Virus record (IMG/VR): IMGVR_UViG_3300022924_000005
Span: 1-48,352 of that record
Length of the DNA stretch: 48,352 nucleotides
Direction: 5' to 3' (one strand)
DNA from: a virus
Each line of letters opens with the position of its first letter. The first letter of the stretch is position 1. The notes under the pieces were generated by a model. That model did no database searches. It saw only the letters and a list, made by a program, of their open reading frames with translations, and was not told where the DNA came from. A program made the translations under genes and the position numbers. Of the stretch, positions 1-48,352 are shown one piece after another.

Positions 1-127
1 TGGTGGACTTGCTACCATATTCACCTTCAGCTGGTCTTTATCGCTAGTATATATGACGTTCTTTTCATCACTAACCGGCTTACCCTCTTCTGAGAACTTA
101 ACGCCGTTCATCCTGCAATCTCCACTG
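1..127. repeat. Terminal direct repeat (circular-assembly overlap), left copy
   Basis: Bases 1-127 are identical to 48226-48352. The exact length of 127 is a common largest k-mer size of short-read assemblers, so this is best read as the overlap left when a circular (or circularly permuted) molecule is assembled rather than a biological terminal repeat. Removing one copy gives a circle of about 48,225 bp. A leftward gene passes uninterrupted through the junction, which supports true continuity. Confidence 0.95.
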
Positions 128-944
128 GATCACGAAACATCACATATCTATAGGTGTCATTGTCCACATAACTTGTTTCAACCACTAATTGACCCGTCTC
201 CACTCTCACACCGGTTGCACCTAACAGCCTCAATGGGCCGTAGAACTTTCCAGTAGTACTTGGTGGCTTCTTTGTCACCAAAAAGTTATCAAGATATGGA
301 TCGGTATTAACAAGCTTAACCAACGGTGGGTATGGAAGCCCGTGTTTAATGATACCGCGACTAGGTATGGTGAACGGAACGCCCCCTCTTGAGTTAAGTG
401 TTGCAATACGAGCAATGCCGATACCCTTAGCATCAGTAGATAGTGAGAATCCAAGTGGATCAGAGTCGTTAGCATTCCGTGCAGAATATTTACCGTTTCC
501 AACGATCTTAACCCCAATGTTACCTCGCTTCGGGGCTGCTACCAATCCTGTTGGCTCAGACTCAAAGTCAACCTCCATGTTAATATCATATACATTGATA
601 TATCCGTCTATCTTGTAGGCGTCTGAGGTTCCAGGACTTTCATTAACAAACCAGATAGAGGTGTTGTCTGCAACGAAGAGATAAGTACTAGCTAGGCTTC
701 CTTGTACCTCGTAAGTGGTGTTAAAAAAAGGTGCCTCAAACGCAGGAATATATCCTAGGTTATGATCCAGTACCTTAGTGAATGTAGGGAGAGTTTGGAA
801 ATTATCTACCGCAAAGCGAACACTCATGACAATAGAAGCCGTTTTCCAACGACTATCAAGAATGCGTTGGTAGTCGGAGGCCCTTTCAATAGGGACACCG
901 CTACCGCTAATAGTTATTCCGTACTCAGTCACCGATGTTACCAA
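108..944 (-). CDS. Putative tail/structural protein, 278 aa
   Basis: Unrecognised protein of the tail module. The sequence is rich in Thr, Val, Gly, Tyr and Asn with predicted beta character, few charges and no transmembrane segment, as in virion proteins. It follows the nozzle-like protein and an 88-aa protein in the leftward unit starting at the 4.43 kb promoter, and its stop overlaps the next start (ATGA, 108-111) across the circle junction. The start given is TTG at 944; a GTG at 932, overlapping the stop of the preceding gene, is equally possible. Virion role is inferred from position and composition only. Confidence 0.6.
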   Translation of the reverse strand: MVTSVTEYGITISGSGVPIERASDYQRILDSRWKTASIVMSVRFAVDNFQTLPTFTKVLDHNLGYIPAFEAPFFNTTYEVQGSLASTYLFVADNTSIWFVNESPGTSDAYKIDGYINVYDINMEVDFESEPTGLVAAPKRGNIGVKIVGNGKYSARNANDSDPLGFSLSTDAKGIGIARIATLNSRGGVPFTIPSRGIIKHGLPYPPLVKLVNTDPYLDNFLVTKKPPSTTGKFYGPLRLLGATGVRVETGQLVVETSYVDNDTYRYVMFRDPVEIAG

Positions 945-1191
945 TCCAACCTACTTCAACTCCAAGTTCGTCCGTAATAGCGATACGGCGATTTGGCCCA
1001 TCAAGCTTAATACCATTAACTGAGATAATATCTCCGAGTGTACCTGAAGTTGACATCTGATCAAAGTCCATCTCTTTACGAGGGGAATTGTTACTTAGGC
1101 CGTTAAGCGTTACTGCGTCTGGTCGTCTGATTCTTCGGCTAAGAAAGCCGTTGAGTCCTGAGTCTGTGTAGTCGTAAGGTTTTCTATCCAC
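925..1191 (-). CDS. Small tail-module protein, 88 aa
   Basis: Hypothetical protein overlapping the end of the nozzle-like gene by 8 bases and the start of the 278-aa gene by 20 bases, so it is probably translationally coupled to both. The C-terminal half (ISVNGIKLDGPNRRIAI and following) looks like a small beta domain. No family is recognised; a tail role comes from its tight packing between tail genes. Confidence 0.6.
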   Translation of the reverse strand: MDRKPYDYTDSGLNGFLSRRIRRPDAVTLNGLSNNSPRKEMDFDQMSTSGTLGDIISVNGIKLDGPNRRIAITDELGVEVGWIGNIGD

Positions 1192-3220
1192 CGAAAGTAC
1201 TCTCCTGTTGTTCGTAATGGGTATCTACGAAATCGATCGATTGAGCCTCTCCTTCGGAAGCGTGGCTAATACGAATATTAAAGTTATAATCTTCCATACC
1301 TTTGGTATCACCAACGGCAAGCTTGCTGATTGGATCAGTAAGCTGTCCGATATCGACCCATTCAGTCTTTACATTCTTGGGTGGACGAGCAACCTTTACG
1401 GTAGCACCAGTAACAGATGATCCACCAATAAACATACCTTTAAGTGACTTCTTAAATGATACACCGTAGTCACGTTGACCATATTGAATCATAAAAGGAA
1501 TGACGTCACCTGCATCGGTGTTTCCTTCATCTTCTAGGTAGATAGTCTGAGTGTCGGTAAGTGCATACATACGGTTCTTGCCACTAAGTCGGCTATTGAT
1601 GGTAAATCGTAAGTTGCGAGTGTATACGTCGCGTGACCAGTTGTTGAGGTCGAAGTCGTAGATGTAGCGAGTTAATTCGCCGTTGACAGTTCCGACGTTA
1701 ATCTTTAGAAGACCGTTAACCATACCGGCGGTGATCTTACTTAGATCTGCTGAGGCAATAGAGTCGAAGAATCCATTTCGCATACCGCGAGATATAACTT
1801 CATGAGCACCACTTGTAGAGTCACGGGCGTGTACATTAGCATCTGAGTCAACCCAGATGACCCATTCAAGGGTATTGACGATAGCGTTGTGACTGACTGC
1901 ACCGATATCCTCAAATACAGGTTTAAAGTTAGCGCCGTCATAGTCCATAGTTGATGTCTTAGTGAAAACACCTAGGCGGTTATTAGAGTTATACCAACCA
2001 ATAACGGCAGTATCTGCAGCTGAACCAGAAGGAACCTGGAGGTAGTCAGCTGTTTGTTCTGTTCGATAGTCTGTGTTCCAGAGTACAGATAGTTCTGTCT
2101 TTCGTCCATCTAGCCAGACTTCATCATTATCAGATACGGTGTAACGAGCACTAAAGTAGGCGGTTCCTGATCCAGTGGTCGTAAGGTCAATCGCGGTGCC
2201 GGCCGTAGCGTTGGCTGCAGTTAGTGCAAGCTTAATGGTTGTACTAGTTAAGTTTATAACATAATACGTGGTTCCTGTCACTAATGGCGCAGGAGGAGTT
2301 GGAGAAGTAATAGTAATAGGTGTTCCTGTAACCATCCAGCTGTTTGTCGGAACGGTAATAACGTCAGTGGTTGTATTGACCGTAGAACCACTCAAAGCAA
2401 CAGTTCCTACGTTGACAGTTCCTGGGTTTATTGTAACGGTATCTTTCGCGTTGTTAACTGAAAGAATAGTCCAGTCATATAGTTTCGTGGATGTGCCTGC
2501 TGCGTAAATATCAACAGCCATACCAGCCTTGACATAACGGGTTGAATCGAGACGAAGGTTACCAGATGTAACATCGGAGTCACTGGCATTTAGAGTTGTT
2601 CCGTTAGATGAGTACAGGGTTTGCGTGGCTTGAATGTATGTGACTGCACCCATTGGTGGTGAAGATTCATAAATTCGATCAGGGTAAACAACGCCGTTGA
2701 CTTCGACGTTCATAAGGTATAACTTACCACCTCGTCCTGATACGTATGCCGCTTTTGGAGCACCGATAAGGTTACGAGTTGTAGAGGGCGTTAGAACACC
2801 AGACACAATTCTAATATTGTAAGGTGTAATTCTCACACCAGCGTCGGTTATACCGGCCATATAGACTTCGTTTAGGTGAAAGTAAAATTGTACGTTTGTA
2901 TTAATAGGAAGCGTCGTAATAACATCTTCAAAGGTATCTGTTAGTGTGCGATATGCCTTAACGACAGTTTGTGTACCAGCATCATTATGACCAGCTAGAA
3001 ACCAGATCTCTTCTTCTTTGAATTGAGCCTTAAAGAAGCCACGAGCGGTTGTACCAGTCGTGTCTTTAAATAGTGTGTGTCCATCTCGACGTACTGCTGA
3101 GCCGATCTTCTTGCCGAACCTTACGTTCATAGCGTCTTCCACTTCTTTAGCTTGTCTTAACTTCCAGTTTGTAGCAGATTGAATACCACCACTGACATCT
3201 GCAATATTAGTTGAGGGCAT
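1184..3220 (-). CDS. Tail nozzle / tail tubular protein B-like, 678 aa
   Basis: Probable tail nozzle or stabilisation protein of a short-tailed phage. The N-terminus (DVSGGIQSATNWKLRQAKEV then a conserved block about receiving DAMNVRFGKK and RRDGHTLF) resembles the opening of podoviral nozzle proteins, which are long beta-propeller-like proteins plugging the tail end. The middle third (about residues 180-360) is Thr/Val-rich beta sequence resembling an inserted adhesion-type domain. It lies 1 base after the 391-aa adaptor-like gene, matching the gp11-gp12 order of T7-like tails. Assignment is by N-terminal pattern, length and order. Confidence 0.6.
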   Translation of the reverse strand: MPSTNIADVSGGIQSATNWKLRQAKEVEDAMNVRFGKKIGSAVRRDGHTLFKDTTGTTARGFFKAQFKEEEIWFLAGHNDAGTQTVVKAYRTLTDTFEDVITTLPINTNVQFYFHLNEVYMAGITDAGVRITPYNIRIVSGVLTPSTTRNLIGAPKAAYVSGRGGKLYLMNVEVNGVVYPDRIYESSPPMGAVTYIQATQTLYSSNGTTLNASDSDVTSGNLRLDSTRYVKAGMAVDIYAAGTSTKLYDWTILSVNNAKDTVTINPGTVNVGTVALSGSTVNTTTDVITVPTNSWMVTGTPITITSPTPPAPLVTGTTYYVINLTSTTIKLALTAANATAGTAIDLTTTGSGTAYFSARYTVSDNDEVWLDGRKTELSVLWNTDYRTEQTADYLQVPSGSAADTAVIGWYNSNNRLGVFTKTSTMDYDGANFKPVFEDIGAVSHNAIVNTLEWVIWVDSDANVHARDSTSGAHEVISRGMRNGFFDSIASADLSKITAGMVNGLLKINVGTVNGELTRYIYDFDLNNWSRDVYTRNLRFTINSRLSGKNRMYALTDTQTIYLEDEGNTDAGDVIPFMIQYGQRDYGVSFKKSLKGMFIGGSSVTGATVKVARPPKNVKTEWVDIGQLTDPISKLAVGDTKGMEDYNFNIRISHASEGEAQSIDFVDTHYEQQESTFGG

Positions 3221-3221
3221 A

Positions 3222-4397
3222 TTAGTAGCGCCTCAATCCTCGCGAATGACCGGTATCTGGTCGGAATCCAGTAGGTGTTCCAACATCAATTCGGTTAGCG
3301 CGTTGAAGCTTAACAACTTCTGAGGTGTAATCATTTAAGTAACGGTCAGAAATACCAACAAAGCTAGGCTCTTTAAGGGCACGTTTACGGAAGTAGCGTC
3401 CGTATAAGTACATCTTGTAGATACGATCGTTAGGAGTTTCAAGCAGTTGACTCATTGACTTGATTTCATCAAAGTTTTTGTAGTAGTACAATAGCACTCG
3501 GTCGGCTTGCGACGTAACTGGAGTTGGGAACATGACAATATTATTTTCGGTGTCGTCGTAAGCAAGGTAAAGAAGCCCGTCGCTACGATCAGCGAGGTTG
3601 TTGTATGCGGTGTATTCCATCTCAGCCATTGTAATAACGCGGTAAAGGTCGGTACGGTCTTCGATCCCATCATTGTAGTTGTAGCTAATACGATCAAGCT
3701 TCCAGAAATCATCTGGTACTTCGATCCGGTTATTATCCTGTTCAATGTCAAGTGGTTTGCTTGCGCGTAGGAATCGGAAAGGACGTCGTGACTGGGTGAT
3801 CAAATCACTGTTCACTTCGTTAAGTGTGGAAATGGCTTCTTGCACACTCATGTTTTGCTGAGTAGTATCGTTGACACTCTCGAAGAAGTCGTTGACTAAA
3901 CGACCAACAGAACCAATTGGATAGCCGCTACCAGCAATAGGATCAGTTAAGTCTGATTCAAGTGAACTAATACTATCCCAATAAGAGGCTTTGTAGAAGT
4001 AAGATGTTAAGCCGGCAGTATCATCGTAGATAGTGAGAAGACTCTCGTTGTCGAAGTCAATATCAAAGGCTGCACCAATAATATTGTAAGAACCATCAAA
4101 ACCACTCGTAGAGCGGTAGAGTTTCATCTGGTCCCATTTAAGTACAAAGATAGGGTCGTCAGCATCGTGAGCAAATTTAGTCGCAGTGATGGTGAGATTC
4201 TGTCCCGGAGTAACAGCGCCACTAATCGTAACAACTTCAGTACGTTCAAACCCAGGGAATCCGATCATCACCTTACGTCCGTTAACAAACTTTTCATTGT
4301 TACGAACTTTAATAGCAGTAACCCCTGGCTGGTAGGCTGCTGTGATGTAGGACATCTCAAGATTGTCGGTGAGGGGATTGTGGATACTGATTTTCAT
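3222..4397 (-). CDS. Head-to-tail adaptor / tail tubular protein A-like, 391 aa
   Basis: Probable adaptor linking portal and nozzle. Residues about 165-350 carry the pattern seen in podoviral adaptors: a helical start (VGRLVNDFFESVND), a stretch about reading RRPFRFLR, then a beta segment with EVPDDFWKLDRISY and NIVMFPTP. The first 150 residues look like an added beta domain. First gene of its unit; a late-type promoter lies at 4407-4442, so the predicted transcript starts within a few bases of the ATG, and no Shine-Dalgarno is visible. The mRNA may be near-leaderless. Confidence 0.6.
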   Translation of the reverse strand: MKISIHNPLTDNLEMSYITAAYQPGVTAIKVRNNEKFVNGRKVMIGFPGFERTEVVTISGAVTPGQNLTITATKFAHDADDPIFVLKWDQMKLYRSTSGFDGSYNIIGAAFDIDFDNESLLTIYDDTAGLTSYFYKASYWDSISSLESDLTDPIAGSGYPIGSVGRLVNDFFESVNDTTQQNMSVQEAISTLNEVNSDLITQSRRPFRFLRASKPLDIEQDNNRIEVPDDFWKLDRISYNYNDGIEDRTDLYRVITMAEMEYTAYNNLADRSDGLLYLAYDDTENNIVMFPTPVTSQADRVLLYYYKNFDEIKSMSQLLETPNDRIYKMYLYGRYFRKRALKEPSFVGISDRYLNDYTSEVVKLQRANRIDVGTPTGFRPDTGHSRGLRRY

Positions 4398-4406
4398 ATT
4401 GTACTA

Positions 4407-4442
4407 ATTTAACAACTTTCAGGGGTTTATTACAATGGTCTA
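4407..4442 (-). promoter_or_regulatory. Late-type promoter for the tail adaptor unit
   Basis: On the minus strand, TAGACC (4437-4442) is followed by one base and TTGTAA as -35 (4430-4435), a 17-base spacer and TTAAAT as -10 (4407-4412). The TAGACC-N-TTG arrangement matches the other late-arm promoters. It overlaps the end of the repeat-rich tail gene. Confidence 0.6.
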
Positions 4443-6275
4443 CTTAAATCGAGGCTTGTCGCTAATAATCAATTCTACGGGAGAATTATAGTCGGGAGAT
4501 GAGAATTTCGGCTTTTCACTCGAAACCTGAACAACTACGCGTTCTTCAACTATATTTGCAATTACCTTATCCTGTAAGGTGTTGATTATTGGTTGGTCGC
4601 CTTGACTGAATCGTAACACCGTATCGATGGTGTGTGATACTGATTTCGGCTTAAACAGGACCGTATCGATGGTGTGAGTTTTAGTAGCTCGCTTCCAGAA
4701 TACTGCATCAATTGTATGGGTACGAATACCGCCACGCTTAATGAATGTATCGATCGTATGTGTGCGAGTAAAGCTCTTTCGGAGAACTGTGCTAATCGTG
4801 TGAGTACGGAGATTGATCTTCTTCAGGACAACATCGATAGTGTGTGTACGAGTAAATCGTTTCTTTAGGAATGTATCTAGTGTATGGTTACGACTCATTC
4901 CAGTTTTTAGGATCGTATCGATGGTGTGTGACTTCGTCAATCGCTTTAGTAAGAATGTATCTAGCGTATGAGTACGAGTATACTGCTTCTTAAAGATCGA
5001 GTTAATAGTGTGAGTCTTTAGAACTCGTTTCTTCAGGAATGTATCTACTGTATGAGTGCGAGTAAATCGCCTAGACAGTACGGTATCGATGGTATGAGTA
5101 AGTGATCGAGTCTTTCGTAAGAGCGTGTCGATAGTGTGGAACTTATTAGCTCCGGGTTTATACATATACGTATCAAGCGTGTGAGTACGAATACGAACAG
5201 CCTTAAACAGGGTATCAATAGTATGTGTTTTAACATACGACTTACGAAGAAGCGTATCAATGCTATGGGTACGGGTAGATCGATTTAATAGGAACGTATC
5301 TAACGTATGGGTCTTGGTCGCAGACTTCTTTAAGATCGTATCTACGGTATGAAGTATAGGAATACGACGCTTAATAATCGTATCAATGGTGTGAGTACGG
5401 CTATTTGTCTTTTTCTTGAAAGTATCAAGAGTGTGGGTGACTGTTCGTGATTTACGCTTGAACGTATCGATAGTATGAGTACGGGTGTAGCGTTTTTTCT
5501 TGAACGTATCGATAGTATGGGTCTTAGGGTAAGAGAAGGTAAATGGAGTCGATCCAAGTCCACCATAGTCTTGACCAACATATCCCATACCCCAACCACC
5601 GGGATAGACGAAGCTGTAAGTAGTCGTATCCGGTTGCACACGAAGGTTCGTGTCTACCGAGTGAACGATGGGCTTAGCCAGTGGCGTAACTACAAGTTCA
5701 CGAATAGCGATAGCACTTAGGTTTAGGTCGCGAGGAGGATTGCCTGGGGTGAGGGTGATATTATAAGTTCCAATCGAACTGAACACACCATATGCACTAA
5801 CAATACTTCCAAAGAGGACGCTTTGATTAAGATTTATTCCATTATTAAAGCTGGCACCGCTAGATCCACCTACTCCACCGACGGAATTATCAACACCTCC
5901 AGCAACGATAATGGAACCAACAGAGGTGGTATCCGTGGCTGCGTTAGTAGTAACCGAACTTGCACTTGATGCGCTAGTATTTGCCCATAATCTGTCTACG
6001 GGGTTCGCTGTGTCAACCCCAGAAAACTCCCTAATATTGGCAATAACATTATTTCCGTTTACATCGACGATGGTATAGCTAGAACTAGAGGACGTTACCA
6101 GTCTATAATACAGGACACCATAGCCTGGGATGGGACTACTTCGTATCCAGTTAGAATCCGTTGGCGTAACATTTGTAGTAAGAATTAGAATATTCCCCAC
6201 CACAGTTGGTGAGGTCATATTTACAGTAGCTGGCTGGGCTATTGCCGAGGCTGATTGTACAAATGCTAATGCCAT
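4440..6275 (-). CDS. Repeat-rich tail fibre-like protein, 611 aa
   Basis: Virion adhesin or fibre candidate. The N-terminal about 210 residues form a Ser/Thr/Val-rich beta-sandwich-like domain (the order NIREFSGVD then IIVAGGVDN is typical of phage LamG/ConA-like modules). From about residue 250 the protein has 22 tandem units of 14 residues (one of 15) with core THTIDTxLKKxxTR; a degenerate copy (HSVDTNLR) precedes them. The units are strongly basic, with 3-5 Lys/Arg each. A short acidic-to-basic tail follows. It is last in the 9.3-4.4 kb fibre unit. Similar HTxDx repeats occur in other phage structural proteins as far as I recall, but their fold is unknown to me. Confidence 0.65.
   Translation of the reverse strand: MALAFVQSASAIAQPATVNMTSPTVVGNILILTTNVTPTDSNWIRSSPIPGYGVLYYRLVTSSSSSYTIVDVNGNNVIANIREFSGVDTANPVDRLWANTSASSASSVTTNAATDTTSVGSIIVAGGVDNSVGGVGGSSGASFNNGINLNQSVLFGSIVSAYGVFSSIGTYNITLTPGNPPRDLNLSAIAIRELVVTPLAKPIVHSVDTNLRVQPDTTTYSFVYPGGWGMGYVGQDYGGLGSTPFTFSYPKTHTIDTFKKKRYTRTHTIDTFKRKSRTVTHTLDTFKKKTNSRTHTIDTIIKRRIPILHTVDTILKKSATKTHTLDTFLLNRSTRTHSIDTLLRKSYVKTHTIDTLFKAVRIRTHTLDTYMYKPGANKFHTIDTLLRKTRSLTHTIDTVLSRRFTRTHTVDTFLKKRVLKTHTINSIFKKQYTRTHTLDTFLLKRLTKSHTIDTILKTGMSRNHTLDTFLKKRFTRTHTIDVVLKKINLRTHTISTVLRKSFTRTHTIDTFIKRGGIRTHTIDAVFWKRATKTHTIDTVLFKPKSVSHTIDTVLRFSQGDQPIINTLQDKVIANIVEERVVVQVSSEKPKFSSPDYNSPVELIISDKPRFK
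4600..5526 (-). repeat. 22-copy 42-bp coding tandem repeat
   Basis: Array of 42-bp units (one 45-bp) encoding the HT[IVL]DT motif. The protein core is nearly invariant, but third codon positions vary between units (gtatcgat, gtatctag, gtatcaat and so on), so the array is old and selected at protein level rather than newly expanded. Boundaries are approximate to a few bases. Confidence 0.9.
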
Positions 6276-6286
6276 GTCGTACTACA

Positions 6287-6649
6287 CTACGACGTTGGCC
6301 GTCGTCCTACAGCGTACCAGAGTACGGTTAAGTTAGGGCTAAGAACACCTAAAAGGTTATTCGCCTGAAAGGTAAATCCGGTTGTACTAATAGACTTAAT
6401 TGAAGAAGTACCAAGTGTACTTCCAAGAATACCGCCCATAACAAATGGCGGTGTATCAAAAGGCTGGGGGAAGGTTACGGTGACAGTACCACTAGTACTT
6501 AGCGCAGAACCAAAGAAGCTTTGCATATTTTTGCGCTCTTCGGTATAGTTGTTAGTACCTGGAACGGTGAAGTCGTTAGGATCTCCACCCTGGCGCATAC
6601 GCACCTGGCCTGACAGTAGTTCATCTGCTGATACTTTAGTTTCTGGCAT
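6287..6649 (-). CDS. Putative fibre-associated structural protein, 120 aa
   Basis: Hypothetical virion protein. It starts with MPETKVSADELLSGQVRM and continues with a short linker and a beta domain (TVTFPQPFDTPPFVMGG) of the kind found in H-type lectin-like or gp53-like C-terminal fibre domains. It sits between a 118-aa and the 611-aa fibre-type gene, 2 bases after the former's stop. Role inferred from sequence style and neighbours. Confidence 0.6.
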   Translation of the reverse strand: MPETKVSADELLSGQVRMRQGGDPNDFTVPGTNNYTEERKNMQSFFGSALSTSGTVTVTFPQPFDTPPFVMGGILGSTLGTSSIKSISTTGFTFQANNLLGVLSPNLTVLWYAVGRRPTS

Positions 6650-6651
6650 GA

Positions 6652-7008
6652 TTAAACGCCTTCCAATATCAAAGATATAGCTTGGGTTGCAGAACTCGGA
6701 GCTAGAGACCTCACACCAACAAGTGTCGGACTGGGGGTGTTTGAAATATTTACATACTGCTCACCTGCTATAGTCTGATTTACTCCCACTGCATTCGCAG
6801 CTAGTACTGTGGTAAAAAAACCAGATGGGGGAATGAACGTATAGTTCTGTCCACCAGAGGCACTTGACGCAAGGTTGCCTGTCGTAATAATCGCTTTTTT
6901 CATACCACCCACATTTTGATAATACCAAGTACCCCCGGCAGTTCCTGTATTCGTGGCGGTAAGGTAAGGATTATTTTGTTGTGAGTTGTTTATTCTTTGT
7001 TTAGCCAT
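6652..7008 (-). CDS. Putative structural protein, 118 aa
   Basis: Small Gly/Thr/Ala-rich beta protein without charged clusters. It follows the 436-aa fibre protein after about 55 bases; AGGGG lies just upstream of the ATG. It reads as a virion decoration or fibre component; no family recognised. Confidence 0.55.
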   Translation of the reverse strand: MAKQRINNSQQNNPYLTATNTGTAGGTWYYQNVGGMKKAIITTGNLASSASGGQNYTFIPPSGFFTTVLAANAVGVNQTIAGEQYVNISNTPSPTLVGVRSLAPSSATQAISLILEGV

Positions 7009-7063
7009 GATTAACCCCTATTGCCTTCTGGGCAGAATAATTTTGATTTGTTTGTTATTTTCA

Positions 7064-8374
7064 TCACACCTTTCTCTCTACTGTCATCATATAGCTTGTT
7101 AATGTAAGGCTTCCCCCAGCATCGTGAATACAGCTTAACTCAATATAATCCGTAGCATTCGCGATTGTTACAGGCCACGATATATTGTGGTACGCCCGGC
7201 CGGCACTATCCTTGGTGGTGTGATTAGAGAAGATCGTCGCTCCATTAACCAAGATGAATAACCCCCTGTAAGCTCCCCCTGTGTTATCGTTCCACTGACT
7301 TGACCCAGTAACCATATAGGTACCCGCAACACCCGGAACGACTCGAGTCGGTGATGTTGTTCCATCATGCCACCCAAGCGGATCACTAACTTCTTGAGCG
7401 TTACTAAAGGCAAGGGTCGTAGGACTGGCATTGGGTATAACTTGTCCGGCAGTACTTCTGAAAATTGCCACAGGGTTATTTGCCAAAAGAGGCAGCCTTG
7501 CATTGCTATCAAGTACTGGAATCGTATTTGCCGTAGGTGTAGGCGCAGCCAAGTAACCACCCACAGTAGCGGCATTACCGAATACACTATTGACTACAAG
7601 GAAGTTTACGATAAGATCGTCACCTGTAAGGGGCGCATCAGACACAGTAAACGTACCCGTACCAGGACTTGTCTCGGTATAGTGAACATCCCTCTTACTA
7701 ACAAGTCCATTAGATATAAACTCAAGAGTACCGCCGACATAGGATCCTCCAGGAACCGTATATGTAGTATTAGATCCGTTGACTAAACCGATTGGGCGTT
7801 GGTTCATTACTGGGGCACTCGATCCACTAATCATTACCTGATTTCCTACGATAGGAATAGCAATAAGCTTAGCACCTGTAGCTGGGGCTGTTGCAAAAGT
7901 GAATGTATTGCCAGATAATGTATAATCATTACCAGCACCTGGTTGCATAAATACACCGTTCTTAAATACCCATGCCATGGTTGGAGGAGTAGCGATAGTG
8001 AATGTAGTTAATACACCGTTTGGCGTACCAGTAAGAACCGTAGCGTTATTAATAGATGATGTGAATAAGTCATCACTATAGATAGCGTTAGAGATAATCC
8101 AACCAGCCGCAATAGATTGCGCAGTACTTGTGGTTAAACCGTGGGCCTGAGCACGTACAACAGTAAGTGTATCAGATACTCGGTTCGTAACCAAAAGAAA
8201 CTCTGAGTTGGCAACAGAGGGGATTTGATTAGGTGGTGCTGCGGTAACGGGGAATGGGAATATAGCAGGAAGCCTTGCACCGTGGCCACTGGTAAGTACG
8301 ATGGTCGTACCTGTGGTAGCAGGAGAAGGCGCAGTCAATACTGTCGCAACACCAAGATCTTTAAAGTTAGACAT
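7064..8374 (-). CDS. Tail fibre-like protein, 436 aa
   Basis: Probable receptor-binding or fibre protein. The N-terminal 120 residues are a beta domain starting MSNFKDLGVATVL; the middle has two fibre-type modules (VFKNGVFMQPGAGNDYTLSG and a related NGLVSKRDVHYTET), a pattern common in fibre shafts. Then comes a neck (GGYLAAPTPTANTIPVLD). The C-terminal about 130 residues resemble a C1q/TNF-like trimeric jelly roll (GTYMVTGSSQWNDN, RGLFILVNG). The start shares one base with the stop of the 114-aa upstream gene. Confidence 0.65.
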   Translation of the reverse strand: MSNFKDLGVATVLTAPSPATTGTTIVLTSGHGARLPAIFPFPVTAAPPNQIPSVANSEFLLVTNRVSDTLTVVRAQAHGLTTSTAQSIAAGWIISNAIYSDDLFTSSINNATVLTGTPNGVLTTFTIATPPTMAWVFKNGVFMQPGAGNDYTLSGNTFTFATAPATGAKLIAIPIVGNQVMISGSSAPVMNQRPIGLVNGSNTTYTVPGGSYVGGTLEFISNGLVSKRDVHYTETSPGTGTFTVSDAPLTGDDLIVNFLVVNSVFGNAATVGGYLAAPTPTANTIPVLDSNARLPLLANNPVAIFRSTAGQVIPNASPTTLAFSNAQEVSDPLGWHDGTTSPTRVVPGVAGTYMVTGSSQWNDNTGGAYRGLFILVNGATIFSNHTTKDSAGRAYHNISWPVTIANATDYIELSCIHDAGGSLTLTSYMMTVERKV

Positions 8375-8718
8375 TACTGAACAACCTCATAGAATAAGCC
8401 GTCGTTAACAAAGTTGTGGCGAGTAATGATGCGGCCGTTCTCAAGAACAGCAGAAACAAACTCACCCTTCTTACCGATGATATGGAATACTTCAGGCTCT
8501 TCACCCAAAGTCATTTTAACTCGACGGGTCCAGACAAGCTTTTCTCCGTCGTTATCAAAGATAACATCTAGCACAGGAGTACCGTCTTCTTTGAACAGAC
8601 TAAAAACGGAGAGCTTACTTCTATCGATATCCTCATAGGCATTTGTCGTGCCGTCTGAGTGTACCTGAAATAAACCTGTTCCGTCTTCGTATTGAGCTTT
8701 CCAGTTGTATTTTGCCAT
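8374..8718 (-). CDS. Hypothetical fibre-module protein, 114 aa
   Basis: Beta-strand-rich, fairly charged protein beginning MAKYNWKAQYEDGTGLFQ. I place the start at 8718: the preceding codons of the longer frame look non-conserved and an AAAAGGA site sits upstream. It precedes and overlaps by one base the 436-aa fibre gene, so it may be a fibre chaperone or baseplate-type connector; no family recognised. Confidence 0.55.
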   Translation of the reverse strand: MAKYNWKAQYEDGTGLFQVHSDGTTNAYEDIDRSKLSVFSLFKEDGTPVLDVIFDNDGEKLVWTRRVKMTLGEEPEVFHIIGKKGEFVSAVLENGRIITRHNFVNDGLFYEVVQ

Positions 8719-8768
8719 GTGGATTGTATTCCTTTTTCCCATTGTATTGGGTTAGATTGTAAGTTATT

Positions 8769-9308
8769 TTAGACTGATGTGTCGTCGTACTGCCAAGTGA
8801 TTGTTTCTGTAGCAGAAGCACCCTGTCCGGCTGTATTATCTACAGTGATTTGGAGAACAACAAGTGTACCAACGTCAGCAGCTGAAGTTGTACTACCCGT
8901 GATGGCTAGTGGAGAACCTGAAGTGTAAGTAAATGCAGACACTGGAGTACCGACACCTGGGTAGTTGGTGTTGTTTAGAACCGTACCAGTTGTTCCTGTT
9001 GTACCTGTTGCCTGAGTATAGGTAGAGGCTGCACCTGATACCAAAAGACCAACACCCGTACCGAGTGAGTTAGCGCCGTCTGTGTACCATTTAATGTTGT
9101 TTACTGTACCACTGGTAATGGCTGATACGTAAAGAGCTGTGGTAGCCCAGTAAGAATAGTTAGTTCCTGAAGCAGGAATAAGAATAGGGCTTGTTGTACC
9201 GGCAGTAGTGTGAGTATCGTCGGCTTGTAGTCGAGTATTGATACTCGTGATATCTGTCTTGGTTGGGGTAGCCCCTGTCCAACGGCGGATTTGTACTGTT
9301 GCTGGCAT
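8769..9308 (-). CDS. Putative structural protein, 179 aa
   Basis: Thr/Ser/Gly-rich beta protein of virion type (MPATVQIRRWTGATPTKTDI start), with only two or three Lys. First gene of the fibre unit, 37 bases downstream of a strong late-type promoter (9345-9380), so it is probably highly expressed. No family recognised. Confidence 0.6.
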   Translation of the reverse strand: MPATVQIRRWTGATPTKTDITSINTRLQADDTHTTAGTTSPILIPASGTNYSYWATTALYVSAITSGTVNNIKWYTDGANSLGTGVGLLVSGAASTYTQATGTTGTTGTVLNNTNYPGVGTPVSAFTYTSGSPLAITGSTTSAADVGTLVVLQITVDNTAGQGASATETITWQYDDTSV

Positions 9309-9344
9309 GATTATTTATTTCTTTCTAATTTAAAACTACCCCAC

Positions 9345-9380
9345 ATTATAGGGGGTAGAGTCGTTTCATTCAAGGGTCTA
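9345..9380 (-). promoter_or_regulatory. Late-type promoter for the fibre unit
   Basis: Minus strand: TAGACC (9375-9380), one base, TTGAAT -35 (9368-9373), exactly 17 bases, perfect TATAAT -10 (9345-9350). This is one of the best members of the late family. The TAG of TAGACC is also the stop codon of the glycosyltransferase-like gene. Confidence 0.8.
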
Positions 9381-9980
9381 TAGAATAAACTCTCGATGCC
9401 ATACTTTAAGTGATTCTGAATTTGATTTAATCTTATAAGGTTCGTTATTCCTGTTATCATGATTTTCTGGAGCATAATAGGTTGATAGTGGATTAAACTC
9501 GATCCGTAGTCCGTTTGACCAGAACTTATCCGACAGTATAACTGTCTTATATAGGGTTCCACGCTTAAAATTAATTGCGTATTTTTTCAGTGCGCTTACT
9601 CGAATGATAGATCCGTAAAAGTGTCCAATCGATACAGGGTAAGATTCATCACCGCTATCGTCAATTGCTTCAAGTGCTACGTCGTTGTCGTAGGAATATC
9701 CGTATCGTCCAGCCAGTTCGTCATAATCTACGGGTGTTGCCACCATCGCGAGTTTTCTGTAACTTGGCCTCTGTAAGTATACGTCTAATGAGCTTCTTAG
9801 GCTGCCTGAAGCAAACCCTGAGTCTGCTTCGAGGAAAACGATAAAAGCACCAGATGCTACTTCTAGTGCTTTAGCCTCATCTTTGAGGGGGATTATTTCG
9901 TAGTCGATTCCGTCTAATTCTTTGTCTATGCTTTCCCATTGTGCCTTTTGCAGGAATGGGACAACTACTGTGAGTATCAT
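9378..9980 (-). CDS. Glycosyltransferase family 2-like protein, 200 aa
   Basis: Looks like a compact GT-A fold transferase. Seen: N-terminal strand LTVVVPFLQ, then DEAKALEVASGAFIVFLEAD at residues about 33-53, matching the (A)xNxGLxxAxGxYIxFLDxDD block of GT2 enzymes, with the metal-binding DxD changed to EAD. A later GSIIRVSALKKYAINF resembles the acceptor-side GxxxxxR region. The usual length is 220-330 aa, so this is minimal. It overlaps the upstream 95-aa gene by 4 bases. It might modify a virion protein, host surface or DNA; with the altered DxD it could also be inactive. Confidence 0.55.
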   Translation of the reverse strand: MILTVVVPFLQKAQWESIDKELDGIDYEIIPLKDEAKALEVASGAFIVFLEADSGFASGSLRSSLDVYLQRPSYRKLAMVATPVDYDELAGRYGYSYDNDVALEAIDDSGDESYPVSIGHFYGSIIRVSALKKYAINFKRGTLYKTVILSDKFWSNGLRIEFNPLSTYYAPENHDNRNNEPYKIKSNSESLKVWHREFIL

Positions 9981-10264
9981 AAAATGTGCTGTTCTCTTTC
10001 TCGTCTATGCTTTTTATAATTTACTGGATAATCCAGTTTAATGTTGAAGATATTATCCCCAAGTTCTTTCTTGATGTCTATATATTTACCGTCCGGGCGA
10101 GGGTTGAGGTGAATCTCATTAGGAGAGTATTCAATCCCAACCAGGTATTCGCCAGGCGCTAATCCATATAGAGCAGCCAAAGTAGCTTCATCGATATATT
10201 CTTTTACTGCATCAAGCGGAGATGTCTTACCAAATCCAGGATGCGTAACATAAGGTAGTGCCAT
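9977..10264 (-). CDS. Hypothetical protein, 95 aa
   Basis: Unrecognised. It begins MALPYVTHPGFGKTSPLDAV, has a helical segment (residues 18-35), then beta sequence and a basic C-terminus (YKKHRREREQHIL). GAAAGG precedes the ATG. It is transcribed with the glycosyltransferase-like gene from its own promoter at 10278-10307, which lacks the late TAGACC element, so this pair may be expressed on a different schedule. Confidence 0.6.
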   Translation of the reverse strand: MALPYVTHPGFGKTSPLDAVKEYIDEATLAALYGLAPGEYLVGIEYSPNEIHLNPRPDGKYIDIKKELGDNIFNIKLDYPVNYKKHRREREQHIL

Positions 10265-10277
10265 CTATTGCCTTTCT

Positions 10278-10307
10278 ATAGTAACATTAGCAGTTGTTGT
10301 TTGTCAA
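10278..10307 (-). promoter_or_regulatory. Sigma70-like promoter for the 95-aa/glycosyltransferase pair
   Basis: Minus strand: consensus TTGACA -35 (10302-10307), 18-base spacer, TACTAT -10 (10278-10283), followed by GAAAGG and the ATG at 10264. No TAGACC upstream, unlike the flanking late promoters. Confidence 0.6.
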
Positions 10308-10312
10308 GTAGT

Positions 10313-10582
10313 TTATGGTATTAAGTTATTTGTGCTGATATATTCGAGATAATAGTTATCTGAATGAGTCTCAGTACTAGCACCTAAGCCGGCAATTTGC
10401 TTTAACCAATAGTTGTCACTATGAATACCAGCACCATTAGCAATGTCACGCAGCCACTCGTTGTTGGACTTCGTTTCATTAGCAGCACCCCCGGCCAATT
10501 GTTTCAGCCAGGAGTTGTTGCTTTTTATTACAGTACCGTTAGCGATTTCCTGTAGCCAGTAGTTATTGCTACGTACAGGCAT
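10313..10582 (-). CDS. Small repeat protein with five SNNxWLxxIA units, 89 aa
   Basis: Built almost entirely of five 16-19-residue repeats with the core S[ND]N.WL..IA.G, each ending in a short Gly/Ala/Thr linker; the last copy (HSDNYYLEYIS) is divergent. There is no transmembrane segment. It starts 2 bases after the stop of the 226-aa gene. Likely a helical-repeat virion component such as a decoration or assembly protein; function unknown. Confidence 0.65.
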   Translation of the reverse strand: MPVRSNNYWLQEIANGTVIKSNNSWLKQLAGGAANETKSNNEWLRDIANGAGIHSDNYWLKQIAGLGASTETHSDNYYLEYISTNNLIP

Positions 10583-10584
10583 TA

Positions 10585-11265
10585 CTAGAGTCCGTAGTTA
10601 GGGTTGTCGTTGACTGGGTTTAGTTGCCAGTTGTAGTTGAATGCGTATAGGTTGTATTGGTTTAAACCGTTAGCTGTCGCGTCGAGAGTAACCCAGTTGT
10701 CTTCAACAACAGTAGTGCTGAAGTTAGTGGTTGCAGGAGCAACGAGTGATTCTACACCAGTTGATACGAGTTTCTTAACTAAACGAACCTGAGTAACTGA
10801 AAGGTTACGGGTGTTAATACCGAAGTTGTTACCAACACCGATTGAGAATGTTGCACCAGCACCACCCTGCGTAGGAATAGTGATACCAGTGACTGTGTGG
10901 AAGACTTTTGTTCCAGTAGTCGTACCAGCAGTAGCTGCTGTAGGAGTAAGGCTTTCTGTGATAGTTTTACCTTCAATGTTCTTACCGGTAACTACAACTG
11001 CAGTTGCAACAATAGAAGCGGCTGTACCACCAGCGGTAATGCTGATATTACGAGGAGTTGGGAGAACGTAGTTCAAGTTAGAGCTAGTTGCACCAGTACC
11101 GCTTGATGTAATAGGAGCTGCAATAGCAGTAGCTGTACCGGCAGCAGGAACGCCGAGGTCAACATTTGATAGTGCGTAAGAGATTAAACCCTTTTTACCA
11201 GTTGATACTCCGGCACCGATTGTACCGCGAATAGGGCGAACTGTTTGATTTTTTAGATATGGCAT
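10585..11265 (-). CDS. Putative capsid-associated structural protein, 226 aa
   Basis: Thr/Ala/Gly-rich beta protein (MPYLKNQTVRPIRGTIG start) with low charge, typical of head fibres or decoration proteins. First gene of a unit with a strong late promoter (11314-11349) that follows the major capsid gene's terminator, implying independent high expression. Could be a head vertex or fibre protein; no family recognised. Confidence 0.6.
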   Translation of the reverse strand: MPYLKNQTVRPIRGTIGAGVSTGKKGLISYALSNVDLGVPAAGTATAIAAPITSSGTGATSSNLNYVLPTPRNISITAGGTAASIVATAVVVTGKNIEGKTITESLTPTAATAGTTTGTKVFHTVTGITIPTQGGAGATFSIGVGNNFGINTRNLSVTQVRLVKKLVSTGVESLVAPATTNFSTTVVEDNWVTLDATANGLNQYNLYAFNYNWQLNPVNDNPNYGL

Positions 11266-11313
11266 ATTGTATTCTTCTAGGCATGATAGCCTGGTTTATT
11301 GATTCTGTGTGAC

Positions 11314-11349
11314 ATTATAGGTGTTGAGATTAAAATTATCAACGGTCTA
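11314..11349 (-). promoter_or_regulatory. Late-type promoter downstream of the capsid gene
   Basis: Minus strand: TAGACC (11344-11349), one base, TTGATA -35 (11337-11342), 17 bases, perfect TATAAT -10 (11314-11319). It begins immediately after the intrinsic terminator of the capsid unit. Confidence 0.8.
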
Positions 11350-11383
11350 CAAGAAAACGACCCCCAGATCAACTGGAGGTCGT
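11350..11383 (-). terminator. Intrinsic terminator after the major capsid gene
   Basis: Minus-strand hairpin ACGACCTCCAG / CTGGGGGTCGT (11 pairs with one T-G), 5-base loop, followed by TTTTCTT. It ends the scaffold-cement-capsid unit; the next late promoter starts right after it. Confidence 0.85.
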
Positions 11384-11408
11384 AATTCATTTTTAGCGAA
11401 CTGACTAA

Positions 11409-12332
11409 CTAGGCGTTAGTTCCAGTTGATCCGTAGATACCGCGCCAGTCAGAGAAACCAACTGTGAAGCGGTCAACAACTGACCATTTAGCGCTCTTAG
11501 TATCGAAGTCATACTCAGGACCTTCGAGGCCTTTGTATTCACGGTTAACCCATTTAAGAGGGTTCTGTGAAGCATCGATAAGGAACCATGCAGTTGTACT
11601 TGCAAGGTAGTCCCAAACAACGATTTGTAGGCGGCCCTTGTAAGGGTTCACGTCGTTGTTAGCTGTACCTGTACGAAGTTGACTGTCGAGAAGAATACGA
11701 GCTTCTTTTTCGAGTTCAGGTGGAACGATCAGGTGAGTCGCACGGACTGCTACCTTTTCACCACGTTGGTCAAGTGTACGACGCATTGCGAGCATACCAG
11801 CTTCGAGTGCATCTTCAGAAAGAGCAGCCGTAGTGTAGTTACTCTGTACAGCACCACCATCTTTACGAGGGTGAGCAGTTGAGAACAATGCTTGTCCGTC
11901 ACCACCGTTGAACAGTGTTTCACCACCACCACCGTATGTGAAACCGAAGTTCAATAGGTCTGATGCGAATTGTTCGCGTGTGTGCATACGAGCCTTAGCT
12001 AGACGAGCTGGGGCTTTCTTGATGATACCTGTTTCGTCGTCGCTGTAGAGTTCGTAAGAAACTGCTTCACCGAGTGCGAATGTCTTAGGTGTGTAAATTA
12101 CTGGGTAGCCAGAGATAGGACTAGTGTAAACAATAGTATCACCTTCAGCTTTTTGCAGCATTTTACCAAGGCCAGATACTGATGTATCTTTAACGTAAGC
12201 CTTGCTTGTTGATTCTACTTCAAAGATGTTTGAGATCTCTGAAGGAATCTCTTTTTCGGTCATGTTGTAGATGCTACGGAAAGTAGGATCTAGCAAGATA
12301 GGCCATTGGGGTCGTGTATTTAATCCAGCCAT
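11409..12332 (-). CDS. Major capsid protein (Mu gpT-like, HK97 fold), 307 aa
   Basis: Forms the icosahedral shell. Seen: ETLFNGGDGQALFSTAHP at residues about 133-150, LIVPPELEKEARILL at about 201-215 and a later WFLID-type strand before the C-terminus, the marks of the Mu-like major head subunit gpT family (usually about 300 residues; 307 here). It is downstream of scaffold and cement-like genes and upstream of a strong terminator, the usual setting for the most abundant virion protein. Confidence 0.85.
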   Translation of the reverse strand: MAGLNTRPQWPILLDPTFRSIYNMTEKEIPSEISNIFEVESTSKAYVKDTSVSGLGKMLQKAEGDTIVYTSPISGYPVIYTPKTFALGEAVSYELYSDDETGIIKKAPARLAKARMHTREQFASDLLNFGFTYGGGGETLFNGGDGQALFSTAHPRKDGGAVQSNYTTAALSEDALEAGMLAMRRTLDQRGEKVAVRATHLIVPPELEKEARILLDSQLRTGTANNDVNPYKGRLQIVVWDYLASTTAWFLIDASQNPLKWVNREYKGLEGPEYDFDTKSAKWSVVDRFTVGFSDWRGIYGSTGTNA

Positions 12333-12333
12333 A

Positions 12334-12819
12334 TTAAGCGTTTACCTTGTATTTGTGTTCGTTGATGATAACAACTGCTTTAGTTAGATCACCCTTGAAT
12401 CCGAATTGGATTACTTCAAGTGTTCCAGTAGTTGCGCTTCGTGTACTTGTGTCTAGGACCTGGGCACCAGTGGCACCTGTTACATCGAAGTTTTGTCCGA
12501 CGTCTGATGCAGCGAGAGTTGTACCAACTTGGTCGCTAGTGACGAGGAACTTAGAGTTAGGGTCTACGTGTACGAGGACCTTTGCGACACCTGCAGCGTC
12601 ACCAGTAGTCGATAGACTTGCTGTGACATTTGAAGGATCTTGGCTGTTACTTCCGTGAACAATTCCGAGTAGGGTCTTACCATCGATAGATGCGTTAGTA
12701 ACGCGTCCAGCAGTAAGGTAAACGAAATCGCCGTCTGAGACAGTAACACCATTGGCTACAGGATACTCTTTAGTAACTCCTGCAAAACCGGTTGTTGCTT
12801 GGCCAATTAGTTCTGGCAT
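12334..12819 (-). CDS. Capsid cement/decoration-like protein, 161 aa
   Basis: Resembles DUF2190-type capsid cement proteins: an early segment with YPVANGVTVSDGDFVYL followed by GKTLLGIVHG, then beta sequence and a C-terminal IINEHKYKV. It lies one base upstream of the major capsid gene, a common place for decoration or stabilising proteins. Assigned by pattern and position. Confidence 0.6.
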   Translation of the reverse strand: MPELIGQATTGFAGVTKEYPVANGVTVSDGDFVYLTAGRVTNASIDGKTLLGIVHGSNSQDPSNVTASLSTTGDAAGVAKVLVHVDPNSKFLVTSDQVGTTLAASDVGQNFDVTGATGAQVLDTSTRSATTGTLEVIQFGFKGDLTKAVVIINEHKYKVNA

Positions 12820-12839
12820 AGTTTTTATTTCTTTCTTAT

Positions 12840-13667
12840 TTACTTGTTTGCGGCAAGCTGCTCTGGTGTAAGTCCGTATCGTTTCGCTAATGCGATCTGA
12901 TCGTCGGTTAAGCCGTTAGAAGTTTTAGCCTTCTTAGCTTTACCTGGAGTTGCAGGAGTGGCAGCGATGCCTTTTGCTTTTGTGATCTTTTCTTCAGCGG
13001 CGTCGGCTGCATCGTGACCAAGTGAAATCCAAGCTTTTTTAAGGCCTTCTTCCATTCCCAGTGTTTTACCCTTAGCGGCATAAACGTCTGCTAGGATACC
13101 AAGTTCCGTAAGGACCTCTTCTCGTAGTGCTTCGTCTGTAACCATTTCTGGGTGAACTTCTGTGAATGCATTGTATTCACCGTCCAGTTTCTTCTTCATC
13201 TCTTCACGAGCATAAACAATTGCTGGATCTTCTTTCTGTTTCGGCGCTGGAGTTCCGTCAAGTGCGTCATTCAATTGCTTTGCTAGTTCAGGATTGTTTG
13301 CAATTACTGCACCAATCTTATCTAGTTCTGCTTTTGCGTCCTTGAGTTCCTTCGCATTGCGCTGTCCTTCAGTCGAAGAGTTGCGATATGCTTCTTCCAG
13401 ATTTACTGCGTATTCTTCAGGTGTATCACCTTTGATCTGCGTAAACCTTTTTGTAAACTTCGATTCCTCTTCAGGTTCTGGTTTATCTTCATCTTCTTCA
13501 GATTCAGATTCCTCTTCTTCAGATTCTTCTTGTTCCTGATCATCAGCTTCCGCTTCCTCAATGTTCTCTTCGTCGTCTTGGTTTTCGTCTTCTCCATTAG
13601 GAGTTTCTACTTGCTCTTCGACATCGTCGATTACTTCTTCGGCTTCGGCGTTTACTGGATCTGCCAT
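12840..13667 (-). CDS. Scaffolding protein, 275 aa
   Basis: Directs procapsid assembly and is normally absent from the mature head. The first about 70 residues are almost all Glu/Asp/Gln, followed by a helical coiled-coil-prone middle (EEYAVNLEEAYRN, KELKDAKAELDKIG) and a basic C-terminal helix (PGKAKKAKTSNGLTDDQIAL then YGLTPEQLA) of the kind that binds capsid protein. Position between portal and capsid fits. No protease domain seen. Confidence 0.75.
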   Translation of the reverse strand: MADPVNAEAEEVIDDVEEQVETPNGEDENQDDEENIEEAEADDQEQEESEEEESESEEDEDKPEPEEESKFTKRFTQIKGDTPEEYAVNLEEAYRNSSTEGQRNAKELKDAKAELDKIGAVIANNPELAKQLNDALDGTPAPKQKEDPAIVYAREEMKKKLDGEYNAFTEVHPEMVTDEALREEVLTELGILADVYAAKGKTLGMEEGLKKAWISLGHDAADAAEEKITKAKGIAATPATPGKAKKAKTSNGLTDDQIALAKRYGLTPEQLAANK

Positions 13668-13760
13668 ATGTATTTGTCCTATCTGGTCTGGATTTGCGGT
13701 CCAGTTTCCCTCGTGTTAAATAAATTATAGCTACTCAACGGCAATTAAGTAGTTAGTGGT

Positions 13761-14066
13761 TTATTTACTCTTCTCTAACTCAGCAATGGCTGCTTTGGCT
13801 TGGATAGCTGTTTCCTTCTTAGCGACCGTATAGTCAACAAGATCAATAATCCATCGTGAGCCTTGAATTTCGCCTCTATTTACCAGAATGCTATTGAAGT
13901 CCATGGCTAGTGCCATCGATATTTTAGCTTTATCTTGTTGATAGAGTTGAATCGCTTTGATAAGAACTTCCATTACTGGAGTTCCGTCTAACATCGCGAG
14001 TGTTTCTTTTTCTTTGCTTGTAAGTTGTCGGTATACGGTTGACGTACCCTTTGATGCTTGTTCCAT
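13761..14066 (-). CDS. Hypothetical head-module protein, 101 aa
   Basis: All-helical protein between portal and scaffold (STVYRQLTSKEKETLAMLDG at the start, an Ala-rich C-terminal helix). A short ruler, portal-binding or connector role is possible; no family recognised. First gene after the 14.1 kb late-type promoter. It is separated from the scaffold gene by 93 bases that hold a lone TATAAT (13724-13729). Confidence 0.6.
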   Translation of the reverse strand: MEQASKGTSTVYRQLTSKEKETLAMLDGTPVMEVLIKAIQLYQQDKAKISMALAMDFNSILVNRGEIQGSRWIIDLVDYTVAKKETAIQAKAAIAELEKSK

Positions 14067-14075
14067 ACTATGTAT

Positions 14076-14112
14076 ATCCTATCTTATATTATCTATTATT
14101 TTCAACGGTCTA
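14076..14112 (-). promoter_or_regulatory. Late-type promoter for the head unit
   Basis: Minus strand: TAGACC (14107-14112), one base, TTGAAA -35 (14100-14105), then a weaker -10 (TAGGAT at 14076-14081, 18-base spacer). The TAGACC overlaps the 3' arm of a TCTAGC/GCTAGA hairpin at the end of the portal gene. Confidence 0.6.
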
Positions 14113-14119
14113 GCGGAAG

Positions 14120-16201
14120 CTAGAGGCCCATTTGGTCGCGGTTAACGTCCTGAGCCTCTGCTCCATTAGGGGTGGCAGGTTCCAGATCGGCTACTTGAGT
14201 AGCAGGGATCTCTCCATTAGGGGTGGCTCCTTCGGCAGCTCCACCTGGAATTGCGCCTTGTTTTTCGGCTTCACCGAATGTGTGTTTAGCGATGATATCC
14301 TGGATAGCTTGTGGAAGATCCATGTAGCCTGTAGTATCCATGAAGTTCAAGTGCTCTTCTGTGTGGGCTTGTGTTGCACCATCAGTTGGAAGAAGTGGAA
14401 TACCGCTTGACATAACTTGATTTTCATCACGAGCAAGTTGCTTCCATTGATCATCAGTCCAACCATTACCGACCAACCAGTCGTTAGGGTCTTCACCGAA
14501 TACACGTAGGTAGCGAGCTGCTGCCTTTTGTGGATCAACTTGTGCGGCCATGATAGCGTTACCCGATAATGCACCGAGCATTTCTGTAATCTTAGCTTGT
14601 TGTAGTGGACGACTTAGTACTGGAGATGCGTCTGCATTCATAGTAACTTCGTAGTCACCTTCCATGAACTTAGCCATCTTACGGTCGAGTGTAAATCCGC
14701 TGTTACCATCGATCTTATTCGATACTAACTTTGAACCGCCTTCAGCCTGTTCGATTTCATACTCAGCACCCTTGATACGGATCTTGCGGTATGATTTCTT
14801 AGTCTTAGTTCCCTTGTCGGTCGTAATCTTTTCGATACGAGCCGCAGGGTAGAAGAACTGGATATTACTCCACTTCATTCGTCCGATACGGATAAGTGTA
14901 TCCATGTCAGCAAGGATGTTGATCATGTTAATACGCTTTTGGGCCTGTTCCTTAGCGATGGCAGCCTGTGTTGCTGTACCACCACTTACTTGCTGCAGCT
15001 CGTCACTAATACCGTGAGCACGGCGCATATCATCGAGCAGCTGCTCTTCTGATCGGTAGTAACTCATTGGAGTGTCGCCGTATTCAACAGATTGAATTAC
15101 CTGGTTAATAGGAACACCGTTAGTATTAACATACATGAATCCGTGAGGACGAACTCTAGCTTCTTCTTCATCAATGTCAACGAGGTCGTTAACGAGGAAC
15201 ATCTTGTCAACCTGGAGGTGTTGCTTATCTAGCTGTAGGCGACGAAGCGATACACGCTCTTCTGAGAGTGAGTAGATGACTTCTGGAATACCCATACCGT
15301 ACATACGGCCAAGAAGCATATAGTGTCGGTATACAGCAAAAGGAATTTCCTTGTGCTTGTAAGGAATCGGAGCCATACGAATAAGTACGTTGTTCGCAAG
15401 AACGTCGTAGCTATCAGTCGCACGGTTGTAGTAGTGAAGAACCTCAACGTCGTTGTCTGACATATCTTCGGCCTTCTTAAAGAACAGAACCTTCTCGGTA
15501 ATGTTGCCGGCTTTTGGAACCTTATCGATGTTCATAAAGTCTGGACGCATCTTGTAGACACGTTGGAACTCATCCCAATCGATAACTTCACGCTCTACGG
15601 CGTCACGGGCACGAGACTCGTGTGTAGCTGCTGGGTCCCAGTAAAGCATATCGTTCTCGACATACTCAGTATAGGTATCGTCAGCATCAATAATTTCACG
15701 CTTCGTGTACTTCATCTTGCCATCATCATCGATAGAATCGAGATCACGTACTTCACGCTTCTCTAGGCGGTAGCGTTCTGCAACCCAAGCAGTACCACGA
15801 ATAGCGGCAGCCTGTTTAGCCTTGAACTGTTCAAGATCAAATCCTGTACGGTCCATAGAGAAGTTAAAGATATGGTTAGAGAATGACTCACGGATGTAGT
15901 CAGAGGCATCTACCTGTTCAAGGTAAGGGCGACCACGACGGTCGATAGTTTCCTGCATGTGAGACTGAACTGCACCAAAAGCGTCCGGTAAAGTAATGTG
16001 AGATCGCCAGTCGCCATATTCGCGTTCTGGTTGCCACTGCATAAATTGTTTATCAGCACGTTCCCATTGCTCTTCAGCTTCTTTACGAATCTGGTCATCG
16101 CGCATGGCTTCAAAGCGCTCAAAGACCCTTCGACGAGCCTCACGTTCAGCTTTGTTCTTAGGCTTATAAAAGTCGCCGTTGTTTTGTGGGTTGTTTATCA
16201 T
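14120..16201 (-). CDS. Portal protein, 693 aa
   Basis: Forms the dodecameric channel at the packaging vertex and binds TerL and the tail adaptor. Size and features fit podoviral (P22-type) portals: a helical N-terminus, RSHITLPDAFGAVQSHMQET at about 66-85, a wing region with NDMLYWDPAA, and a long stem-helix region around SEERVSLRRLQLDKQHLQ (about 308-325) followed by a Gly-Thr-Ala-Thr stretch (SGGTATQAAIAKEQAQ). The start shares one base with the TerL stop (TAATG). The C-terminus is disordered, Pro/Gly-rich. Confidence 0.85.
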   Translation of the reverse strand: MINNPQNNGDFYKPKNKAEREARRRVFERFEAMRDDQIRKEAEEQWERADKQFMQWQPEREYGDWRSHITLPDAFGAVQSHMQETIDRRGRPYLEQVDASDYIRESFSNHIFNFSMDRTGFDLEQFKAKQAAAIRGTAWVAERYRLEKREVRDLDSIDDDGKMKYTKREIIDADDTYTEYVENDMLYWDPAATHESRARDAVEREVIDWDEFQRVYKMRPDFMNIDKVPKAGNITEKVLFFKKAEDMSDNDVEVLHYYNRATDSYDVLANNVLIRMAPIPYKHKEIPFAVYRHYMLLGRMYGMGIPEVIYSLSEERVSLRRLQLDKQHLQVDKMFLVNDLVDIDEEEARVRPHGFMYVNTNGVPINQVIQSVEYGDTPMSYYRSEEQLLDDMRRAHGISDELQQVSGGTATQAAIAKEQAQKRINMINILADMDTLIRIGRMKWSNIQFFYPAARIEKITTDKGTKTKKSYRKIRIKGAEYEIEQAEGGSKLVSNKIDGNSGFTLDRKMAKFMEGDYEVTMNADASPVLSRPLQQAKITEMLGALSGNAIMAAQVDPQKAAARYLRVFGEDPNDWLVGNGWTDDQWKQLARDENQVMSSGIPLLPTDGATQAHTEEHLNFMDTTGYMDLPQAIQDIIAKHTFGEAEKQGAIPGGAAEGATPNGEIPATQVADLEPATPNGAEAQDVNRDQMGL

Positions 16202-17790
16202 TATATTCCTGTAACTAAGCTTCTTGGTTTATCGGATATTCTATTGGTGTCATCTTTGTCTCTTTTGTGTCTGTTTGTGTTTCGTCCGCTTGGTGGTGTT
16301 GCAATCTCTAGGATTGTCGCCAGTGCATCGATCAGATCATCGTTCTCACCTTTAGGGAAGTGAGTCAGTTCGTATTCAAGATCTTCCATTTGGTTACGAT
16401 CCTTAACGTGGAATACTCTTCCGTACTCGTAATAAGGTGCCAGTGAACGGATACGATCTTCTTTCGCAGTGGATCGGCTCTTGATGATTTTCATCGGTAG
16501 CCATACGCCTCTGCGCTTTTGTTCATCTATTAACATATACTCTATATTCTTCTGAGTTGCAACTGTCTCTAGTGCCATACCTCTCGGGGTGTAACGCTGG
16601 TACCAGTCGAACATCAGAGTAATAATATCAGAATACTTCATCTTGTTATGGTAGACCTCTCGGACATATAAATTATGCTCCGAGTCGATGCCAGCTAGAA
16701 CAAATGCCGCATAGTCAGAGTAAGGCCCTTCATTTGAGGGGTCAATCGCCAGGAACCAGTTAATAGGCTTGCTCTCAATCTCTTCCCAGTCAATGTACTT
16801 GAAGTAGGTGTGCTTGAAGGTGGCAGTCTCGTCATCAACGGGGTTGTTCATGTACTGACAGCTAAAGATGTAGCTTCCCTGCTCACGACGTTGCTGATCC
16901 AGGAACTCTTTAGTAAGACGCTCAGGGAATAATAACTCATCGTTATCTTCTATTGCTTTTCTAACTAGAATATTATATGATTGTCTTTTGTTCTTAAGGA
17001 TATCTGAGTAGGCATCCATGAAGTCCCAACGAGTTCCAATAGTAATACGCGGCATGCCTGGGTCGAGTAGCGAAAGTGCCAGGCGACGGTGAGCGATTAC
17101 CTGTTCAATTTGGTCTTTGTTTGTAACATTCTTCTCTGAGTGAAGGTCGTCTTCGATAATGAGATCGAAGTGCATCCCGTTAATCGATCGGTCAACACCT
17201 GAACACATAATACTTGGTTCTTTTCGCTTAATAGTCCTGCTAGCAAGATCAACTTGCGCATCGGTCCACCTGACTGAAGGATCTTTTCTTGTGTCATCAG
17301 GAAAGACTCCGTAGATATGTTTGAAAATTGCTCTGAATTTGACATTAGAATCTAGGTGTCCTTTAATCTCCGCGAGGAAGTTCTTAGCTTTTCCGTAAGT
17401 CTCGGAGTCAATAAGAATACGAGCATTAGGATCGTTTAATAAATACTGCAAAGTAAATCCAATAGTAATGATTGAACTCTTAAACGTACCACGAGGCATA
17501 AGAATGAGCACTTGCTTTCGCATCTCATCGAATTGATCAGATAATACTTCGTCTTTCTTGCCGTTATTGTAGCGAGTCTTTGGGGTGAAGTTAACAGGCG
17601 TACCGGGAGTGAAGCCAGGTAGCAAAGGCTTTGTGATCTCAGTAAGATCCCGGTGGGTTCCTTCTGTAATTAGATCAGGGTTAGGTGCAAGGATGTACTT
17701 AACAAGATAGAACAGGTCAGTCTTGGCCCGTTCTGCGATCTCATCAAGTGCAGCTTCTTTTGCTTGTACTGCTGCAGCTTCAATGTCCAT
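16201..17790 (-). CDS. terL: Terminase large subunit, 529 aa
   Basis: ATP-driven DNA-packaging motor and headful/end-cutting nuclease. Walker A PRGTFKSS at residues 99-106, Walker B DLIIEDD at 209-215, coupling-type motif IGTRW at 251-255. The RNase H-like nuclease has the acidic residues D350 (LAIDPS), E408 (ALETV) and D484-D488 (NDDLIDAL). The length is full. It lies between the RHH-like small gene and portal. The only small-terminase candidate is distant, in the leftward island near 24 kb. Confidence 0.95.
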   Translation of the reverse strand: MDIEAAAVQAKEAALDEIAERAKTDLFYLVKYILAPNPDLITEGTHRDLTEITKPLLPGFTPGTPVNFTPKTRYNNGKKDEVLSDQFDEMRKQVLILMPRGTFKSSIITIGFTLQYLLNDPNARILIDSETYGKAKNFLAEIKGHLDSNVKFRAIFKHIYGVFPDDTRKDPSVRWTDAQVDLASRTIKRKEPSIMCSGVDRSINGMHFDLIIEDDLHSEKNVTNKDQIEQVIAHRRLALSLLDPGMPRITIGTRWDFMDAYSDILKNKRQSYNILVRKAIEDNDELLFPERLTKEFLDQQRREQGSYIFSCQYMNNPVDDETATFKHTYFKYIDWEEIESKPINWFLAIDPSNEGPYSDYAAFVLAGIDSEHNLYVREVYHNKMKYSDIITLMFDWYQRYTPRGMALETVATQKNIEYMLIDEQKRRGVWLPMKIIKSRSTAKEDRIRSLAPYYEYGRVFHVKDRNQMEDLEYELTHFPKGENDDLIDALATILEIATPPSGRNTNRHKRDKDDTNRISDKPRSLVTGI

Positions 17791-17833
17791 CTATTCTTCT
17801 TCTGGGTAAATTGGCATTAGTTCAATATCCATA

Positions 17834-18319
17834 CTAGTTCCAGACGGCTCCGTCAGTTTGATCACCACCTGCAATACGTCCATCGACGAGTTGCTGTTCG
17901 GTAGTTTCGATTCTGCCGTCAATCAGCCCTTCAGAAGTTTCAGATTTAGTGACAGTCGGCGGTGCCTGAGTTGCCGTCGCCTTCTCTATAGCAAGATCGA
18001 GTGCTGCTTCGTCAATTACCGTAGCTATCGAGTTAGATTGTATTACTCCACCCGGTGCATACTCAGTAAGTCCAGTACCCTTAATAGGATCAGAGATTCC
18101 GAGAGAGCCTGCCGGAACTACGAAGTCTTCAAAGAAAACTGATGGTTCATCGTTTAAATGAGAAGCTGGCAAATCAATACCGGCAGGTACATTAGTATAG
18201 TGAGCCTTCAGTAGTTCATTAACTAGCTTAGAAGCATTCTTCTCTTGTGATAGTAATGGCAATACATCCTTGTGGATATAAATAAGTTTCTTGTTCTTTG
18301 GGGCTGATTTCTTAACCAT
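17834..18319 (-). CDS. Ribbon-helix-helix-like protein, 161 aa
   Basis: Residues 11-41 (KKLIYIHKDVLPLLSQEKNA continuing into SKLVNELL) have the strand-helix-helix pattern of RHH DNA-binding domains. The remaining 120 residues are low-complexity, acidic and probably unfolded. Directly upstream of terL, it could be a DNA-binding packaging partner or a regulator of the late arm, but a small terminase would normally have an HTH and an oligomerising helical core, not seen here. It overlaps the previous gene by 8 bases. Confidence 0.6.
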   Translation of the reverse strand: MVKKSAPKNKKLIYIHKDVLPLLSQEKNASKLVNELLKAHYTNVPAGIDLPASHLNDEPSVFFEDFVVPAGSLGISDPIKGTGLTEYAPGGVIQSNSIATVIDEAALDLAIEKATATQAPPTVTKSETSEGLIDGRIETTEQQLVDGRIAGGDQTDGAVWN

Positions 18320-18494
18320 GGAATCCCATCTCCTCTTCTTCGTCTTCTGGTTCGTCGTTAGTTTCTACACCGAGTGTTTCCTCGATCTCCATGTACAGGA
18401 TGTCGAGTACATTAGCACCTGCAGCGCTAGGGCTGAATGCCATAGACTTTGATAGATTCCGGATCAACCAGAGTAATTTAAGTTTCTTAATCAT
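18312..18494 (-). CDS. Small hypothetical protein, first gene of the late arm, 60 aa
   Basis: Starts MIKKLKLLWLIRNLSKSMAF, amphipathic and basic, with a very acidic C-terminus (NDEPEDEEEEMGFHG). I choose the ATG at 18494 because GAAAGG is correctly spaced before it and because the longer frame would begin upstream of the predicted transcription start. The pattern of basic amphipathic helix plus acidic tail is unassigned. Confidence 0.65.
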   Translation of the reverse strand: MIKKLKLLWLIRNLSKSMAFSPSAAGANVLDILYMEIEETLGVETNDEPEDEEEEMGFHG

Positions 18495-18522
18495 TTCGTA
18501 CCTTTCTTTTAATTCTTCTGAT

Positions 18523-18558
18523 ATCATAGCAAAAGGTATATACATATTCAATGGTCTA
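18523..18558 (-). promoter_or_regulatory. Late-type promoter for the packaging unit
   Basis: Minus strand: TAGACC (18553-18558), one base, TTGAAT -35 (18546-18551), 17-base spacer, TATGAT -10 (18523-18528). It is placed immediately after an intrinsic terminator that ends a short upstream leader, so the late arm is insulated from the leftward early-type promoters. Confidence 0.75.
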
Positions 18559-18559
18559 G

Positions 18560-18666
18560 GAAAAGAAAAGAACCCAAGGCGTTCGCTACGAGGGTTCTGT
18601 ATATTCTTATTGTGAACTTGACCACCCGAGTGTATAAGTTCAAGAGAGTTTTAGGACCGTCTCTAT
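18560..18666 (-). ncRNA. Short leftward leader RNA (about 105 nt)
   Basis: Bounded by an early-type promoter and an intrinsic terminator, with no start-codon ORF of note. It can fold a TGAACTT/AAGTTCA hairpin (18606-18643 region) before the terminator stem and carries GACGGTCC near its 5' end, complementary to GGACCGTC in the leader made from the promoter 320 bases upstream. Either a small regulatory RNA or an attenuated leader; I cannot tell which. Confidence 0.5.
18561..18598 (-). terminator. Intrinsic terminator between early-type leader and late promoter
   Basis: Minus-strand stem AGAACCC / GGGTTCT (18592-18598 with 18569-18575), 16-base loop, followed by TTTTCTTTTCC. It separates the leftward leader promoters from the late-type promoter at 18523-18558. 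Confidence 0.75.
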
Positions 18667-18672
18667 ACTTAC

Positions 18673-18701
18673 ATCTTAGCACAGGCTATTTCATTTGTCA
18701 A
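18673..18701 (-). promoter_or_regulatory. Leftward early-type promoter 1
   Basis: Minus strand: TTGACA -35 (18696-18701), 17 bases ending TGTGC, TAAGAT -10 (18673-18678). The TGTGC next to the -10 places it in the same class as the rightward early promoters, not in the TAGACC class. Confidence 0.75.
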
Positions 18702-18989
18702 TAGTATTCTCACTTATTTTTTAGTACTCAAAGTAGTCCCGATTTTCTTACGTGTAACAGCGGGACCGTTAATCAATCAAGTAATACCTAATCAAAGGGC
18801 GAGCGATGCTAATAGCGGAGCTAAAGAATCGATTATCTTATGATGGTATGTTTATTAAAGTACAGGGGTTCACGGAGTAGAACAGATTAGTGCAATACGA
18901 GCTTTACGATAGCCTAAAACGCTGAATGCATTTACCAGGACAGTTTATACTCTTACCTGGAAGCCATACATAGGGACGGTCCAAGAGTT
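18702..18989 (-). ncRNA. Possible leftward leader RNA from promoter 2
   Basis: About 290 bases between the two leftward early-type promoters with no usable reading frame. Potential structures on the minus strand: CCAGG/CCTGG near the 5' end and GTCCCG/CGGGAC (around 18735-18767), plus GGACCGT pairing with ACGGTCC in the same transcript. No U-tract follows, so transcription probably continues into the next leader and its terminator. Existence of the RNA is inferred from the promoter only. Confidence 0.35.
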
Positions 18990-18995
18990 ATATTC

Positions 18996-19024
18996 ATCAT
19001 AGCACACCGTGTTTTAAATGTCAA
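18996..19024 (-). promoter_or_regulatory. Leftward early-type promoter 2
   Basis: Minus strand: TTGACA -35 (19019-19024), 17 bases ending TGTGC, TATGAT -10 (18996-19001). Near-consensus in every element, but no gene follows for more than 500 bases. Confidence 0.75.
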
Positions 19025-19029
19025 CCCTT

Positions 19030-19755
19030 TTCTTTTACAATATTTGTGGGACCTCTGTAATTTTTTTGGGTACCAGAGGGAAATATATTTTTATGGAGAA
19101 CTAGCAAGGATTCTTTGCATGTTCTTGTGGAATATTTTTTATGGACGTATGAGGGCTTAGACTAATACCCCACCCCCGGTACATATAATCTTCACCATCC
19201 GGGTGCTATAGGGGTCTGATGGATGATCATACAATAACAACACAATTAAAACTATTAAACAATAAAAAACAAATAAAGAAAGATAAAGACTTATACAATA
19301 ATACATAAGGCTATATGGGTGTATGAGCCTATGTGTACATGCTACCCCCGTTGGGCTAGTGTTGGGCTATATTGTGCGACGTTAGCCATTCACGTGAAGG
19401 CTGATAGTATAGTCATCTATGTTCTTTGATGGGCCTTATATGGCCTTAGGTGAGGTCGATATTCAGCGGTATTGATCATATTGGTGTGTTTTAAGGGGTT
19501 ATTGGTAGATTGGGTGCGTTGTTGTATTAATGCTATTACCAACAAAACCATACGTAAGTCAACGATACGACCCGTATATCAATATCAAAGCTTATAATAT
19601 CACCTATAATAAAGGACCATTATAACTACATCTATATATGCTTATATAATAATAGTAATAGTTCTATACTACTCTACGTAATAATGACACTCATACCCCT
19701 GTTGTCTGAAAGGATCTCCCTTTTCTTCGGCGATTATATAATACAATGCGAGAAT
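19030..19755. other. Non-coding divergent region, candidate replication origin
   Basis: About 730 bases between the leftward and rightward arms with no credible gene. It contains short direct repeats (TTGGGCTA twice near 19351-19375; GGCCTTA twice near 19434-19452), an AGGCT/AGCCT inverted pair (19309-19335), a TTGGTA/TACCAA inverted pair (19502-19544), and a very AT-rich stretch (about 19580-19690) that could melt easily. Location at the divergence of the two arms and composition suggest an origin; no initiator-binding iterons are obvious. Confidence 0.35.
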
Positions 19756-19760
19756 TGTTA

Positions 19761-19789
19761 TTGCAATGTTAGCGTGAGTGTGATAGTAT
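19761..19789 (+). promoter_or_regulatory. First rightward early promoter
   Basis: TTGCAA -35 (19761-19766), 17-base spacer ending TGTGA, TAGTAT -10 (19784-19789). It is followed by AAAGGGG and the first small gene of the early arm. Confidence 0.65.
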
Positions 19790-19823
19790 AAGGGTAGGAC
19801 ATTAAACAAAGGGGCACAGCATT

Positions 19824-19952
19824 ATGACAAACCGCACACGAACACAGCTACACAATCAAGCAATAGAAAGCGCATCAGAGCTACTCGCCATTAGTGGTGT
19901 ATTTAGTGAAGAGCGTCTATCTAACCAACTAACTGCAACATGGAGCCAATAA
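19824..19952 (+). CDS. Small early protein, 42 aa
   Basis: Starts MTNRTRTQLHNQAIESASEL after a good AAAGGGG site, directly downstream of the first early promoter. Polar, largely helical, no membrane segment. Not recognised; first-expressed phage proteins of this size often act on host enzymes, but nothing in the sequence shows that here. Confidence 0.6.
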   Translation: MTNRTRTQLHNQAIESASELLAISGVFSEERLSNQLTATWSQ

Positions 19953-19956
19953 CACT

Positions 19957-20139
19957 ATGAGTCACAATAACCAACTAACAGTAAAGCGCCACCGTAAAGA
20001 GTTATCCGATATGATTATAGACATCATGCAAGATGAGAATGTAAGCTTACTACAGGCTTATGTCAAACTAGCCGGCATGGTTACGTCAGATGAGGTCATC
20101 AACCTTACAAAAGATAAGATTAAAGAGATGCAATCATAA
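19957..20139 (+). CDS. Small early protein, 60 aa
   Basis: Helical basic/acidic protein (MSHNNQLTVKRHRKELSDMI and onwards, ending DKIKEMQS). It follows the 42-aa gene after 4 bases, and its TAA overlaps the next ATG (TAATG). Unrecognised. Confidence 0.65.
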   Translation: MSHNNQLTVKRHRKELSDMIIDIMQDENVSLLQAYVKLAGMVTSDEVINLTKDKIKEMQS

Positions 20140-20204
20140 TGATCTGGTTAACAACTGAACTACAACGCATCAAAGCAACCTGGAACAGTGACTGCTCACT
20201 ATGA
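20139..20204 (+). CDS. Possible micro-ORF, 21 aa
   Basis: MIWLTTELQRIKATWNSDCS plus Leu. Its start overlaps the previous stop (TAATG) and its TGA overlaps the next ATG (ATGA), the coupling arrangement used by the neighbouring genes, which is the main argument that it is translated. Confidence 0.4.
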   Translation: MIWLTTELQRIKATWNSDCSL

Positions 20205-20311
20205 GTATCATACAAGTCGCAACACGTATCGCTATCTACATCGCATTTATTATCATCGTCATTGGATCCGTAAGTCTGGGGTTGCTGATCGCACAAACAC
20301 TAACAGTATAA
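20201..20311 (+). CDS. Small membrane protein, 36 aa
   Basis: Single hydrophobic helix covering most of the sequence (IAIYIAFIIIVIGSVSLGLL). Starts inside the stop of the 21-aa frame. Probably inserts in the host inner membrane; function unknown. Confidence 0.55.
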   Translation: MSIIQVATRIAIYIAFIIIVIGSVSLGLLIAQTLTV

Positions 20312-20324
20312 AAGGAGCCAAGTT

Positions 20325-20429
20325 ATGTTCACATCACTTGATTCAATAAGTATCAGTCTCGCATTGATTGGAATTGGTCTACTGATCATCGCCATCGTGC
20401 TAGAAAGACTAAACCTTAAAAAGAAATAG
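20325..20429 (+). CDS. Small membrane protein, 34 aa
   Basis: One transmembrane helix (ISLALIGIGLLIIAIVLERL) with a basic C-terminal KKK, predicting N-out/C-in. A strong AAAGGAG is placed before the ATG. Function unknown. Confidence 0.6.
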   Translation: MFTSLDSISISLALIGIGLLIIAIVLERLNLKKK

Positions 20430-20452
20430 CAATGCGTTGATCGCTCAGATTA

Positions 20453-20481
20453 TTGATCCACCAAGGACAATATGCTAGTGT
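20453..20481 (+). promoter_or_regulatory. Weak rightward early promoter
   Basis: TTGATC -35 (20453-20458), 17-base spacer ending TGC, TAGTGT -10 (20476-20481). Spacing fits the early class but both hexamers are imperfect. Confidence 0.4.
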
Positions 20482-20532
20482 AAGAGTACGGCCGTGAATG
20501 GATAAGTAAATATAAATGAGGAGTATGAAACC

Positions 20533-20697
20533 ATGACTCAACCTTATATCAATCAATCACAAGCTACAGTTAAAACGGAAGCACTCAACAAAGTACTAAG
20601 CATTGTATGGAATGAACTAGACGAACAGAAACAAGAGGCAGTGCGACAAGCACTAAGAGACAATAGAGTGAAGGTAGATAACAACGATCAACCATAA
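20533..20697 (+). CDS. Small early protein, 54 aa
   Basis: MTQPYINQSQATVKTEALNK start, then a helix and a polar C-terminus. GAGGAG is upstream; an intrinsic terminator follows 9 bases after the stop, so this gene ends the first early unit. Unrecognised. Confidence 0.6.
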   Translation: MTQPYINQSQATVKTEALNKVLSIVWNELDEQKQEAVRQALRDNRVKVDNNDQP

Positions 20698-20705
20698 ATA
20701 GCATT

Positions 20706-20727
20706 AAAGCCCTTCGGGGCTTTTTTG
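20706..20727 (+). terminator. Intrinsic terminator of the first early unit
   Basis: AAAGCCC (20706-20712), TTCG tetraloop, GGGCTTT (20717-20723) and a run of T. Textbook rho-independent terminator. Confidence 0.9.
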
Positions 20728-21037
20728 TTTATTTCAAATAAAAGATGACCTTACTATCAACTCATGTATTCAAACTGCCTTACAGGGCCTTAGGATGCGT
20801 CGTTATTTCCATTCTGCCGCAGATCAATAGGGGTGGAGATTAAAATAACACGTTTTAGCTTAAAAGATGAGTACTTATCCAACTTAGCATAATCTTTATA
20901 AAATCTATTGCATTATGAGCTGATCCGTGCTATTATTAATACATAAGCAAAGACAACCACTGCACCACAACATAGAGCAGTAACAGTCACCAAGCTTATA
21001 CATCTAAATAAGTAACACGAATAGGGGCAAAGATATT
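20728..21037. other. Intergenic region with one promoter
   Basis: About 310 bases between the terminator and the next small gene. Apart from the promoter at 20908-20936 and an untranslated leader of about 95 bases after it, I see no ORF or strong hairpin on either strand. Confidence 0.5.
20908..20936 (+). promoter_or_regulatory. Rightward early promoter
   Basis: TTGCAT -35 (20908-20913), 17-base spacer ending CGTGC, TATTAT -10 (20931-20936). It drives the run of small genes from 21038 to 23379. Confidence 0.7.
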
Positions 21038-21160
21038 ATGGTTAAAAAGATTACAGTTAAGCAGATCAAGACATCAAGCGTAGCAAAGGTATACACCGAA
21101 AGCTACAACCCAGACCGAAACAGTAAAGTAAAACCACTAACCACAATTCTATTCTACTAA
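21038..21160 (+). CDS. Small basic protein, 40 aa
   Basis: MVKKITVKQIKTSSVAKVYT start; strongly basic, no Cys. AGGGGC lies upstream. It is the first gene after the 20.9 kb promoter. Unrecognised. Confidence 0.55.
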   Translation: MVKKITVKQIKTSSVAKVYTESYNPDRNSKVKPLTTILFY

Positions 21161-21190
21161 GAATATAATTAACGAAAGACTAACACAAAC

Positions 21191-21328
21191 ATGTACGTAA
21201 ACTACTACAATAAAGAAACAAAGCGCCAGTACAATAAGAAAGCCCTGATTAAATGGTGCAAGGCAACCCTAGAGGTTACAGTATTATTGGTCATTATGGC
21301 AGCATTATCAATCGCATCTAATGCATAA
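21191..21328 (+). CDS. Small membrane protein, 45 aa
   Basis: Basic N-terminus (NKETKRQYNKKALIKW) followed by one hydrophobic helix (VTVLLVIMAALSIAS): an N-in, C-out single-pass protein by the positive-inside rule. Function unknown. Confidence 0.5.
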   Translation: MYVNYYNKETKRQYNKKALIKWCKATLEVTVLLVIMAALSIASNA

Positions 21329-21342
21329 GGGGGAAAAAGATT

Positions 21343-21555
21343 ATGTCACTATCATTAAACTTTGAACCACACTCATACTATATGGGATGGGCGATCAAGT
21401 ACCACGGTAAGATGACCTGGGATAATCCAGGCAACGAACGCGGCTATATCTGGGAAGCGTTCACGGATGACGGCAATACCTATCAGGTGCTACACATCGA
21501 GGCCGACACACTCAAAGAACTTAAAGAACTAATCAAAGAACGGGAAAATAGATAG
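21343..21555 (+). CDS. Hypothetical protein, 70 aa
   Basis: Aromatic-rich beta N-terminal part (SYYMGWAIKYHGKMTWDNPG) then a charged C-terminal helix (LKELKELIKERENR). AAGGGGG is upstream. The next gene starts one base after its stop. Unrecognised. Confidence 0.65.
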   Translation: MSLSLNFEPHSYYMGWAIKYHGKMTWDNPGNERGYIWEAFTDDGNTYQVLHIEADTLKELKELIKERENR

Positions 21556-21556
21556 T

Positions 21557-21871
21557 ATGAAGCTATACATAATCAATGCCACACCGGTACAAAAGGTATT
21601 CACCGAACAACAGAACGTGGATAATATCAATGACTATCCAAAGGTGGTAGCCGGTGTACTGAAAGCTAGAGGTATAGACGGGTTTACTATCTATCAAGTA
21701 CAAGGATACTGGAAAGGTGAGTCAGAGGTATCATTTAAGATTGAGTTAGCTATTGAGGATCAGGTGTTCGTAAGGTCGATTATGCACGATATAGCTATTG
21801 AACTACGTGACATGTATTTACAAGATAGCGTTATGTTAACTTACCCAAACAATACAGTGGAGTTTATATAA
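21557..21871 (+). CDS. Hypothetical protein, 104 aa
   Basis: Alpha/beta protein (MKLYIINATPVQKVFTEQQN start; a strand pair YQVQGYWKG and VSFKIELAI). Its TAA overlaps the next ATG. No family recognised. Confidence 0.65.
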   Translation: MKLYIINATPVQKVFTEQQNVDNINDYPKVVAGVLKARGIDGFTIYQVQGYWKGESEVSFKIELAIEDQVFVRSIMHDIAIELRDMYLQDSVMLTYPNNTVEFI

Positions 21872-22014
21872 TGGATACATTTGTAGAATCGCAGATCAAT
21901 AAACTGGGCGAGGCCCTGTCCTATAAGCTAAAGATCACCAGTGAGCACGGTGAAACTATGTGGATGGTAATCGTTCCCGAAGAACTAAAAAAGATTAAGG
22001 AAATATTAGAATAA
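21871..22014 (+). CDS. Small hypothetical protein, 47 aa
   Basis: MDTFVESQINKLGEALSYKL start; a strand-strand-helix layout (MWMVIVPEEL then KKIKEILE). Start and stop both overlap neighbours by TAATG, so it is tightly coupled within the unit. Confidence 0.6.
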   Translation: MDTFVESQINKLGEALSYKLKITSEHGETMWMVIVPEELKKIKEILE

Positions 22015-22373
22015 TGGATAGCATCGAAATATCAGATATTACTACATCTCGATTGCAAGAATTAGTATCAAGTTTATGGATGCAAGAGGGCATAGCAATA
22101 GACCTTGAGGACATACACTATAGCATAATGAATCGCGAGGAATGGATCTACGTAGACAGCGATCTAGTCTATCCAACCGAAGATATACCTGATCAGTTCG
22201 GTGTCTACGTCGGTTATGCCGGTGGAGATATGCACTCTAGTCCGGTAGTCACAGAAATTGATCGTATGAGTGAACGGCGCAAGGACAAGGCTAAGCGCTT
22301 ACTGGATTTGTTCCGGGACACATATGTGTTAATCACTAAAGATATTAATGCATTAACGTCGGTGGAGGTATAG
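22014..22373 (+). CDS. Hypothetical protein, 119 aa
   Basis: Acidic N-terminal half (MDSIEISDITTSRLQELVSS), a central aromatic/acidic region (WIYVDSDLVYPTEDIP) and a basic helix (DRMSERRKDKAKRLLDLFRD). No family recognised; cytoplasmic. Confidence 0.65.
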   Translation: MDSIEISDITTSRLQELVSSLWMQEGIAIDLEDIHYSIMNREEWIYVDSDLVYPTEDIPDQFGVYVGYAGGDMHSSPVVTEIDRMSERRKDKAKRLLDLFRDTYVLITKDINALTSVEV

Positions 22374-22375
22374 AG

Positions 22376-22648
22376 ATGGCTAACCTAAAGGGTGTACCGG
22401 TTGAGAATATAAACGCCGGTATAGTAAAGCTAAAGAGGTTCCCGAACGGCTATGTATTCTGGTACTACATGACCATCAAGGGTGTGGATGTACGTATAGA
22501 CAAGACACTATATAAAACTATTAAGAAAGTATTGGAGTCGAATAGGATGAATAGGGACGAAGAATCACAAGAGTTGTTCGATGAGGACATGGCGGCAGAG
22601 GGTAAAATAATTGACGGGGAGAACCGACAGAATGACCAAGCGCAATAA
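22376..22648 (+). CDS. Hypothetical protein, 90 aa
   Basis: Compact beta N-terminus (FPNGYVFWYYMTIKGVDVRI) and an acidic, probably disordered C-terminus. The ATG is 2 bases after the preceding stop. Its end overlaps the next gene by 17 bases. Unrecognised. Confidence 0.65.
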   Translation: MANLKGVPVENINAGIVKLKRFPNGYVFWYYMTIKGVDVRIDKTLYKTIKKVLESNRMNRDEESQELFDEDMAAEGKIIDGENRQNDQAQ

Positions 22649-22859
22649 AGAACTAATCACACCAGAGCTAGGCGCATCATTGATCGCTATTGTCGTATCT
22701 ATTGTGGCATTATGGCTAGTGCTAGAGAATAAGCCCATCTTATCAGGATATAAAGAGGCTAACTGTCATGTTATCCAATACGAAGATGGCAGTAATGCCT
22801 GTATCGTTAAGATGGATGACCGCGACCAGGTTATTAAAGTGTACAAGGCAGCTAGGTAG
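22632..22859 (+). CDS. Single-pass membrane protein, 75 aa
   Basis: One transmembrane helix (SLIAIVVSIVALWLVLENK) after a short charged N-terminus; the rest (ANCHVIQYEDGSNACIVKMD) is an extracytoplasmic-type beta segment with two Cys that could form a disulphide. I prefer ATG 22632 over an upstream in-frame TTG because GGGGAG is well placed. Function unknown. Confidence 0.6.
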   Translation: MTKRNKELITPELGASLIAIVVSIVALWLVLENKPILSGYKEANCHVIQYEDGSNACIVKMDDRDQVIKVYKAAR

Positions 22860-23093
22860 TTGCCGGCCATACAAGTAAGACACGAGGGTCGTCAACATGA
22901 TATAAGGGTACTACCTGACTACCTTCGTATCAATTACACATACCAGTACATCATGCAACTAGATCCTGAACTGTCGAAGAAACAGGCAAAACAGGTGTTA
23001 GATGCTATGAAAACAACTTACGATCACGTTAAGGGAATTAATGAGGCGATAATTTTAAACCTCGCAAGAGGAGTGAAAGGCGGATTACTATAA
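22860..23093 (+). CDS. Hypothetical protein, 77 aa (TTG start)
   Basis: Begins with TTG directly after the preceding TAG, giving MPAIQVRHEGRQHDIRVLPD and a helical C-terminal half. No nearby ATG fits. Stop overlaps the next ATG. Unrecognised. Confidence 0.55.
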   Translation: MPAIQVRHEGRQHDIRVLPDYLRINYTYQYIMQLDPELSKKQAKQVLDAMKTTYDHVKGINEAIILNLARGVKGGLL

Positions 23094-23209
23094 TGAAGGC
23101 AATAACATTTAATGGAGACGAAATTATAGTCGTTGATGATATGATTGGTTTTGTTCCGGCTAATGGTCGCGGAGGCAACACTATAATCATATCAGGGGGT
23201 AAACCGTGA
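23093..23209 (+). CDS. Small hypothetical protein, 38 aa
   Basis: MKAITFNGDEIIVVDDMIGF start, all beta-like, Gly-rich end. Overlaps both neighbours (TAATG and GTGA), hence probably real. Confidence 0.5.
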   Translation: MKAITFNGDEIIVVDDMIGFVPANGRGGNTIIISGGKP

Positions 23210-23379
23210 GCTATGCAGAAGATTATGGATATGATAGCTATGATCCAGGGGATGAGATTAACGAACAGACCGCCAGAGATATTACCTCGTTGTTATGGGA
23301 ATTTTTCAGTGACAATAAGGGTGTTAGCTGGGACACGCTAAGTATGTTTGACTTTTATAAGTGGTTAAGAAACAGATAG
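23206..23379 (+). CDS. Small hypothetical protein, 57 aa
   Basis: GTG start; very acidic Tyr-rich N-terminus (SYAEDYGYDSYDPGDEI) followed by an aromatic helical region (SLLWEFFSDNKG, FDFYKWLRNR). Last rightward gene before the leftward island; its stop overlaps the end of the convergent 92-aa gene by 15 bases. Confidence 0.55.
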   Translation: MSYAEDYGYDSYDPGDEINEQTARDITSLLWEFFSDNKGVSWDTLSMFDFYKWLRNR

Positions 23380-23643
23380 ATTACTAGGACATTCTTTATT
23401 CATACATATGCCAGCTACGCGTATTGATTCACATAGATTACAGGGCACAACATCTAAAGCCTGGAGGGTCACAATGTCCTTCCGGGCTTTCTTTGCTCTT
23501 GTGGTTTGAGGAGTCTTCTTAGTTTGCTGTACGTGGACATCATAGACGGTGCCTTTGTATACAATCTCAAAGACCATGCCGGTTTTAAGCATGATCTTGA
23601 ATAGAGGGAATATGTTTTTCTTAAACTGAGTGAGGCTAAGCAT
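23365..23643 (-). CDS. Putative zinc-binding protein with Phd-like N-terminus, 92 aa
   Basis: The first 40 residues (MLSLTQFKKNIFPLFKIMLK and a following beta pair ending VYDVHVQ) resemble the start of Phd/YefM-type antitoxins, which bind DNA. The C-terminal CNLC...C....C (C-x2-C-x8-C-x4-C) looks like a small zinc ribbon. Third gene of the leftward island, overlapping the small-terminase candidate by 8 bases. DNA binding is an inference; no toxin partner is seen. Confidence 0.5.
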   Translation of the reverse strand: MLSLTQFKKNIFPLFKIMLKTGMVFEIVYKGTVYDVHVQQTKKTPQTTRAKKARKDIVTLQALDVVPCNLCESIRVAGICMNKECPSNLSVS

Positions 23644-24190
23644 CTGGGAATATACTATTAAGCATACCGACTTCGTCTTTGTCGTGGATAGCTTGTAATA
23701 GAACCATTAAATTTTTCTTGTTCTCTTCTGGGTTAGTAGCGATAGAGGTTGGTCGGCCGGCTTCGATCTGTGACTGGTTAAACATCTCTTTAGATACGGT
23801 AGTAAGGTCTTTAATAGATATGTTGTTCATCTGTTCAATGTGTCGCTTCTGAGTAGCGTAGTCAGCAAAGTCAATAAGTCCGTCATCATACATCTGTTTT
23901 ACTTCGGCAATCTCTTTGGCTGCTAGTTCTTTGTTGTCTAGCTTTTCCTCTAGTTGTTTGCGAGCCTTGTCTAAGATCTTAGTTGCCTTAGATGTCTCAT
24001 GCACCACTAGTGAGGTCTTGATCTGCTCCAGAGCTGCGGTGTTACGCTGCTTAATATCAGTGATAGCTGACATACTAAGAGAAATGCCCTCTTGTGCGAG
24101 TGTATCAACGATACTAGAATAAGGATCACCCCTAGCAATAAGGGCAACGATTCTAACTTCTGTCTGTGTGTCGATCTTCCGTAGTGCCAT
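23636..24190 (-). CDS. Probable terminase small subunit (HTH), 184 aa
   Basis: Residues about 10-50 (RIVALIARGDPYSSIVDTLA, then SLSMSAITDIKQRN) read as a helix-turn-helix, followed by long helices. The segment ISIKDLTTVSKEMFNQSQIE then AGRPTSI matches the helix-plus-GxPT block frequent in phBC6A51-type small terminases, which recognise the packaging site. Length fits. GGAG precedes the ATG, which lies inside the KH gene. It is encoded far from terL but from a late-type promoter, consistent with a packaging role. Confidence 0.5.
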   Translation of the reverse strand: MALRKIDTQTEVRIVALIARGDPYSSIVDTLAQEGISLSMSAITDIKQRNTAALEQIKTSLVVHETSKATKILDKARKQLEEKLDNKELAAKEIAEVKQMYDDGLIDFADYATQKRHIEQMNNISIKDLTTVSKEMFNQSQIEAGRPTSIATNPEENKKNLMVLLQAIHDKDEVGMLNSIFPDA

Positions 24191-24425
24191 TGTCGTGCTC
24201 CTGTATTTGGATCTTAATTCTGTGCTTGCCGTCTATACCAACGACCTTTGCCAGTGTGCGTAGTGCATCTATGGTTGAACCATTGCGACCTAGTAACGAT
24301 GCGATACTAACGCCGTTTGGGTGGATAGTAATAACAGCGCCGTGTTCATCTTGAACGTGCGTTACTGTGGCTTTGTCGCCTAAGATTGTCTTTACCGATC
24401 CCTCTGAGAGTTCTATGCTATTCAT
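24153..24425 (-). CDS. KH-domain RNA-binding protein (KhpA-like), 90 aa
   Basis: Residues 30-76 form a KH core: a strand, then GVSIASLLGRNGSTIDALRT with the GxxG loop GRNG (46-49), a helix continuing LAKVVG, and a strand (KHRIKIQIQE). This matches KhpA/type II KH proteins, which bind RNA in many bacteria. A phage-encoded copy could act in post-transcriptional control or RNA chaperoning. First gene of the leftward island, 9 bases downstream of its -10 element, so its transcript has essentially no leader. Confidence 0.7.
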   Translation of the reverse strand: MNSIELSEGSVKTILGDKATVTHVQDEHGAVITIHPNGVSIASLLGRNGSTIDALRTLAKVVGIDGKHRIKIQIQEHDNGTTEDRHTDRS

Positions 24426-24433
24426 ATGTTAGT

Positions 24434-24469
24434 ATCATATAGTAGTGGATAACTTTCATCAATAGTCTT
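24434..24469 (-). promoter_or_regulatory. Late-type promoter of the leftward island
   Basis: Minus strand: AAGACT (24464-24469, a variant of TAGACC), one base, TTGATG -35 (24457-24462), 17-base spacer, TATGAT -10 (24434-24439). Same geometry as the late-arm promoters. Back-to-back with the rightward promoter whose -35 starts at 24471. Confidence 0.6.
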
Positions 24470-24470
24470 A

Positions 24471-24499
24471 TTGACTTATGGGTGTGAGTGTGCTATGAT
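24471..24499 (+). promoter_or_regulatory. Rightward early promoter
   Basis: TTGACT -35 (24471-24476), 17-base spacer ending GTGTGC, TATGAT -10 (24494-24499). Drives 24523-27667. Confidence 0.8.
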
Positions 24500-24522
24500 G
24501 AGAGTATAAAAGAAAGGATGCT

Positions 24523-24570
24523 ATGGAAATGTACTATATGTTAATGCGTAGATCGGTAGCGAATGGATGA
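24523..24570 (+). CDS. Possible 15-aa leader peptide
   Basis: Short frame MEMYYMLMRRSVANG whose TGA overlaps the ATG of the following 148-aa gene; GAAAGG stands before it. It could couple translation of the downstream gene or simply be the way ribosomes are loaded. Confidence 0.4.
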   Translation: MEMYYMLMRRSVANG

Positions 24571-25009
24571 GGTCTACACAGCGTCCGAAGACATCAAAAA
24601 GGGTGACAGAGTGGTTTTTGATAGGACTGATAAAACTGTTAGCCTGGCTGGTAAAGCTAATATTCAAGTTGCAAGATCAGGTGCTGAAATTGTACTACCT
24701 GTCACAAAAATAGCAGACATCCCCAATGCTGACATCATCGAGGTAATGCAAACATTTGAGCAAGTGCTGGATGTAAAGCTTCGACCAGTAGATGAACAGC
24801 GAAGATATGCAAAGTTCTTGATTAAGGACTACACAAAAGAAAAGGTGCTTGGTGCCATCATAGCTATTGAAGCAATGAGGGGCAAACCATTCTCGCCTAG
24901 CATTACATCACTAAAAGAGTTACATTTTAAATGGGGGAAGCTAGTTGACTTCTATAGACGGAACCAACCACAGCCATCCAAAGTTGATAATTTAGATAAT
25001 TTAAAGTAG
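24563..25009 (+). CDS. Hypothetical protein, possible replication-associated C-terminal region, 148 aa
   Basis: N-terminal 50 residues look like a small beta domain (IKKGDRVVFDRTDKTVSLAG). The C-terminal 75 residues are helical and end with FSPSITSLKELHFKWGKLVD and FYRRNQ; this resembles the TxxxL-x-KWxKL-x-Y ending of many phage replication-initiation accessory proteins. That similarity is by eye and modest. Overlaps the leader peptide; 11 bases before the next gene. Confidence 0.5.
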   Translation: MDEVYTASEDIKKGDRVVFDRTDKTVSLAGKANIQVARSGAEIVLPVTKIADIPNADIIEVMQTFEQVLDVKLRPVDEQRRYAKFLIKDYTKEKVLGAIIAIEAMRGKPFSPSITSLKELHFKWGKLVDFYRRNQPQPSKVDNLDNLK

Positions 25010-25020
25010 GAGAATATATT

Positions 25021-25746
25021 ATGTGTTTAGAAACAACAAGTTCAGTATTCAAAAAAGGTGATCGAGTTAAGATTTCTGAGTCAGCAGCATTTCACGATAG
25101 AATCATTCAAGACACGGGTAGCGAAATTGTTACAGTACTAATGGGTCCAGAAGGCTCAGTGTTTGGTGGCAATTATTACTTTGAAGAAACATACTACATC
25201 GTATTTGGCGATCATTTAACATTAGTAGAGGAGGAAAAAGAAGTGAAGACGTTTAAAGTTGGTGACAGAGTTAGGGTGCTACGAAATACCTATTATGATG
25301 GAACAATTGATAGTAGTCTTGATCAAGGTTTAGTTGGTAAAGTCGGTCGCATTAAATATGTATCATCCGTTGCTATCAATTTTCCCTATGGTGTTGAGTT
25401 CGAGTTTGGCGAGACAGAAGACTTCTCTGCTGACGACCTAGAGTTAGAATCTTCGGTAAAAGTTGGTGATGAGATTGAATTTACTATACTCGACGGAGAA
25501 GTTACATTGGGTGGTAAAGTTACTAAGGTTGTAATTGAACCTGTTGTCACATATGTTGACAATAATGGCGAAGAGTTTACTGATGCATTATCTGTATTGT
25601 CGGCAGCAGAAGATTTTGAAGTTGTTGCTAACGAACAGGAAAGCGATGAAGTTGAAACTGTTGTGATTAATGGATTGGTATACGACCTTGCTGAAGTGAG
25701 TGAACGTCTACAATCTATCGAACCACTTGACCGCGTAGAAGAATAA
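25021..25746 (+). CDS. Protein with three SH3/KOW-like repeats, 241 aa
   Basis: Three units begin with a FKxGDxV-type strand: residues about 11-18 (FKKGDRVKIS), 76-86 (FKVGDRVRVLR) and 152-161 (VKVGDEIEFT), each starting a 60-70-residue SH3-like barrel. Such barrels bind nucleic acid or protein. At 25243 an in-frame GTG preceded by GAGGAGG at the first/second domain boundary may be an internal start. Paralogous to the genes at 31657 and 32309. Highly acidic overall. Confidence 0.55.
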   Translation: MCLETTSSVFKKGDRVKISESAAFHDRIIQDTGSEIVTVLMGPEGSVFGGNYYFEETYYIVFGDHLTLVEEEKEVKTFKVGDRVRVLRNTYYDGTIDSSLDQGLVGKVGRIKYVSSVAINFPYGVEFEFGETEDFSADDLELESSVKVGDEIEFTILDGEVTLGGKVTKVVIEPVVTYVDNNGEEFTDALSVLSAAEDFEVVANEQESDEVETVVINGLVYDLAEVSERLQSIEPLDRVEE

Positions 25747-25771
25747 TTTAAAACAAAAGGGGTGAACGGTT

Positions 25772-26779
25772 ATGTATGATGTTGTGATTGTCGGATCAGG
25801 GCCAGCAGGTCTATCCGCTGCAGTAAATGCTGCAAGTGAGGGATTAAAAACCCTAGTAATGGATATGAACACTGACTTTGGTGGGCAAGCCTCAACATCT
25901 ACCATGATTGAGAACTATGCCGGCTTCCCCGATGGTGTAACTGGTCGTGATTTAACTCAGCGCATGTTGGACCAGACATATAAATTTGACGTTGAGTTCA
26001 TGGCACCGGCACGAGTATGTGGACTGGAACGAGAAGAAGACCGTATTAGAGTCTTAGATGATTCTGGTATGTATGTTGACACTCGATCAGTAGTGCTTGC
26101 CATGGGCGTACAATATCGTCGCCTAAATGTACCGAGTGTTGCTAAGTATCTTGGTCGCGGTATCTCTTATGGATCACCAAGTGTCAGTACTAAGTACCGA
26201 GGTAAGCATTTTGCGGTAGTTGGTGGAGCTAACTCAGCCGGTCAAGCTGCTATGCATCTATCACAATACCCGGATTCAACAGTGAGACTGATTGTTCGTG
26301 GTGATACTATCGAAGACAAGATGAGTCACTACCTTATTGAACGCCTAGAGGCAGCCGATAACGTAACTATCCACTATAATAGTGAGATTACTGACGTAGC
26401 TGGTAGTGATAGGTTGACACAAGTATACATTAAGGATAAAATATACACAGAAGGCTTTGATATGGATAATATATTCATCCTTATCGGAGCTATTCCACTC
26501 ACTAACTGGATGGAAGGTATCATAGAACGTGACGATCATGGATTCTTACTTACTGGACGAGATCTTAAACGATCGGCAGTGAAAGAGTTTGAGAATAGTT
26601 GTGGTCGCAAGCCATTTGACCATGAAACATCAATGCGAGGTGTCTTTGCATCGGGTGATATACGAGCTAACTCGGTCAAACGGGTAGCCAGTGCAGTTGG
26701 TGAAGGCGCAATGACAATACCAGAAGTACATAAAGCCGTGCAAATAGCACGAGATAGGGAACGAAGTGAAATATTATAG
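25772..26779 (+). CDS. Thioredoxin-reductase-like FAD/NAD(P)H oxidoreductase lacking the CxxC, 335 aa
   Basis: Two-dinucleotide-binding flavoprotein: FAD site GSGPAG (8-13) and GGQASTSTMIENYAGFPDG (37-55), NAD(P) site GGANSAGQAA (151-160), C-terminal FAD block ASGDIR followed by KRVASAVGEGA. Where thioredoxin reductases carry CATC (about 134-137) this protein has GSPS, so it cannot reduce thioredoxin by the usual dithiol route. The layout (NSAGQAA, VRGD, ETS-x-x-GVFASGD, KRVASAVGEG) matches the cysteine-less class seen fused to cyclic-nucleotide domains. Start is preceded by AAAGGGG. Substrate unknown; an auxiliary redox gene. Confidence 0.85.
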   Translation: MYDVVIVGSGPAGLSAAVNAASEGLKTLVMDMNTDFGGQASTSTMIENYAGFPDGVTGRDLTQRMLDQTYKFDVEFMAPARVCGLEREEDRIRVLDDSGMYVDTRSVVLAMGVQYRRLNVPSVAKYLGRGISYGSPSVSTKYRGKHFAVVGGANSAGQAAMHLSQYPDSTVRLIVRGDTIEDKMSHYLIERLEAADNVTIHYNSEITDVAGSDRLTQVYIKDKIYTEGFDMDNIFILIGAIPLTNWMEGIIERDDHGFLLTGRDLKRSAVKEFENSCGRKPFDHETSMRGVFASGDIRANSVKRVASAVGEGAMTIPEVHKAVQIARDRERSEIL

Positions 26780-27014
26780 ATTGAATTATGAAATCAGTGA
26801 CTGGTTGCCTAAGGGTTCTATCTGGTACAAGGACGAACAAGGTGTCTGGCAACGTAAAGATGAAAATCACGTAGTGGGTCGTGCAAATATGCCAGTCGGA
26901 CTGGGCTATTGGTTTGCGAGTATGCTTGAGCAGGAGTCAACAGATCCAAGCGGTACGTATAAAGGCCCCGACATCCTAACTGAAGTCGTCCGGGGCTGGC
27001 AGGAGAAGGATTAG
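26766..27014 (+). CDS. Hypothetical protein, 82 aa
   Basis: Aromatic-rich (MKYYRLNYEISDWLPKGSIW, GLGYWFASMLEQ). Overlaps the end of the flavoprotein gene by 14 bases, so probably co-translated. Unrecognised. Confidence 0.6.
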   Translation: MKYYRLNYEISDWLPKGSIWYKDEQGVWQRKDENHVVGRANMPVGLGYWFASMLEQESTDPSGTYKGPDILTEVVRGWQEKD

Positions 27015-27182
27015 ATGGCGTCAGTAACTAAAAAGATAGTAAAAATTACATTAGTGGTAATTGGTTTGCCTGTTATTATCCCAGCTTTAATTTTAGTATC
27101 GATTTTTCTACTTATATTTGCTGTGTCGAATTGGTTATCTACTGATGACACCTTTAAAGAATCGATCGAAGCCGTATTATGA
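27015..27182 (+). CDS. Small membrane protein, 55 aa
   Basis: Basic N-terminus (MASVTKKIVK) followed by a long hydrophobic stretch (ITLVVIGLPVIIPALILVSI continuing) able to make one long or two short helices, then an acidic tail. Stop overlaps the next ATG (ATGA). Confidence 0.6.
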   Translation: MASVTKKIVKITLVVIGLPVIIPALILVSIFLLIFAVSNWLSTDDTFKESIEAVL

Positions 27183-27667
27183 GTTACAAGTGGCGGATTA
27201 AATGGAAAGACTTTAACGAACAGGAACTGATAATCTCTGAAGCACAGGGAAAGTTCCTTAACGAAAAGCTTATCCAGGATGAGAAAGAGCGAGGAGATAG
27301 GTTTGTCATCAATGGCATCCCTTATCTCTATAGTTCCATTAACAACGTAGAGCCTACTACTCAAAAAGAAGATAGTGATATTAAGTCACTTATGGCTGGT
27401 ACGGGAGCTGAGCTTACTTCTGGACCACTGATCGATAACGAAGGGCTCGTTGTTACTAACTGGGTCAAGAAATTGGTAAGTAGTAAAGAATATGAGGGAT
27501 ACTATGCTAGGCATCCAAGTTATTACTCACTGGATCGTACAGATAATGGTGGTATTTATATCGCGTTTCGTAGAGTTGAGCAGATTAACAGCGAGCGTCC
27601 TAGTGACGTCGAACTATGTACAGAACAAGAAGCTGAGAGACTATGGAAGTATTCAACAGCAGTATAA
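27179..27667 (+). CDS. Hypothetical protein, 162 aa
   Basis: N-terminal 45 residues form a WKDFNEQELIISEAQGKFLN-type strand-helix unit; the rest is mixed alpha/beta ending in an acidic helix (TEQEAERLWKYSTAV). Ends the unit; an early promoter follows 8 bases later. No family recognised. Confidence 0.6.
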   Translation: MSYKWRIKWKDFNEQELIISEAQGKFLNEKLIQDEKERGDRFVINGIPYLYSSINNVEPTTQKEDSDIKSLMAGTGAELTSGPLIDNEGLVVTNWVKKLVSSKEYEGYYARHPSYYSLDRTDNGGIYIAFRRVEQINSERPSDVELCTEQEAERLWKYSTAV

Positions 27668-27674
27668 AAAGTGA

Positions 27675-27703
27675 TTGACTTTTAGAACAAAGTGTGCTAT
27701 ATT
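27675..27703 (+). promoter_or_regulatory. Rightward early promoter of the structured leader
   Basis: TTGACT -35 (27675-27680), 17-base spacer ending GTGTGC, TATATT -10 (27698-27703). Near-consensus; what follows is more than 500 bases without a gene. Confidence 0.85.
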
Positions 27704-27709
27704 GAATAC

Positions 27710-28246
27710 AGATAAGGATTGCTATCGGTCATATTGCCACAAGGCATTCGACGAGTTCGACCGATACCTTATCTATAGTGTCGGGAATTGTATCGATTAA
27801 GTTCGGCTTGCCCGGCACTCGTAGGTAAAAAACACTGAAAAGCTTTTAGCGAAGTATATGGTCAAAGCGCCGGCCGATAAAAACAGCGCAAGGAGCCAGT
27901 GACACTCCAGCCTACACCAAGAACTTTTACAATTCAATTTACAATGTTGGCAGTGAGTGTCTGAACTTCCTGGGCACAGGATAAATGACTAAATGAAGAG
28001 TAAGTAGCGGTGCCCTATTAATGAACAACTGCAGAAAGTAGTTAATAGGTAGCCTGTGGTAAATTCGCTATATCTCGTTGCCGACATTGTGAACTGAATT
28101 ATCGTATATTAACACGGGGTTCCTCCCTTAAAGAAACACAGGAGTAATTACCGCCGTTTCGACCCGACTGCCGGTTGATCATTGGCAAATCAAAAAGGGG
28201 GTCTGTGTGAATATAGGATAAGGGTATAATAAATAAGGAGATCGCT
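27710..28246 (+). ncRNA. Large structured untranslated RNA or leader (about 540 nt)
   Basis: No ORF of note, but many perfect helices in order: AGATAAGG/CCTTATCT (27710-27717 with 27767-27774) stacked on TATCGGTC/GACCGATA (27723-27730 with 27759-27766), enclosing TGCC-ACAA-GGCA; AGTGTCGGG/CCCGGCACT (27777-27785 with 27811-27819); GACACTC/GAGTGTC (27901-27907 with 27955-27961); GGGCAC/GTGCCC (27972-27977 with 28010-28015); CTATTAA/TTAATAG (28015-28021 with 28042-28048). No terminator is obvious before the genes at 28247, so it may be both a stable RNA and a 5' leader. Size and phage context recall large ornate phage RNAs (GOLLD, ROOL), but I cannot match it to either. Confidence 0.6.
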
Positions 28247-28288
28247 ATGAATGGAACTGGACTAGAAGAGACACTGGAGACTAACTAA
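28247..28288 (+). CDS. Possible 13-aa leader peptide
   Basis: MNGTGLEETLETN after an excellent AAGGAG site at the end of the structured leader; its TAA overlaps the ATG of the 87-aa gene (TAATG). Probably loads ribosomes for the downstream run of coupled genes. Confidence 0.45.
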   Translation: MNGTGLEETLETN

Positions 28289-28551
28289 TGCCCGACACCA
28301 ACACACACCCAGAGCAAGAGAGCCTACGGGCTAAACTTGAAGCACTCGAGTACGAAGGCGAAGATGTATTTGAAGATGTACGTGTAATTGATATGGTCAT
28401 GCACCTTATCGAACAAGACTGTGAACAGGCGGCAAGGGAGGTGGAGGCGGATATGTCTGTATACATGGAGCCTGGTCGTTACCAAGACTACAAAAACCAT
28501 CGAGATGCGACATTCCAAAATGATCAAAGAGTAAATGGAGAGGTTTTATAA
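28288..28551 (+). CDS. Hypothetical acidic protein, 87 aa
   Basis: Helical, acidic (LEALEYEGEDVFEDVRVIDM, QDCEQAAREVEAD), with a polar C-terminus. First substantial gene after the structured leader; stop overlaps the next start. Unrecognised. Confidence 0.6.
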   Translation: MPDTNTHPEQESLRAKLEALEYEGEDVFEDVRVIDMVMHLIEQDCEQAAREVEADMSVYMEPGRYQDYKNHRDATFQNDQRVNGEVL

Positions 28552-28793
28552 TGAGTGCTGAGTTTGATCCACACATGCTATACACTGATAGTATTCGTAT
28601 CCACTCCGTCACAGAGATGACAGAAGATCAGGTGCGAGCCAAGGCGCTGCAGTATAAGAAAGCAGAACGTGATGGAGTTTTGCAAGGTAGGCAAGAAGAG
28701 GAGCGAGCAAGGTTGTTTGGTCACTTCTTGTTTGAACTATCTATGCAGGTATCAGAGCGTGAACAATTAGAGAAACTAATGGAGACAACTTAA
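28551..28793 (+). CDS. Hypothetical helical protein, 80 aa
   Basis: Long charged helices (MTEDQVRAKALQYKKAERDG, SMQVSEREQLEKLME), coiled-coil prone. Coupled to neighbours by TAATG at both ends. Unrecognised. Confidence 0.6.
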   Translation: MSAEFDPHMLYTDSIRIHSVTEMTEDQVRAKALQYKKAERDGVLQGRQEEERARLFGHFLFELSMQVSEREQLEKLMETT

Positions 28794-28957
28794 TGGTTCA
28801 AATTATACAGATAACATCAAGAAGTCATAATATTTATGGCCTAGACAACCAGGGTACAGTTTGGATTCTATCATTTCCTGAAATAGAGACACCTCGTGAC
28901 ATTAAATCCCATCCCCTATGGATTAAGGTAATTGATTCTCCTGGGGTAAACGCATAA
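28793..28957 (+). CDS. Small hypothetical protein, 54 aa
   Basis: All-beta-looking (MVQIIQITSRSHNIYGLDNQ, GTVWILSFPE). TAATG overlaps with both neighbours. Unrecognised. Confidence 0.55.
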   Translation: MVQIIQITSRSHNIYGLDNQGTVWILSFPEIETPRDIKSHPLWIKVIDSPGVNA

Positions 28958-29271
28958 TGGGCGCACAAACGATTAGAGTACCTATCACCGTTAAGCTTTT
29001 TGACAACAAAAACAATGAGTTGATATTCAGTTCATCTTCTGCAGTAAAATCGAAAATTAGAAATCTTACCTCTGAAGCTCTGGCGCAGAATGAAGATAAG
29101 GACGTTACAGGAATAGCTACTCTTATGTATAGCCGTAAAGAAGATAGCTGGAATCAATTTGCATTCTACACTATTGAAGAATTTGACGAGAAAATAGCAC
29201 CAGTATTAGAGATTGGGCTACTACGAGAATTAAAAGCATCAGGAATGATGGAGAAGAGTTACCTCGGATGA
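28957..29271 (+). CDS. Hypothetical protein, 104 aa
   Basis: N-terminal strands (TIRVPITVKLFDNKNNELIF), then a Ser-rich helix and mixed alpha/beta. Stop overlaps the next ATG (ATGA). Unrecognised. Confidence 0.6.
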   Translation: MGAQTIRVPITVKLFDNKNNELIFSSSSAVKSKIRNLTSEALAQNEDKDVTGIATLMYSRKEDSWNQFAFYTIEEFDEKIAPVLEIGLLRELKASGMMEKSYLG

Positions 29272-29501
29272 AACTATGGTTACTAAAGCATAAGTTTTCA
29301 TTCAGGGATGAAGATCGGCCCTACTTTGGAGTTGCCGGTGACGATCATATTGTTGCCGTAGTTGAAGCAGAAGATGCCGTAAAAGCGTTCATGAAGATCT
29401 ACCCTGACTTAATGTCACCTAATATGGATGAGTGGGAGATCACAGAAATTAAAGTAACTGGCAAGTCGCACGTATTAGCGCTTGCTTATGGGATGTACTA
29501 A
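29268..29501 (+). CDS. Hypothetical protein, 77 aa
   Basis: Strand-rich N-terminus (MKLWLLKHKFSFRDEDRPYF), then VVEAEDAVKAFMKIYPDLMS and a strand near the end, suggesting a small ferredoxin-like alpha/beta fold. Unrecognised. Confidence 0.6.
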   Translation: MKLWLLKHKFSFRDEDRPYFGVAGDDHIVAVVEAEDAVKAFMKIYPDLMSPNMDEWEITEIKVTGKSHVLALAYGMY

Positions 29502-29710
29502 TGAATAAGAATACAAAAGAACTACAGGGCGCTACAGCTGAGCACTGGATGGATAAGGCATTACGACAACGTAAGCCTATCAATCTACCAGACAACATCA
29601 TTCGCATTGGTGCTGATGCACTGTTAAAGATGAACACTTACCGCAACCAACTACTAGGAACAGACATCTCGCTACATGAGTTGGCACAGATGTCGGATGA
29701 AGAGAAGTAA
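29501..29710 (+). CDS. Hypothetical protein, 69 aa
   Basis: Polar helical protein (MNKNTKELQGATAEHWMDKA start; LHELAQMSDEEK end). TAATG coupling both sides. Unrecognised. Confidence 0.6.
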   Translation: MNKNTKELQGATAEHWMDKALRQRKPINLPDNIIRIGADALLKMNTYRNQLLGTDISLHELAQMSDEEK

Positions 29711-29967
29711 TGAACAGGATCGTTGCTGCTGCTATAGAAAAGAACGGCGTAGTATTTACGGGAACTCGACATGGTAATATTATAAGAGATATGGTTATTA
29801 CAAAATTCATAACTGACATGGATAATGATTACGTAGAGCAACACGAGCAGGGATTTATCGACTTAAACGGTGAATTTTGGAATCGTGAACAATCTAGGGA
29901 TATTGCAGTAGAAGCTGGCCAGGTATCAAGGGACCATAAAACATTGTATAGCGAGGACCTTTGGTAA
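29710..29967 (+). CDS. Hypothetical protein, 85 aa
   Basis: Starts with AAAIEKNGVVFTGTRHGNII then acidic polar sequence; the GVVFTGxRHGxII block resembles small phage proteins of the same style elsewhere, but I cannot name a family. Start and stop overlap neighbours. Confidence 0.55.
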   Translation: MNRIVAAAIEKNGVVFTGTRHGNIIRDMVITKFITDMDNDYVEQHEQGFIDLNGEFWNREQSRDIAVEAGQVSRDHKTLYSEDLW

Positions 29968-30206
29968 TGGGAAAGATTTTCCTAAAAGACGGTAGGGTAC
30001 TGGATCTTACAGAAGACCAGTCGCTCTATCTGGCGAGAATAACAATGTTTATCCCAAATTTCAAGACAATCAAGCTTAATGATGAAGTGTTTACGCTCAA
30101 AGATATAGATCATGAAGCTTGGGCCAAGGCGCAATTGCCTCAGCAAACAGGTATGGGGTTGGATGTAGAGGTTGTGGATAACCGACCGATGAAAACTAAT
30201 CAATAA
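29967..30206 (+). CDS. Hypothetical protein, 79 aa
   Basis: MGKIFLKDGRVLDLTEDQSL start, compact alpha/beta. The ATG at 29967 overlaps the previous TAA and is preferred over an in-frame TTG at 29961. Unrecognised. Confidence 0.6.
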   Translation: MGKIFLKDGRVLDLTEDQSLYLARITMFIPNFKTIKLNDEVFTLKDIDHEAWAKAQLPQQTGMGLDVEVVDNRPMKTNQ

Positions 30207-30215
30207 AGGAACTGT

Positions 30216-30383
30216 ATGAAAGAAGAATTTGAAGAAGTTGTTAAGTCCGTCTATACTGACGGAGAAATCTCTGGTGAGGATTTCATAGGTTCAGGGTCCA
30301 GGGACTACAATACTATCATAGATGAAGCGGTTGAAAAACTATTAGCCACTGTGTATAAATATGATGGTGGTCCAAGTGAATAA
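30216..30383 (+). CDS. Small acidic protein, 55 aa
   Basis: MKEEFEEVVKSVYTDGEISG start, highly acidic. AAAGGA precedes the ATG. Last gene before the 30.39 kb promoter. Unrecognised. Confidence 0.55.
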   Translation: MKEEFEEVVKSVYTDGEISGEDFIGSGSRDYNTIIDEAVEKLLATVYKYDGGPSE

Positions 30384-30388
30384 TGTTA

Positions 30389-30417
30389 TTGACTATTAAC
30401 GCAATGTGTGCTATACT
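30389..30417 (+). promoter_or_regulatory. Rightward early promoter for the DNA-metabolism unit
   Basis: TTGACT -35 (30389-30394), 17-base spacer ending TGTGTGC, TATACT -10 (30412-30417); GAAAGGG and the ATG of the 86-aa gene follow at 30447. Drives nuclease, SSB and resolvase genes. Confidence 0.85.
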
Positions 30418-30446
30418 GAGAGTATAAATAAGAAAGGGTATAAGAA

Positions 30447-30707
30447 ATGTACGACATCCAAGTAGAATTGTTCAAAGGAGAAGATTCAATTGCGTTCGAC
30501 GAGATCTTTGATGATCCAGGGGACCGTGAATTGCAAAGTGTATTGTATAAATCAGCACCTGTTCTTGAATCAGGTAAAGCAGATCGTATTGTTATTTACA
30601 TCTCAAACGATGGTGAGCTACTAGACATTATGGACATCTCGGCAGCAGCCTACGATGTCAAAGAAGTGTATGGAGCTATCGAAGAAAAGACAAACGGTAT
30701 CCTCTAA
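30447..30707 (+). CDS. Hypothetical acidic protein, 86 aa
   Basis: Alpha/beta, acidic (MYDIQVELFKGEDSIAFDEI start). Leads the DNA-metabolism unit and is coupled by TAATG to the nuclease gene, so it may work with it. Unrecognised. Confidence 0.6.
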   Translation: MYDIQVELFKGEDSIAFDEIFDDPGDRELQSVLYKSAPVLESGKADRIVIYISNDGELLDIMDISAAAYDVKEVYGAIEEKTNGIL

Positions 30708-31657
30708 TGCCAAACAAAGTAACATCAATTACATTGACAGCTACGATTCCTACTGCACAGTATGCGAATCTACAGCCATCAATTACAGTAGAGGTTGACG
30801 ATGATGTTGAAGGTGCTAAGAAGACAGCACTGGAACACATCGTTGGCATCAGCCAGAAGTATGCAGAGGAGGGACGAGAGCTAGAAGCTAAGTCACCTAT
30901 GCCGGTTGAACTAGAAAAAGTTGAGAGTCCTATGACAGGCGGAGTTGCCTACAAAGACCAATGGCACCATTTCTGGACAGCTGATGGTCGTCGTTACCTA
31001 AGTGCATCACGATTTGCAAGTAAGTTTGTAGAACCGTTCCCAGCCCACTTCATCCTTCCTAAGATGGCTAAAGCCTACGGCGGAACAGAAGAACTGCACC
31101 AAGCTATCTGGTCACTCAAGGGTGACGTATCGACATTGTTCGGCAAGGCAGTACACGCAGGCATCGAACTATACGGACGACACCACGAGATGGGTGCAAA
31201 GACTGGTGCCAAAGAGGGTATCAACAAGGCGCTTACTGATCAGCCACACATCAAGAAGATCGTAGAAGATTTCTTTAATGGGGATGATGTTCATAAACCC
31301 GGATTTGATAGTAGGCGTATCAATGAGGATGCTGAATATGAAGTACAAATCATCGACGAAAAGAATGCACGTATCGCAGAAGTTGACCGAGTTAAGTTTG
31401 TTAACCGAGAAAAGAAGATTATCCGCATTCAGGACTACAAGACTAACTTCGATGTCCTCGCTAAGGAAAAGATGTTAGCACCATTTGAAGCAATGCCAGC
31501 TAATCAGCTATCTAAGTACTGGCTACAGCTAAGCTTTGAAGCAGAGATTGCTAAAGAAGCCGGCTATATCGTACAAGGTTTGGATATCTTCCACCTAACA
31601 GTTGATGGATGGGTAACTTATAGCAGTGAAGTAATTGATATTAAGGAGGCATTATAG
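30707..31657 (+). CDS. PD-(D/E)XK nuclease, RecB/Cas4-like, 316 aa
   Basis: Probable DNA exonuclease for recombination or end processing. The core runs from residue about 140: GKAVHAGIE with H150, AEVDRV with E225 and D227, IQDYKT with D243 and K245, and YWLQLSFEAE at about 271-280 for the Q-x-x-x-Y-like motif. There is no Cys, so unlike true Cas4/AddB it has no iron-sulphur cluster. The first about 60 residues (ITLTATIPTAQYANLQPSIT and on) are a separate small beta domain found in front of phage nucleases. Encoded shortly upstream of SSB, as expected for a recombination set. Confidence 0.85.
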   Translation: MPNKVTSITLTATIPTAQYANLQPSITVEVDDDVEGAKKTALEHIVGISQKYAEEGRELEAKSPMPVELEKVESPMTGGVAYKDQWHHFWTADGRRYLSASRFASKFVEPFPAHFILPKMAKAYGGTEELHQAIWSLKGDVSTLFGKAVHAGIELYGRHHEMGAKTGAKEGINKALTDQPHIKKIVEDFFNGDDVHKPGFDSRRINEDAEYEVQIIDEKNARIAEVDRVKFVNREKKIIRIQDYKTNFDVLAKEKMLAPFEAMPANQLSKYWLQLSFEAEIAKEAGYIVQGLDIFHLTVDGWVTYSSEVIDIKEAL

Positions 31658-32307
31658 TGAGTAAATTCAAAGTTGGTGATAAAGTTGTTGTAAACGGTTC
31701 ATCTATTTCGGGTATGAATCAAGGTAATGGTCGTGTTGCGGTAATCGATAAAGATTACAATGATGGTGACTATCGTGTGCAATTTTCAGAAGGATTTGGT
31801 GGAGTATTTAATAATAGCTTATTAACATTATTAGAGGAGAAAAGCGTGAGTAAATTCAAAGTTGGTGATATTGTTACTGGAACGAGAGGCGGACAAGTCC
31901 TGAGTCGCGGTAGAACCGCTGAGATTATAGAGGTTACTGATTCAGGATATCATGTTAAGGCTATGGGTGAAAATCCAGCCAATTCTCACCCGGGACAAAC
32001 CTGGTATGATAGCGAATTAAAATTAGTAAAGGAATATAAGAAGAGTATGGATAATTTACAACAAGGTGATGTATTGGTGAGTGATAACTCATACAAAGAT
32101 GATTTGGTTTTCCAGGGTAAAATTGGTGATATGTTCGGTTTCATTGAAGATGATAGTGATAGTACCGCCGTTTGGCTCAGTAAGACGGAGCTAGAAAATT
32201 CTGGCTACAAACTTAAAGATGCAGAGTCAGAACAAACAGAAGTAACCCTTGAAGAGATTGCTGACAAATTCGGTATCGATGTTAAGGAACTAAGGATCAA
32301 GGAATAA
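31657..32307 (+). CDS. Protein with SH3/KOW-like repeats, 216 aa
   Basis: GTG start after AAGGAGG. Two near-identical openings, SKFKVGDKVVVNGS (residues 2-15) and SKFKVGDIVTGTR (from about 65), start SH3-like barrels; a third unit starts near DNLQQGDVLVSD. The second opening is preceded by GAGGAG and GTG at 31846 in frame, so a shorter product of about 153 aa may also be made. The C-terminus (TLEEIADKFGIDVKELRIKE) is shared with the next protein. Function unknown; SH3-like barrels suggest nucleic-acid or protein binding. Confidence 0.6.
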   Translation: MSKFKVGDKVVVNGSSISGMNQGNGRVAVIDKDYNDGDYRVQFSEGFGGVFNNSLLTLLEEKSVSKFKVGDIVTGTRGGQVLSRGRTAEIIEVTDSGYHVKAMGENPANSHPGQTWYDSELKLVKEYKKSMDNLQQGDVLVSDNSYKDDLVFQGKIGDMFGFIEDDSDSTAVWLSKTELENSGYKLKDAESEQTEVTLEEIADKFGIDVKELRIKE

Positions 32308-32308
32308 T

Positions 32309-32743
32309 ATGAGTAACTTCAAGGTAGGTGATATAGTTGAACTTGTGCAGAATTATGGATCATTCAAGATTGGTGACAAAGCGAAGGTTATTGGTGTAAG
32401 AGATTCTTATAGTACTACTGAGAACGGGTTACTTGAAATTGAAAATGACTCAGGTAATACTGCGGGTATATTTGGTTCGCGAGTGAAGCTTCTTAGCGGA
32501 CTGTCCAGAGGCGATGTACTTGAAGCAGACGACGCTAGGTACACAAAAGAAGTCTTACACGTACTGCCCGATGGTATCGTTGTCACACAAGATTCCGATG
32601 ACCTAGAGATTCACGCATATGCCAATGAAGCAGAATTGCTGGGTGACGGTTGGAAAAAAGAGACGACAGCCAAAGAATACACGCTTAAAGAAATTGCAGA
32701 CAAATTAAATATTGACGTAACTGATCTCCGCATTAAAGAATAA
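32309..32743 (+). CDS. SH3/KOW-like protein, paralogue of the preceding gene, 144 aa
   Basis: Opens SNFKVGDIVELVQNYGSFKI and has a second unit SGLSRGDVLEADD; ends TLKEIADKLNIDVTDLRIKE, nearly the same as the previous protein's end, so the two arose by duplication. The ATG is 1 base after the previous stop. Confidence 0.6.
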   Translation: MSNFKVGDIVELVQNYGSFKIGDKAKVIGVRDSYSTTENGLLEIENDSGNTAGIFGSRVKLLSGLSRGDVLEADDARYTKEVLHVLPDGIVVTQDSDDLEIHAYANEAELLGDGWKKETTAKEYTLKEIADKLNIDVTDLRIKE

Positions 32744-32764
32744 GTCGGGGAAGAAAGGAGAATT

Positions 32765-33004
32765 ATGAAGAAGCTAAACATAGATACTAAGAACATTTGG
32801 AATACAACAAAGGCTCTTTTCACCACAGCTATGTGGGCAGGATTCATTGTCGTATCTTTCTTTACCGCGCTAACACTTCGTGGCGATATCGATCTTACGC
32901 CAGTAGCTGATGGTATCCTCGGAAGCCTACAGGGTGGATTTGGACTAGCAGCACTGGGTATCATCGTGTACACAGGTCAAGTCAATAAGAACAACAAGAA
33001 ATAA
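32765..33004 (+). CDS. Two-helix membrane protein, 79 aa
   Basis: Transmembrane helices at about 21-40 (FTTAMWAGFIVVSFFTALTL) and 55-72 (GGFGLAALGIIVYTGQV); charged, cytoplasmic-type ends (KKLNIDTKN and NKNNKK). GAAAGGAG upstream. Holin-like topology but in the early arm, so a membrane-modifying early function is more likely. Unrecognised. Confidence 0.6.
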   Translation: MKKLNIDTKNIWNTTKALFTTAMWAGFIVVSFFTALTLRGDIDLTPVADGILGSLQGGFGLAALGIIVYTGQVNKNNKK

Positions 33005-33022
33005 GTAAAGGAATAAATAATT

Positions 33023-33547
33023 ATGAGCGAAGCAGTAGACCCTAAAATCAAACTAAGCGGATTAAAAGTAGTATTCGCTAACCTAGAAGATGAAGGATTC
33101 GGCAAGAGCATCACTATTGATGCAACTGACCAATCAGTACAGGACCAGATTTCTGAATGGGTAAAAGCAAACAAGATCGGTAAAAACAATCCCGGTGTTG
33201 CTAACTTTAAAGAATATGAAAAAGATGGAAATAAGACGCTTCAGTACGCATTCCGTATCAACGACTACACTAAATTTGCTGGTCTTAACGGACTAACAGA
33301 ACAGAACCTAGGCTACGGTGCTACGGTTTCAGTTGTTGCACAGGCATTTGCCTATGATAACAAGTTTGGTAAGGCTACATCAGCAAGTCTATCAGCTGTA
33401 CTTATCGAAAAGGCAGCACCTACATCAGCTGACGGCGATCTATCAGATCTACTTGCTGAACATGGTGAAAAACCCGGAGATACAGTATTGTTACCAGAAG
33501 ATTTTAAAGATGATGCACCTATCAACCTCGCCGATATTCCTTTTTAA
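33023..33547 (+). CDS. ssb: Single-stranded DNA-binding protein, 174 aa
   Basis: Residues 1-135 are an alpha/beta core compatible with an OB fold (IKLSGLKVVFANLEDEGFGK, then FKEYEKDGNKTLQYAFRIND). The C-terminal 35 residues are acidic and end LADIPF, the conserved tip by which bacterial SSBs recruit DNA-repair and replication proteins. The tip suggests it can dock host partners. Position between the nuclease and RusA-like genes supports a DNA-metabolism role. The OB fold is inferred; the tip is seen. Confidence 0.75.
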   Translation: MSEAVDPKIKLSGLKVVFANLEDEGFGKSITIDATDQSVQDQISEWVKANKIGKNNPGVANFKEYEKDGNKTLQYAFRINDYTKFAGLNGLTEQNLGYGATVSVVAQAFAYDNKFGKATSASLSAVLIEKAAPTSADGDLSDLLAEHGEKPGDTVLLPEDFKDDAPINLADIPF

Positions 33548-33560
33548 TTAGGAGAATAAG

Positions 33561-34034
33561 ATGCCAGAACTAGACTTAAATAAAGTACAGGAAAATATTG
33601 AATCTCTAAAGGGTAAGATATGGACAGGACAAACAGAGGCTACTGAGGCATCTGACAATTCTAATGATGAGACTCTGAGTGTTACGTTGCTTTCAATAGC
33701 GCGTAACAACTCAGCCCTCGGTCAGAATGCCGCAACAGCTAAAGCTATCGCTAGAGATATGAAACGAGTAGTGGATGATCTGAAAAAAGAGCGTGAAGTT
33801 CTTATAGCAAGACTTACATTACTGTATTCACAAGACAACCCTGTCGGTAAAAGTGAAGCAAGAGCTAAGGTAGAAGCGGCAAAAGAGTATAAACCCTTGA
33901 TTAATGATGCCTTTGAGTTGTATAATAGTACCCAGTTAATTGCAGACCAGGCAGACGATCTCACCTTTAGGACGGATACTTTCCTACGAATGGGTCAGAC
34001 ACGCGTAAGCCTGATTAAATCAGATAAACGATAG
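33561..34034 (+). CDS. Hypothetical helical protein, 157 aa
   Basis: Almost entirely helical with coiled-coil segments (MKRVVDDLKKEREVLIARLT, KVEAAKEYKPLINDAFELYN). Follows ssb by 13 bases with AGGAG, so it may work with it. No family recognised. Confidence 0.6.
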   Translation: MPELDLNKVQENIESLKGKIWTGQTEATEASDNSNDETLSVTLLSIARNNSALGQNAATAKAIARDMKRVVDDLKKEREVLIARLTLLYSQDNPVGKSEARAKVEAAKEYKPLINDAFELYNSTQLIADQADDLTFRTDTFLRMGQTRVSLIKSDKR

Positions 34035-34043
34035 GATACTTTT

Positions 34044-34196
34044 ATGGCGAATAAATCGCTGGAGCCGGACCCCACAAGGTTCATCGAAACACCCCTTAAC
34101 AAATACTACGGAGTAGAGGAAAAGGTTATTTACCCTCATATTCTATTTGTAATAGGAATACTAATAATAATCGGATTGGCACTACTACCCACATGA
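34044..34196 (+). CDS. Small membrane protein, 50 aa
   Basis: Soluble-looking N-terminal half (MANKSLEPDPTRFIETPLNK) and one C-terminal transmembrane helix (HILFVIGILIIIGLALL): a tail-anchored protein. Stop overlaps the resolvase start (ATGA). Confidence 0.55.
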   Translation: MANKSLEPDPTRFIETPLNKYYGVEEKVIYPHILFVIGILIIIGLALLPT

Positions 34197-34561
34197 ATAT
34201 ATGGATAGGCGCAAAGTTCCCTAGCCTGAATGAATATATTAATGCTGAACGGCGTAATAGATTCCTCGGGGCTAAGATGAAGAAAGAATGGACAGAGCTA
34301 GTAAGTGTCGTAGCCCAGAGGGAAGACATTCCAGACGATGGCTGGATGGACAAGGAATACCCTATAGGTATAAAGTTCATCGTACACGAACAGAACACTC
34401 GCAGGGATATAGATAACGTATCAGCAATGGTAGCCAAGACCTGTCTCGATGGATTGGTTAAAGCCGGTATATTGCCAGACGACTCACAGAAGTACATTAA
34501 TAAGATTGAGTTCGAGTTTGTTATCGACAAAGATAATCCGGGTGTAGAAATTATATTATAA
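34193..34561 (+). CDS. RusA-like Holliday junction resolvase, 122 aa
   Basis: Cleaves four-way junctions before packaging. Length is typical (RusA about 120). Motifs: N-terminal SLNEYINAERRNRF with the strand-turn-helix start, RRDIDNVSAM with D72 and D74, KTCLDGLVKAGILPDDSQKY with D96/D97; these match the three catalytic Asp of RusA. Next to SSB and nuclease genes. Confidence 0.85.
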   Translation: MNIWIGAKFPSLNEYINAERRNRFLGAKMKKEWTELVSVVAQREDIPDDGWMDKEYPIGIKFIVHEQNTRRDIDNVSAMVAKTCLDGLVKAGILPDDSQKYINKIEFEFVIDKDNPGVEIIL

Positions 34562-34574
34562 GAAAAGGAATAGC

Positions 34575-34757
34575 ATGGAATTTATAGCAGTAGCATACAC
34601 ATTGTGGGCGATATTCAGCTTCGCATTAGTGTTCTTGATCGGACCTGCCTTTATTGGTAAGGAAAGAGCGGATAAGAAATTTACAGTAGGTTGGTACATC
34701 TTTACGGTTATCGATACCGGATTAACAGCATTCTTGCTGTGTAATGCGTACCTATAA
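34575..34757 (+). CDS. Two-helix membrane protein, 60 aa
   Basis: Hydrophobic helices at 3-24 (FIAVAYTLWAIFSFALVFLI) and 40-58 (WYIFTVIDTGLTAFLLCNAY), joined by a basic loop (GKERADKKF), giving both ends outside. Function unknown. Confidence 0.6.
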   Translation: MEFIAVAYTLWAIFSFALVFLIGPAFIGKERADKKFTVGWYIFTVIDTGLTAFLLCNAYL

Positions 34758-35026
34758 TGGCAACTGATTTTGCGGGAAAAGAAATCCTACCCGGTCAGTT
34801 CGTAGTACAGGCAGCAGCCTCCGGTCATCACAAATACCTAAAGGTTGGAGTAGTCCTGGAGGTCATCTCTAATAACGAAGTAAGGGTGCAATCAGAAACT
34901 AGACCAGGAATTGTTACCTGGGTTCAAAGCCGATTGATGGTGTTACCAGACGAAAGCTTTGTTGACGAAAAGAGAGCGCTTCAGCTAAAGAAAATTTACG
35001 AAGAATGGAAATTGAAAAATGCCTAA
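34757..35026 (+). CDS. Small beta-barrel protein, 89 aa
   Basis: Residues 10-70 look like an SH3-like barrel (ILPGQFVVQAAASGHHKYLK, GVVLEVISNNEVRVQSE), followed by a charged helix. TAATG overlap with the upstream gene. It may be distantly related to the SH3/KOW-like family of this phage. Confidence 0.55.
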   Translation: MATDFAGKEILPGQFVVQAAASGHHKYLKVGVVLEVISNNEVRVQSETRPGIVTWVQSRLMVLPDESFVDEKRALQLKKIYEEWKLKNA

Positions 35027-35222
35027 GATTGAAGTAACTTATTTCAACGACATAGCCGATGAGGTTAAGAAGATAGAATCAGCTATGACTTATATCAATG
35101 GAACCAAACTAACTAAGGATGCGGTTATTATCCTAGTAAAGGCCTCTACTGGTGAGAACAAGCGCACAATTGAGAATGTACTCTATGGATTAGAGACAAT
35201 CGGAAAGTACTTGAAAAAATAA
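35019..35222 (+). CDS. Hypothetical protein, 67 aa
   Basis: Mostly helical (MPKIEVTYFNDIADEVKKIE start), basic end; overlaps the previous gene by 8 bases and couples to the next by TAATG. Unrecognised. Confidence 0.6.
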   Translation: MPKIEVTYFNDIADEVKKIESAMTYINGTKLTKDAVIILVKASTGENKRTIENVLYGLETIGKYLKK

Positions 35223-35554
35223 TGCCTAGAGTAACAATATTAGACACAGGAAACTCACTAGATGGTGAGAGCGCAGCAAAGTTATGGGTGGACAATCGTG
35301 CTGACCTATATGTAGATACAGATGGTATTCGTAAACTCATCGGTGGTGGAACTGACAAGTTGGTCCTTGCCATCCGAGATACTATTATCATCAAGGCCTT
35401 ACGATCTAAACGAAATATTATCGTAGGTGGCAACAACAATCAACTAGAGCAGATCGAACGTATCGCTGAAGTAGTTGAAGCACAGGATCTTATTGATCGA
35501 CAAAATGGTGAAGAGGATACTGTTAAGTATACCTGGAAAGTAAAGAGGTTTTAA
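35222..35554 (+). CDS. Hypothetical protein, 110 aa
   Basis: Alpha/beta protein (MPRVTILDTGNSLDGESAAK, VLAIRDTIIIKALRSKRNII). The phrase LRSKRNIIVGGNNNQLEQIE looks like a strand-loop-helix but lacks a true P-loop. Unrecognised. Confidence 0.6.
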   Translation: MPRVTILDTGNSLDGESAAKLWVDNRADLYVDTDGIRKLIGGGTDKLVLAIRDTIIIKALRSKRNIIVGGNNNQLEQIERIAEVVEAQDLIDRQNGEEDTVKYTWKVKRF

Positions 35555-35555
35555 T

Positions 35556-35795
35556 ATGGGACAAGTAAACTATAGCTCATCGGCATCATCATCTGCATCG
35601 AGTGGAATAGGATTCACTGGTTTGTTAACAATTTTATTCGTTGGACTGAAATTAACTGGTGTTATTAACTGGCCATGGATCTGGGTACTGTCGCCTATCT
35701 GGATTGGATTCTCCCTAGCAGTTGGGATCGTAATCCTTTTCCTGATCGTTGTTGGCATCGCTATACTTTGGGACAAAAATAAGTATGGACGCTAA
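35556..35795 (+). CDS. Two-helix membrane protein, 79 aa
   Basis: Ser/Ala-rich N-terminus (SSSASSSASSG) then two helices (FTGLLTILFVGLKLTGVI and WIGFSLAVGIVILFLIVVGI) and a short basic end. Function unknown. Confidence 0.6.
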   Translation: MGQVNYSSSASSSASSGIGFTGLLTILFVGLKLTGVINWPWIWVLSPIWIGFSLAVGIVILFLIVVGIAILWDKNKYGR

Positions 35796-36000
35796 GACTA
35801 GAGCCGCACGAGCAGAAGAGATGATCTATATCACTCGCAAGGAATACCAAGAACTGACTGAAATTAAGGAAATATATGACAGAGCTACTGCCAAAGAGCA
35901 CGGAACAGAACGAACTAGCGATAACGGAACCGGAACTGTTGACAGTGATGGAAGTGTTGGAAGCGATGCAACCGATAGAACTGAGAGCACACAAACTTAA
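35785..36000 (+). CDS. Hypothetical protein, 71 aa, long out-of-frame overlap
   Basis: MDAKTRAARAEEMIYITRKE start, helical for about 35 residues, then low-complexity Thr/Ser/Asp/Gly sequence (TSDNGTGTVDSDGSVGSDAT) that looks like the shadow of the neighbouring frame. The good part may continue, after a +1 shift near 35880-35895, into the 67-aa frame; alternatively the two genes truly overlap. Confidence 0.45.
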   Translation: MDAKTRAARAEEMIYITRKEYQELTEIKEIYDRATAKEHGTERTSDNGTGTVDSDGSVGSDATDRTESTQT

Positions 36001-36079
36001 GATGCTGCATGAGATCTCAGACCGAGAAGCAATAGTAAGAATGATTAATGACACCCTTGATGGGTATGGAGTAATTTAA
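35876..36079 (+). CDS. Hypothetical protein, 67 aa
   Basis: Helical, normal composition throughout (LAITEPELLTVMEVLEAMQP, HKLKMLHEISDREAIVRMIN); its TAA overlaps the ATG of the next gene (TAATG), as is usual in this unit. Overlaps the 71-aa frame by 125 bases in another frame. Unrecognised. Confidence 0.55.
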   Translation: MTELLPKSTEQNELAITEPELLTVMEVLEAMQPIELRAHKLKMLHEISDREAIVRMINDTLDGYGVI

Positions 36080-36534
36080 TGGATAGTAAAGAAAACGCTA
36101 TCAAGAACATGGCCAAACCAGAACAGCTTGATATAGAAAAAGAACTAGGTAAAATTACCGGCATGGACGAAGTAGAAGAGGGATACCAATACACCCGTAT
36201 CGACATTGTAAAGATCGCATATATGGCAATGATTATTGCACGACGTCAGATGCAAGCAATGAGTCAGGTAGTATCAGCACCACTGCCGCAGAAGCTATAC
36301 CGTACTCGTAAGAGCCACAAAAGCATGGACTTCATTGCTAAGAAAACCGGAGTTCCTCGTAAGCCTAAGTACATTGCTTTGTACGACAAGCTACTCGCAG
36401 CACAACAGAACTTCATGAAAGCGCAGGCTAACTTTGAAGGACTGGCCAAAGAACTTACTCCTAATGAACAGCTGGAGATTAGGGGACTACCAGTTCCTAC
36501 CAACGCATTAGCAGATAAACCGATTCTGGCGTAG
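36079..36534 (+). CDS. Hypothetical helical protein, 151 aa
   Basis: N-terminal acidic segment, then helices (IDIVKIAYMAMIIARRQMQA), a basic patch (KLYRTRKSHKSMDFIAKKTG) and another helical pair. The basic centre could contact nucleic acid. Unrecognised. Confidence 0.6.
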   Translation: MDSKENAIKNMAKPEQLDIEKELGKITGMDEVEEGYQYTRIDIVKIAYMAMIIARRQMQAMSQVVSAPLPQKLYRTRKSHKSMDFIAKKTGVPRKPKYIALYDKLLAAQQNFMKAQANFEGLAKELTPNEQLEIRGLPVPTNALADKPILA

Positions 36535-36578
36535 ATTAACACCTTACAGAATTGAAATTTTAAACGAAAGAAGAAAAG

Positions 36579-36947
36579 ATGAGCAACTACCCATTTGGCG
36601 CTACACAGGCGCAAACTCAACTAAGCCGTGAACCATCAATTGAAGCAGAGTATTATAAATCAATTCCAGTAGATCGAGCAGATCAAGCCGGTAGTATCAA
36701 AGGGCAAGCACCGATCTTTGCGTCAATCGCCAACAACGATGAAATGATTTCATCCATAGAATTGCAATTAGAATCATTAAAAGAACGTACAGCCCCAGTA
36801 AGCAACCGCGAACCCACCCCAGAACGAGATGATCCGTTGTATCGATCGGGTGACTCTAATGTAGCTGGAGCCATCAACTCGCAGGGGTATCGCCTATCTA
36901 GCATTAGCGATACAATCGCAAAGCTTATCCGAGAACTAGAAATTTAG
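36579..36947 (+). CDS. Hypothetical protein, 122 aa
   Basis: Polar, partly disordered, with two helices (NDEMISSIELQLESLKERTA and SSISDTIAKLIRELEI) suggesting oligomerisation. GAAAGAAGAAAAG upstream. Ends its unit; an early promoter starts 2 bases after the stop. Unrecognised. Confidence 0.6.
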   Translation: MSNYPFGATQAQTQLSREPSIEAEYYKSIPVDRADQAGSIKGQAPIFASIANNDEMISSIELQLESLKERTAPVSNREPTPERDDPLYRSGDSNVAGAINSQGYRLSSISDTIAKLIRELEI

Positions 36948-36949
36948 TA

Positions 36950-36978
36950 TTGACTTCCCGTACAATCTGTGCTACTAT
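36950..36978 (+). promoter_or_regulatory. Rightward early promoter for lysozyme and exonuclease unit
   Basis: TTGACT -35 (36950-36955), 17-base spacer ending TGTGC, TACTAT -10 (36973-36978). The predicted start of transcription is only about 5 bases before the ATG at 36990. Confidence 0.8.
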
Positions 36979-36989
36979 GGATAATAGAA

Positions 36990-37568
36990 ATGAAGATTAT
37001 TATAGCGGTAGCGGCCTTGTTGCTTTGCAGCTTAGCCCTACCAACAGAACGGGAAGAATCTACAGTAGCTGAAAAGCCTACTGCCGTTGAAGTTAAAAAA
37101 GAAGCTGAGCCAGTACCAGAAACTCCAGTAGCTATGGTATCCGAACCAGCTCCAGCACCTGTCATTGAAACGCCAGCCCCCGTTGTACTAGACAATGAGA
37201 CTATTATATGGAACTTCCTTATAGCTCAGGGATTTACTAGGGAACAGGTAGCTGGTGTGATGGGTAACTTGCAACAAGAGCATAACTTTAATACATCAGA
37301 TGAACCGGGTGGATTAGGAATAGCCCAGTGGATAGGTGCTCGTAGAAGCAACTTAGTCGCTAAAGGCAATCACCTAGACTTGAATGTTCAGTTGAACTAT
37401 CTGATGGAAGAGTTAAATGGATCTGAGTATAGAGCTAAGGCTGCTATACAAGCAAGTACGACAGTAGATCAGGCTACAATCGCCTTTCAGAATAAGTTTG
37501 AACGATGTGGCCAATGTGAGCAGGGAACGAGGATAATGTACGCCTATAAAATATTAGGACGACATTAG
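36990..37568 (+). CDS. Secreted phage-tail-lysozyme-domain protein, 192 aa
   Basis: Signal peptide MKIIIAVAALLLCSLALPTE, then a 45-residue linker rich in Pro, Glu and Val, then a phage tail lysozyme domain (about residues 65-190): TIIWNFLIAQGFTREQVAGV, MGNLQQEHNFN with the probable catalytic Glu, GGLGIAQWIGARR, and a C-terminal QNKFERCGQCEQG with two Cys. This domain usually sits in tail proteins that digest peptidoglycan; here it is free, exported and early. The start follows the promoter so closely that the mRNA is nearly leaderless; the upstream in-frame start (36969) would lie before the transcript. Confidence 0.8.
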   Translation: MKIIIAVAALLLCSLALPTEREESTVAEKPTAVEVKKEAEPVPETPVAMVSEPAPAPVIETPAPVVLDNETIIWNFLIAQGFTREQVAGVMGNLQQEHNFNTSDEPGGLGIAQWIGARRSNLVAKGNHLDLNVQLNYLMEELNGSEYRAKAAIQASTTVDQATIAFQNKFERCGQCEQGTRIMYAYKILGRH

Positions 37569-37661
37569 TACAGTGGTGCTATACGCCTTTTCACTGGGTT
37601 TTGTATAGTTAAATGATGAGAACAAACACCAGCCACTACCTTATACCCAAACCCCCTATTC

Positions 37662-37693
37662 GATAGTGCGTCTGTCCTCCTTGGCGCACTATC
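37662..37693 (+). ncRNA. Hairpin presenting an anti-Shine-Dalgarno loop
   Basis: Perfect 9-bp stem GATAGTGCG/CGCACTATC (37662-37670 with 37685-37693) with a 14-base loop containing CCTCCTT, the same as the 3' end of bacterial 16S rRNA. No U-tract, so not a terminator. Lies between the lysozyme and exonuclease genes. The stem is seen; a role in binding Shine-Dalgarno sites is a hypothesis. Confidence 0.55.
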
Positions 37694-37707
37694 ACCTTGA
37701 ATTTAAA

Positions 37708-37820
37708 ATGTTGATAATAAAACAGATGTAGTGTACTGGGATGCACGCATAGTGGTGAAGATCAGGTTCGAGTCCTGACGTCTGAAGGTAGATCGATATA
37801 CCCCACCTTATTATCAACAT
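37708..37820 (+). ncRNA. tRNA-like fold without an anticodon arm, in a 13-bp inverted repeat
   Basis: Perfect inverted repeat ATGTTGATAATAA (37708-37720) / TTATTATCAACAT (37808-37820). Inside: CAGATG/CGTCTG acceptor-like stem, a D-arm-like GTGT...GCAC with GG in the loop, and a canonical T-arm TCAGG-TTCGAGT-CCTGA (about 37762-37778). Only 14 bases separate D- and T-arm, too few for an anticodon arm, and no CCA is encoded. A GGTA/TACC mini-hairpin follows. It could be a decayed tRNA, a structural tRNA mimic, or an attP-like copy of a host tRNA 3' end. Confidence 0.5.
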
Positions 37821-37844
37821 TGTGAATTTAAGAATTAATTAAGA

Positions 37845-38624
37845 ATGGAAAATATGGAACGAGAAGTTAAAATGTTATTCGTTGACCTTGAAGTATCAAG
37901 GGACGTCGTTGAAGGATACGGCAATACTTGGGAATTTAAGGTCGTCAAGACAGTTCGACACCAAGAGTTAATGAGTTACGCATATAAATGGCAAGGTCAG
38001 AAGAAAATCCACTACGCTGATCGTCACCAGTTCGATACGTATAAAGAGTTTGTTCAGTCTCTGTGGGAAAAGTACGACGAATCTGATATTGTAGTAGCGC
38101 ATAACGCTAACCGATTTGACAACAAGATGGCTAACCGATTCTTTATCAAAGAAGGACTCACCCCACCATCACCTTATCGCAGCATCGACACCTTACAGAT
38201 TGCAAGAAGTTACTTTAAGTTCCAATCTAACAGCTTGAACAACCTAGCTGAATATCTTGGACTTGGTAGCAAAGAGAAGATTACTTATGCCGATCTTGAA
38301 GCGGACTTCATGTCAGATAACCCTAGTATGAAGACACGACGAGCAATGAAGAAGTACAATATTCAGGACATCGTTCTACTAGAAGCTATCTACATGAAGC
38401 TACGCCCTTACGTTAAGAACCACCCGAACATGGCTATTATGTCACAACGACCAAACAGCTGTACGACTTGTGGTGCTACCACCGGTATCCAGTCAAGGGG
38501 CACGACAGCAACCAACAGTGCCGTCGTTAGAATCTTCACTTGTACAACCTGTGGTCACTCAATGCGTCTACGTATCAAGGATAAAGATGATGGACAAAAG
38601 AAGTCAGTATACGTTAATATATAA
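37845..38624 (+). CDS. DnaQ-like 3'-5' exonuclease with zinc ribbon, 259 aa
   Basis: RNase H-fold exonuclease of the DEDDy type: motif I FVDLE (D14, E16), motif II AHNANRFD (D92), motif III YNIQD (Y171, D175). The C-terminal 55 residues have two CxxC knuckles (C206/C209 and C233/C236) forming a probable zinc ribbon. It could trim DNA or RNA ends or degrade host nucleic acid; no polymerase domain follows. Several ATGs are near the start (37845, 37854, 37872) with no clear Shine-Dalgarno, so the exact start is uncertain. Confidence 0.75.
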   Translation: MENMEREVKMLFVDLEVSRDVVEGYGNTWEFKVVKTVRHQELMSYAYKWQGQKKIHYADRHQFDTYKEFVQSLWEKYDESDIVVAHNANRFDNKMANRFFIKEGLTPPSPYRSIDTLQIARSYFKFQSNSLNNLAEYLGLGSKEKITYADLEADFMSDNPSMKTRRAMKKYNIQDIVLLEAIYMKLRPYVKNHPNMAIMSQRPNSCTTCGATTGIQSRGTTATNSAVVRIFTCTTCGHSMRLRIKDKDDGQKKSVYVNI

Positions 38625-38647
38625 GGTCTAAACTAAAGGAAAACTAC

Positions 38648-38866
38648 ATGATTGAACAATTTGCAGCATCAACAGAATCGCCAGAAAAGAAAAATCTGGC
38701 GAAGGAACTCTTGAATGATGAATTAACTTTAGAGCAAAAGCTAGAACTTATTGATCAAGCTATGGCCGATCGTGTAGCAGAGGCTCGTGACGAAGCAGAG
38801 AACCTTGGTATTCCTTATGTGCCAGTTGATCCATCAGACGCCTTCCAGTGTATCGGATGTCAGTAG
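38648..38866 (+). CDS. Small protein with C-terminal CxxC, 72 aa
   Basis: Acidic helical protein (LAKELLNDELTLEQKLELID, ADRVAEARDEAENLG) ending FQCIGCQ. AAAGGA upstream. Its end overlaps the start of the glutaredoxin gene, suggesting the terminal CxxC may be a partner or substrate of that glutaredoxin (inference). Confidence 0.6.
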   Translation: MIEQFAASTESPEKKNLAKELLNDELTLEQKLELIDQAMADRVAEARDEAENLGIPYVPVDPSDAFQCIGCQ

Positions 38867-39111
38867 TGAAGGTAACGGTATACGGAACAACTAACTGTGC
38901 GTTTTGCAAAACAGAGCGCCAGTGGTTGGACCGAGAAGGCGTTGACTACGAATACGTCAACCTCGATGAAGATGAACAAGCCCGTATGTTTATGCATCAA
39001 ACACTCGATATCACCACCGTACCTGTGACAATGGTGACTCGTAAACCAGAAGATGTAGAAATAGTACTAGGATTCGATAGATTAAGATTAGCAATGGTGA
39101 TTGGATTATAA
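38857..39111 (+). CDS. Glutaredoxin / NrdH-redoxin-like protein, 84 aa
   Basis: Thioredoxin-fold dithiol carrier. KVTVYGTTNCAFCKTERQWL with active site C14-A-F-C17, then DYEYVNLDED, the cis-Pro segment TTVPVTMV and a C-terminal GFDRLRL. Length and order match NrdH/glutaredoxin. No ribonucleotide reductase is present in the phage, so it would serve a host enzyme. I use ATG 38857; GTG 38866 overlapping the previous stop is also possible. Confidence 0.85.
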   Translation: MSVVKVTVYGTTNCAFCKTERQWLDREGVDYEYVNLDEDEQARMFMHQTLDITTVPVTMVTRKPEDVEIVLGFDRLRLAMVIGL

Positions 39112-39281
39112 TGAGCGGAACCAATACTGTTTACCCTATGATGACAGACGAGGACAAGGATAGGGTAAAGGAAATAATGGAAAAAGAGTATGGTCTTAAA
39201 TTCTCGCAAGACTTCACGGAGATAAATGGTCCAATTACATTGGTTATCGGCGAAGTCGAGATAAATGATACAAGCTCTTGA
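39111..39281 (+). CDS. Small hypothetical protein, 56 aa
   Basis: MSGTNTVYPMMTDEDKDRVK start, acidic with a terminal beta segment (ITLVIGEVEIND). Starts in the stop of the glutaredoxin gene; its TGA lies inside the -35 of the next promoter. Unrecognised. Confidence 0.55.
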   Translation: MSGTNTVYPMMTDEDKDRVKEIMEKEYGLKFSQDFTEINGPITLVIGEVEINDTSS

Positions 39282-39306
39282 CAAGTAAAACATCACAGTA
39301 TATACT
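39278..39306 (+). promoter_or_regulatory. Last rightward early promoter
   Basis: Consensus TTGACA -35 (39278-39283), 17-base spacer, TATACT -10 (39301-39306). Only about 100 bases follow before a strong terminator, so it makes a very short transcript. Confidence 0.8.
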
Positions 39307-39336
39307 GAAAAGGCATATAATTAGGAGACTAAGATA

Positions 39337-39411
39337 TTGGAAAGCCCCGATACAATATTATCTCTTAGAACAAAGGGGAATAAAAAAGACACCGTAATTG
39401 GTGTCTTTTAA
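39337..39411 (+). CDS. Possible 24-aa peptide or small RNA
   Basis: TTG-started frame MESPDTILSLRTKGNKKDTV plus IGVF, 9 bases after AGGAG, within a transcript bounded by a consensus promoter and a terminator. The frame runs through the terminator stem, so a regulatory RNA of about 100 nt is an equally good reading. Confidence 0.35.
   Translation: MESPDTILSLRTKGNKKDTVIGVF
39384..39409. terminator. Bidirectional terminator at the convergence of both arms
   Basis: AAAAGACACC (39384-39393), 6-base loop, GGTGTCTTTT (39400-39409). T-runs follow on both strands (the left flank has six A). It stops the early arm from the left and the late lysis unit from the right. Confidence 0.9.
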
Positions 39412-39431
39412 TTCGTATTTATTTGTTTGTG

Positions 39432-39596
39432 TTATCGGCGTGGAATAGAGATTGCTGTTGCGATAGCCAAGATGACTGCTGCAATGAATCCCACGACCGC
39501 TGTTACCTGCAAGAGGATCAATGGCAATGCCACGACAATTGATAGGAACAGAATCGCTACTGCGATATAGAGAACTACAGCTGCTGATTGTACCAT
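39432..39596 (-). CDS. Tiny two-helix membrane protein, possible second holin/antiholin, 54 aa
   Basis: MVQSAAVVLYIAVAILFLSI then a second hydrophobic segment (TAVVGFIAAVILAIATAISI) and a basic PRR end. Starts 2 bases after the holin-like gene stop, with GAGG upstream; last gene of the lysis unit before the terminator. Topology and place suggest an antiholin or helper holin. Confidence 0.65.
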   Translation of the reverse strand: MVQSAAVVLYIAVAILFLSIVVALPLILLQVTAVVGFIAAVILAIATAISIPRR

Positions 39597-39598
39597 TA

Positions 39599-39799
39599 TT
39601 AAACCTCGTTTCGTTTAAAGTAAGCGGCTACGAATGCTACAATTGTAGTAAATGCAGAAGCAACCTCGGCCGGCACTTCGATATTAAAGATTGCACCCAC
39701 TAGGTAGATTGCGAATACTGAAATAGCACCAGCGATACCAGCAGCAGCTACTTTATTGGTAGGCGCAGCAGTAGGCTGATCTGTTAGTTGTGTTGACAT
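39599..39799 (-). CDS. Holin-like protein, 66 aa
   Basis: Polar N-terminus, one helix (VAAAGIAGAISVFAIYLVGA) and a second (PAEVASAFTTIVAFVAAYF) with a basic KRNEV end: class II holin topology. The VPAEVASAFTTIVAF segment resembles r1t/other small phage holins. Overlaps the endolysin stop by one base. Confidence 0.75.
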   Translation of the reverse strand: MSTQLTDQPTAAPTNKVAAAGIAGAISVFAIYLVGAIFNIEVPAEVASAFTTIVAFVAAYFKRNEV

Positions 39800-40779
39800 T
39801 ATTTCTTTTCCTTTAACTTGTTGATTATATCTGTTACTAATTTTACCAGCTTTTCGTACAAGCTTCCAGTGTCTGGTTTATTGGTACCTGCATCGGATTC
39901 GTCAGGCGCTGTCGTGCCAGGATTATCAGGGGTCATGTTTTCAATTTCGCCTTCTAGGTGTACAATGCGAGCATCCTTCTCCAGGATTTCTTCTTTCAAA
40001 GTTGCAATTGTAGCATCATCTGATACGTTGCCATCAATGAGAATCTGTAGTTGACCCTTAGCCGCATCCCTATCGACACGAGCTGCGTTAAGCTCATTAC
40101 GCGTATTGTCTAGTTCTGCTTGTAGGTTAGCTGCATTGGCGCTTTGTGCTTGTAAGCTAGCCCTACGCTGTGCATATTCACCACTAGCACGTAAGTCGGC
40201 AACTACAAAGTTAGTTGAGTACTTTCCTACATAGTGATCAATAGCACCTTGGTCTGGTGCTCTTCCTAATAGGTCATCGTATAATGCTCCTAGTACGTCT
40301 CGTGAAATCATGTCGTCGTCGCTTCCTTGCTGAGGAGTCTCTACTCCTACGTTATATGGTGCTGGATTAACTCGTCCCGCAAATCCATTATTGAAATTAA
40401 TTGGTTTACCGATAAACTCAAAGTGTAGGTGTGGTCCGGTAACACCACCCGTCGATCCACTGTAGCCGATAAGTTGACCTTGAGCAACTGATTGTCCTCG
40501 GCTAATTACGGTACTTGTCATGTGGGCGTATCCTGTGTAGACATCTCCGTGATCGATGATGGCTGCAATGCCGGCTACTGCACCCATCCATGAGTTATTT
40601 TGTCCCCAGCCCTCGAAGTTAACCACTCCGGCTCGTGATGCATAGACTGGTGTACCATTTGGTACCGCTAAGTCCATGCCATTATGTCCTTTTTGTCCAT
40701 ACTGTGCGTAGTATGACGCGTTACCACCAAAGTTCTGTGAGATGGTAAAACTCTTTACTGGCCAGTTATATAGTGCCAT
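39799..40779 (-). CDS. M23 peptidase endolysin with DUF4214-like and coiled-coil regions, 326 aa
   Basis: Zinc endopeptidase cutting peptidoglycan cross-bridges. LytM/M23 motifs: HNGMD (H32, D36), GYAHM (H86), HLHF (H117, H119). Residues about 157-205 (MISRDVLGALYDDLLGRAPD, then a helical HYVGKYS) resemble a DUF4214 module that may bind cell wall; residues 208-280 are a coiled coil; a Pro/Asp/Thr linker and basic amphipathic helix (LYEKLVKLVTDIINKLKEKK) end the protein. No signal peptide, so export depends on the holin. Confidence 0.85.
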   Translation of the reverse strand: MALYNWPVKSFTISQNFGGNASYYAQYGQKGHNGMDLAVPNGTPVYASRAGVVNFEGWGQNNSWMGAVAGIAAIIDHGDVYTGYAHMTSTVISRGQSVAQGQLIGYSGSTGGVTGPHLHFEFIGKPINFNNGFAGRVNPAPYNVGVETPQQGSDDDMISRDVLGALYDDLLGRAPDQGAIDHYVGKYSTNFVVADLRASGEYAQRRASLQAQSANAANLQAELDNTRNELNAARVDRDAAKGQLQILIDGNVSDDATIATLKEEILEKDARIVHLEGEIENMTPDNPGTTAPDESDAGTNKPDTGSLYEKLVKLVTDIINKLKEKK

Positions 40780-40780
40780 A

Positions 40781-41143
40781 TTATATCTCCGTTATCTTTG
40801 TTTCCGTTTCTTTACGTTCATTTCTTAACTGTTCATTTCTTATATGCAAGGCTTCGACTAGAGCATTCTTTTCATCCATAGCAACTTGCATCTTTTCGAT
40901 CTGTTCACGCAATTTCACAATGATCTCTTCCCTTTCACTCGCGACTTCTCGTAGTCTTACGTTCTCTTCCCTAAGGCCATCGTTCTCTTCGCTTGATAAC
41001 TTAATAAGTCGTTCGTAAGCAGAGAATGCCTTTTCGTCTTTTGTCTTGCCAATTCGCCCTTTTTGTATTCTAGCTGCAGATACGGTCGCGATTCCAGCTA
41101 TCAGGGCGCTGATAACTATCGGTCCAAGTATTGGATCAAACAT
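40781..41143 (-). CDS. Membrane-anchored coiled-coil protein, spanin/holin-like, 120 aa
   Basis: One N-terminal transmembrane helix (ILGPIVISALIAGIATVSAA) followed by about 90 residues of charged coiled coil (LREENVRLREVASEREEIIV). This is the layout of i-spanins and of several lysis-cassette accessory proteins. 1 base upstream of the endolysin gene. Confidence 0.65.
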   Translation of the reverse strand: MFDPILGPIVISALIAGIATVSAARIQKGRIGKTKDEKAFSAYERLIKLSSEENDGLREENVRLREVASEREEIIVKLREQIEKMQVAMDEKNALVEALHIRNEQLRNERKETETKITEI

Positions 41144-41579
41144 CTTTCTTGTGTAGCCCTCCCCTCGGTGGGAAGAAGAATATAATCGCTAGTGCCTGGA
41201 AGTAGCCTAATGCAGACCAGAAGACAGCCATTATGAGCGTTCCGCCCTCGTTGACTCGGTATAATGATGCGATAGTCCACAGTACTTTAGAGAACATTCC
41301 AGCCATCATAAGATAACGGATCTGATCCCACCTTCGAGTGGCGATGCTAAACATCATACCTAAACCTAGTAATACAAAGAAACCAGACCAAACATGGAGG
41401 ACTAGCTCGTTAGGAGCTATAACGGGAAAAAGGGTGGGTTCCCACAGAAATACACCAATCCCTAGGATGACGTTGAGAACTGCAAAGCCTGCAGAAAACC
41501 AGAACGCAGGAGGATTGACCCTTCTGAGTCCGGGCCTAGCGGAGAGTATTTTGTGTTTAATCATAGATTTAGTAGTCAT
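41136..41579 (-). CDS. Four-helix membrane protein, 147 aa
   Basis: Hydrophobic helices at about 26-46 (FWFSAGFAVLNVILGIGVFL), 62-80 (HVWSGFFVLLGLGMMFSI), 88-106 and 114-136, with basic ends. First gene of the lysis unit, overlapping the coiled-coil gene by 8 bases. A holin or other membrane lesion protein is possible; no family recognised. Confidence 0.6.
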   Translation of the reverse strand: MTTKSMIKHKILSARPGLRRVNPPAFWFSAGFAVLNVILGIGVFLWEPTLFPVIAPNELVLHVWSGFFVLLGLGMMFSIATRRWDQIRYLMMAGMFSKVLWTIASLYRVNEGGTLIMAVFWSALGYFQALAIIFFFPPRGGLHKKDV

Positions 41580-41595
41580 AATTTATATTACTTTT

Positions 41596-41631
41596 ATATT
41601 GACAGCTTTTCGGGCTTATCGCAACTGTCTA
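41596..41631 (-). promoter_or_regulatory. Late-type promoter for the lysis unit
   Basis: Minus strand: TAGACA (41626-41631), one base, TTGCGA -35 (41619-41624), 17 bases, CAATAT (41596-41601) as a weak -10. The TAG is the stop codon of the 1485-aa gene. Confidence 0.5.
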
Positions 41632-44600
41632 TTCGCCCTTCAATTTTTCATCAATGAAGTCAGAGATACCGTTTCCACCAGTAAGAGTACGACTAAGCGT
41701 GTTTACTGAACCAACTACTGGGATCGCGTTAAGCACTGTACGGGTATTAACACCACCATATTTGTTAATAGGGTTAAGTGGTGAGTTTAATCCACCACGA
41801 ACCTTGGAGTTCTGGTTCCATGGGTTAACGAGGCTGAATCCAGTAGGGTCTGTCGATGCAACTGAATCACCAATGGTAGGCGCTTCTTTTTCATTACCAA
41901 GTGCCGTACTTGTAGTAGATGCCATACCATCCCAAGCGAACTGGATAGCAGCAGTAGCAGCCCACATAGCAGATAATGCAGCAACACGCTTAGGACCGCG
42001 AAGACTAGATAGACCTTTAATAGTCTTATCAATCGTTTTGACGTTATCTTCGACGAGTTTAATGTGTGCATTAATGACTTCAGTAGTAGGTGCATCTGGA
42101 CCACCCTTACCATCTTTAACTGCAGCACCGACATCTTTTAATCCCTTGAGGTATGCTTTGTATTCACCACGCATATTAGCAATGCTAGTAGCACGAGGAT
42201 CACCACGTTGAATAACGTCTAATGCACGAGCATCTTTAATCTGGGCAGTATCACGAATGTAGTTGCTTACTCCTAGTGGGAATCGCATAAACATTGTGAT
42301 TGCACGTTTAAATGCCGAGCTATCACGAAGGAACTCAGGACGAGCTAGGGAGTTAGCACCAAAGGCAGTGTTATTAACCTGGATATTGCCAGTACGTTCA
42401 GCGAATGCAACAGCTTCTGGGTCTTTAAGTGCAGTCTTGACGGCTTCTTTGGGAGTTTTACCTGCAGCAATAGCCTCGGTATAAGCTTTACTTTGAGAGA
42501 TACCCTGTGCAAATGCCTGTCGGAATGGAGCTTGAACTGATTTCTGTTCTGAGAAGCGGTTGATGTCGTACTTACGGGCAAGTTCACCGGCACCACTACT
42601 TCGCAGCATCTCACCGGCACGAGTCGCAGGATCTGCGCCACCAGCAATGTCACCAGATACTGTTTGTTCACCGAACCAGATGTTCTTGTCTACAATCTTA
42701 AGATCGTCTTCATCAAATAGCTTAGCTACTGAACGACCTTCTGGAGTAATATCAGCTGCAGCGAGGAGCTTCTGGGTAAGTGCAAACGCGGCATTCTTTG
42801 GGTTATTCCAAAGGAAGGCGCTATAGATGTTATTCTGCAGCCCCTTAATCCACTTATCGGCTGTGCTTGATGATCCTTGAGAGATACCGTTAGCTAGCAT
42901 GGTGTTGAGGTACTTAATACCGTCATTAAACTGACCTGTATTAGCACGAACATAAGCTGGTACTGTTTCGAGTGCATCAGCAAAGTCGTCAAGTACGGGG
43001 GTAAAGGCAATATGATTAACCATTCCGTCTACGTAGCGAGGCAGGACCTCTAAGATATTGTTGTTGGTAAGTTCTGGTTTTTCATCAAGTGTACGTTCCA
43101 TTGCGTTACCAGAGACAACACGAGTCTTCTTATCCGTAAGCCCGTTAGCGAGGTAGCTAGGTGCTTCTGAGTAATCTTTAAGCATTGTCCATGGTGAGTA
43201 GTCTTCTCGCACCGGCATACCAGCATCGATCATGCGTTGTTTTATGTTGTCAAATACTGAAACGATGTTGTCGTATAATTCGCGAGTCTGTGGGTCGCTG
43301 ATATATTTCTCTACGTTAGCACGATCTTCAAGTGCCTTAACGATGTTCGCGCCGGTTTGGATACGAGCAGTCTCTGTTTTGCCTGAGATGTTCTTGGAAA
43401 GCTTTTGAACATTGATCATTGTAGGGCGGAGTTCAGTCTTGATGTCTAACTTAACTTTACTGCCCCGGATTAACGATTCAGCCGTTCGAGCACCTGCTTC
43501 ACCAAGTGTACGCGTAGCATAACCAATAGAGTCGCTTAGGTAGCGACCAATAGATTTAGTGGTTTTCTCTGATGCATCCGATCCGACTTTACCTTGAGTA
43601 AGATATGTAACCGCTTTGGCCACTTCTGGATCAAGATCATTAGTATTAAGGCCGATTTCGTCGGCTAGTTCTTTATTCACATTACCAATAACAGCAAGTT
43701 CACCTTCTTTGGCAGTCTTTGGTTTACTAGATTTAACCTGTCCAAGTGCTTCGGCAGCACGTTCTTCTGGAGTAAGTTTCATACTAATCTCACCAATATC
43801 CGCAGTAGGGGTAACTTCAGCGGCCATTGCTGGTTGTCGAGCTGGTTCTTTGGGTGTTGCACTGGTATTTGATGAACCCCGAACAGATCCATCTGCATTA
43901 ATATCTAGCGCAAAATCTTCTACACTATCGGCTACTTTCCCGACGATACTCCGCTTGTCATACTCCGAAGTTCTTCGATCCGCTCCGTTGAATCCACCGC
44001 CCTCTACCTTGCCATAAAATTCGTTTAGTCTTTTCAGTGCGTCTGGCTTACCAAAGAAGTTGTCTATCTTGTCAGCAAGTTTGTAAAGTATGTCAACAAA
44101 TCCACTCGGAAGTCCAGATACATTAGCATAATGAGCAGCCTTGTCAGCTAAACTAAGACTACCTCTTGTTTTACCATCTTTCAAGAAGTCGATAAACCTG
44201 TTGGCAATTTCTTCTTCTGCGGCTACGCGCCAGTTAGGACGATAACCCTGTTTTGCATATTTAGAAACCAAGCTAGCTTTACCACCAGCTGATTTAACAG
44301 CATCACTGTACAGGCCCTTAATTTCATCATCTGACAGGAATTGCCCAATAGCTTTATGGATTGATTCGTGATTATATGTATCTAATTGAGCATCACCCTT
44401 CGCCAAACGAATCATGTCATCAGCATACCGGTAATCACCAAGCGTACCGTCTTTTTCTTTTTCGGTATACATAACTCTATCATCATCAAATCGCTTACGA
44501 TGTATAGCTACAATATCATTTAATTCTTCGGGCACCACTGTGGCATCTTGCTTCGTACCAGAAATAATGTCAGATGCCCTGTTCTGAGGGGTGGGCTCAG

Positions 44601-46086
44601 CAACCTTGAATACACCAGGCTTACGCTCTAGTGGTACAACAGTTTCGCTTGGAACGTCAACAAAGCTAAGTTCTGCATTGTCATCACGACCATTAATCCA
44701 GTTAGATAGTCTGTCTGGATCTTGGAAGTAGTTAGTAGAAGCTTGATCAGTATTGTCGTTTGTCTGATATAGACGAGTAAGCCCCTCTTGTAGAGGAGTT
44801 TGATCAGATTCAGCTTTAAGCGCTTCAACCTTAGCCTGCGTAGGTGCATCAACAGGAGCAAATGAAGCCGGCACATCAGCAGAAATAACCGGAGCTTCTG
44901 GTGTTACTATTTGTGCAGCATCTCGTGAACGTAGGTATTCCGCTGGGTTATCAGAAACTGCAGCAGCTTCAAGGTCGTTAATTGGATTCTGGCCAGGAGT
45001 TATGGTGTTAGAATCAACAATTGGGCGTTCTGGAGCTTGGAATGGGTTAGCACTCACCTCCTGGGTTGGAACGATGTTTTCTGAAACTGACGCAGGTTGT
45101 TTTGGAGTAGTAACTTCAGGACCCTTAATAATAGCATCGGTTAGCTTAACCGCCTCATCATCCGTCATAGATAATGCACGAGTTGCCATTGCTGGATCGT
45201 TATCAAGAACTTGCTTAAGTCGAGTTTGCTGTTCAGGTGTAAGTCGTTGGCTAGCCTGGAAGAATGGAAGCTCTGCAACTTTAATGTCATCCATTGGAGT
45301 AACATCTCGTCCACGGCTTTTAGCAAGAGCACCAGATAGTGATCCAAGTAGTCCACCAATACCAGCACCTGCAACGGCACCGACAGTAGCATTTCCTGCA
45401 ATATCAAGTGGAGTTACATTGGCACCTTCTTCTTGAACGGCACCAAGTCCACCATATCCAGCACCAAGAACGGCACCTGACTTAGCGGCCTGAGCACCAC
45501 CTTGTGGGTTAACAATAGTATTGACAGCACGTTCAGCGGCACCGGGAACACGAGCAGCTTCAGAAGCACGTTCTGCAGCTCTAGCACCCTTAATAACAGC
45601 GCCACCAGCACCAGCCGTAAGAACATCGAGCCCAATAGAGCCAACCGCAGCAGCAGCCTTTACTGGATCAGTAGCTTCTGCCACCTGGGCCTGTCGCTCT
45701 TGGAATGCAGCATCTTGTTCGTCGCCAATACCGGTAATAGCTTGGATGGCTTTACTATAGCGATTTTTGTCTTCGTCTGTAGTCGCCTTCTTTAGCTTTT
45801 CGCCAAGTTGACGTATAGTTTCGGTATCTTCTTTTTGAGCAGCCGATTGTTCGTTGCGTGACTTCTGAGCACCGCCAGTAGCTTCGTTAATAACCTCTCC
45901 GTAACCTTTACCGACACGGTCAACTGCAGAAGTAGCACCTTCATATAATGTCTTGGCTACGTCTCCGGCTATCTTTGGCTGTAGTTCAGCGGCTTGTTTT
46001 GCGATACCCCAAAAAGAGCGATTGAAGCGTTTAGACTTCTCGCCTTCAGTTTGTTGTTTAATATCAGCACGGTTGTAAAAGGCCAT
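41629..46086 (-). CDS. Giant internal/ejection virion protein with zincin motif, 1485 aa
   Basis: Probable DNA-ejection protein analogous to T7 gp16 in size and position. Seen: hydrophobic Gly/Ala-rich segment at about 210-250 (GNATVGAVAGAGIGGLLGSL) that could enter membranes; HESIH at about residue 571 with a downstream helix containing AAEEEIANRFIDF, a HExxH-type zinc metallopeptidase signature; long helical regions; and a C-terminal hydrophobic stretch (AALSAMWAATAAIQFAWDG). Many phages place a peptidase or transglycosylase in such proteins to breach the envelope. No lysozyme motif found here. Confidence 0.7.
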   Translation of the reverse strand: MAFYNRADIKQQTEGEKSKRFNRSFWGIAKQAAELQPKIAGDVAKTLYEGATSAVDRVGKGYGEVINEATGGAQKSRNEQSAAQKEDTETIRQLGEKLKKATTDEDKNRYSKAIQAITGIGDEQDAAFQERQAQVAEATDPVKAAAAVGSIGLDVLTAGAGGAVIKGARAAERASEAARVPGAAERAVNTIVNPQGGAQAAKSGAVLGAGYGGLGAVQEEGANVTPLDIAGNATVGAVAGAGIGGLLGSLSGALAKSRGRDVTPMDDIKVAELPFFQASQRLTPEQQTRLKQVLDNDPAMATRALSMTDDEAVKLTDAIIKGPEVTTPKQPASVSENIVPTQEVSANPFQAPERPIVDSNTITPGQNPINDLEAAAVSDNPAEYLRSRDAAQIVTPEAPVISADVPASFAPVDAPTQAKVEALKAESDQTPLQEGLTRLYQTNDNTDQASTNYFQDPDRLSNWINGRDDNAELSFVDVPSETVVPLERKPGVFKVAEPTPQNRASDIISGTKQDATVVPEELNDIVAIHRKRFDDDRVMYTEKEKDGTLGDYRYADDMIRLAKGDAQLDTYNHESIHKAIGQFLSDDEIKGLYSDAVKSAGGKASLVSKYAKQGYRPNWRVAAEEEIANRFIDFLKDGKTRGSLSLADKAAHYANVSGLPSGFVDILYKLADKIDNFFGKPDALKRLNEFYGKVEGGGFNGADRRTSEYDKRSIVGKVADSVEDFALDINADGSVRGSSNTSATPKEPARQPAMAAEVTPTADIGEISMKLTPEERAAEALGQVKSSKPKTAKEGELAVIGNVNKELADEIGLNTNDLDPEVAKAVTYLTQGKVGSDASEKTTKSIGRYLSDSIGYATRTLGEAGARTAESLIRGSKVKLDIKTELRPTMINVQKLSKNISGKTETARIQTGANIVKALEDRANVEKYISDPQTRELYDNIVSVFDNIKQRMIDAGMPVREDYSPWTMLKDYSEAPSYLANGLTDKKTRVVSGNAMERTLDEKPELTNNNILEVLPRYVDGMVNHIAFTPVLDDFADALETVPAYVRANTGQFNDGIKYLNTMLANGISQGSSSTADKWIKGLQNNIYSAFLWNNPKNAAFALTQKLLAAADITPEGRSVAKLFDEDDLKIVDKNIWFGEQTVSGDIAGGADPATRAGEMLRSSGAGELARKYDINRFSEQKSVQAPFRQAFAQGISQSKAYTEAIAAGKTPKEAVKTALKDPEAVAFAERTGNIQVNNTAFGANSLARPEFLRDSSAFKRAITMFMRFPLGVSNYIRDTAQIKDARALDVIQRGDPRATSIANMRGEYKAYLKGLKDVGAAVKDGKGGPDAPTTEVINAHIKLVEDNVKTIDKTIKGLSSLRGPKRVAALSAMWAATAAIQFAWDGMASTTSTALGNEKEAPTIGDSVASTDPTGFSLVNPWNQNSKVRGGLNSPLNPINKYGGVNTRTVLNAIPVVGSVNTLSRTLTGGNGISDFIDEKLKGE

Positions 46087-46087
46087 G

Positions 46088-46780
46088 TTAGCCTCCTATA
46101 CTAAGGTTACTCACCGGACGTCGTGCGGTTGCATCGGTTTGTGCTTGTGAGAAGCGGTCTTTGTAGGCGCTTCGGAAGGTATTGACGTATTGGTCCCAAG
46201 TTTTGATTCCGTTATCTTTAACGAATTCTTTAAGTCCTGGACGTTCTTTGTAGAACTTCTCTAGTCCATCTTTGTCACCAGTACTCATAATCTGACCAAG
46301 CGCCATAGTATCTTTGTAGTCATTAACAAAGTCAATATCAGCTGGATCTTGTGAGTCTTTAAGTGCATCTGCAATAGTGACGTTCTTAGCACGAGCGTAT
46401 TCATTAACCGAAATAGGCTTGCCTTCACCATTAAGGAATGTTTTACCACCAGCTTCGTTAAGTACAGCTTGGTAGTTAGCTGGGTCTTTAGTAGCGGCAA
46501 CACGTTCTTGACGAGCTGCATCTTGGCGCAGCATTGCTTCTTGGGCTGCTGCTGCGGCTTTACGAGCAGCTTCCGCGTCGTCAGCTTTTAGTTGTGAGTT
46601 AGCTGCAAATGGTTTACCTGCAGTTTGTGCAGCTGCGGCGATAAACTTAAGATTACCTAGATTCTGTAGGTTTGCGATTTGTCCTGCGTTCTCTGCGGTT
46701 TGGGCAGGAGAAGCACCCAGATTACTCCGGGTAGTTGCTGCCTGTATGATTGCTTGTGTGAATGGGTCTGCTGGGTTCAT
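46088..46780 (-). CDS. Putative internal virion protein, 230 aa
   Basis: Ala/Gln-rich helical protein (ADDAEAARKAAAAAQEAMLR, NVTIADALKDSQDPADIDFV), with 1 base to the giant ejection protein gene. Composition and order match the middle internal core protein (T7 gp15 position). Assigned by context. Confidence 0.6.
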   Translation of the reverse strand: MNPADPFTQAIIQAATTRSNLGASPAQTAENAGQIANLQNLGNLKFIAAAAQTAGKPFAANSQLKADDAEAARKAAAAAQEAMLRQDAARQERVAATKDPANYQAVLNEAGGKTFLNGEGKPISVNEYARAKNVTIADALKDSQDPADIDFVNDYKDTMALGQIMSTGDKDGLEKFYKERPGLKEFVKDNGIKTWDQYVNTFRSAYKDRFSQAQTDATARRPVSNLSIGG

Positions 46781-46784
46781 AATT

Positions 46785-47753
46785 CTATCCGTATACCTGT
46801 GCTGCTAGAGCAATATCTTGATCTCTGAGTCCCTGACCCTTTAGGCCAGCAAGCCAGGTCTGAATATCAGTATCGTAGATGTTATTAGTTGCGTTAAACA
46901 ATGCTGCTTGGCGTTCTGCTTCGTTGTCGAGGCGGAAGTCACGTTCGTCTTGTGCTTGCATAGCGATGAAGTCATTTAGCTGACGATCAAGGTTAGCCTT
47001 ACTTACGTCAGTAAGGGCGATGTTACGAACTTCTTTAGTACCAAGGTCCTCGAATGTACGAGTCTTAAATAGTTCTTGAGTTTGACGTTCATCTGTGAAG
47101 TCCTTGAGTTGAGCAGTACTCGCCTTATTACGATCAGATTGTAGCTTCTCTACTTGCTGAGCACCAAGTCCCGATTCAGTAAGCCCTGCATCAGCAACTG
47201 CACCACGAGCTTCACGGTTAGCAATATCAAACTGCTCACCTTCGCTAGACTGGAACTCGCCTTCATTGTACATACTTTTATCGATAGCACTTTGAACATC
47301 CTCGGTTGTACGAGTACGGTCAGTGTTTATATCGGCACGTAAGTTAGTGAGGTCAACATCTGCAGCAGTTTTACCGGCAGTGACGTCGGCTGTTTGCTGA
47401 CTACGTTGCAATGCATATCGTTCAAGTTGGTTGTTTAGTTTATCTTGGTAGACAGGGTTAACTGCACCAGTGGCCTTAGCCGTGGCCTTAGCTCGCATAT
47501 CAGCAGTATTGAGTGTGGGAAGTTTAGGCCGTGCAGCATTTTCTGCTTGCATAGCAGCAAGTTGGGCCTGAAGCAACTGAAGCTCCACCGAGTTCGATGG
47601 GGCTGTAGCAATAGTAGGAAGGTTATTAACCAAAGGCTTGTAGCCGGTTGGCATAGTCGGTGTCTTTACCTGACCAAGCCCCGATGCTGGAGCTTTGGCG
47701 GTACCAGTAAGCTTACCGATAGTATTATTATATAGATCGTCGAGGAATGCCAT
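46785..47753 (-). CDS. Putative internal virion protein, 322 aa
   Basis: Pro-rich N-terminal 60 residues, then continuous Gln/Ala/Asn-rich helix (VELQLLQAQLAAMQAENAAR, QTADVTAGKTAADVDLTNLR), likely a coiled coil. First gene of the three-gene internal protein unit, after a late-type promoter. Comparable with the first core or ejection proteins of podoviruses; low-complexity composition prevents a firm family. Confidence 0.6.
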   Translation of the reverse strand: MAFLDDLYNNTIGKLTGTAKAPASGLGQVKTPTMPTGYKPLVNNLPTIATAPSNSVELQLLQAQLAAMQAENAARPKLPTLNTADMRAKATAKATGAVNPVYQDKLNNQLERYALQRSQQTADVTAGKTAADVDLTNLRADINTDRTRTTEDVQSAIDKSMYNEGEFQSSEGEQFDIANREARGAVADAGLTESGLGAQQVEKLQSDRNKASTAQLKDFTDERQTQELFKTRTFEDLGTKEVRNIALTDVSKANLDRQLNDFIAMQAQDERDFRLDNEAERQAALFNATNNIYDTDIQTWLAGLKGQGLRDQDIALAAQVYG

Positions 47754-47786
47754 TTATATTTTCCGAGGTATTATTATTCTTTAGAT

Positions 47787-47822
47787 AGTATGCGTGATTA
47801 TAGGGGTTATAGCAAGGGTCTA
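47787..47822 (-). promoter_or_regulatory. Late-type promoter for the internal virion protein unit
   Basis: Minus strand: TAGACC (47817-47822), one base, TTGCTA -35 (47810-47815), 17 bases, CATACT (47787-47792) as -10; TACTAT at 19 bases is an alternative. It lies just after the stop of the 169-aa tail gene. Confidence 0.6.
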
Positions 47823-47826
47823 CTAA

Positions 47827-48336
47827 TTAGGGGTTTGTTCTTCGTATCTGCCCCACATATCGAGAATTGAGAACAAGTACCTTAGCACGAATTTTGTATT
47901 CATCGGCACCCACTTCTGTTAACGGATCAACAGGTGGCGCTGGAGCCGGTGGATATGTATAGTAAAAGTCGTGTTTTATATAGACATATGTTTCATCCGC
48001 ATATGCGTATAGTAGCGTAGAACCAAGACGATAAAAGTCGGTAGCGTATGTGCCGATGAACTGAGAGTTTAGCGTTGGTGCATCAAAGGCGTAGAAATAA
48101 GCCCATACCGCAGGAGCGAAAGGGAGGTTATGCTTAAACTTAAATAGGTCCTCACTCACTAACGGGGTGCCTGAACTTGCAACCAAGTTACTCATCTTCT
48201 TTAGAGGATTGAGCAAGTATAGGTGTGGTGGACTTGCTACCATATTCACCTTCAGCTGGTCTTTATCGCTAGTATATATGACGTTCTTTTCATCACTAAC
48301 CGGCTTACCCTCTTCTGAGAACTTAACGCCGTTCAT
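47827..48336 (-). CDS. Putative tail protein spanning the circle junction, 169 aa
   Basis: Aromatic-rich beta protein (FAPAVWAYFYAFDAPTLNSQ, TLLYAYADETYVYIKHDFYY) with a Pro-rich loop. Its start at 48336 equals position 111 of the left end, so on the circle it overlaps the 278-aa gene by ATGA and continues through the join. Last gene of the tail unit. Virion role inferred. Confidence 0.65.
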   Translation of the reverse strand: MNGVKFSEEGKPVSDEKNVIYTSDKDQLKVNMVASPPHLYLLNPLKKMSNLVASSGTPLVSEDLFKFKHNLPFAPAVWAYFYAFDAPTLNSQFIGTYATDFYRLGSTLLYAYADETYVYIKHDFYYTYPPAPAPPVDPLTEVGADEYKIRAKVLVLNSRYVGQIRRTNP

Positions 48337-48352
48337 CCTGCAATCTCCACTG
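48226..48352. repeat. Terminal direct repeat, right copy
   Basis: Identical to bases 1-127. The 169-aa leftward gene starting at 48336 (equivalent to 111) and the 278-aa gene ending at 108 overlap by ATGA when the two ends are joined, as adjacent phage genes normally do. Confidence 0.95.

Follow-up and report, generated by a model that had tools for sequence, protein, structure and literature searches.

The sequence TAGACC-N-TTG marks nearly all virion-gene promoters in the phage genome analysed here and in its close relatives. These promoters form a distinct late-type family, for which both the statistics and the conservation in relatives speak strongly; that the class is late we infer from gene content and promoter class. 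Taken as a whole, the observations are probably best explained by an activator box which works together with the host's housekeeping sigma and is recognised by a factor that the phage encodes.

The window, by which we mean the whole stretch of 48,352 nucleotides, is an entire IMG/VR record and holds a complete, circularly closed genome of ~48.2 kb. Its first 50 bases are repeated at 48226, with an end overlap of ~127 bases, and the genome thus closes on itself. A leftward virion and lysis arm runs from 18551 downward through the genome ends to 39599, while the rightward early arm also contains one small leftward operon (24425 to 23365). Relatives, designated G1 to G7, were gathered via terminase and capsid. 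G1 (15 kb) is mostly 95–97% identical to the window in DNA and G4 (49 kb) has overlapping ends, as does the window; G2 and G5 are two contigs from one metagenome, and G3 and G6 two contigs from another. The more distant G7 (52.6 kb; terminase 46%, capsid 47%), which has a related virion module, is the outgroup. The first 25 kb of the window had no DNA match in a phage collection, in which terminase and capsid found distant matches only. Terminase and thioredoxin reductase, compared with genome contigs for host identification, were without relatives there. The thioredoxin-reductase-like flavoprotein (25772-26779, +) and a glutaredoxin (38848-39111, +) are both phage-encoded.

The exact word TAGACCNTTG occurs six times in the window, against 0.40 occurrences expected under a Markov-1 model, and all six lie on the minus (late) strand directly upstream of leftward gene starts. 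When one mismatch is allowed, 11 occurrences are observed against 11.6 expected, i.e. the chance level, so that the exact word alone is significant by itself. A matrix built from 20 sites of the relatives, with the window's own sites left out, placed the six exact sites at ranks 1 to 6 and sites B and H (Table 1) at ranks 8 and 9. The single match between these groups, at rank 7, was intragenic, on the plus strand and at chance level, as defined by the best scores of 12 shuffled genomes (11.7–19.8). The count and the held-out ranks together rule out chance as the origin of the box. The weaker members, TAGACA at site B (41631) and AAGACT at site H (24469), owe their acceptance to the relatives, which have TAGACG or CAGACT in the same phase at the orthologous places. 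All eight minus-strand sites listed in a preliminary description of the window are present where it placed them, and the box recurs at orthologous places in related phages.

Table 1. Promoters and candidate regulatory genes in the window.
Feature	Coordinates	Strand	Elements or character	Genes headed, context
Site A	47787..47822	-	TAGACC 47817-47822; TTG 47813-47815; -10 CATACT 47787-47792	47753 to 46785 and following genes
Site B	41596..41631	-	TAGACA; TTG; -10 CAATAT	Unit 41579 to 39599, including M23 peptidase; TAG is stop codon of 41629-46086
Site C	4407..4442	-	TAGACC; -10 TTAAAT	Tail genes 3222-4397 and 1184-3220; TAG is stop codon of 4440-6275
Site D	9345..9380	-	TAGACC; -10 TATAAT	TAG is stop codon of 9378-9980
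Site E	11314..11349	-	TAGACC; -10 TATAAT	Right after terminator-like hairpin
Site F	14076..14112	-	TAGACC; -10 TAGGAT; 18-base spacer	13761, 12840, 12334 and major capsid 11409
Site G	18523..18558	-	TAGACC; -10 TATGAT	18312, 17834, terminase 16201, portal 14120; downstream of terminator-like hairpin
Site H	24434..24469	-	Weak member, AAGACT-N-TTG; -10 TATGAT	Leftward operon 24425 to 23365 in early arm; back to back with early promoter 24471
Early-class promoter	24471..24499	+	TTGACT-N17-TATGAT; TGTGC before -10	Conserved in G1, G2, G4
Early-class promoter	27675..27703	+	Sequence match to class	
Early-class promoter	30389..30417	+	Sequence match to class	
Early-class promoter	36950..36978	+	Sequence match to class	
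Leftward early-class promoter	18996..19024	-		Upstream of terminase unit
Second leftward early-class promoter	18673..18701	-	Sequence match to class	
92-aa basic protein	23365..23643	-	C..C-x8-C....C, putative zinc site	
HTH plus long-helix protein	23636..24190	-	Terminase-small-subunit-like (weak fold matches)	
KhpA/KhpB-type KH-domain protein	24153..24425	-	Pfam PF13083, 34.0 bits (cut-off 32.1)	

The geometry of the sites is that of a promoter. Over the eight sites the -10 match score has a single peak at offset 30 from the box start (6.12 against a background of 2.45, with a standard deviation of 0.57 for the mean of eight), which corresponds to a 17-base spacer after TTGNNN. The TTG of the box occupies the -35 position (-35 to -33 by the conventional numbering), and TAGACC extends from about -42 to -37. 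Two points of the preliminary description required adjustment here. Firstly, the spacing, given as identical throughout, is 17 bases at every site except F. Secondly, the three perfect or near-perfect -10 hexamers it counted become TATAAT at D and E and TATGAT at G and H, with weaker hexamers at A, B, C and F. Its remark that TAG doubles as the stop codon of the preceding gene in at least two cases holds for three (B, C and D). As A, E, F, G and H are not stop codons and the phase to the -10 is fixed, we rejected a role of the box as an RNA or stop-codon signal.

Compared with orthologues, the box is 94% identical, TTG 100% and the -10 88%, against 68% for the spacer and 54–58% for the flanks (54% for the 30 bases upstream). 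TAGACC is hence better conserved than the -10, and it also carries more information. Conservation in these promoters therefore extends beyond the -35 and -10, to which it would be limited in an ordinary housekeeping-sigma promoter, and the additional, non-sigma element stands at a fixed phase to both, as in an activator-dependent late promoter. No base upstream of the box is conserved, and there is thus no sign of a second half-site; neither such a half-site nor an inverted repeat near the box was seen in the alignment of sites.

Sites A, C and D are conserved in G4, G5 and G6, and F in G1, G3, G4 and G5. G is conserved in G1, G3 and G4 and reads TTGACC in G2, while the orthologous places of B carry TAGACG in G2, G4 and G6, and those of H carry TAGACG in G2 and CAGACT in G4. 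Site E was found in the window genome only.

Individual sites have features of their own. The -10 of D lies within the loop of a palindrome, CTACCCC..GGGGTAG (9335-9360, -; CTACCCC-CTATAATG-TGGGGTAG), whose pairing is kept in G4, G5 and G6 with both arms changed; the palindrome could act as a terminator for the unit before it and overlap the promoter, or it may function as an operator. At C, F and H the start codon follows the -10 after only 8–9 bases (starts 4397, 14066 and 24425, -), an arrangement kept in relatives, and the mRNAs should consequently be leaderless or nearly so. Box H adjoins the -35 of the divergent early promoter 24471 (24464-24476), with 1 base between them in the window and 10–11 bases in G2 and G4; a factor bound there might also influence early transcription. 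The gene that ends at site C (4440-6275, -) encodes a protein in which an 18-residue repeat (for example THTIDTFLKKRFTR) occurs ~22 times, and its relatives have a similar C-terminal end and wholly different repeats (ITGNARI in G4 and G6, NDSRAAVVTGR in G5). Its product looks like a repeat-swapped tail protein.

We propose that TAGACC-N-TTG, at about -42 to -33, would be the promoter element of the phage's late class, and that the -10 and the TTG at -35 would belong to the host housekeeping sigma. A phage-made factor would bind the asymmetric 10-bp box beside the sigma region 4 contact, or partly in its place, and so recruit host RNA polymerase to seven promoters along the leftward virion and lysis arm. 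The same factor may also recruit polymerase to the weaker site H, at the head of the small KH/HTH/zinc operon. A factor which reads the box appears to be the most economical explanation; that this factor is an activator, is encoded by the phage and acts late are readings of the sequence which we consider plausible. D and E, with a good -10 and TTGAAT or TTGATA at -35, might fire unaided. The preliminary description had likewise suggested a phage-encoded activator or sigma-appropriation factor. The distinct promoter family which this presupposes stands, whereas the phage origin of the factor has indirect support, from the confinement of the box to one clade and from the lack of a detectable RNA polymerase or sigma gene.

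The first of these arguments also bears on the main rival explanation, i.e. that a host-encoded activator or a host alternative holoenzyme reads the box and that the phage has adopted the signal of a host regulon. Two contigs from one other metagenome (L050 and L066) do show single TAGACC-N-TTGACA promoters. However, when IMG/VR was scanned for the box followed by a correctly spaced TATAAT, 80 stretches matched, whereas a control word matched at least 120. Of the matching IMG/VR records 44 were searched whole, and not one held a comparable family of sites. These results give no support to a promoter type of wide occurrence, and the element seems peculiar to this small clade of phages. G7, the outgroup with its related virion module, has no box, although its host may differ. 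On these grounds we regard a host factor as unlikely. A literature search for TAGACC in connection with phage promoters found nothing relevant.

An alternative sigma, or a sigma region 4 altered by the phage, could instead recognise the box as part of its own recognition sequence, in which case no separate activator site would exist. The box is contiguous with TTG, asymmetric and richer in information than the -10, all of which would suit recognition by sigma. On the other hand, the -10 and its 17-bp spacing from TTG are ordinary housekeeping-sigma features, and region 4 normally makes its contacts downstream of where the box lies. A Pfam scan of the early ORFs of at least 60 aa found no sigma domain among them, nor any RNA polymerase, MotA or AsiA. 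The plus-strand early region at 19820-21340 is crowded with ORFs of fewer than 60 codons. Recognition by sigma itself seems to us improbable.

A second promoter class in the window has no box. It consists of TTGAC(T/A)-N17 followed by a -10 that is preceded by TGTGC. Four of its members are on the plus strand and the other two on the minus strand ahead of the terminase unit; the relatives have counterparts. The alignment of promoters thus bears out the earlier statement that the rightward early promoters lack the element. Whereas the early class carries a full TTGAC -35, box promoters have a TTGAAA-like -35, a variable -10 and mostly no TG, the pattern to be expected if a factor supplies specificity to them.

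The two leftward members raise a third possibility, that the late genes are turned on mainly by antitermination, with transcripts from 19024 and 18701 reading past the terminator before G and the box promoters being constitutive or secondary. Site G lies ~140–470 bases downstream of these promoters; the intervening stretch before the terminase unit has a terminator-like hairpin but no ORF of 60 codons, and the arrangement of two promoters is kept in G3. A transcript from 18996..19024 (-) would accordingly contain no ORF of 60 codons and would reach the hairpin before site G. Antitermination nevertheless leaves unexplained both the invariant box before six further units and the new pair of box and hairpin at site E, and we consider it quite improbable as the principal mechanism. 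The region itself (18570-19024, -), ~400 bases without ORFs of 60 codons that end near the hairpin, resembles in part the corresponding regions of G3, which has two promoters, and G4, which has one; it is possibly a non-coding or antitermination leader RNA, and an Rfam search of the window gave no match. Lastly, the box as an operator, from which a repressor that silences the promoters early is removed or diluted late, is very unlikely: a site touching the -35 would suit repression, and sequence alone does not tell activation from repression, but the poor -10 at several box promoters (CATACT, CAATAT, TTAAAT, TAGGAT) suggests that help is needed rather than silencing.

If a phage-made activator reads the box, every lineage with the box should have kept it and G7, which lacks the box, should not encode it; many early genes have this distribution. 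Our best guess, a tentative one with a modest chance of being right, is the 92-aa product of 23365, one of the two candidates named previously. It has a net charge of +8 and four cysteines in a zinc-ribbon-like pattern, is 66–75% identical over the alignment in three lineages, has no match in G7, and its gene lies in the operon headed by box H, the weakest box although it heads the presumed regulator operon. It is a better guess than the other; its structure model, however, is poor (mean pLDDT 55.5) and a fold search gave nothing significant. A RelJ-type antitoxin chain, weakly similar at E about 4, is no more than a lead. We think it rather unlikely, though worth stating, that 23365 represents a new kind of small phage zinc protein which binds host sigma or RNA polymerase, reads TAGACC-N-TTG and redirects the holoenzyme to late genes, with MotA/AsiA-like logic and separate ancestry.

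The other earlier candidate, the RHH-like 17834, is a poor one: it is 33–38% identical in relatives (best BLAST hit), its presumed DNA-contacting strand varies (KKLIYI, KQMIYI, KSLIPI), and its gene belongs to the terminase unit, whose promoter itself carries the box. The product of 23636 is less likely as the activator, given a diverged relative in the box-less G7 and weak matches to small terminase subunits. Neither these two operon neighbours, 23636 and 23365, nor 24153 had relatives in the phage collection. The analysis maps the regulation of a group of uncultured phages that show a recognisable switch between early and late promoters but no recognisable phage polymerase or sigma gene. The box is so well defined and so well conserved that it could be used to fish for the factor.

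Several known systems offer partial parallels. The terminase is similar to those of podoviruses, e.g. Celeribacter phage P12053L (28% identity), which recalls T7-like podoviruses; unlike in those with their own RNA polymerase, no such gene was recognised here, and the promoters of the late class resemble those used by a housekeeping sigma. In class II activator-dependent sigma70 promoters, too, the activator site lies directly beside a weak -35 or overlaps it. Class II activator sites are typically symmetric and longer, for dimers, whereas the conserved part here is a single asymmetric 6+3 bp element. Lambda CII promoters have TTGC-N6-TTGC around the -35, and CII, a phage activator, contacts the -35 region while the -10 is kept, as we propose here; the alignment of all sites, however, shows one element only and no TTGC direct repeat.

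The parallel drawn in the preliminary description was to MotA-type activators. In T4 middle promoters the -10 is left to sigma and MotA recognises a box in the -35 region; that box, centred at -30 and ~13 bp upstream of the -10, replaces the -35 and tolerates changes, and the -10 is stringent (PMC2988021). The promoters described here similarly retain a host -10, as the single offset peak indicates, carry around the -35 a short box that is asymmetric and specific to the phage, and stand beside a separate early class without it. They differ in that the box ends 20 bp upstream of the -10, has its centre near -38 and keeps TTG at -35, in that the box is nearly invariant and the -10 variable, which reverses the stringent and lenient roles, and in that Pfam found no relative of MotA or AsiA among early ORFs of at least 60 aa. 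Given the differing geometry and reversed stringency, we do not claim membership in T4-type sigma appropriation, and the parallel is retained as an analogy only. Should the factor prove to be a small sigma-appropriating protein, it would represent an independent solution to the problem which T4 solves with MotA and AsiA.
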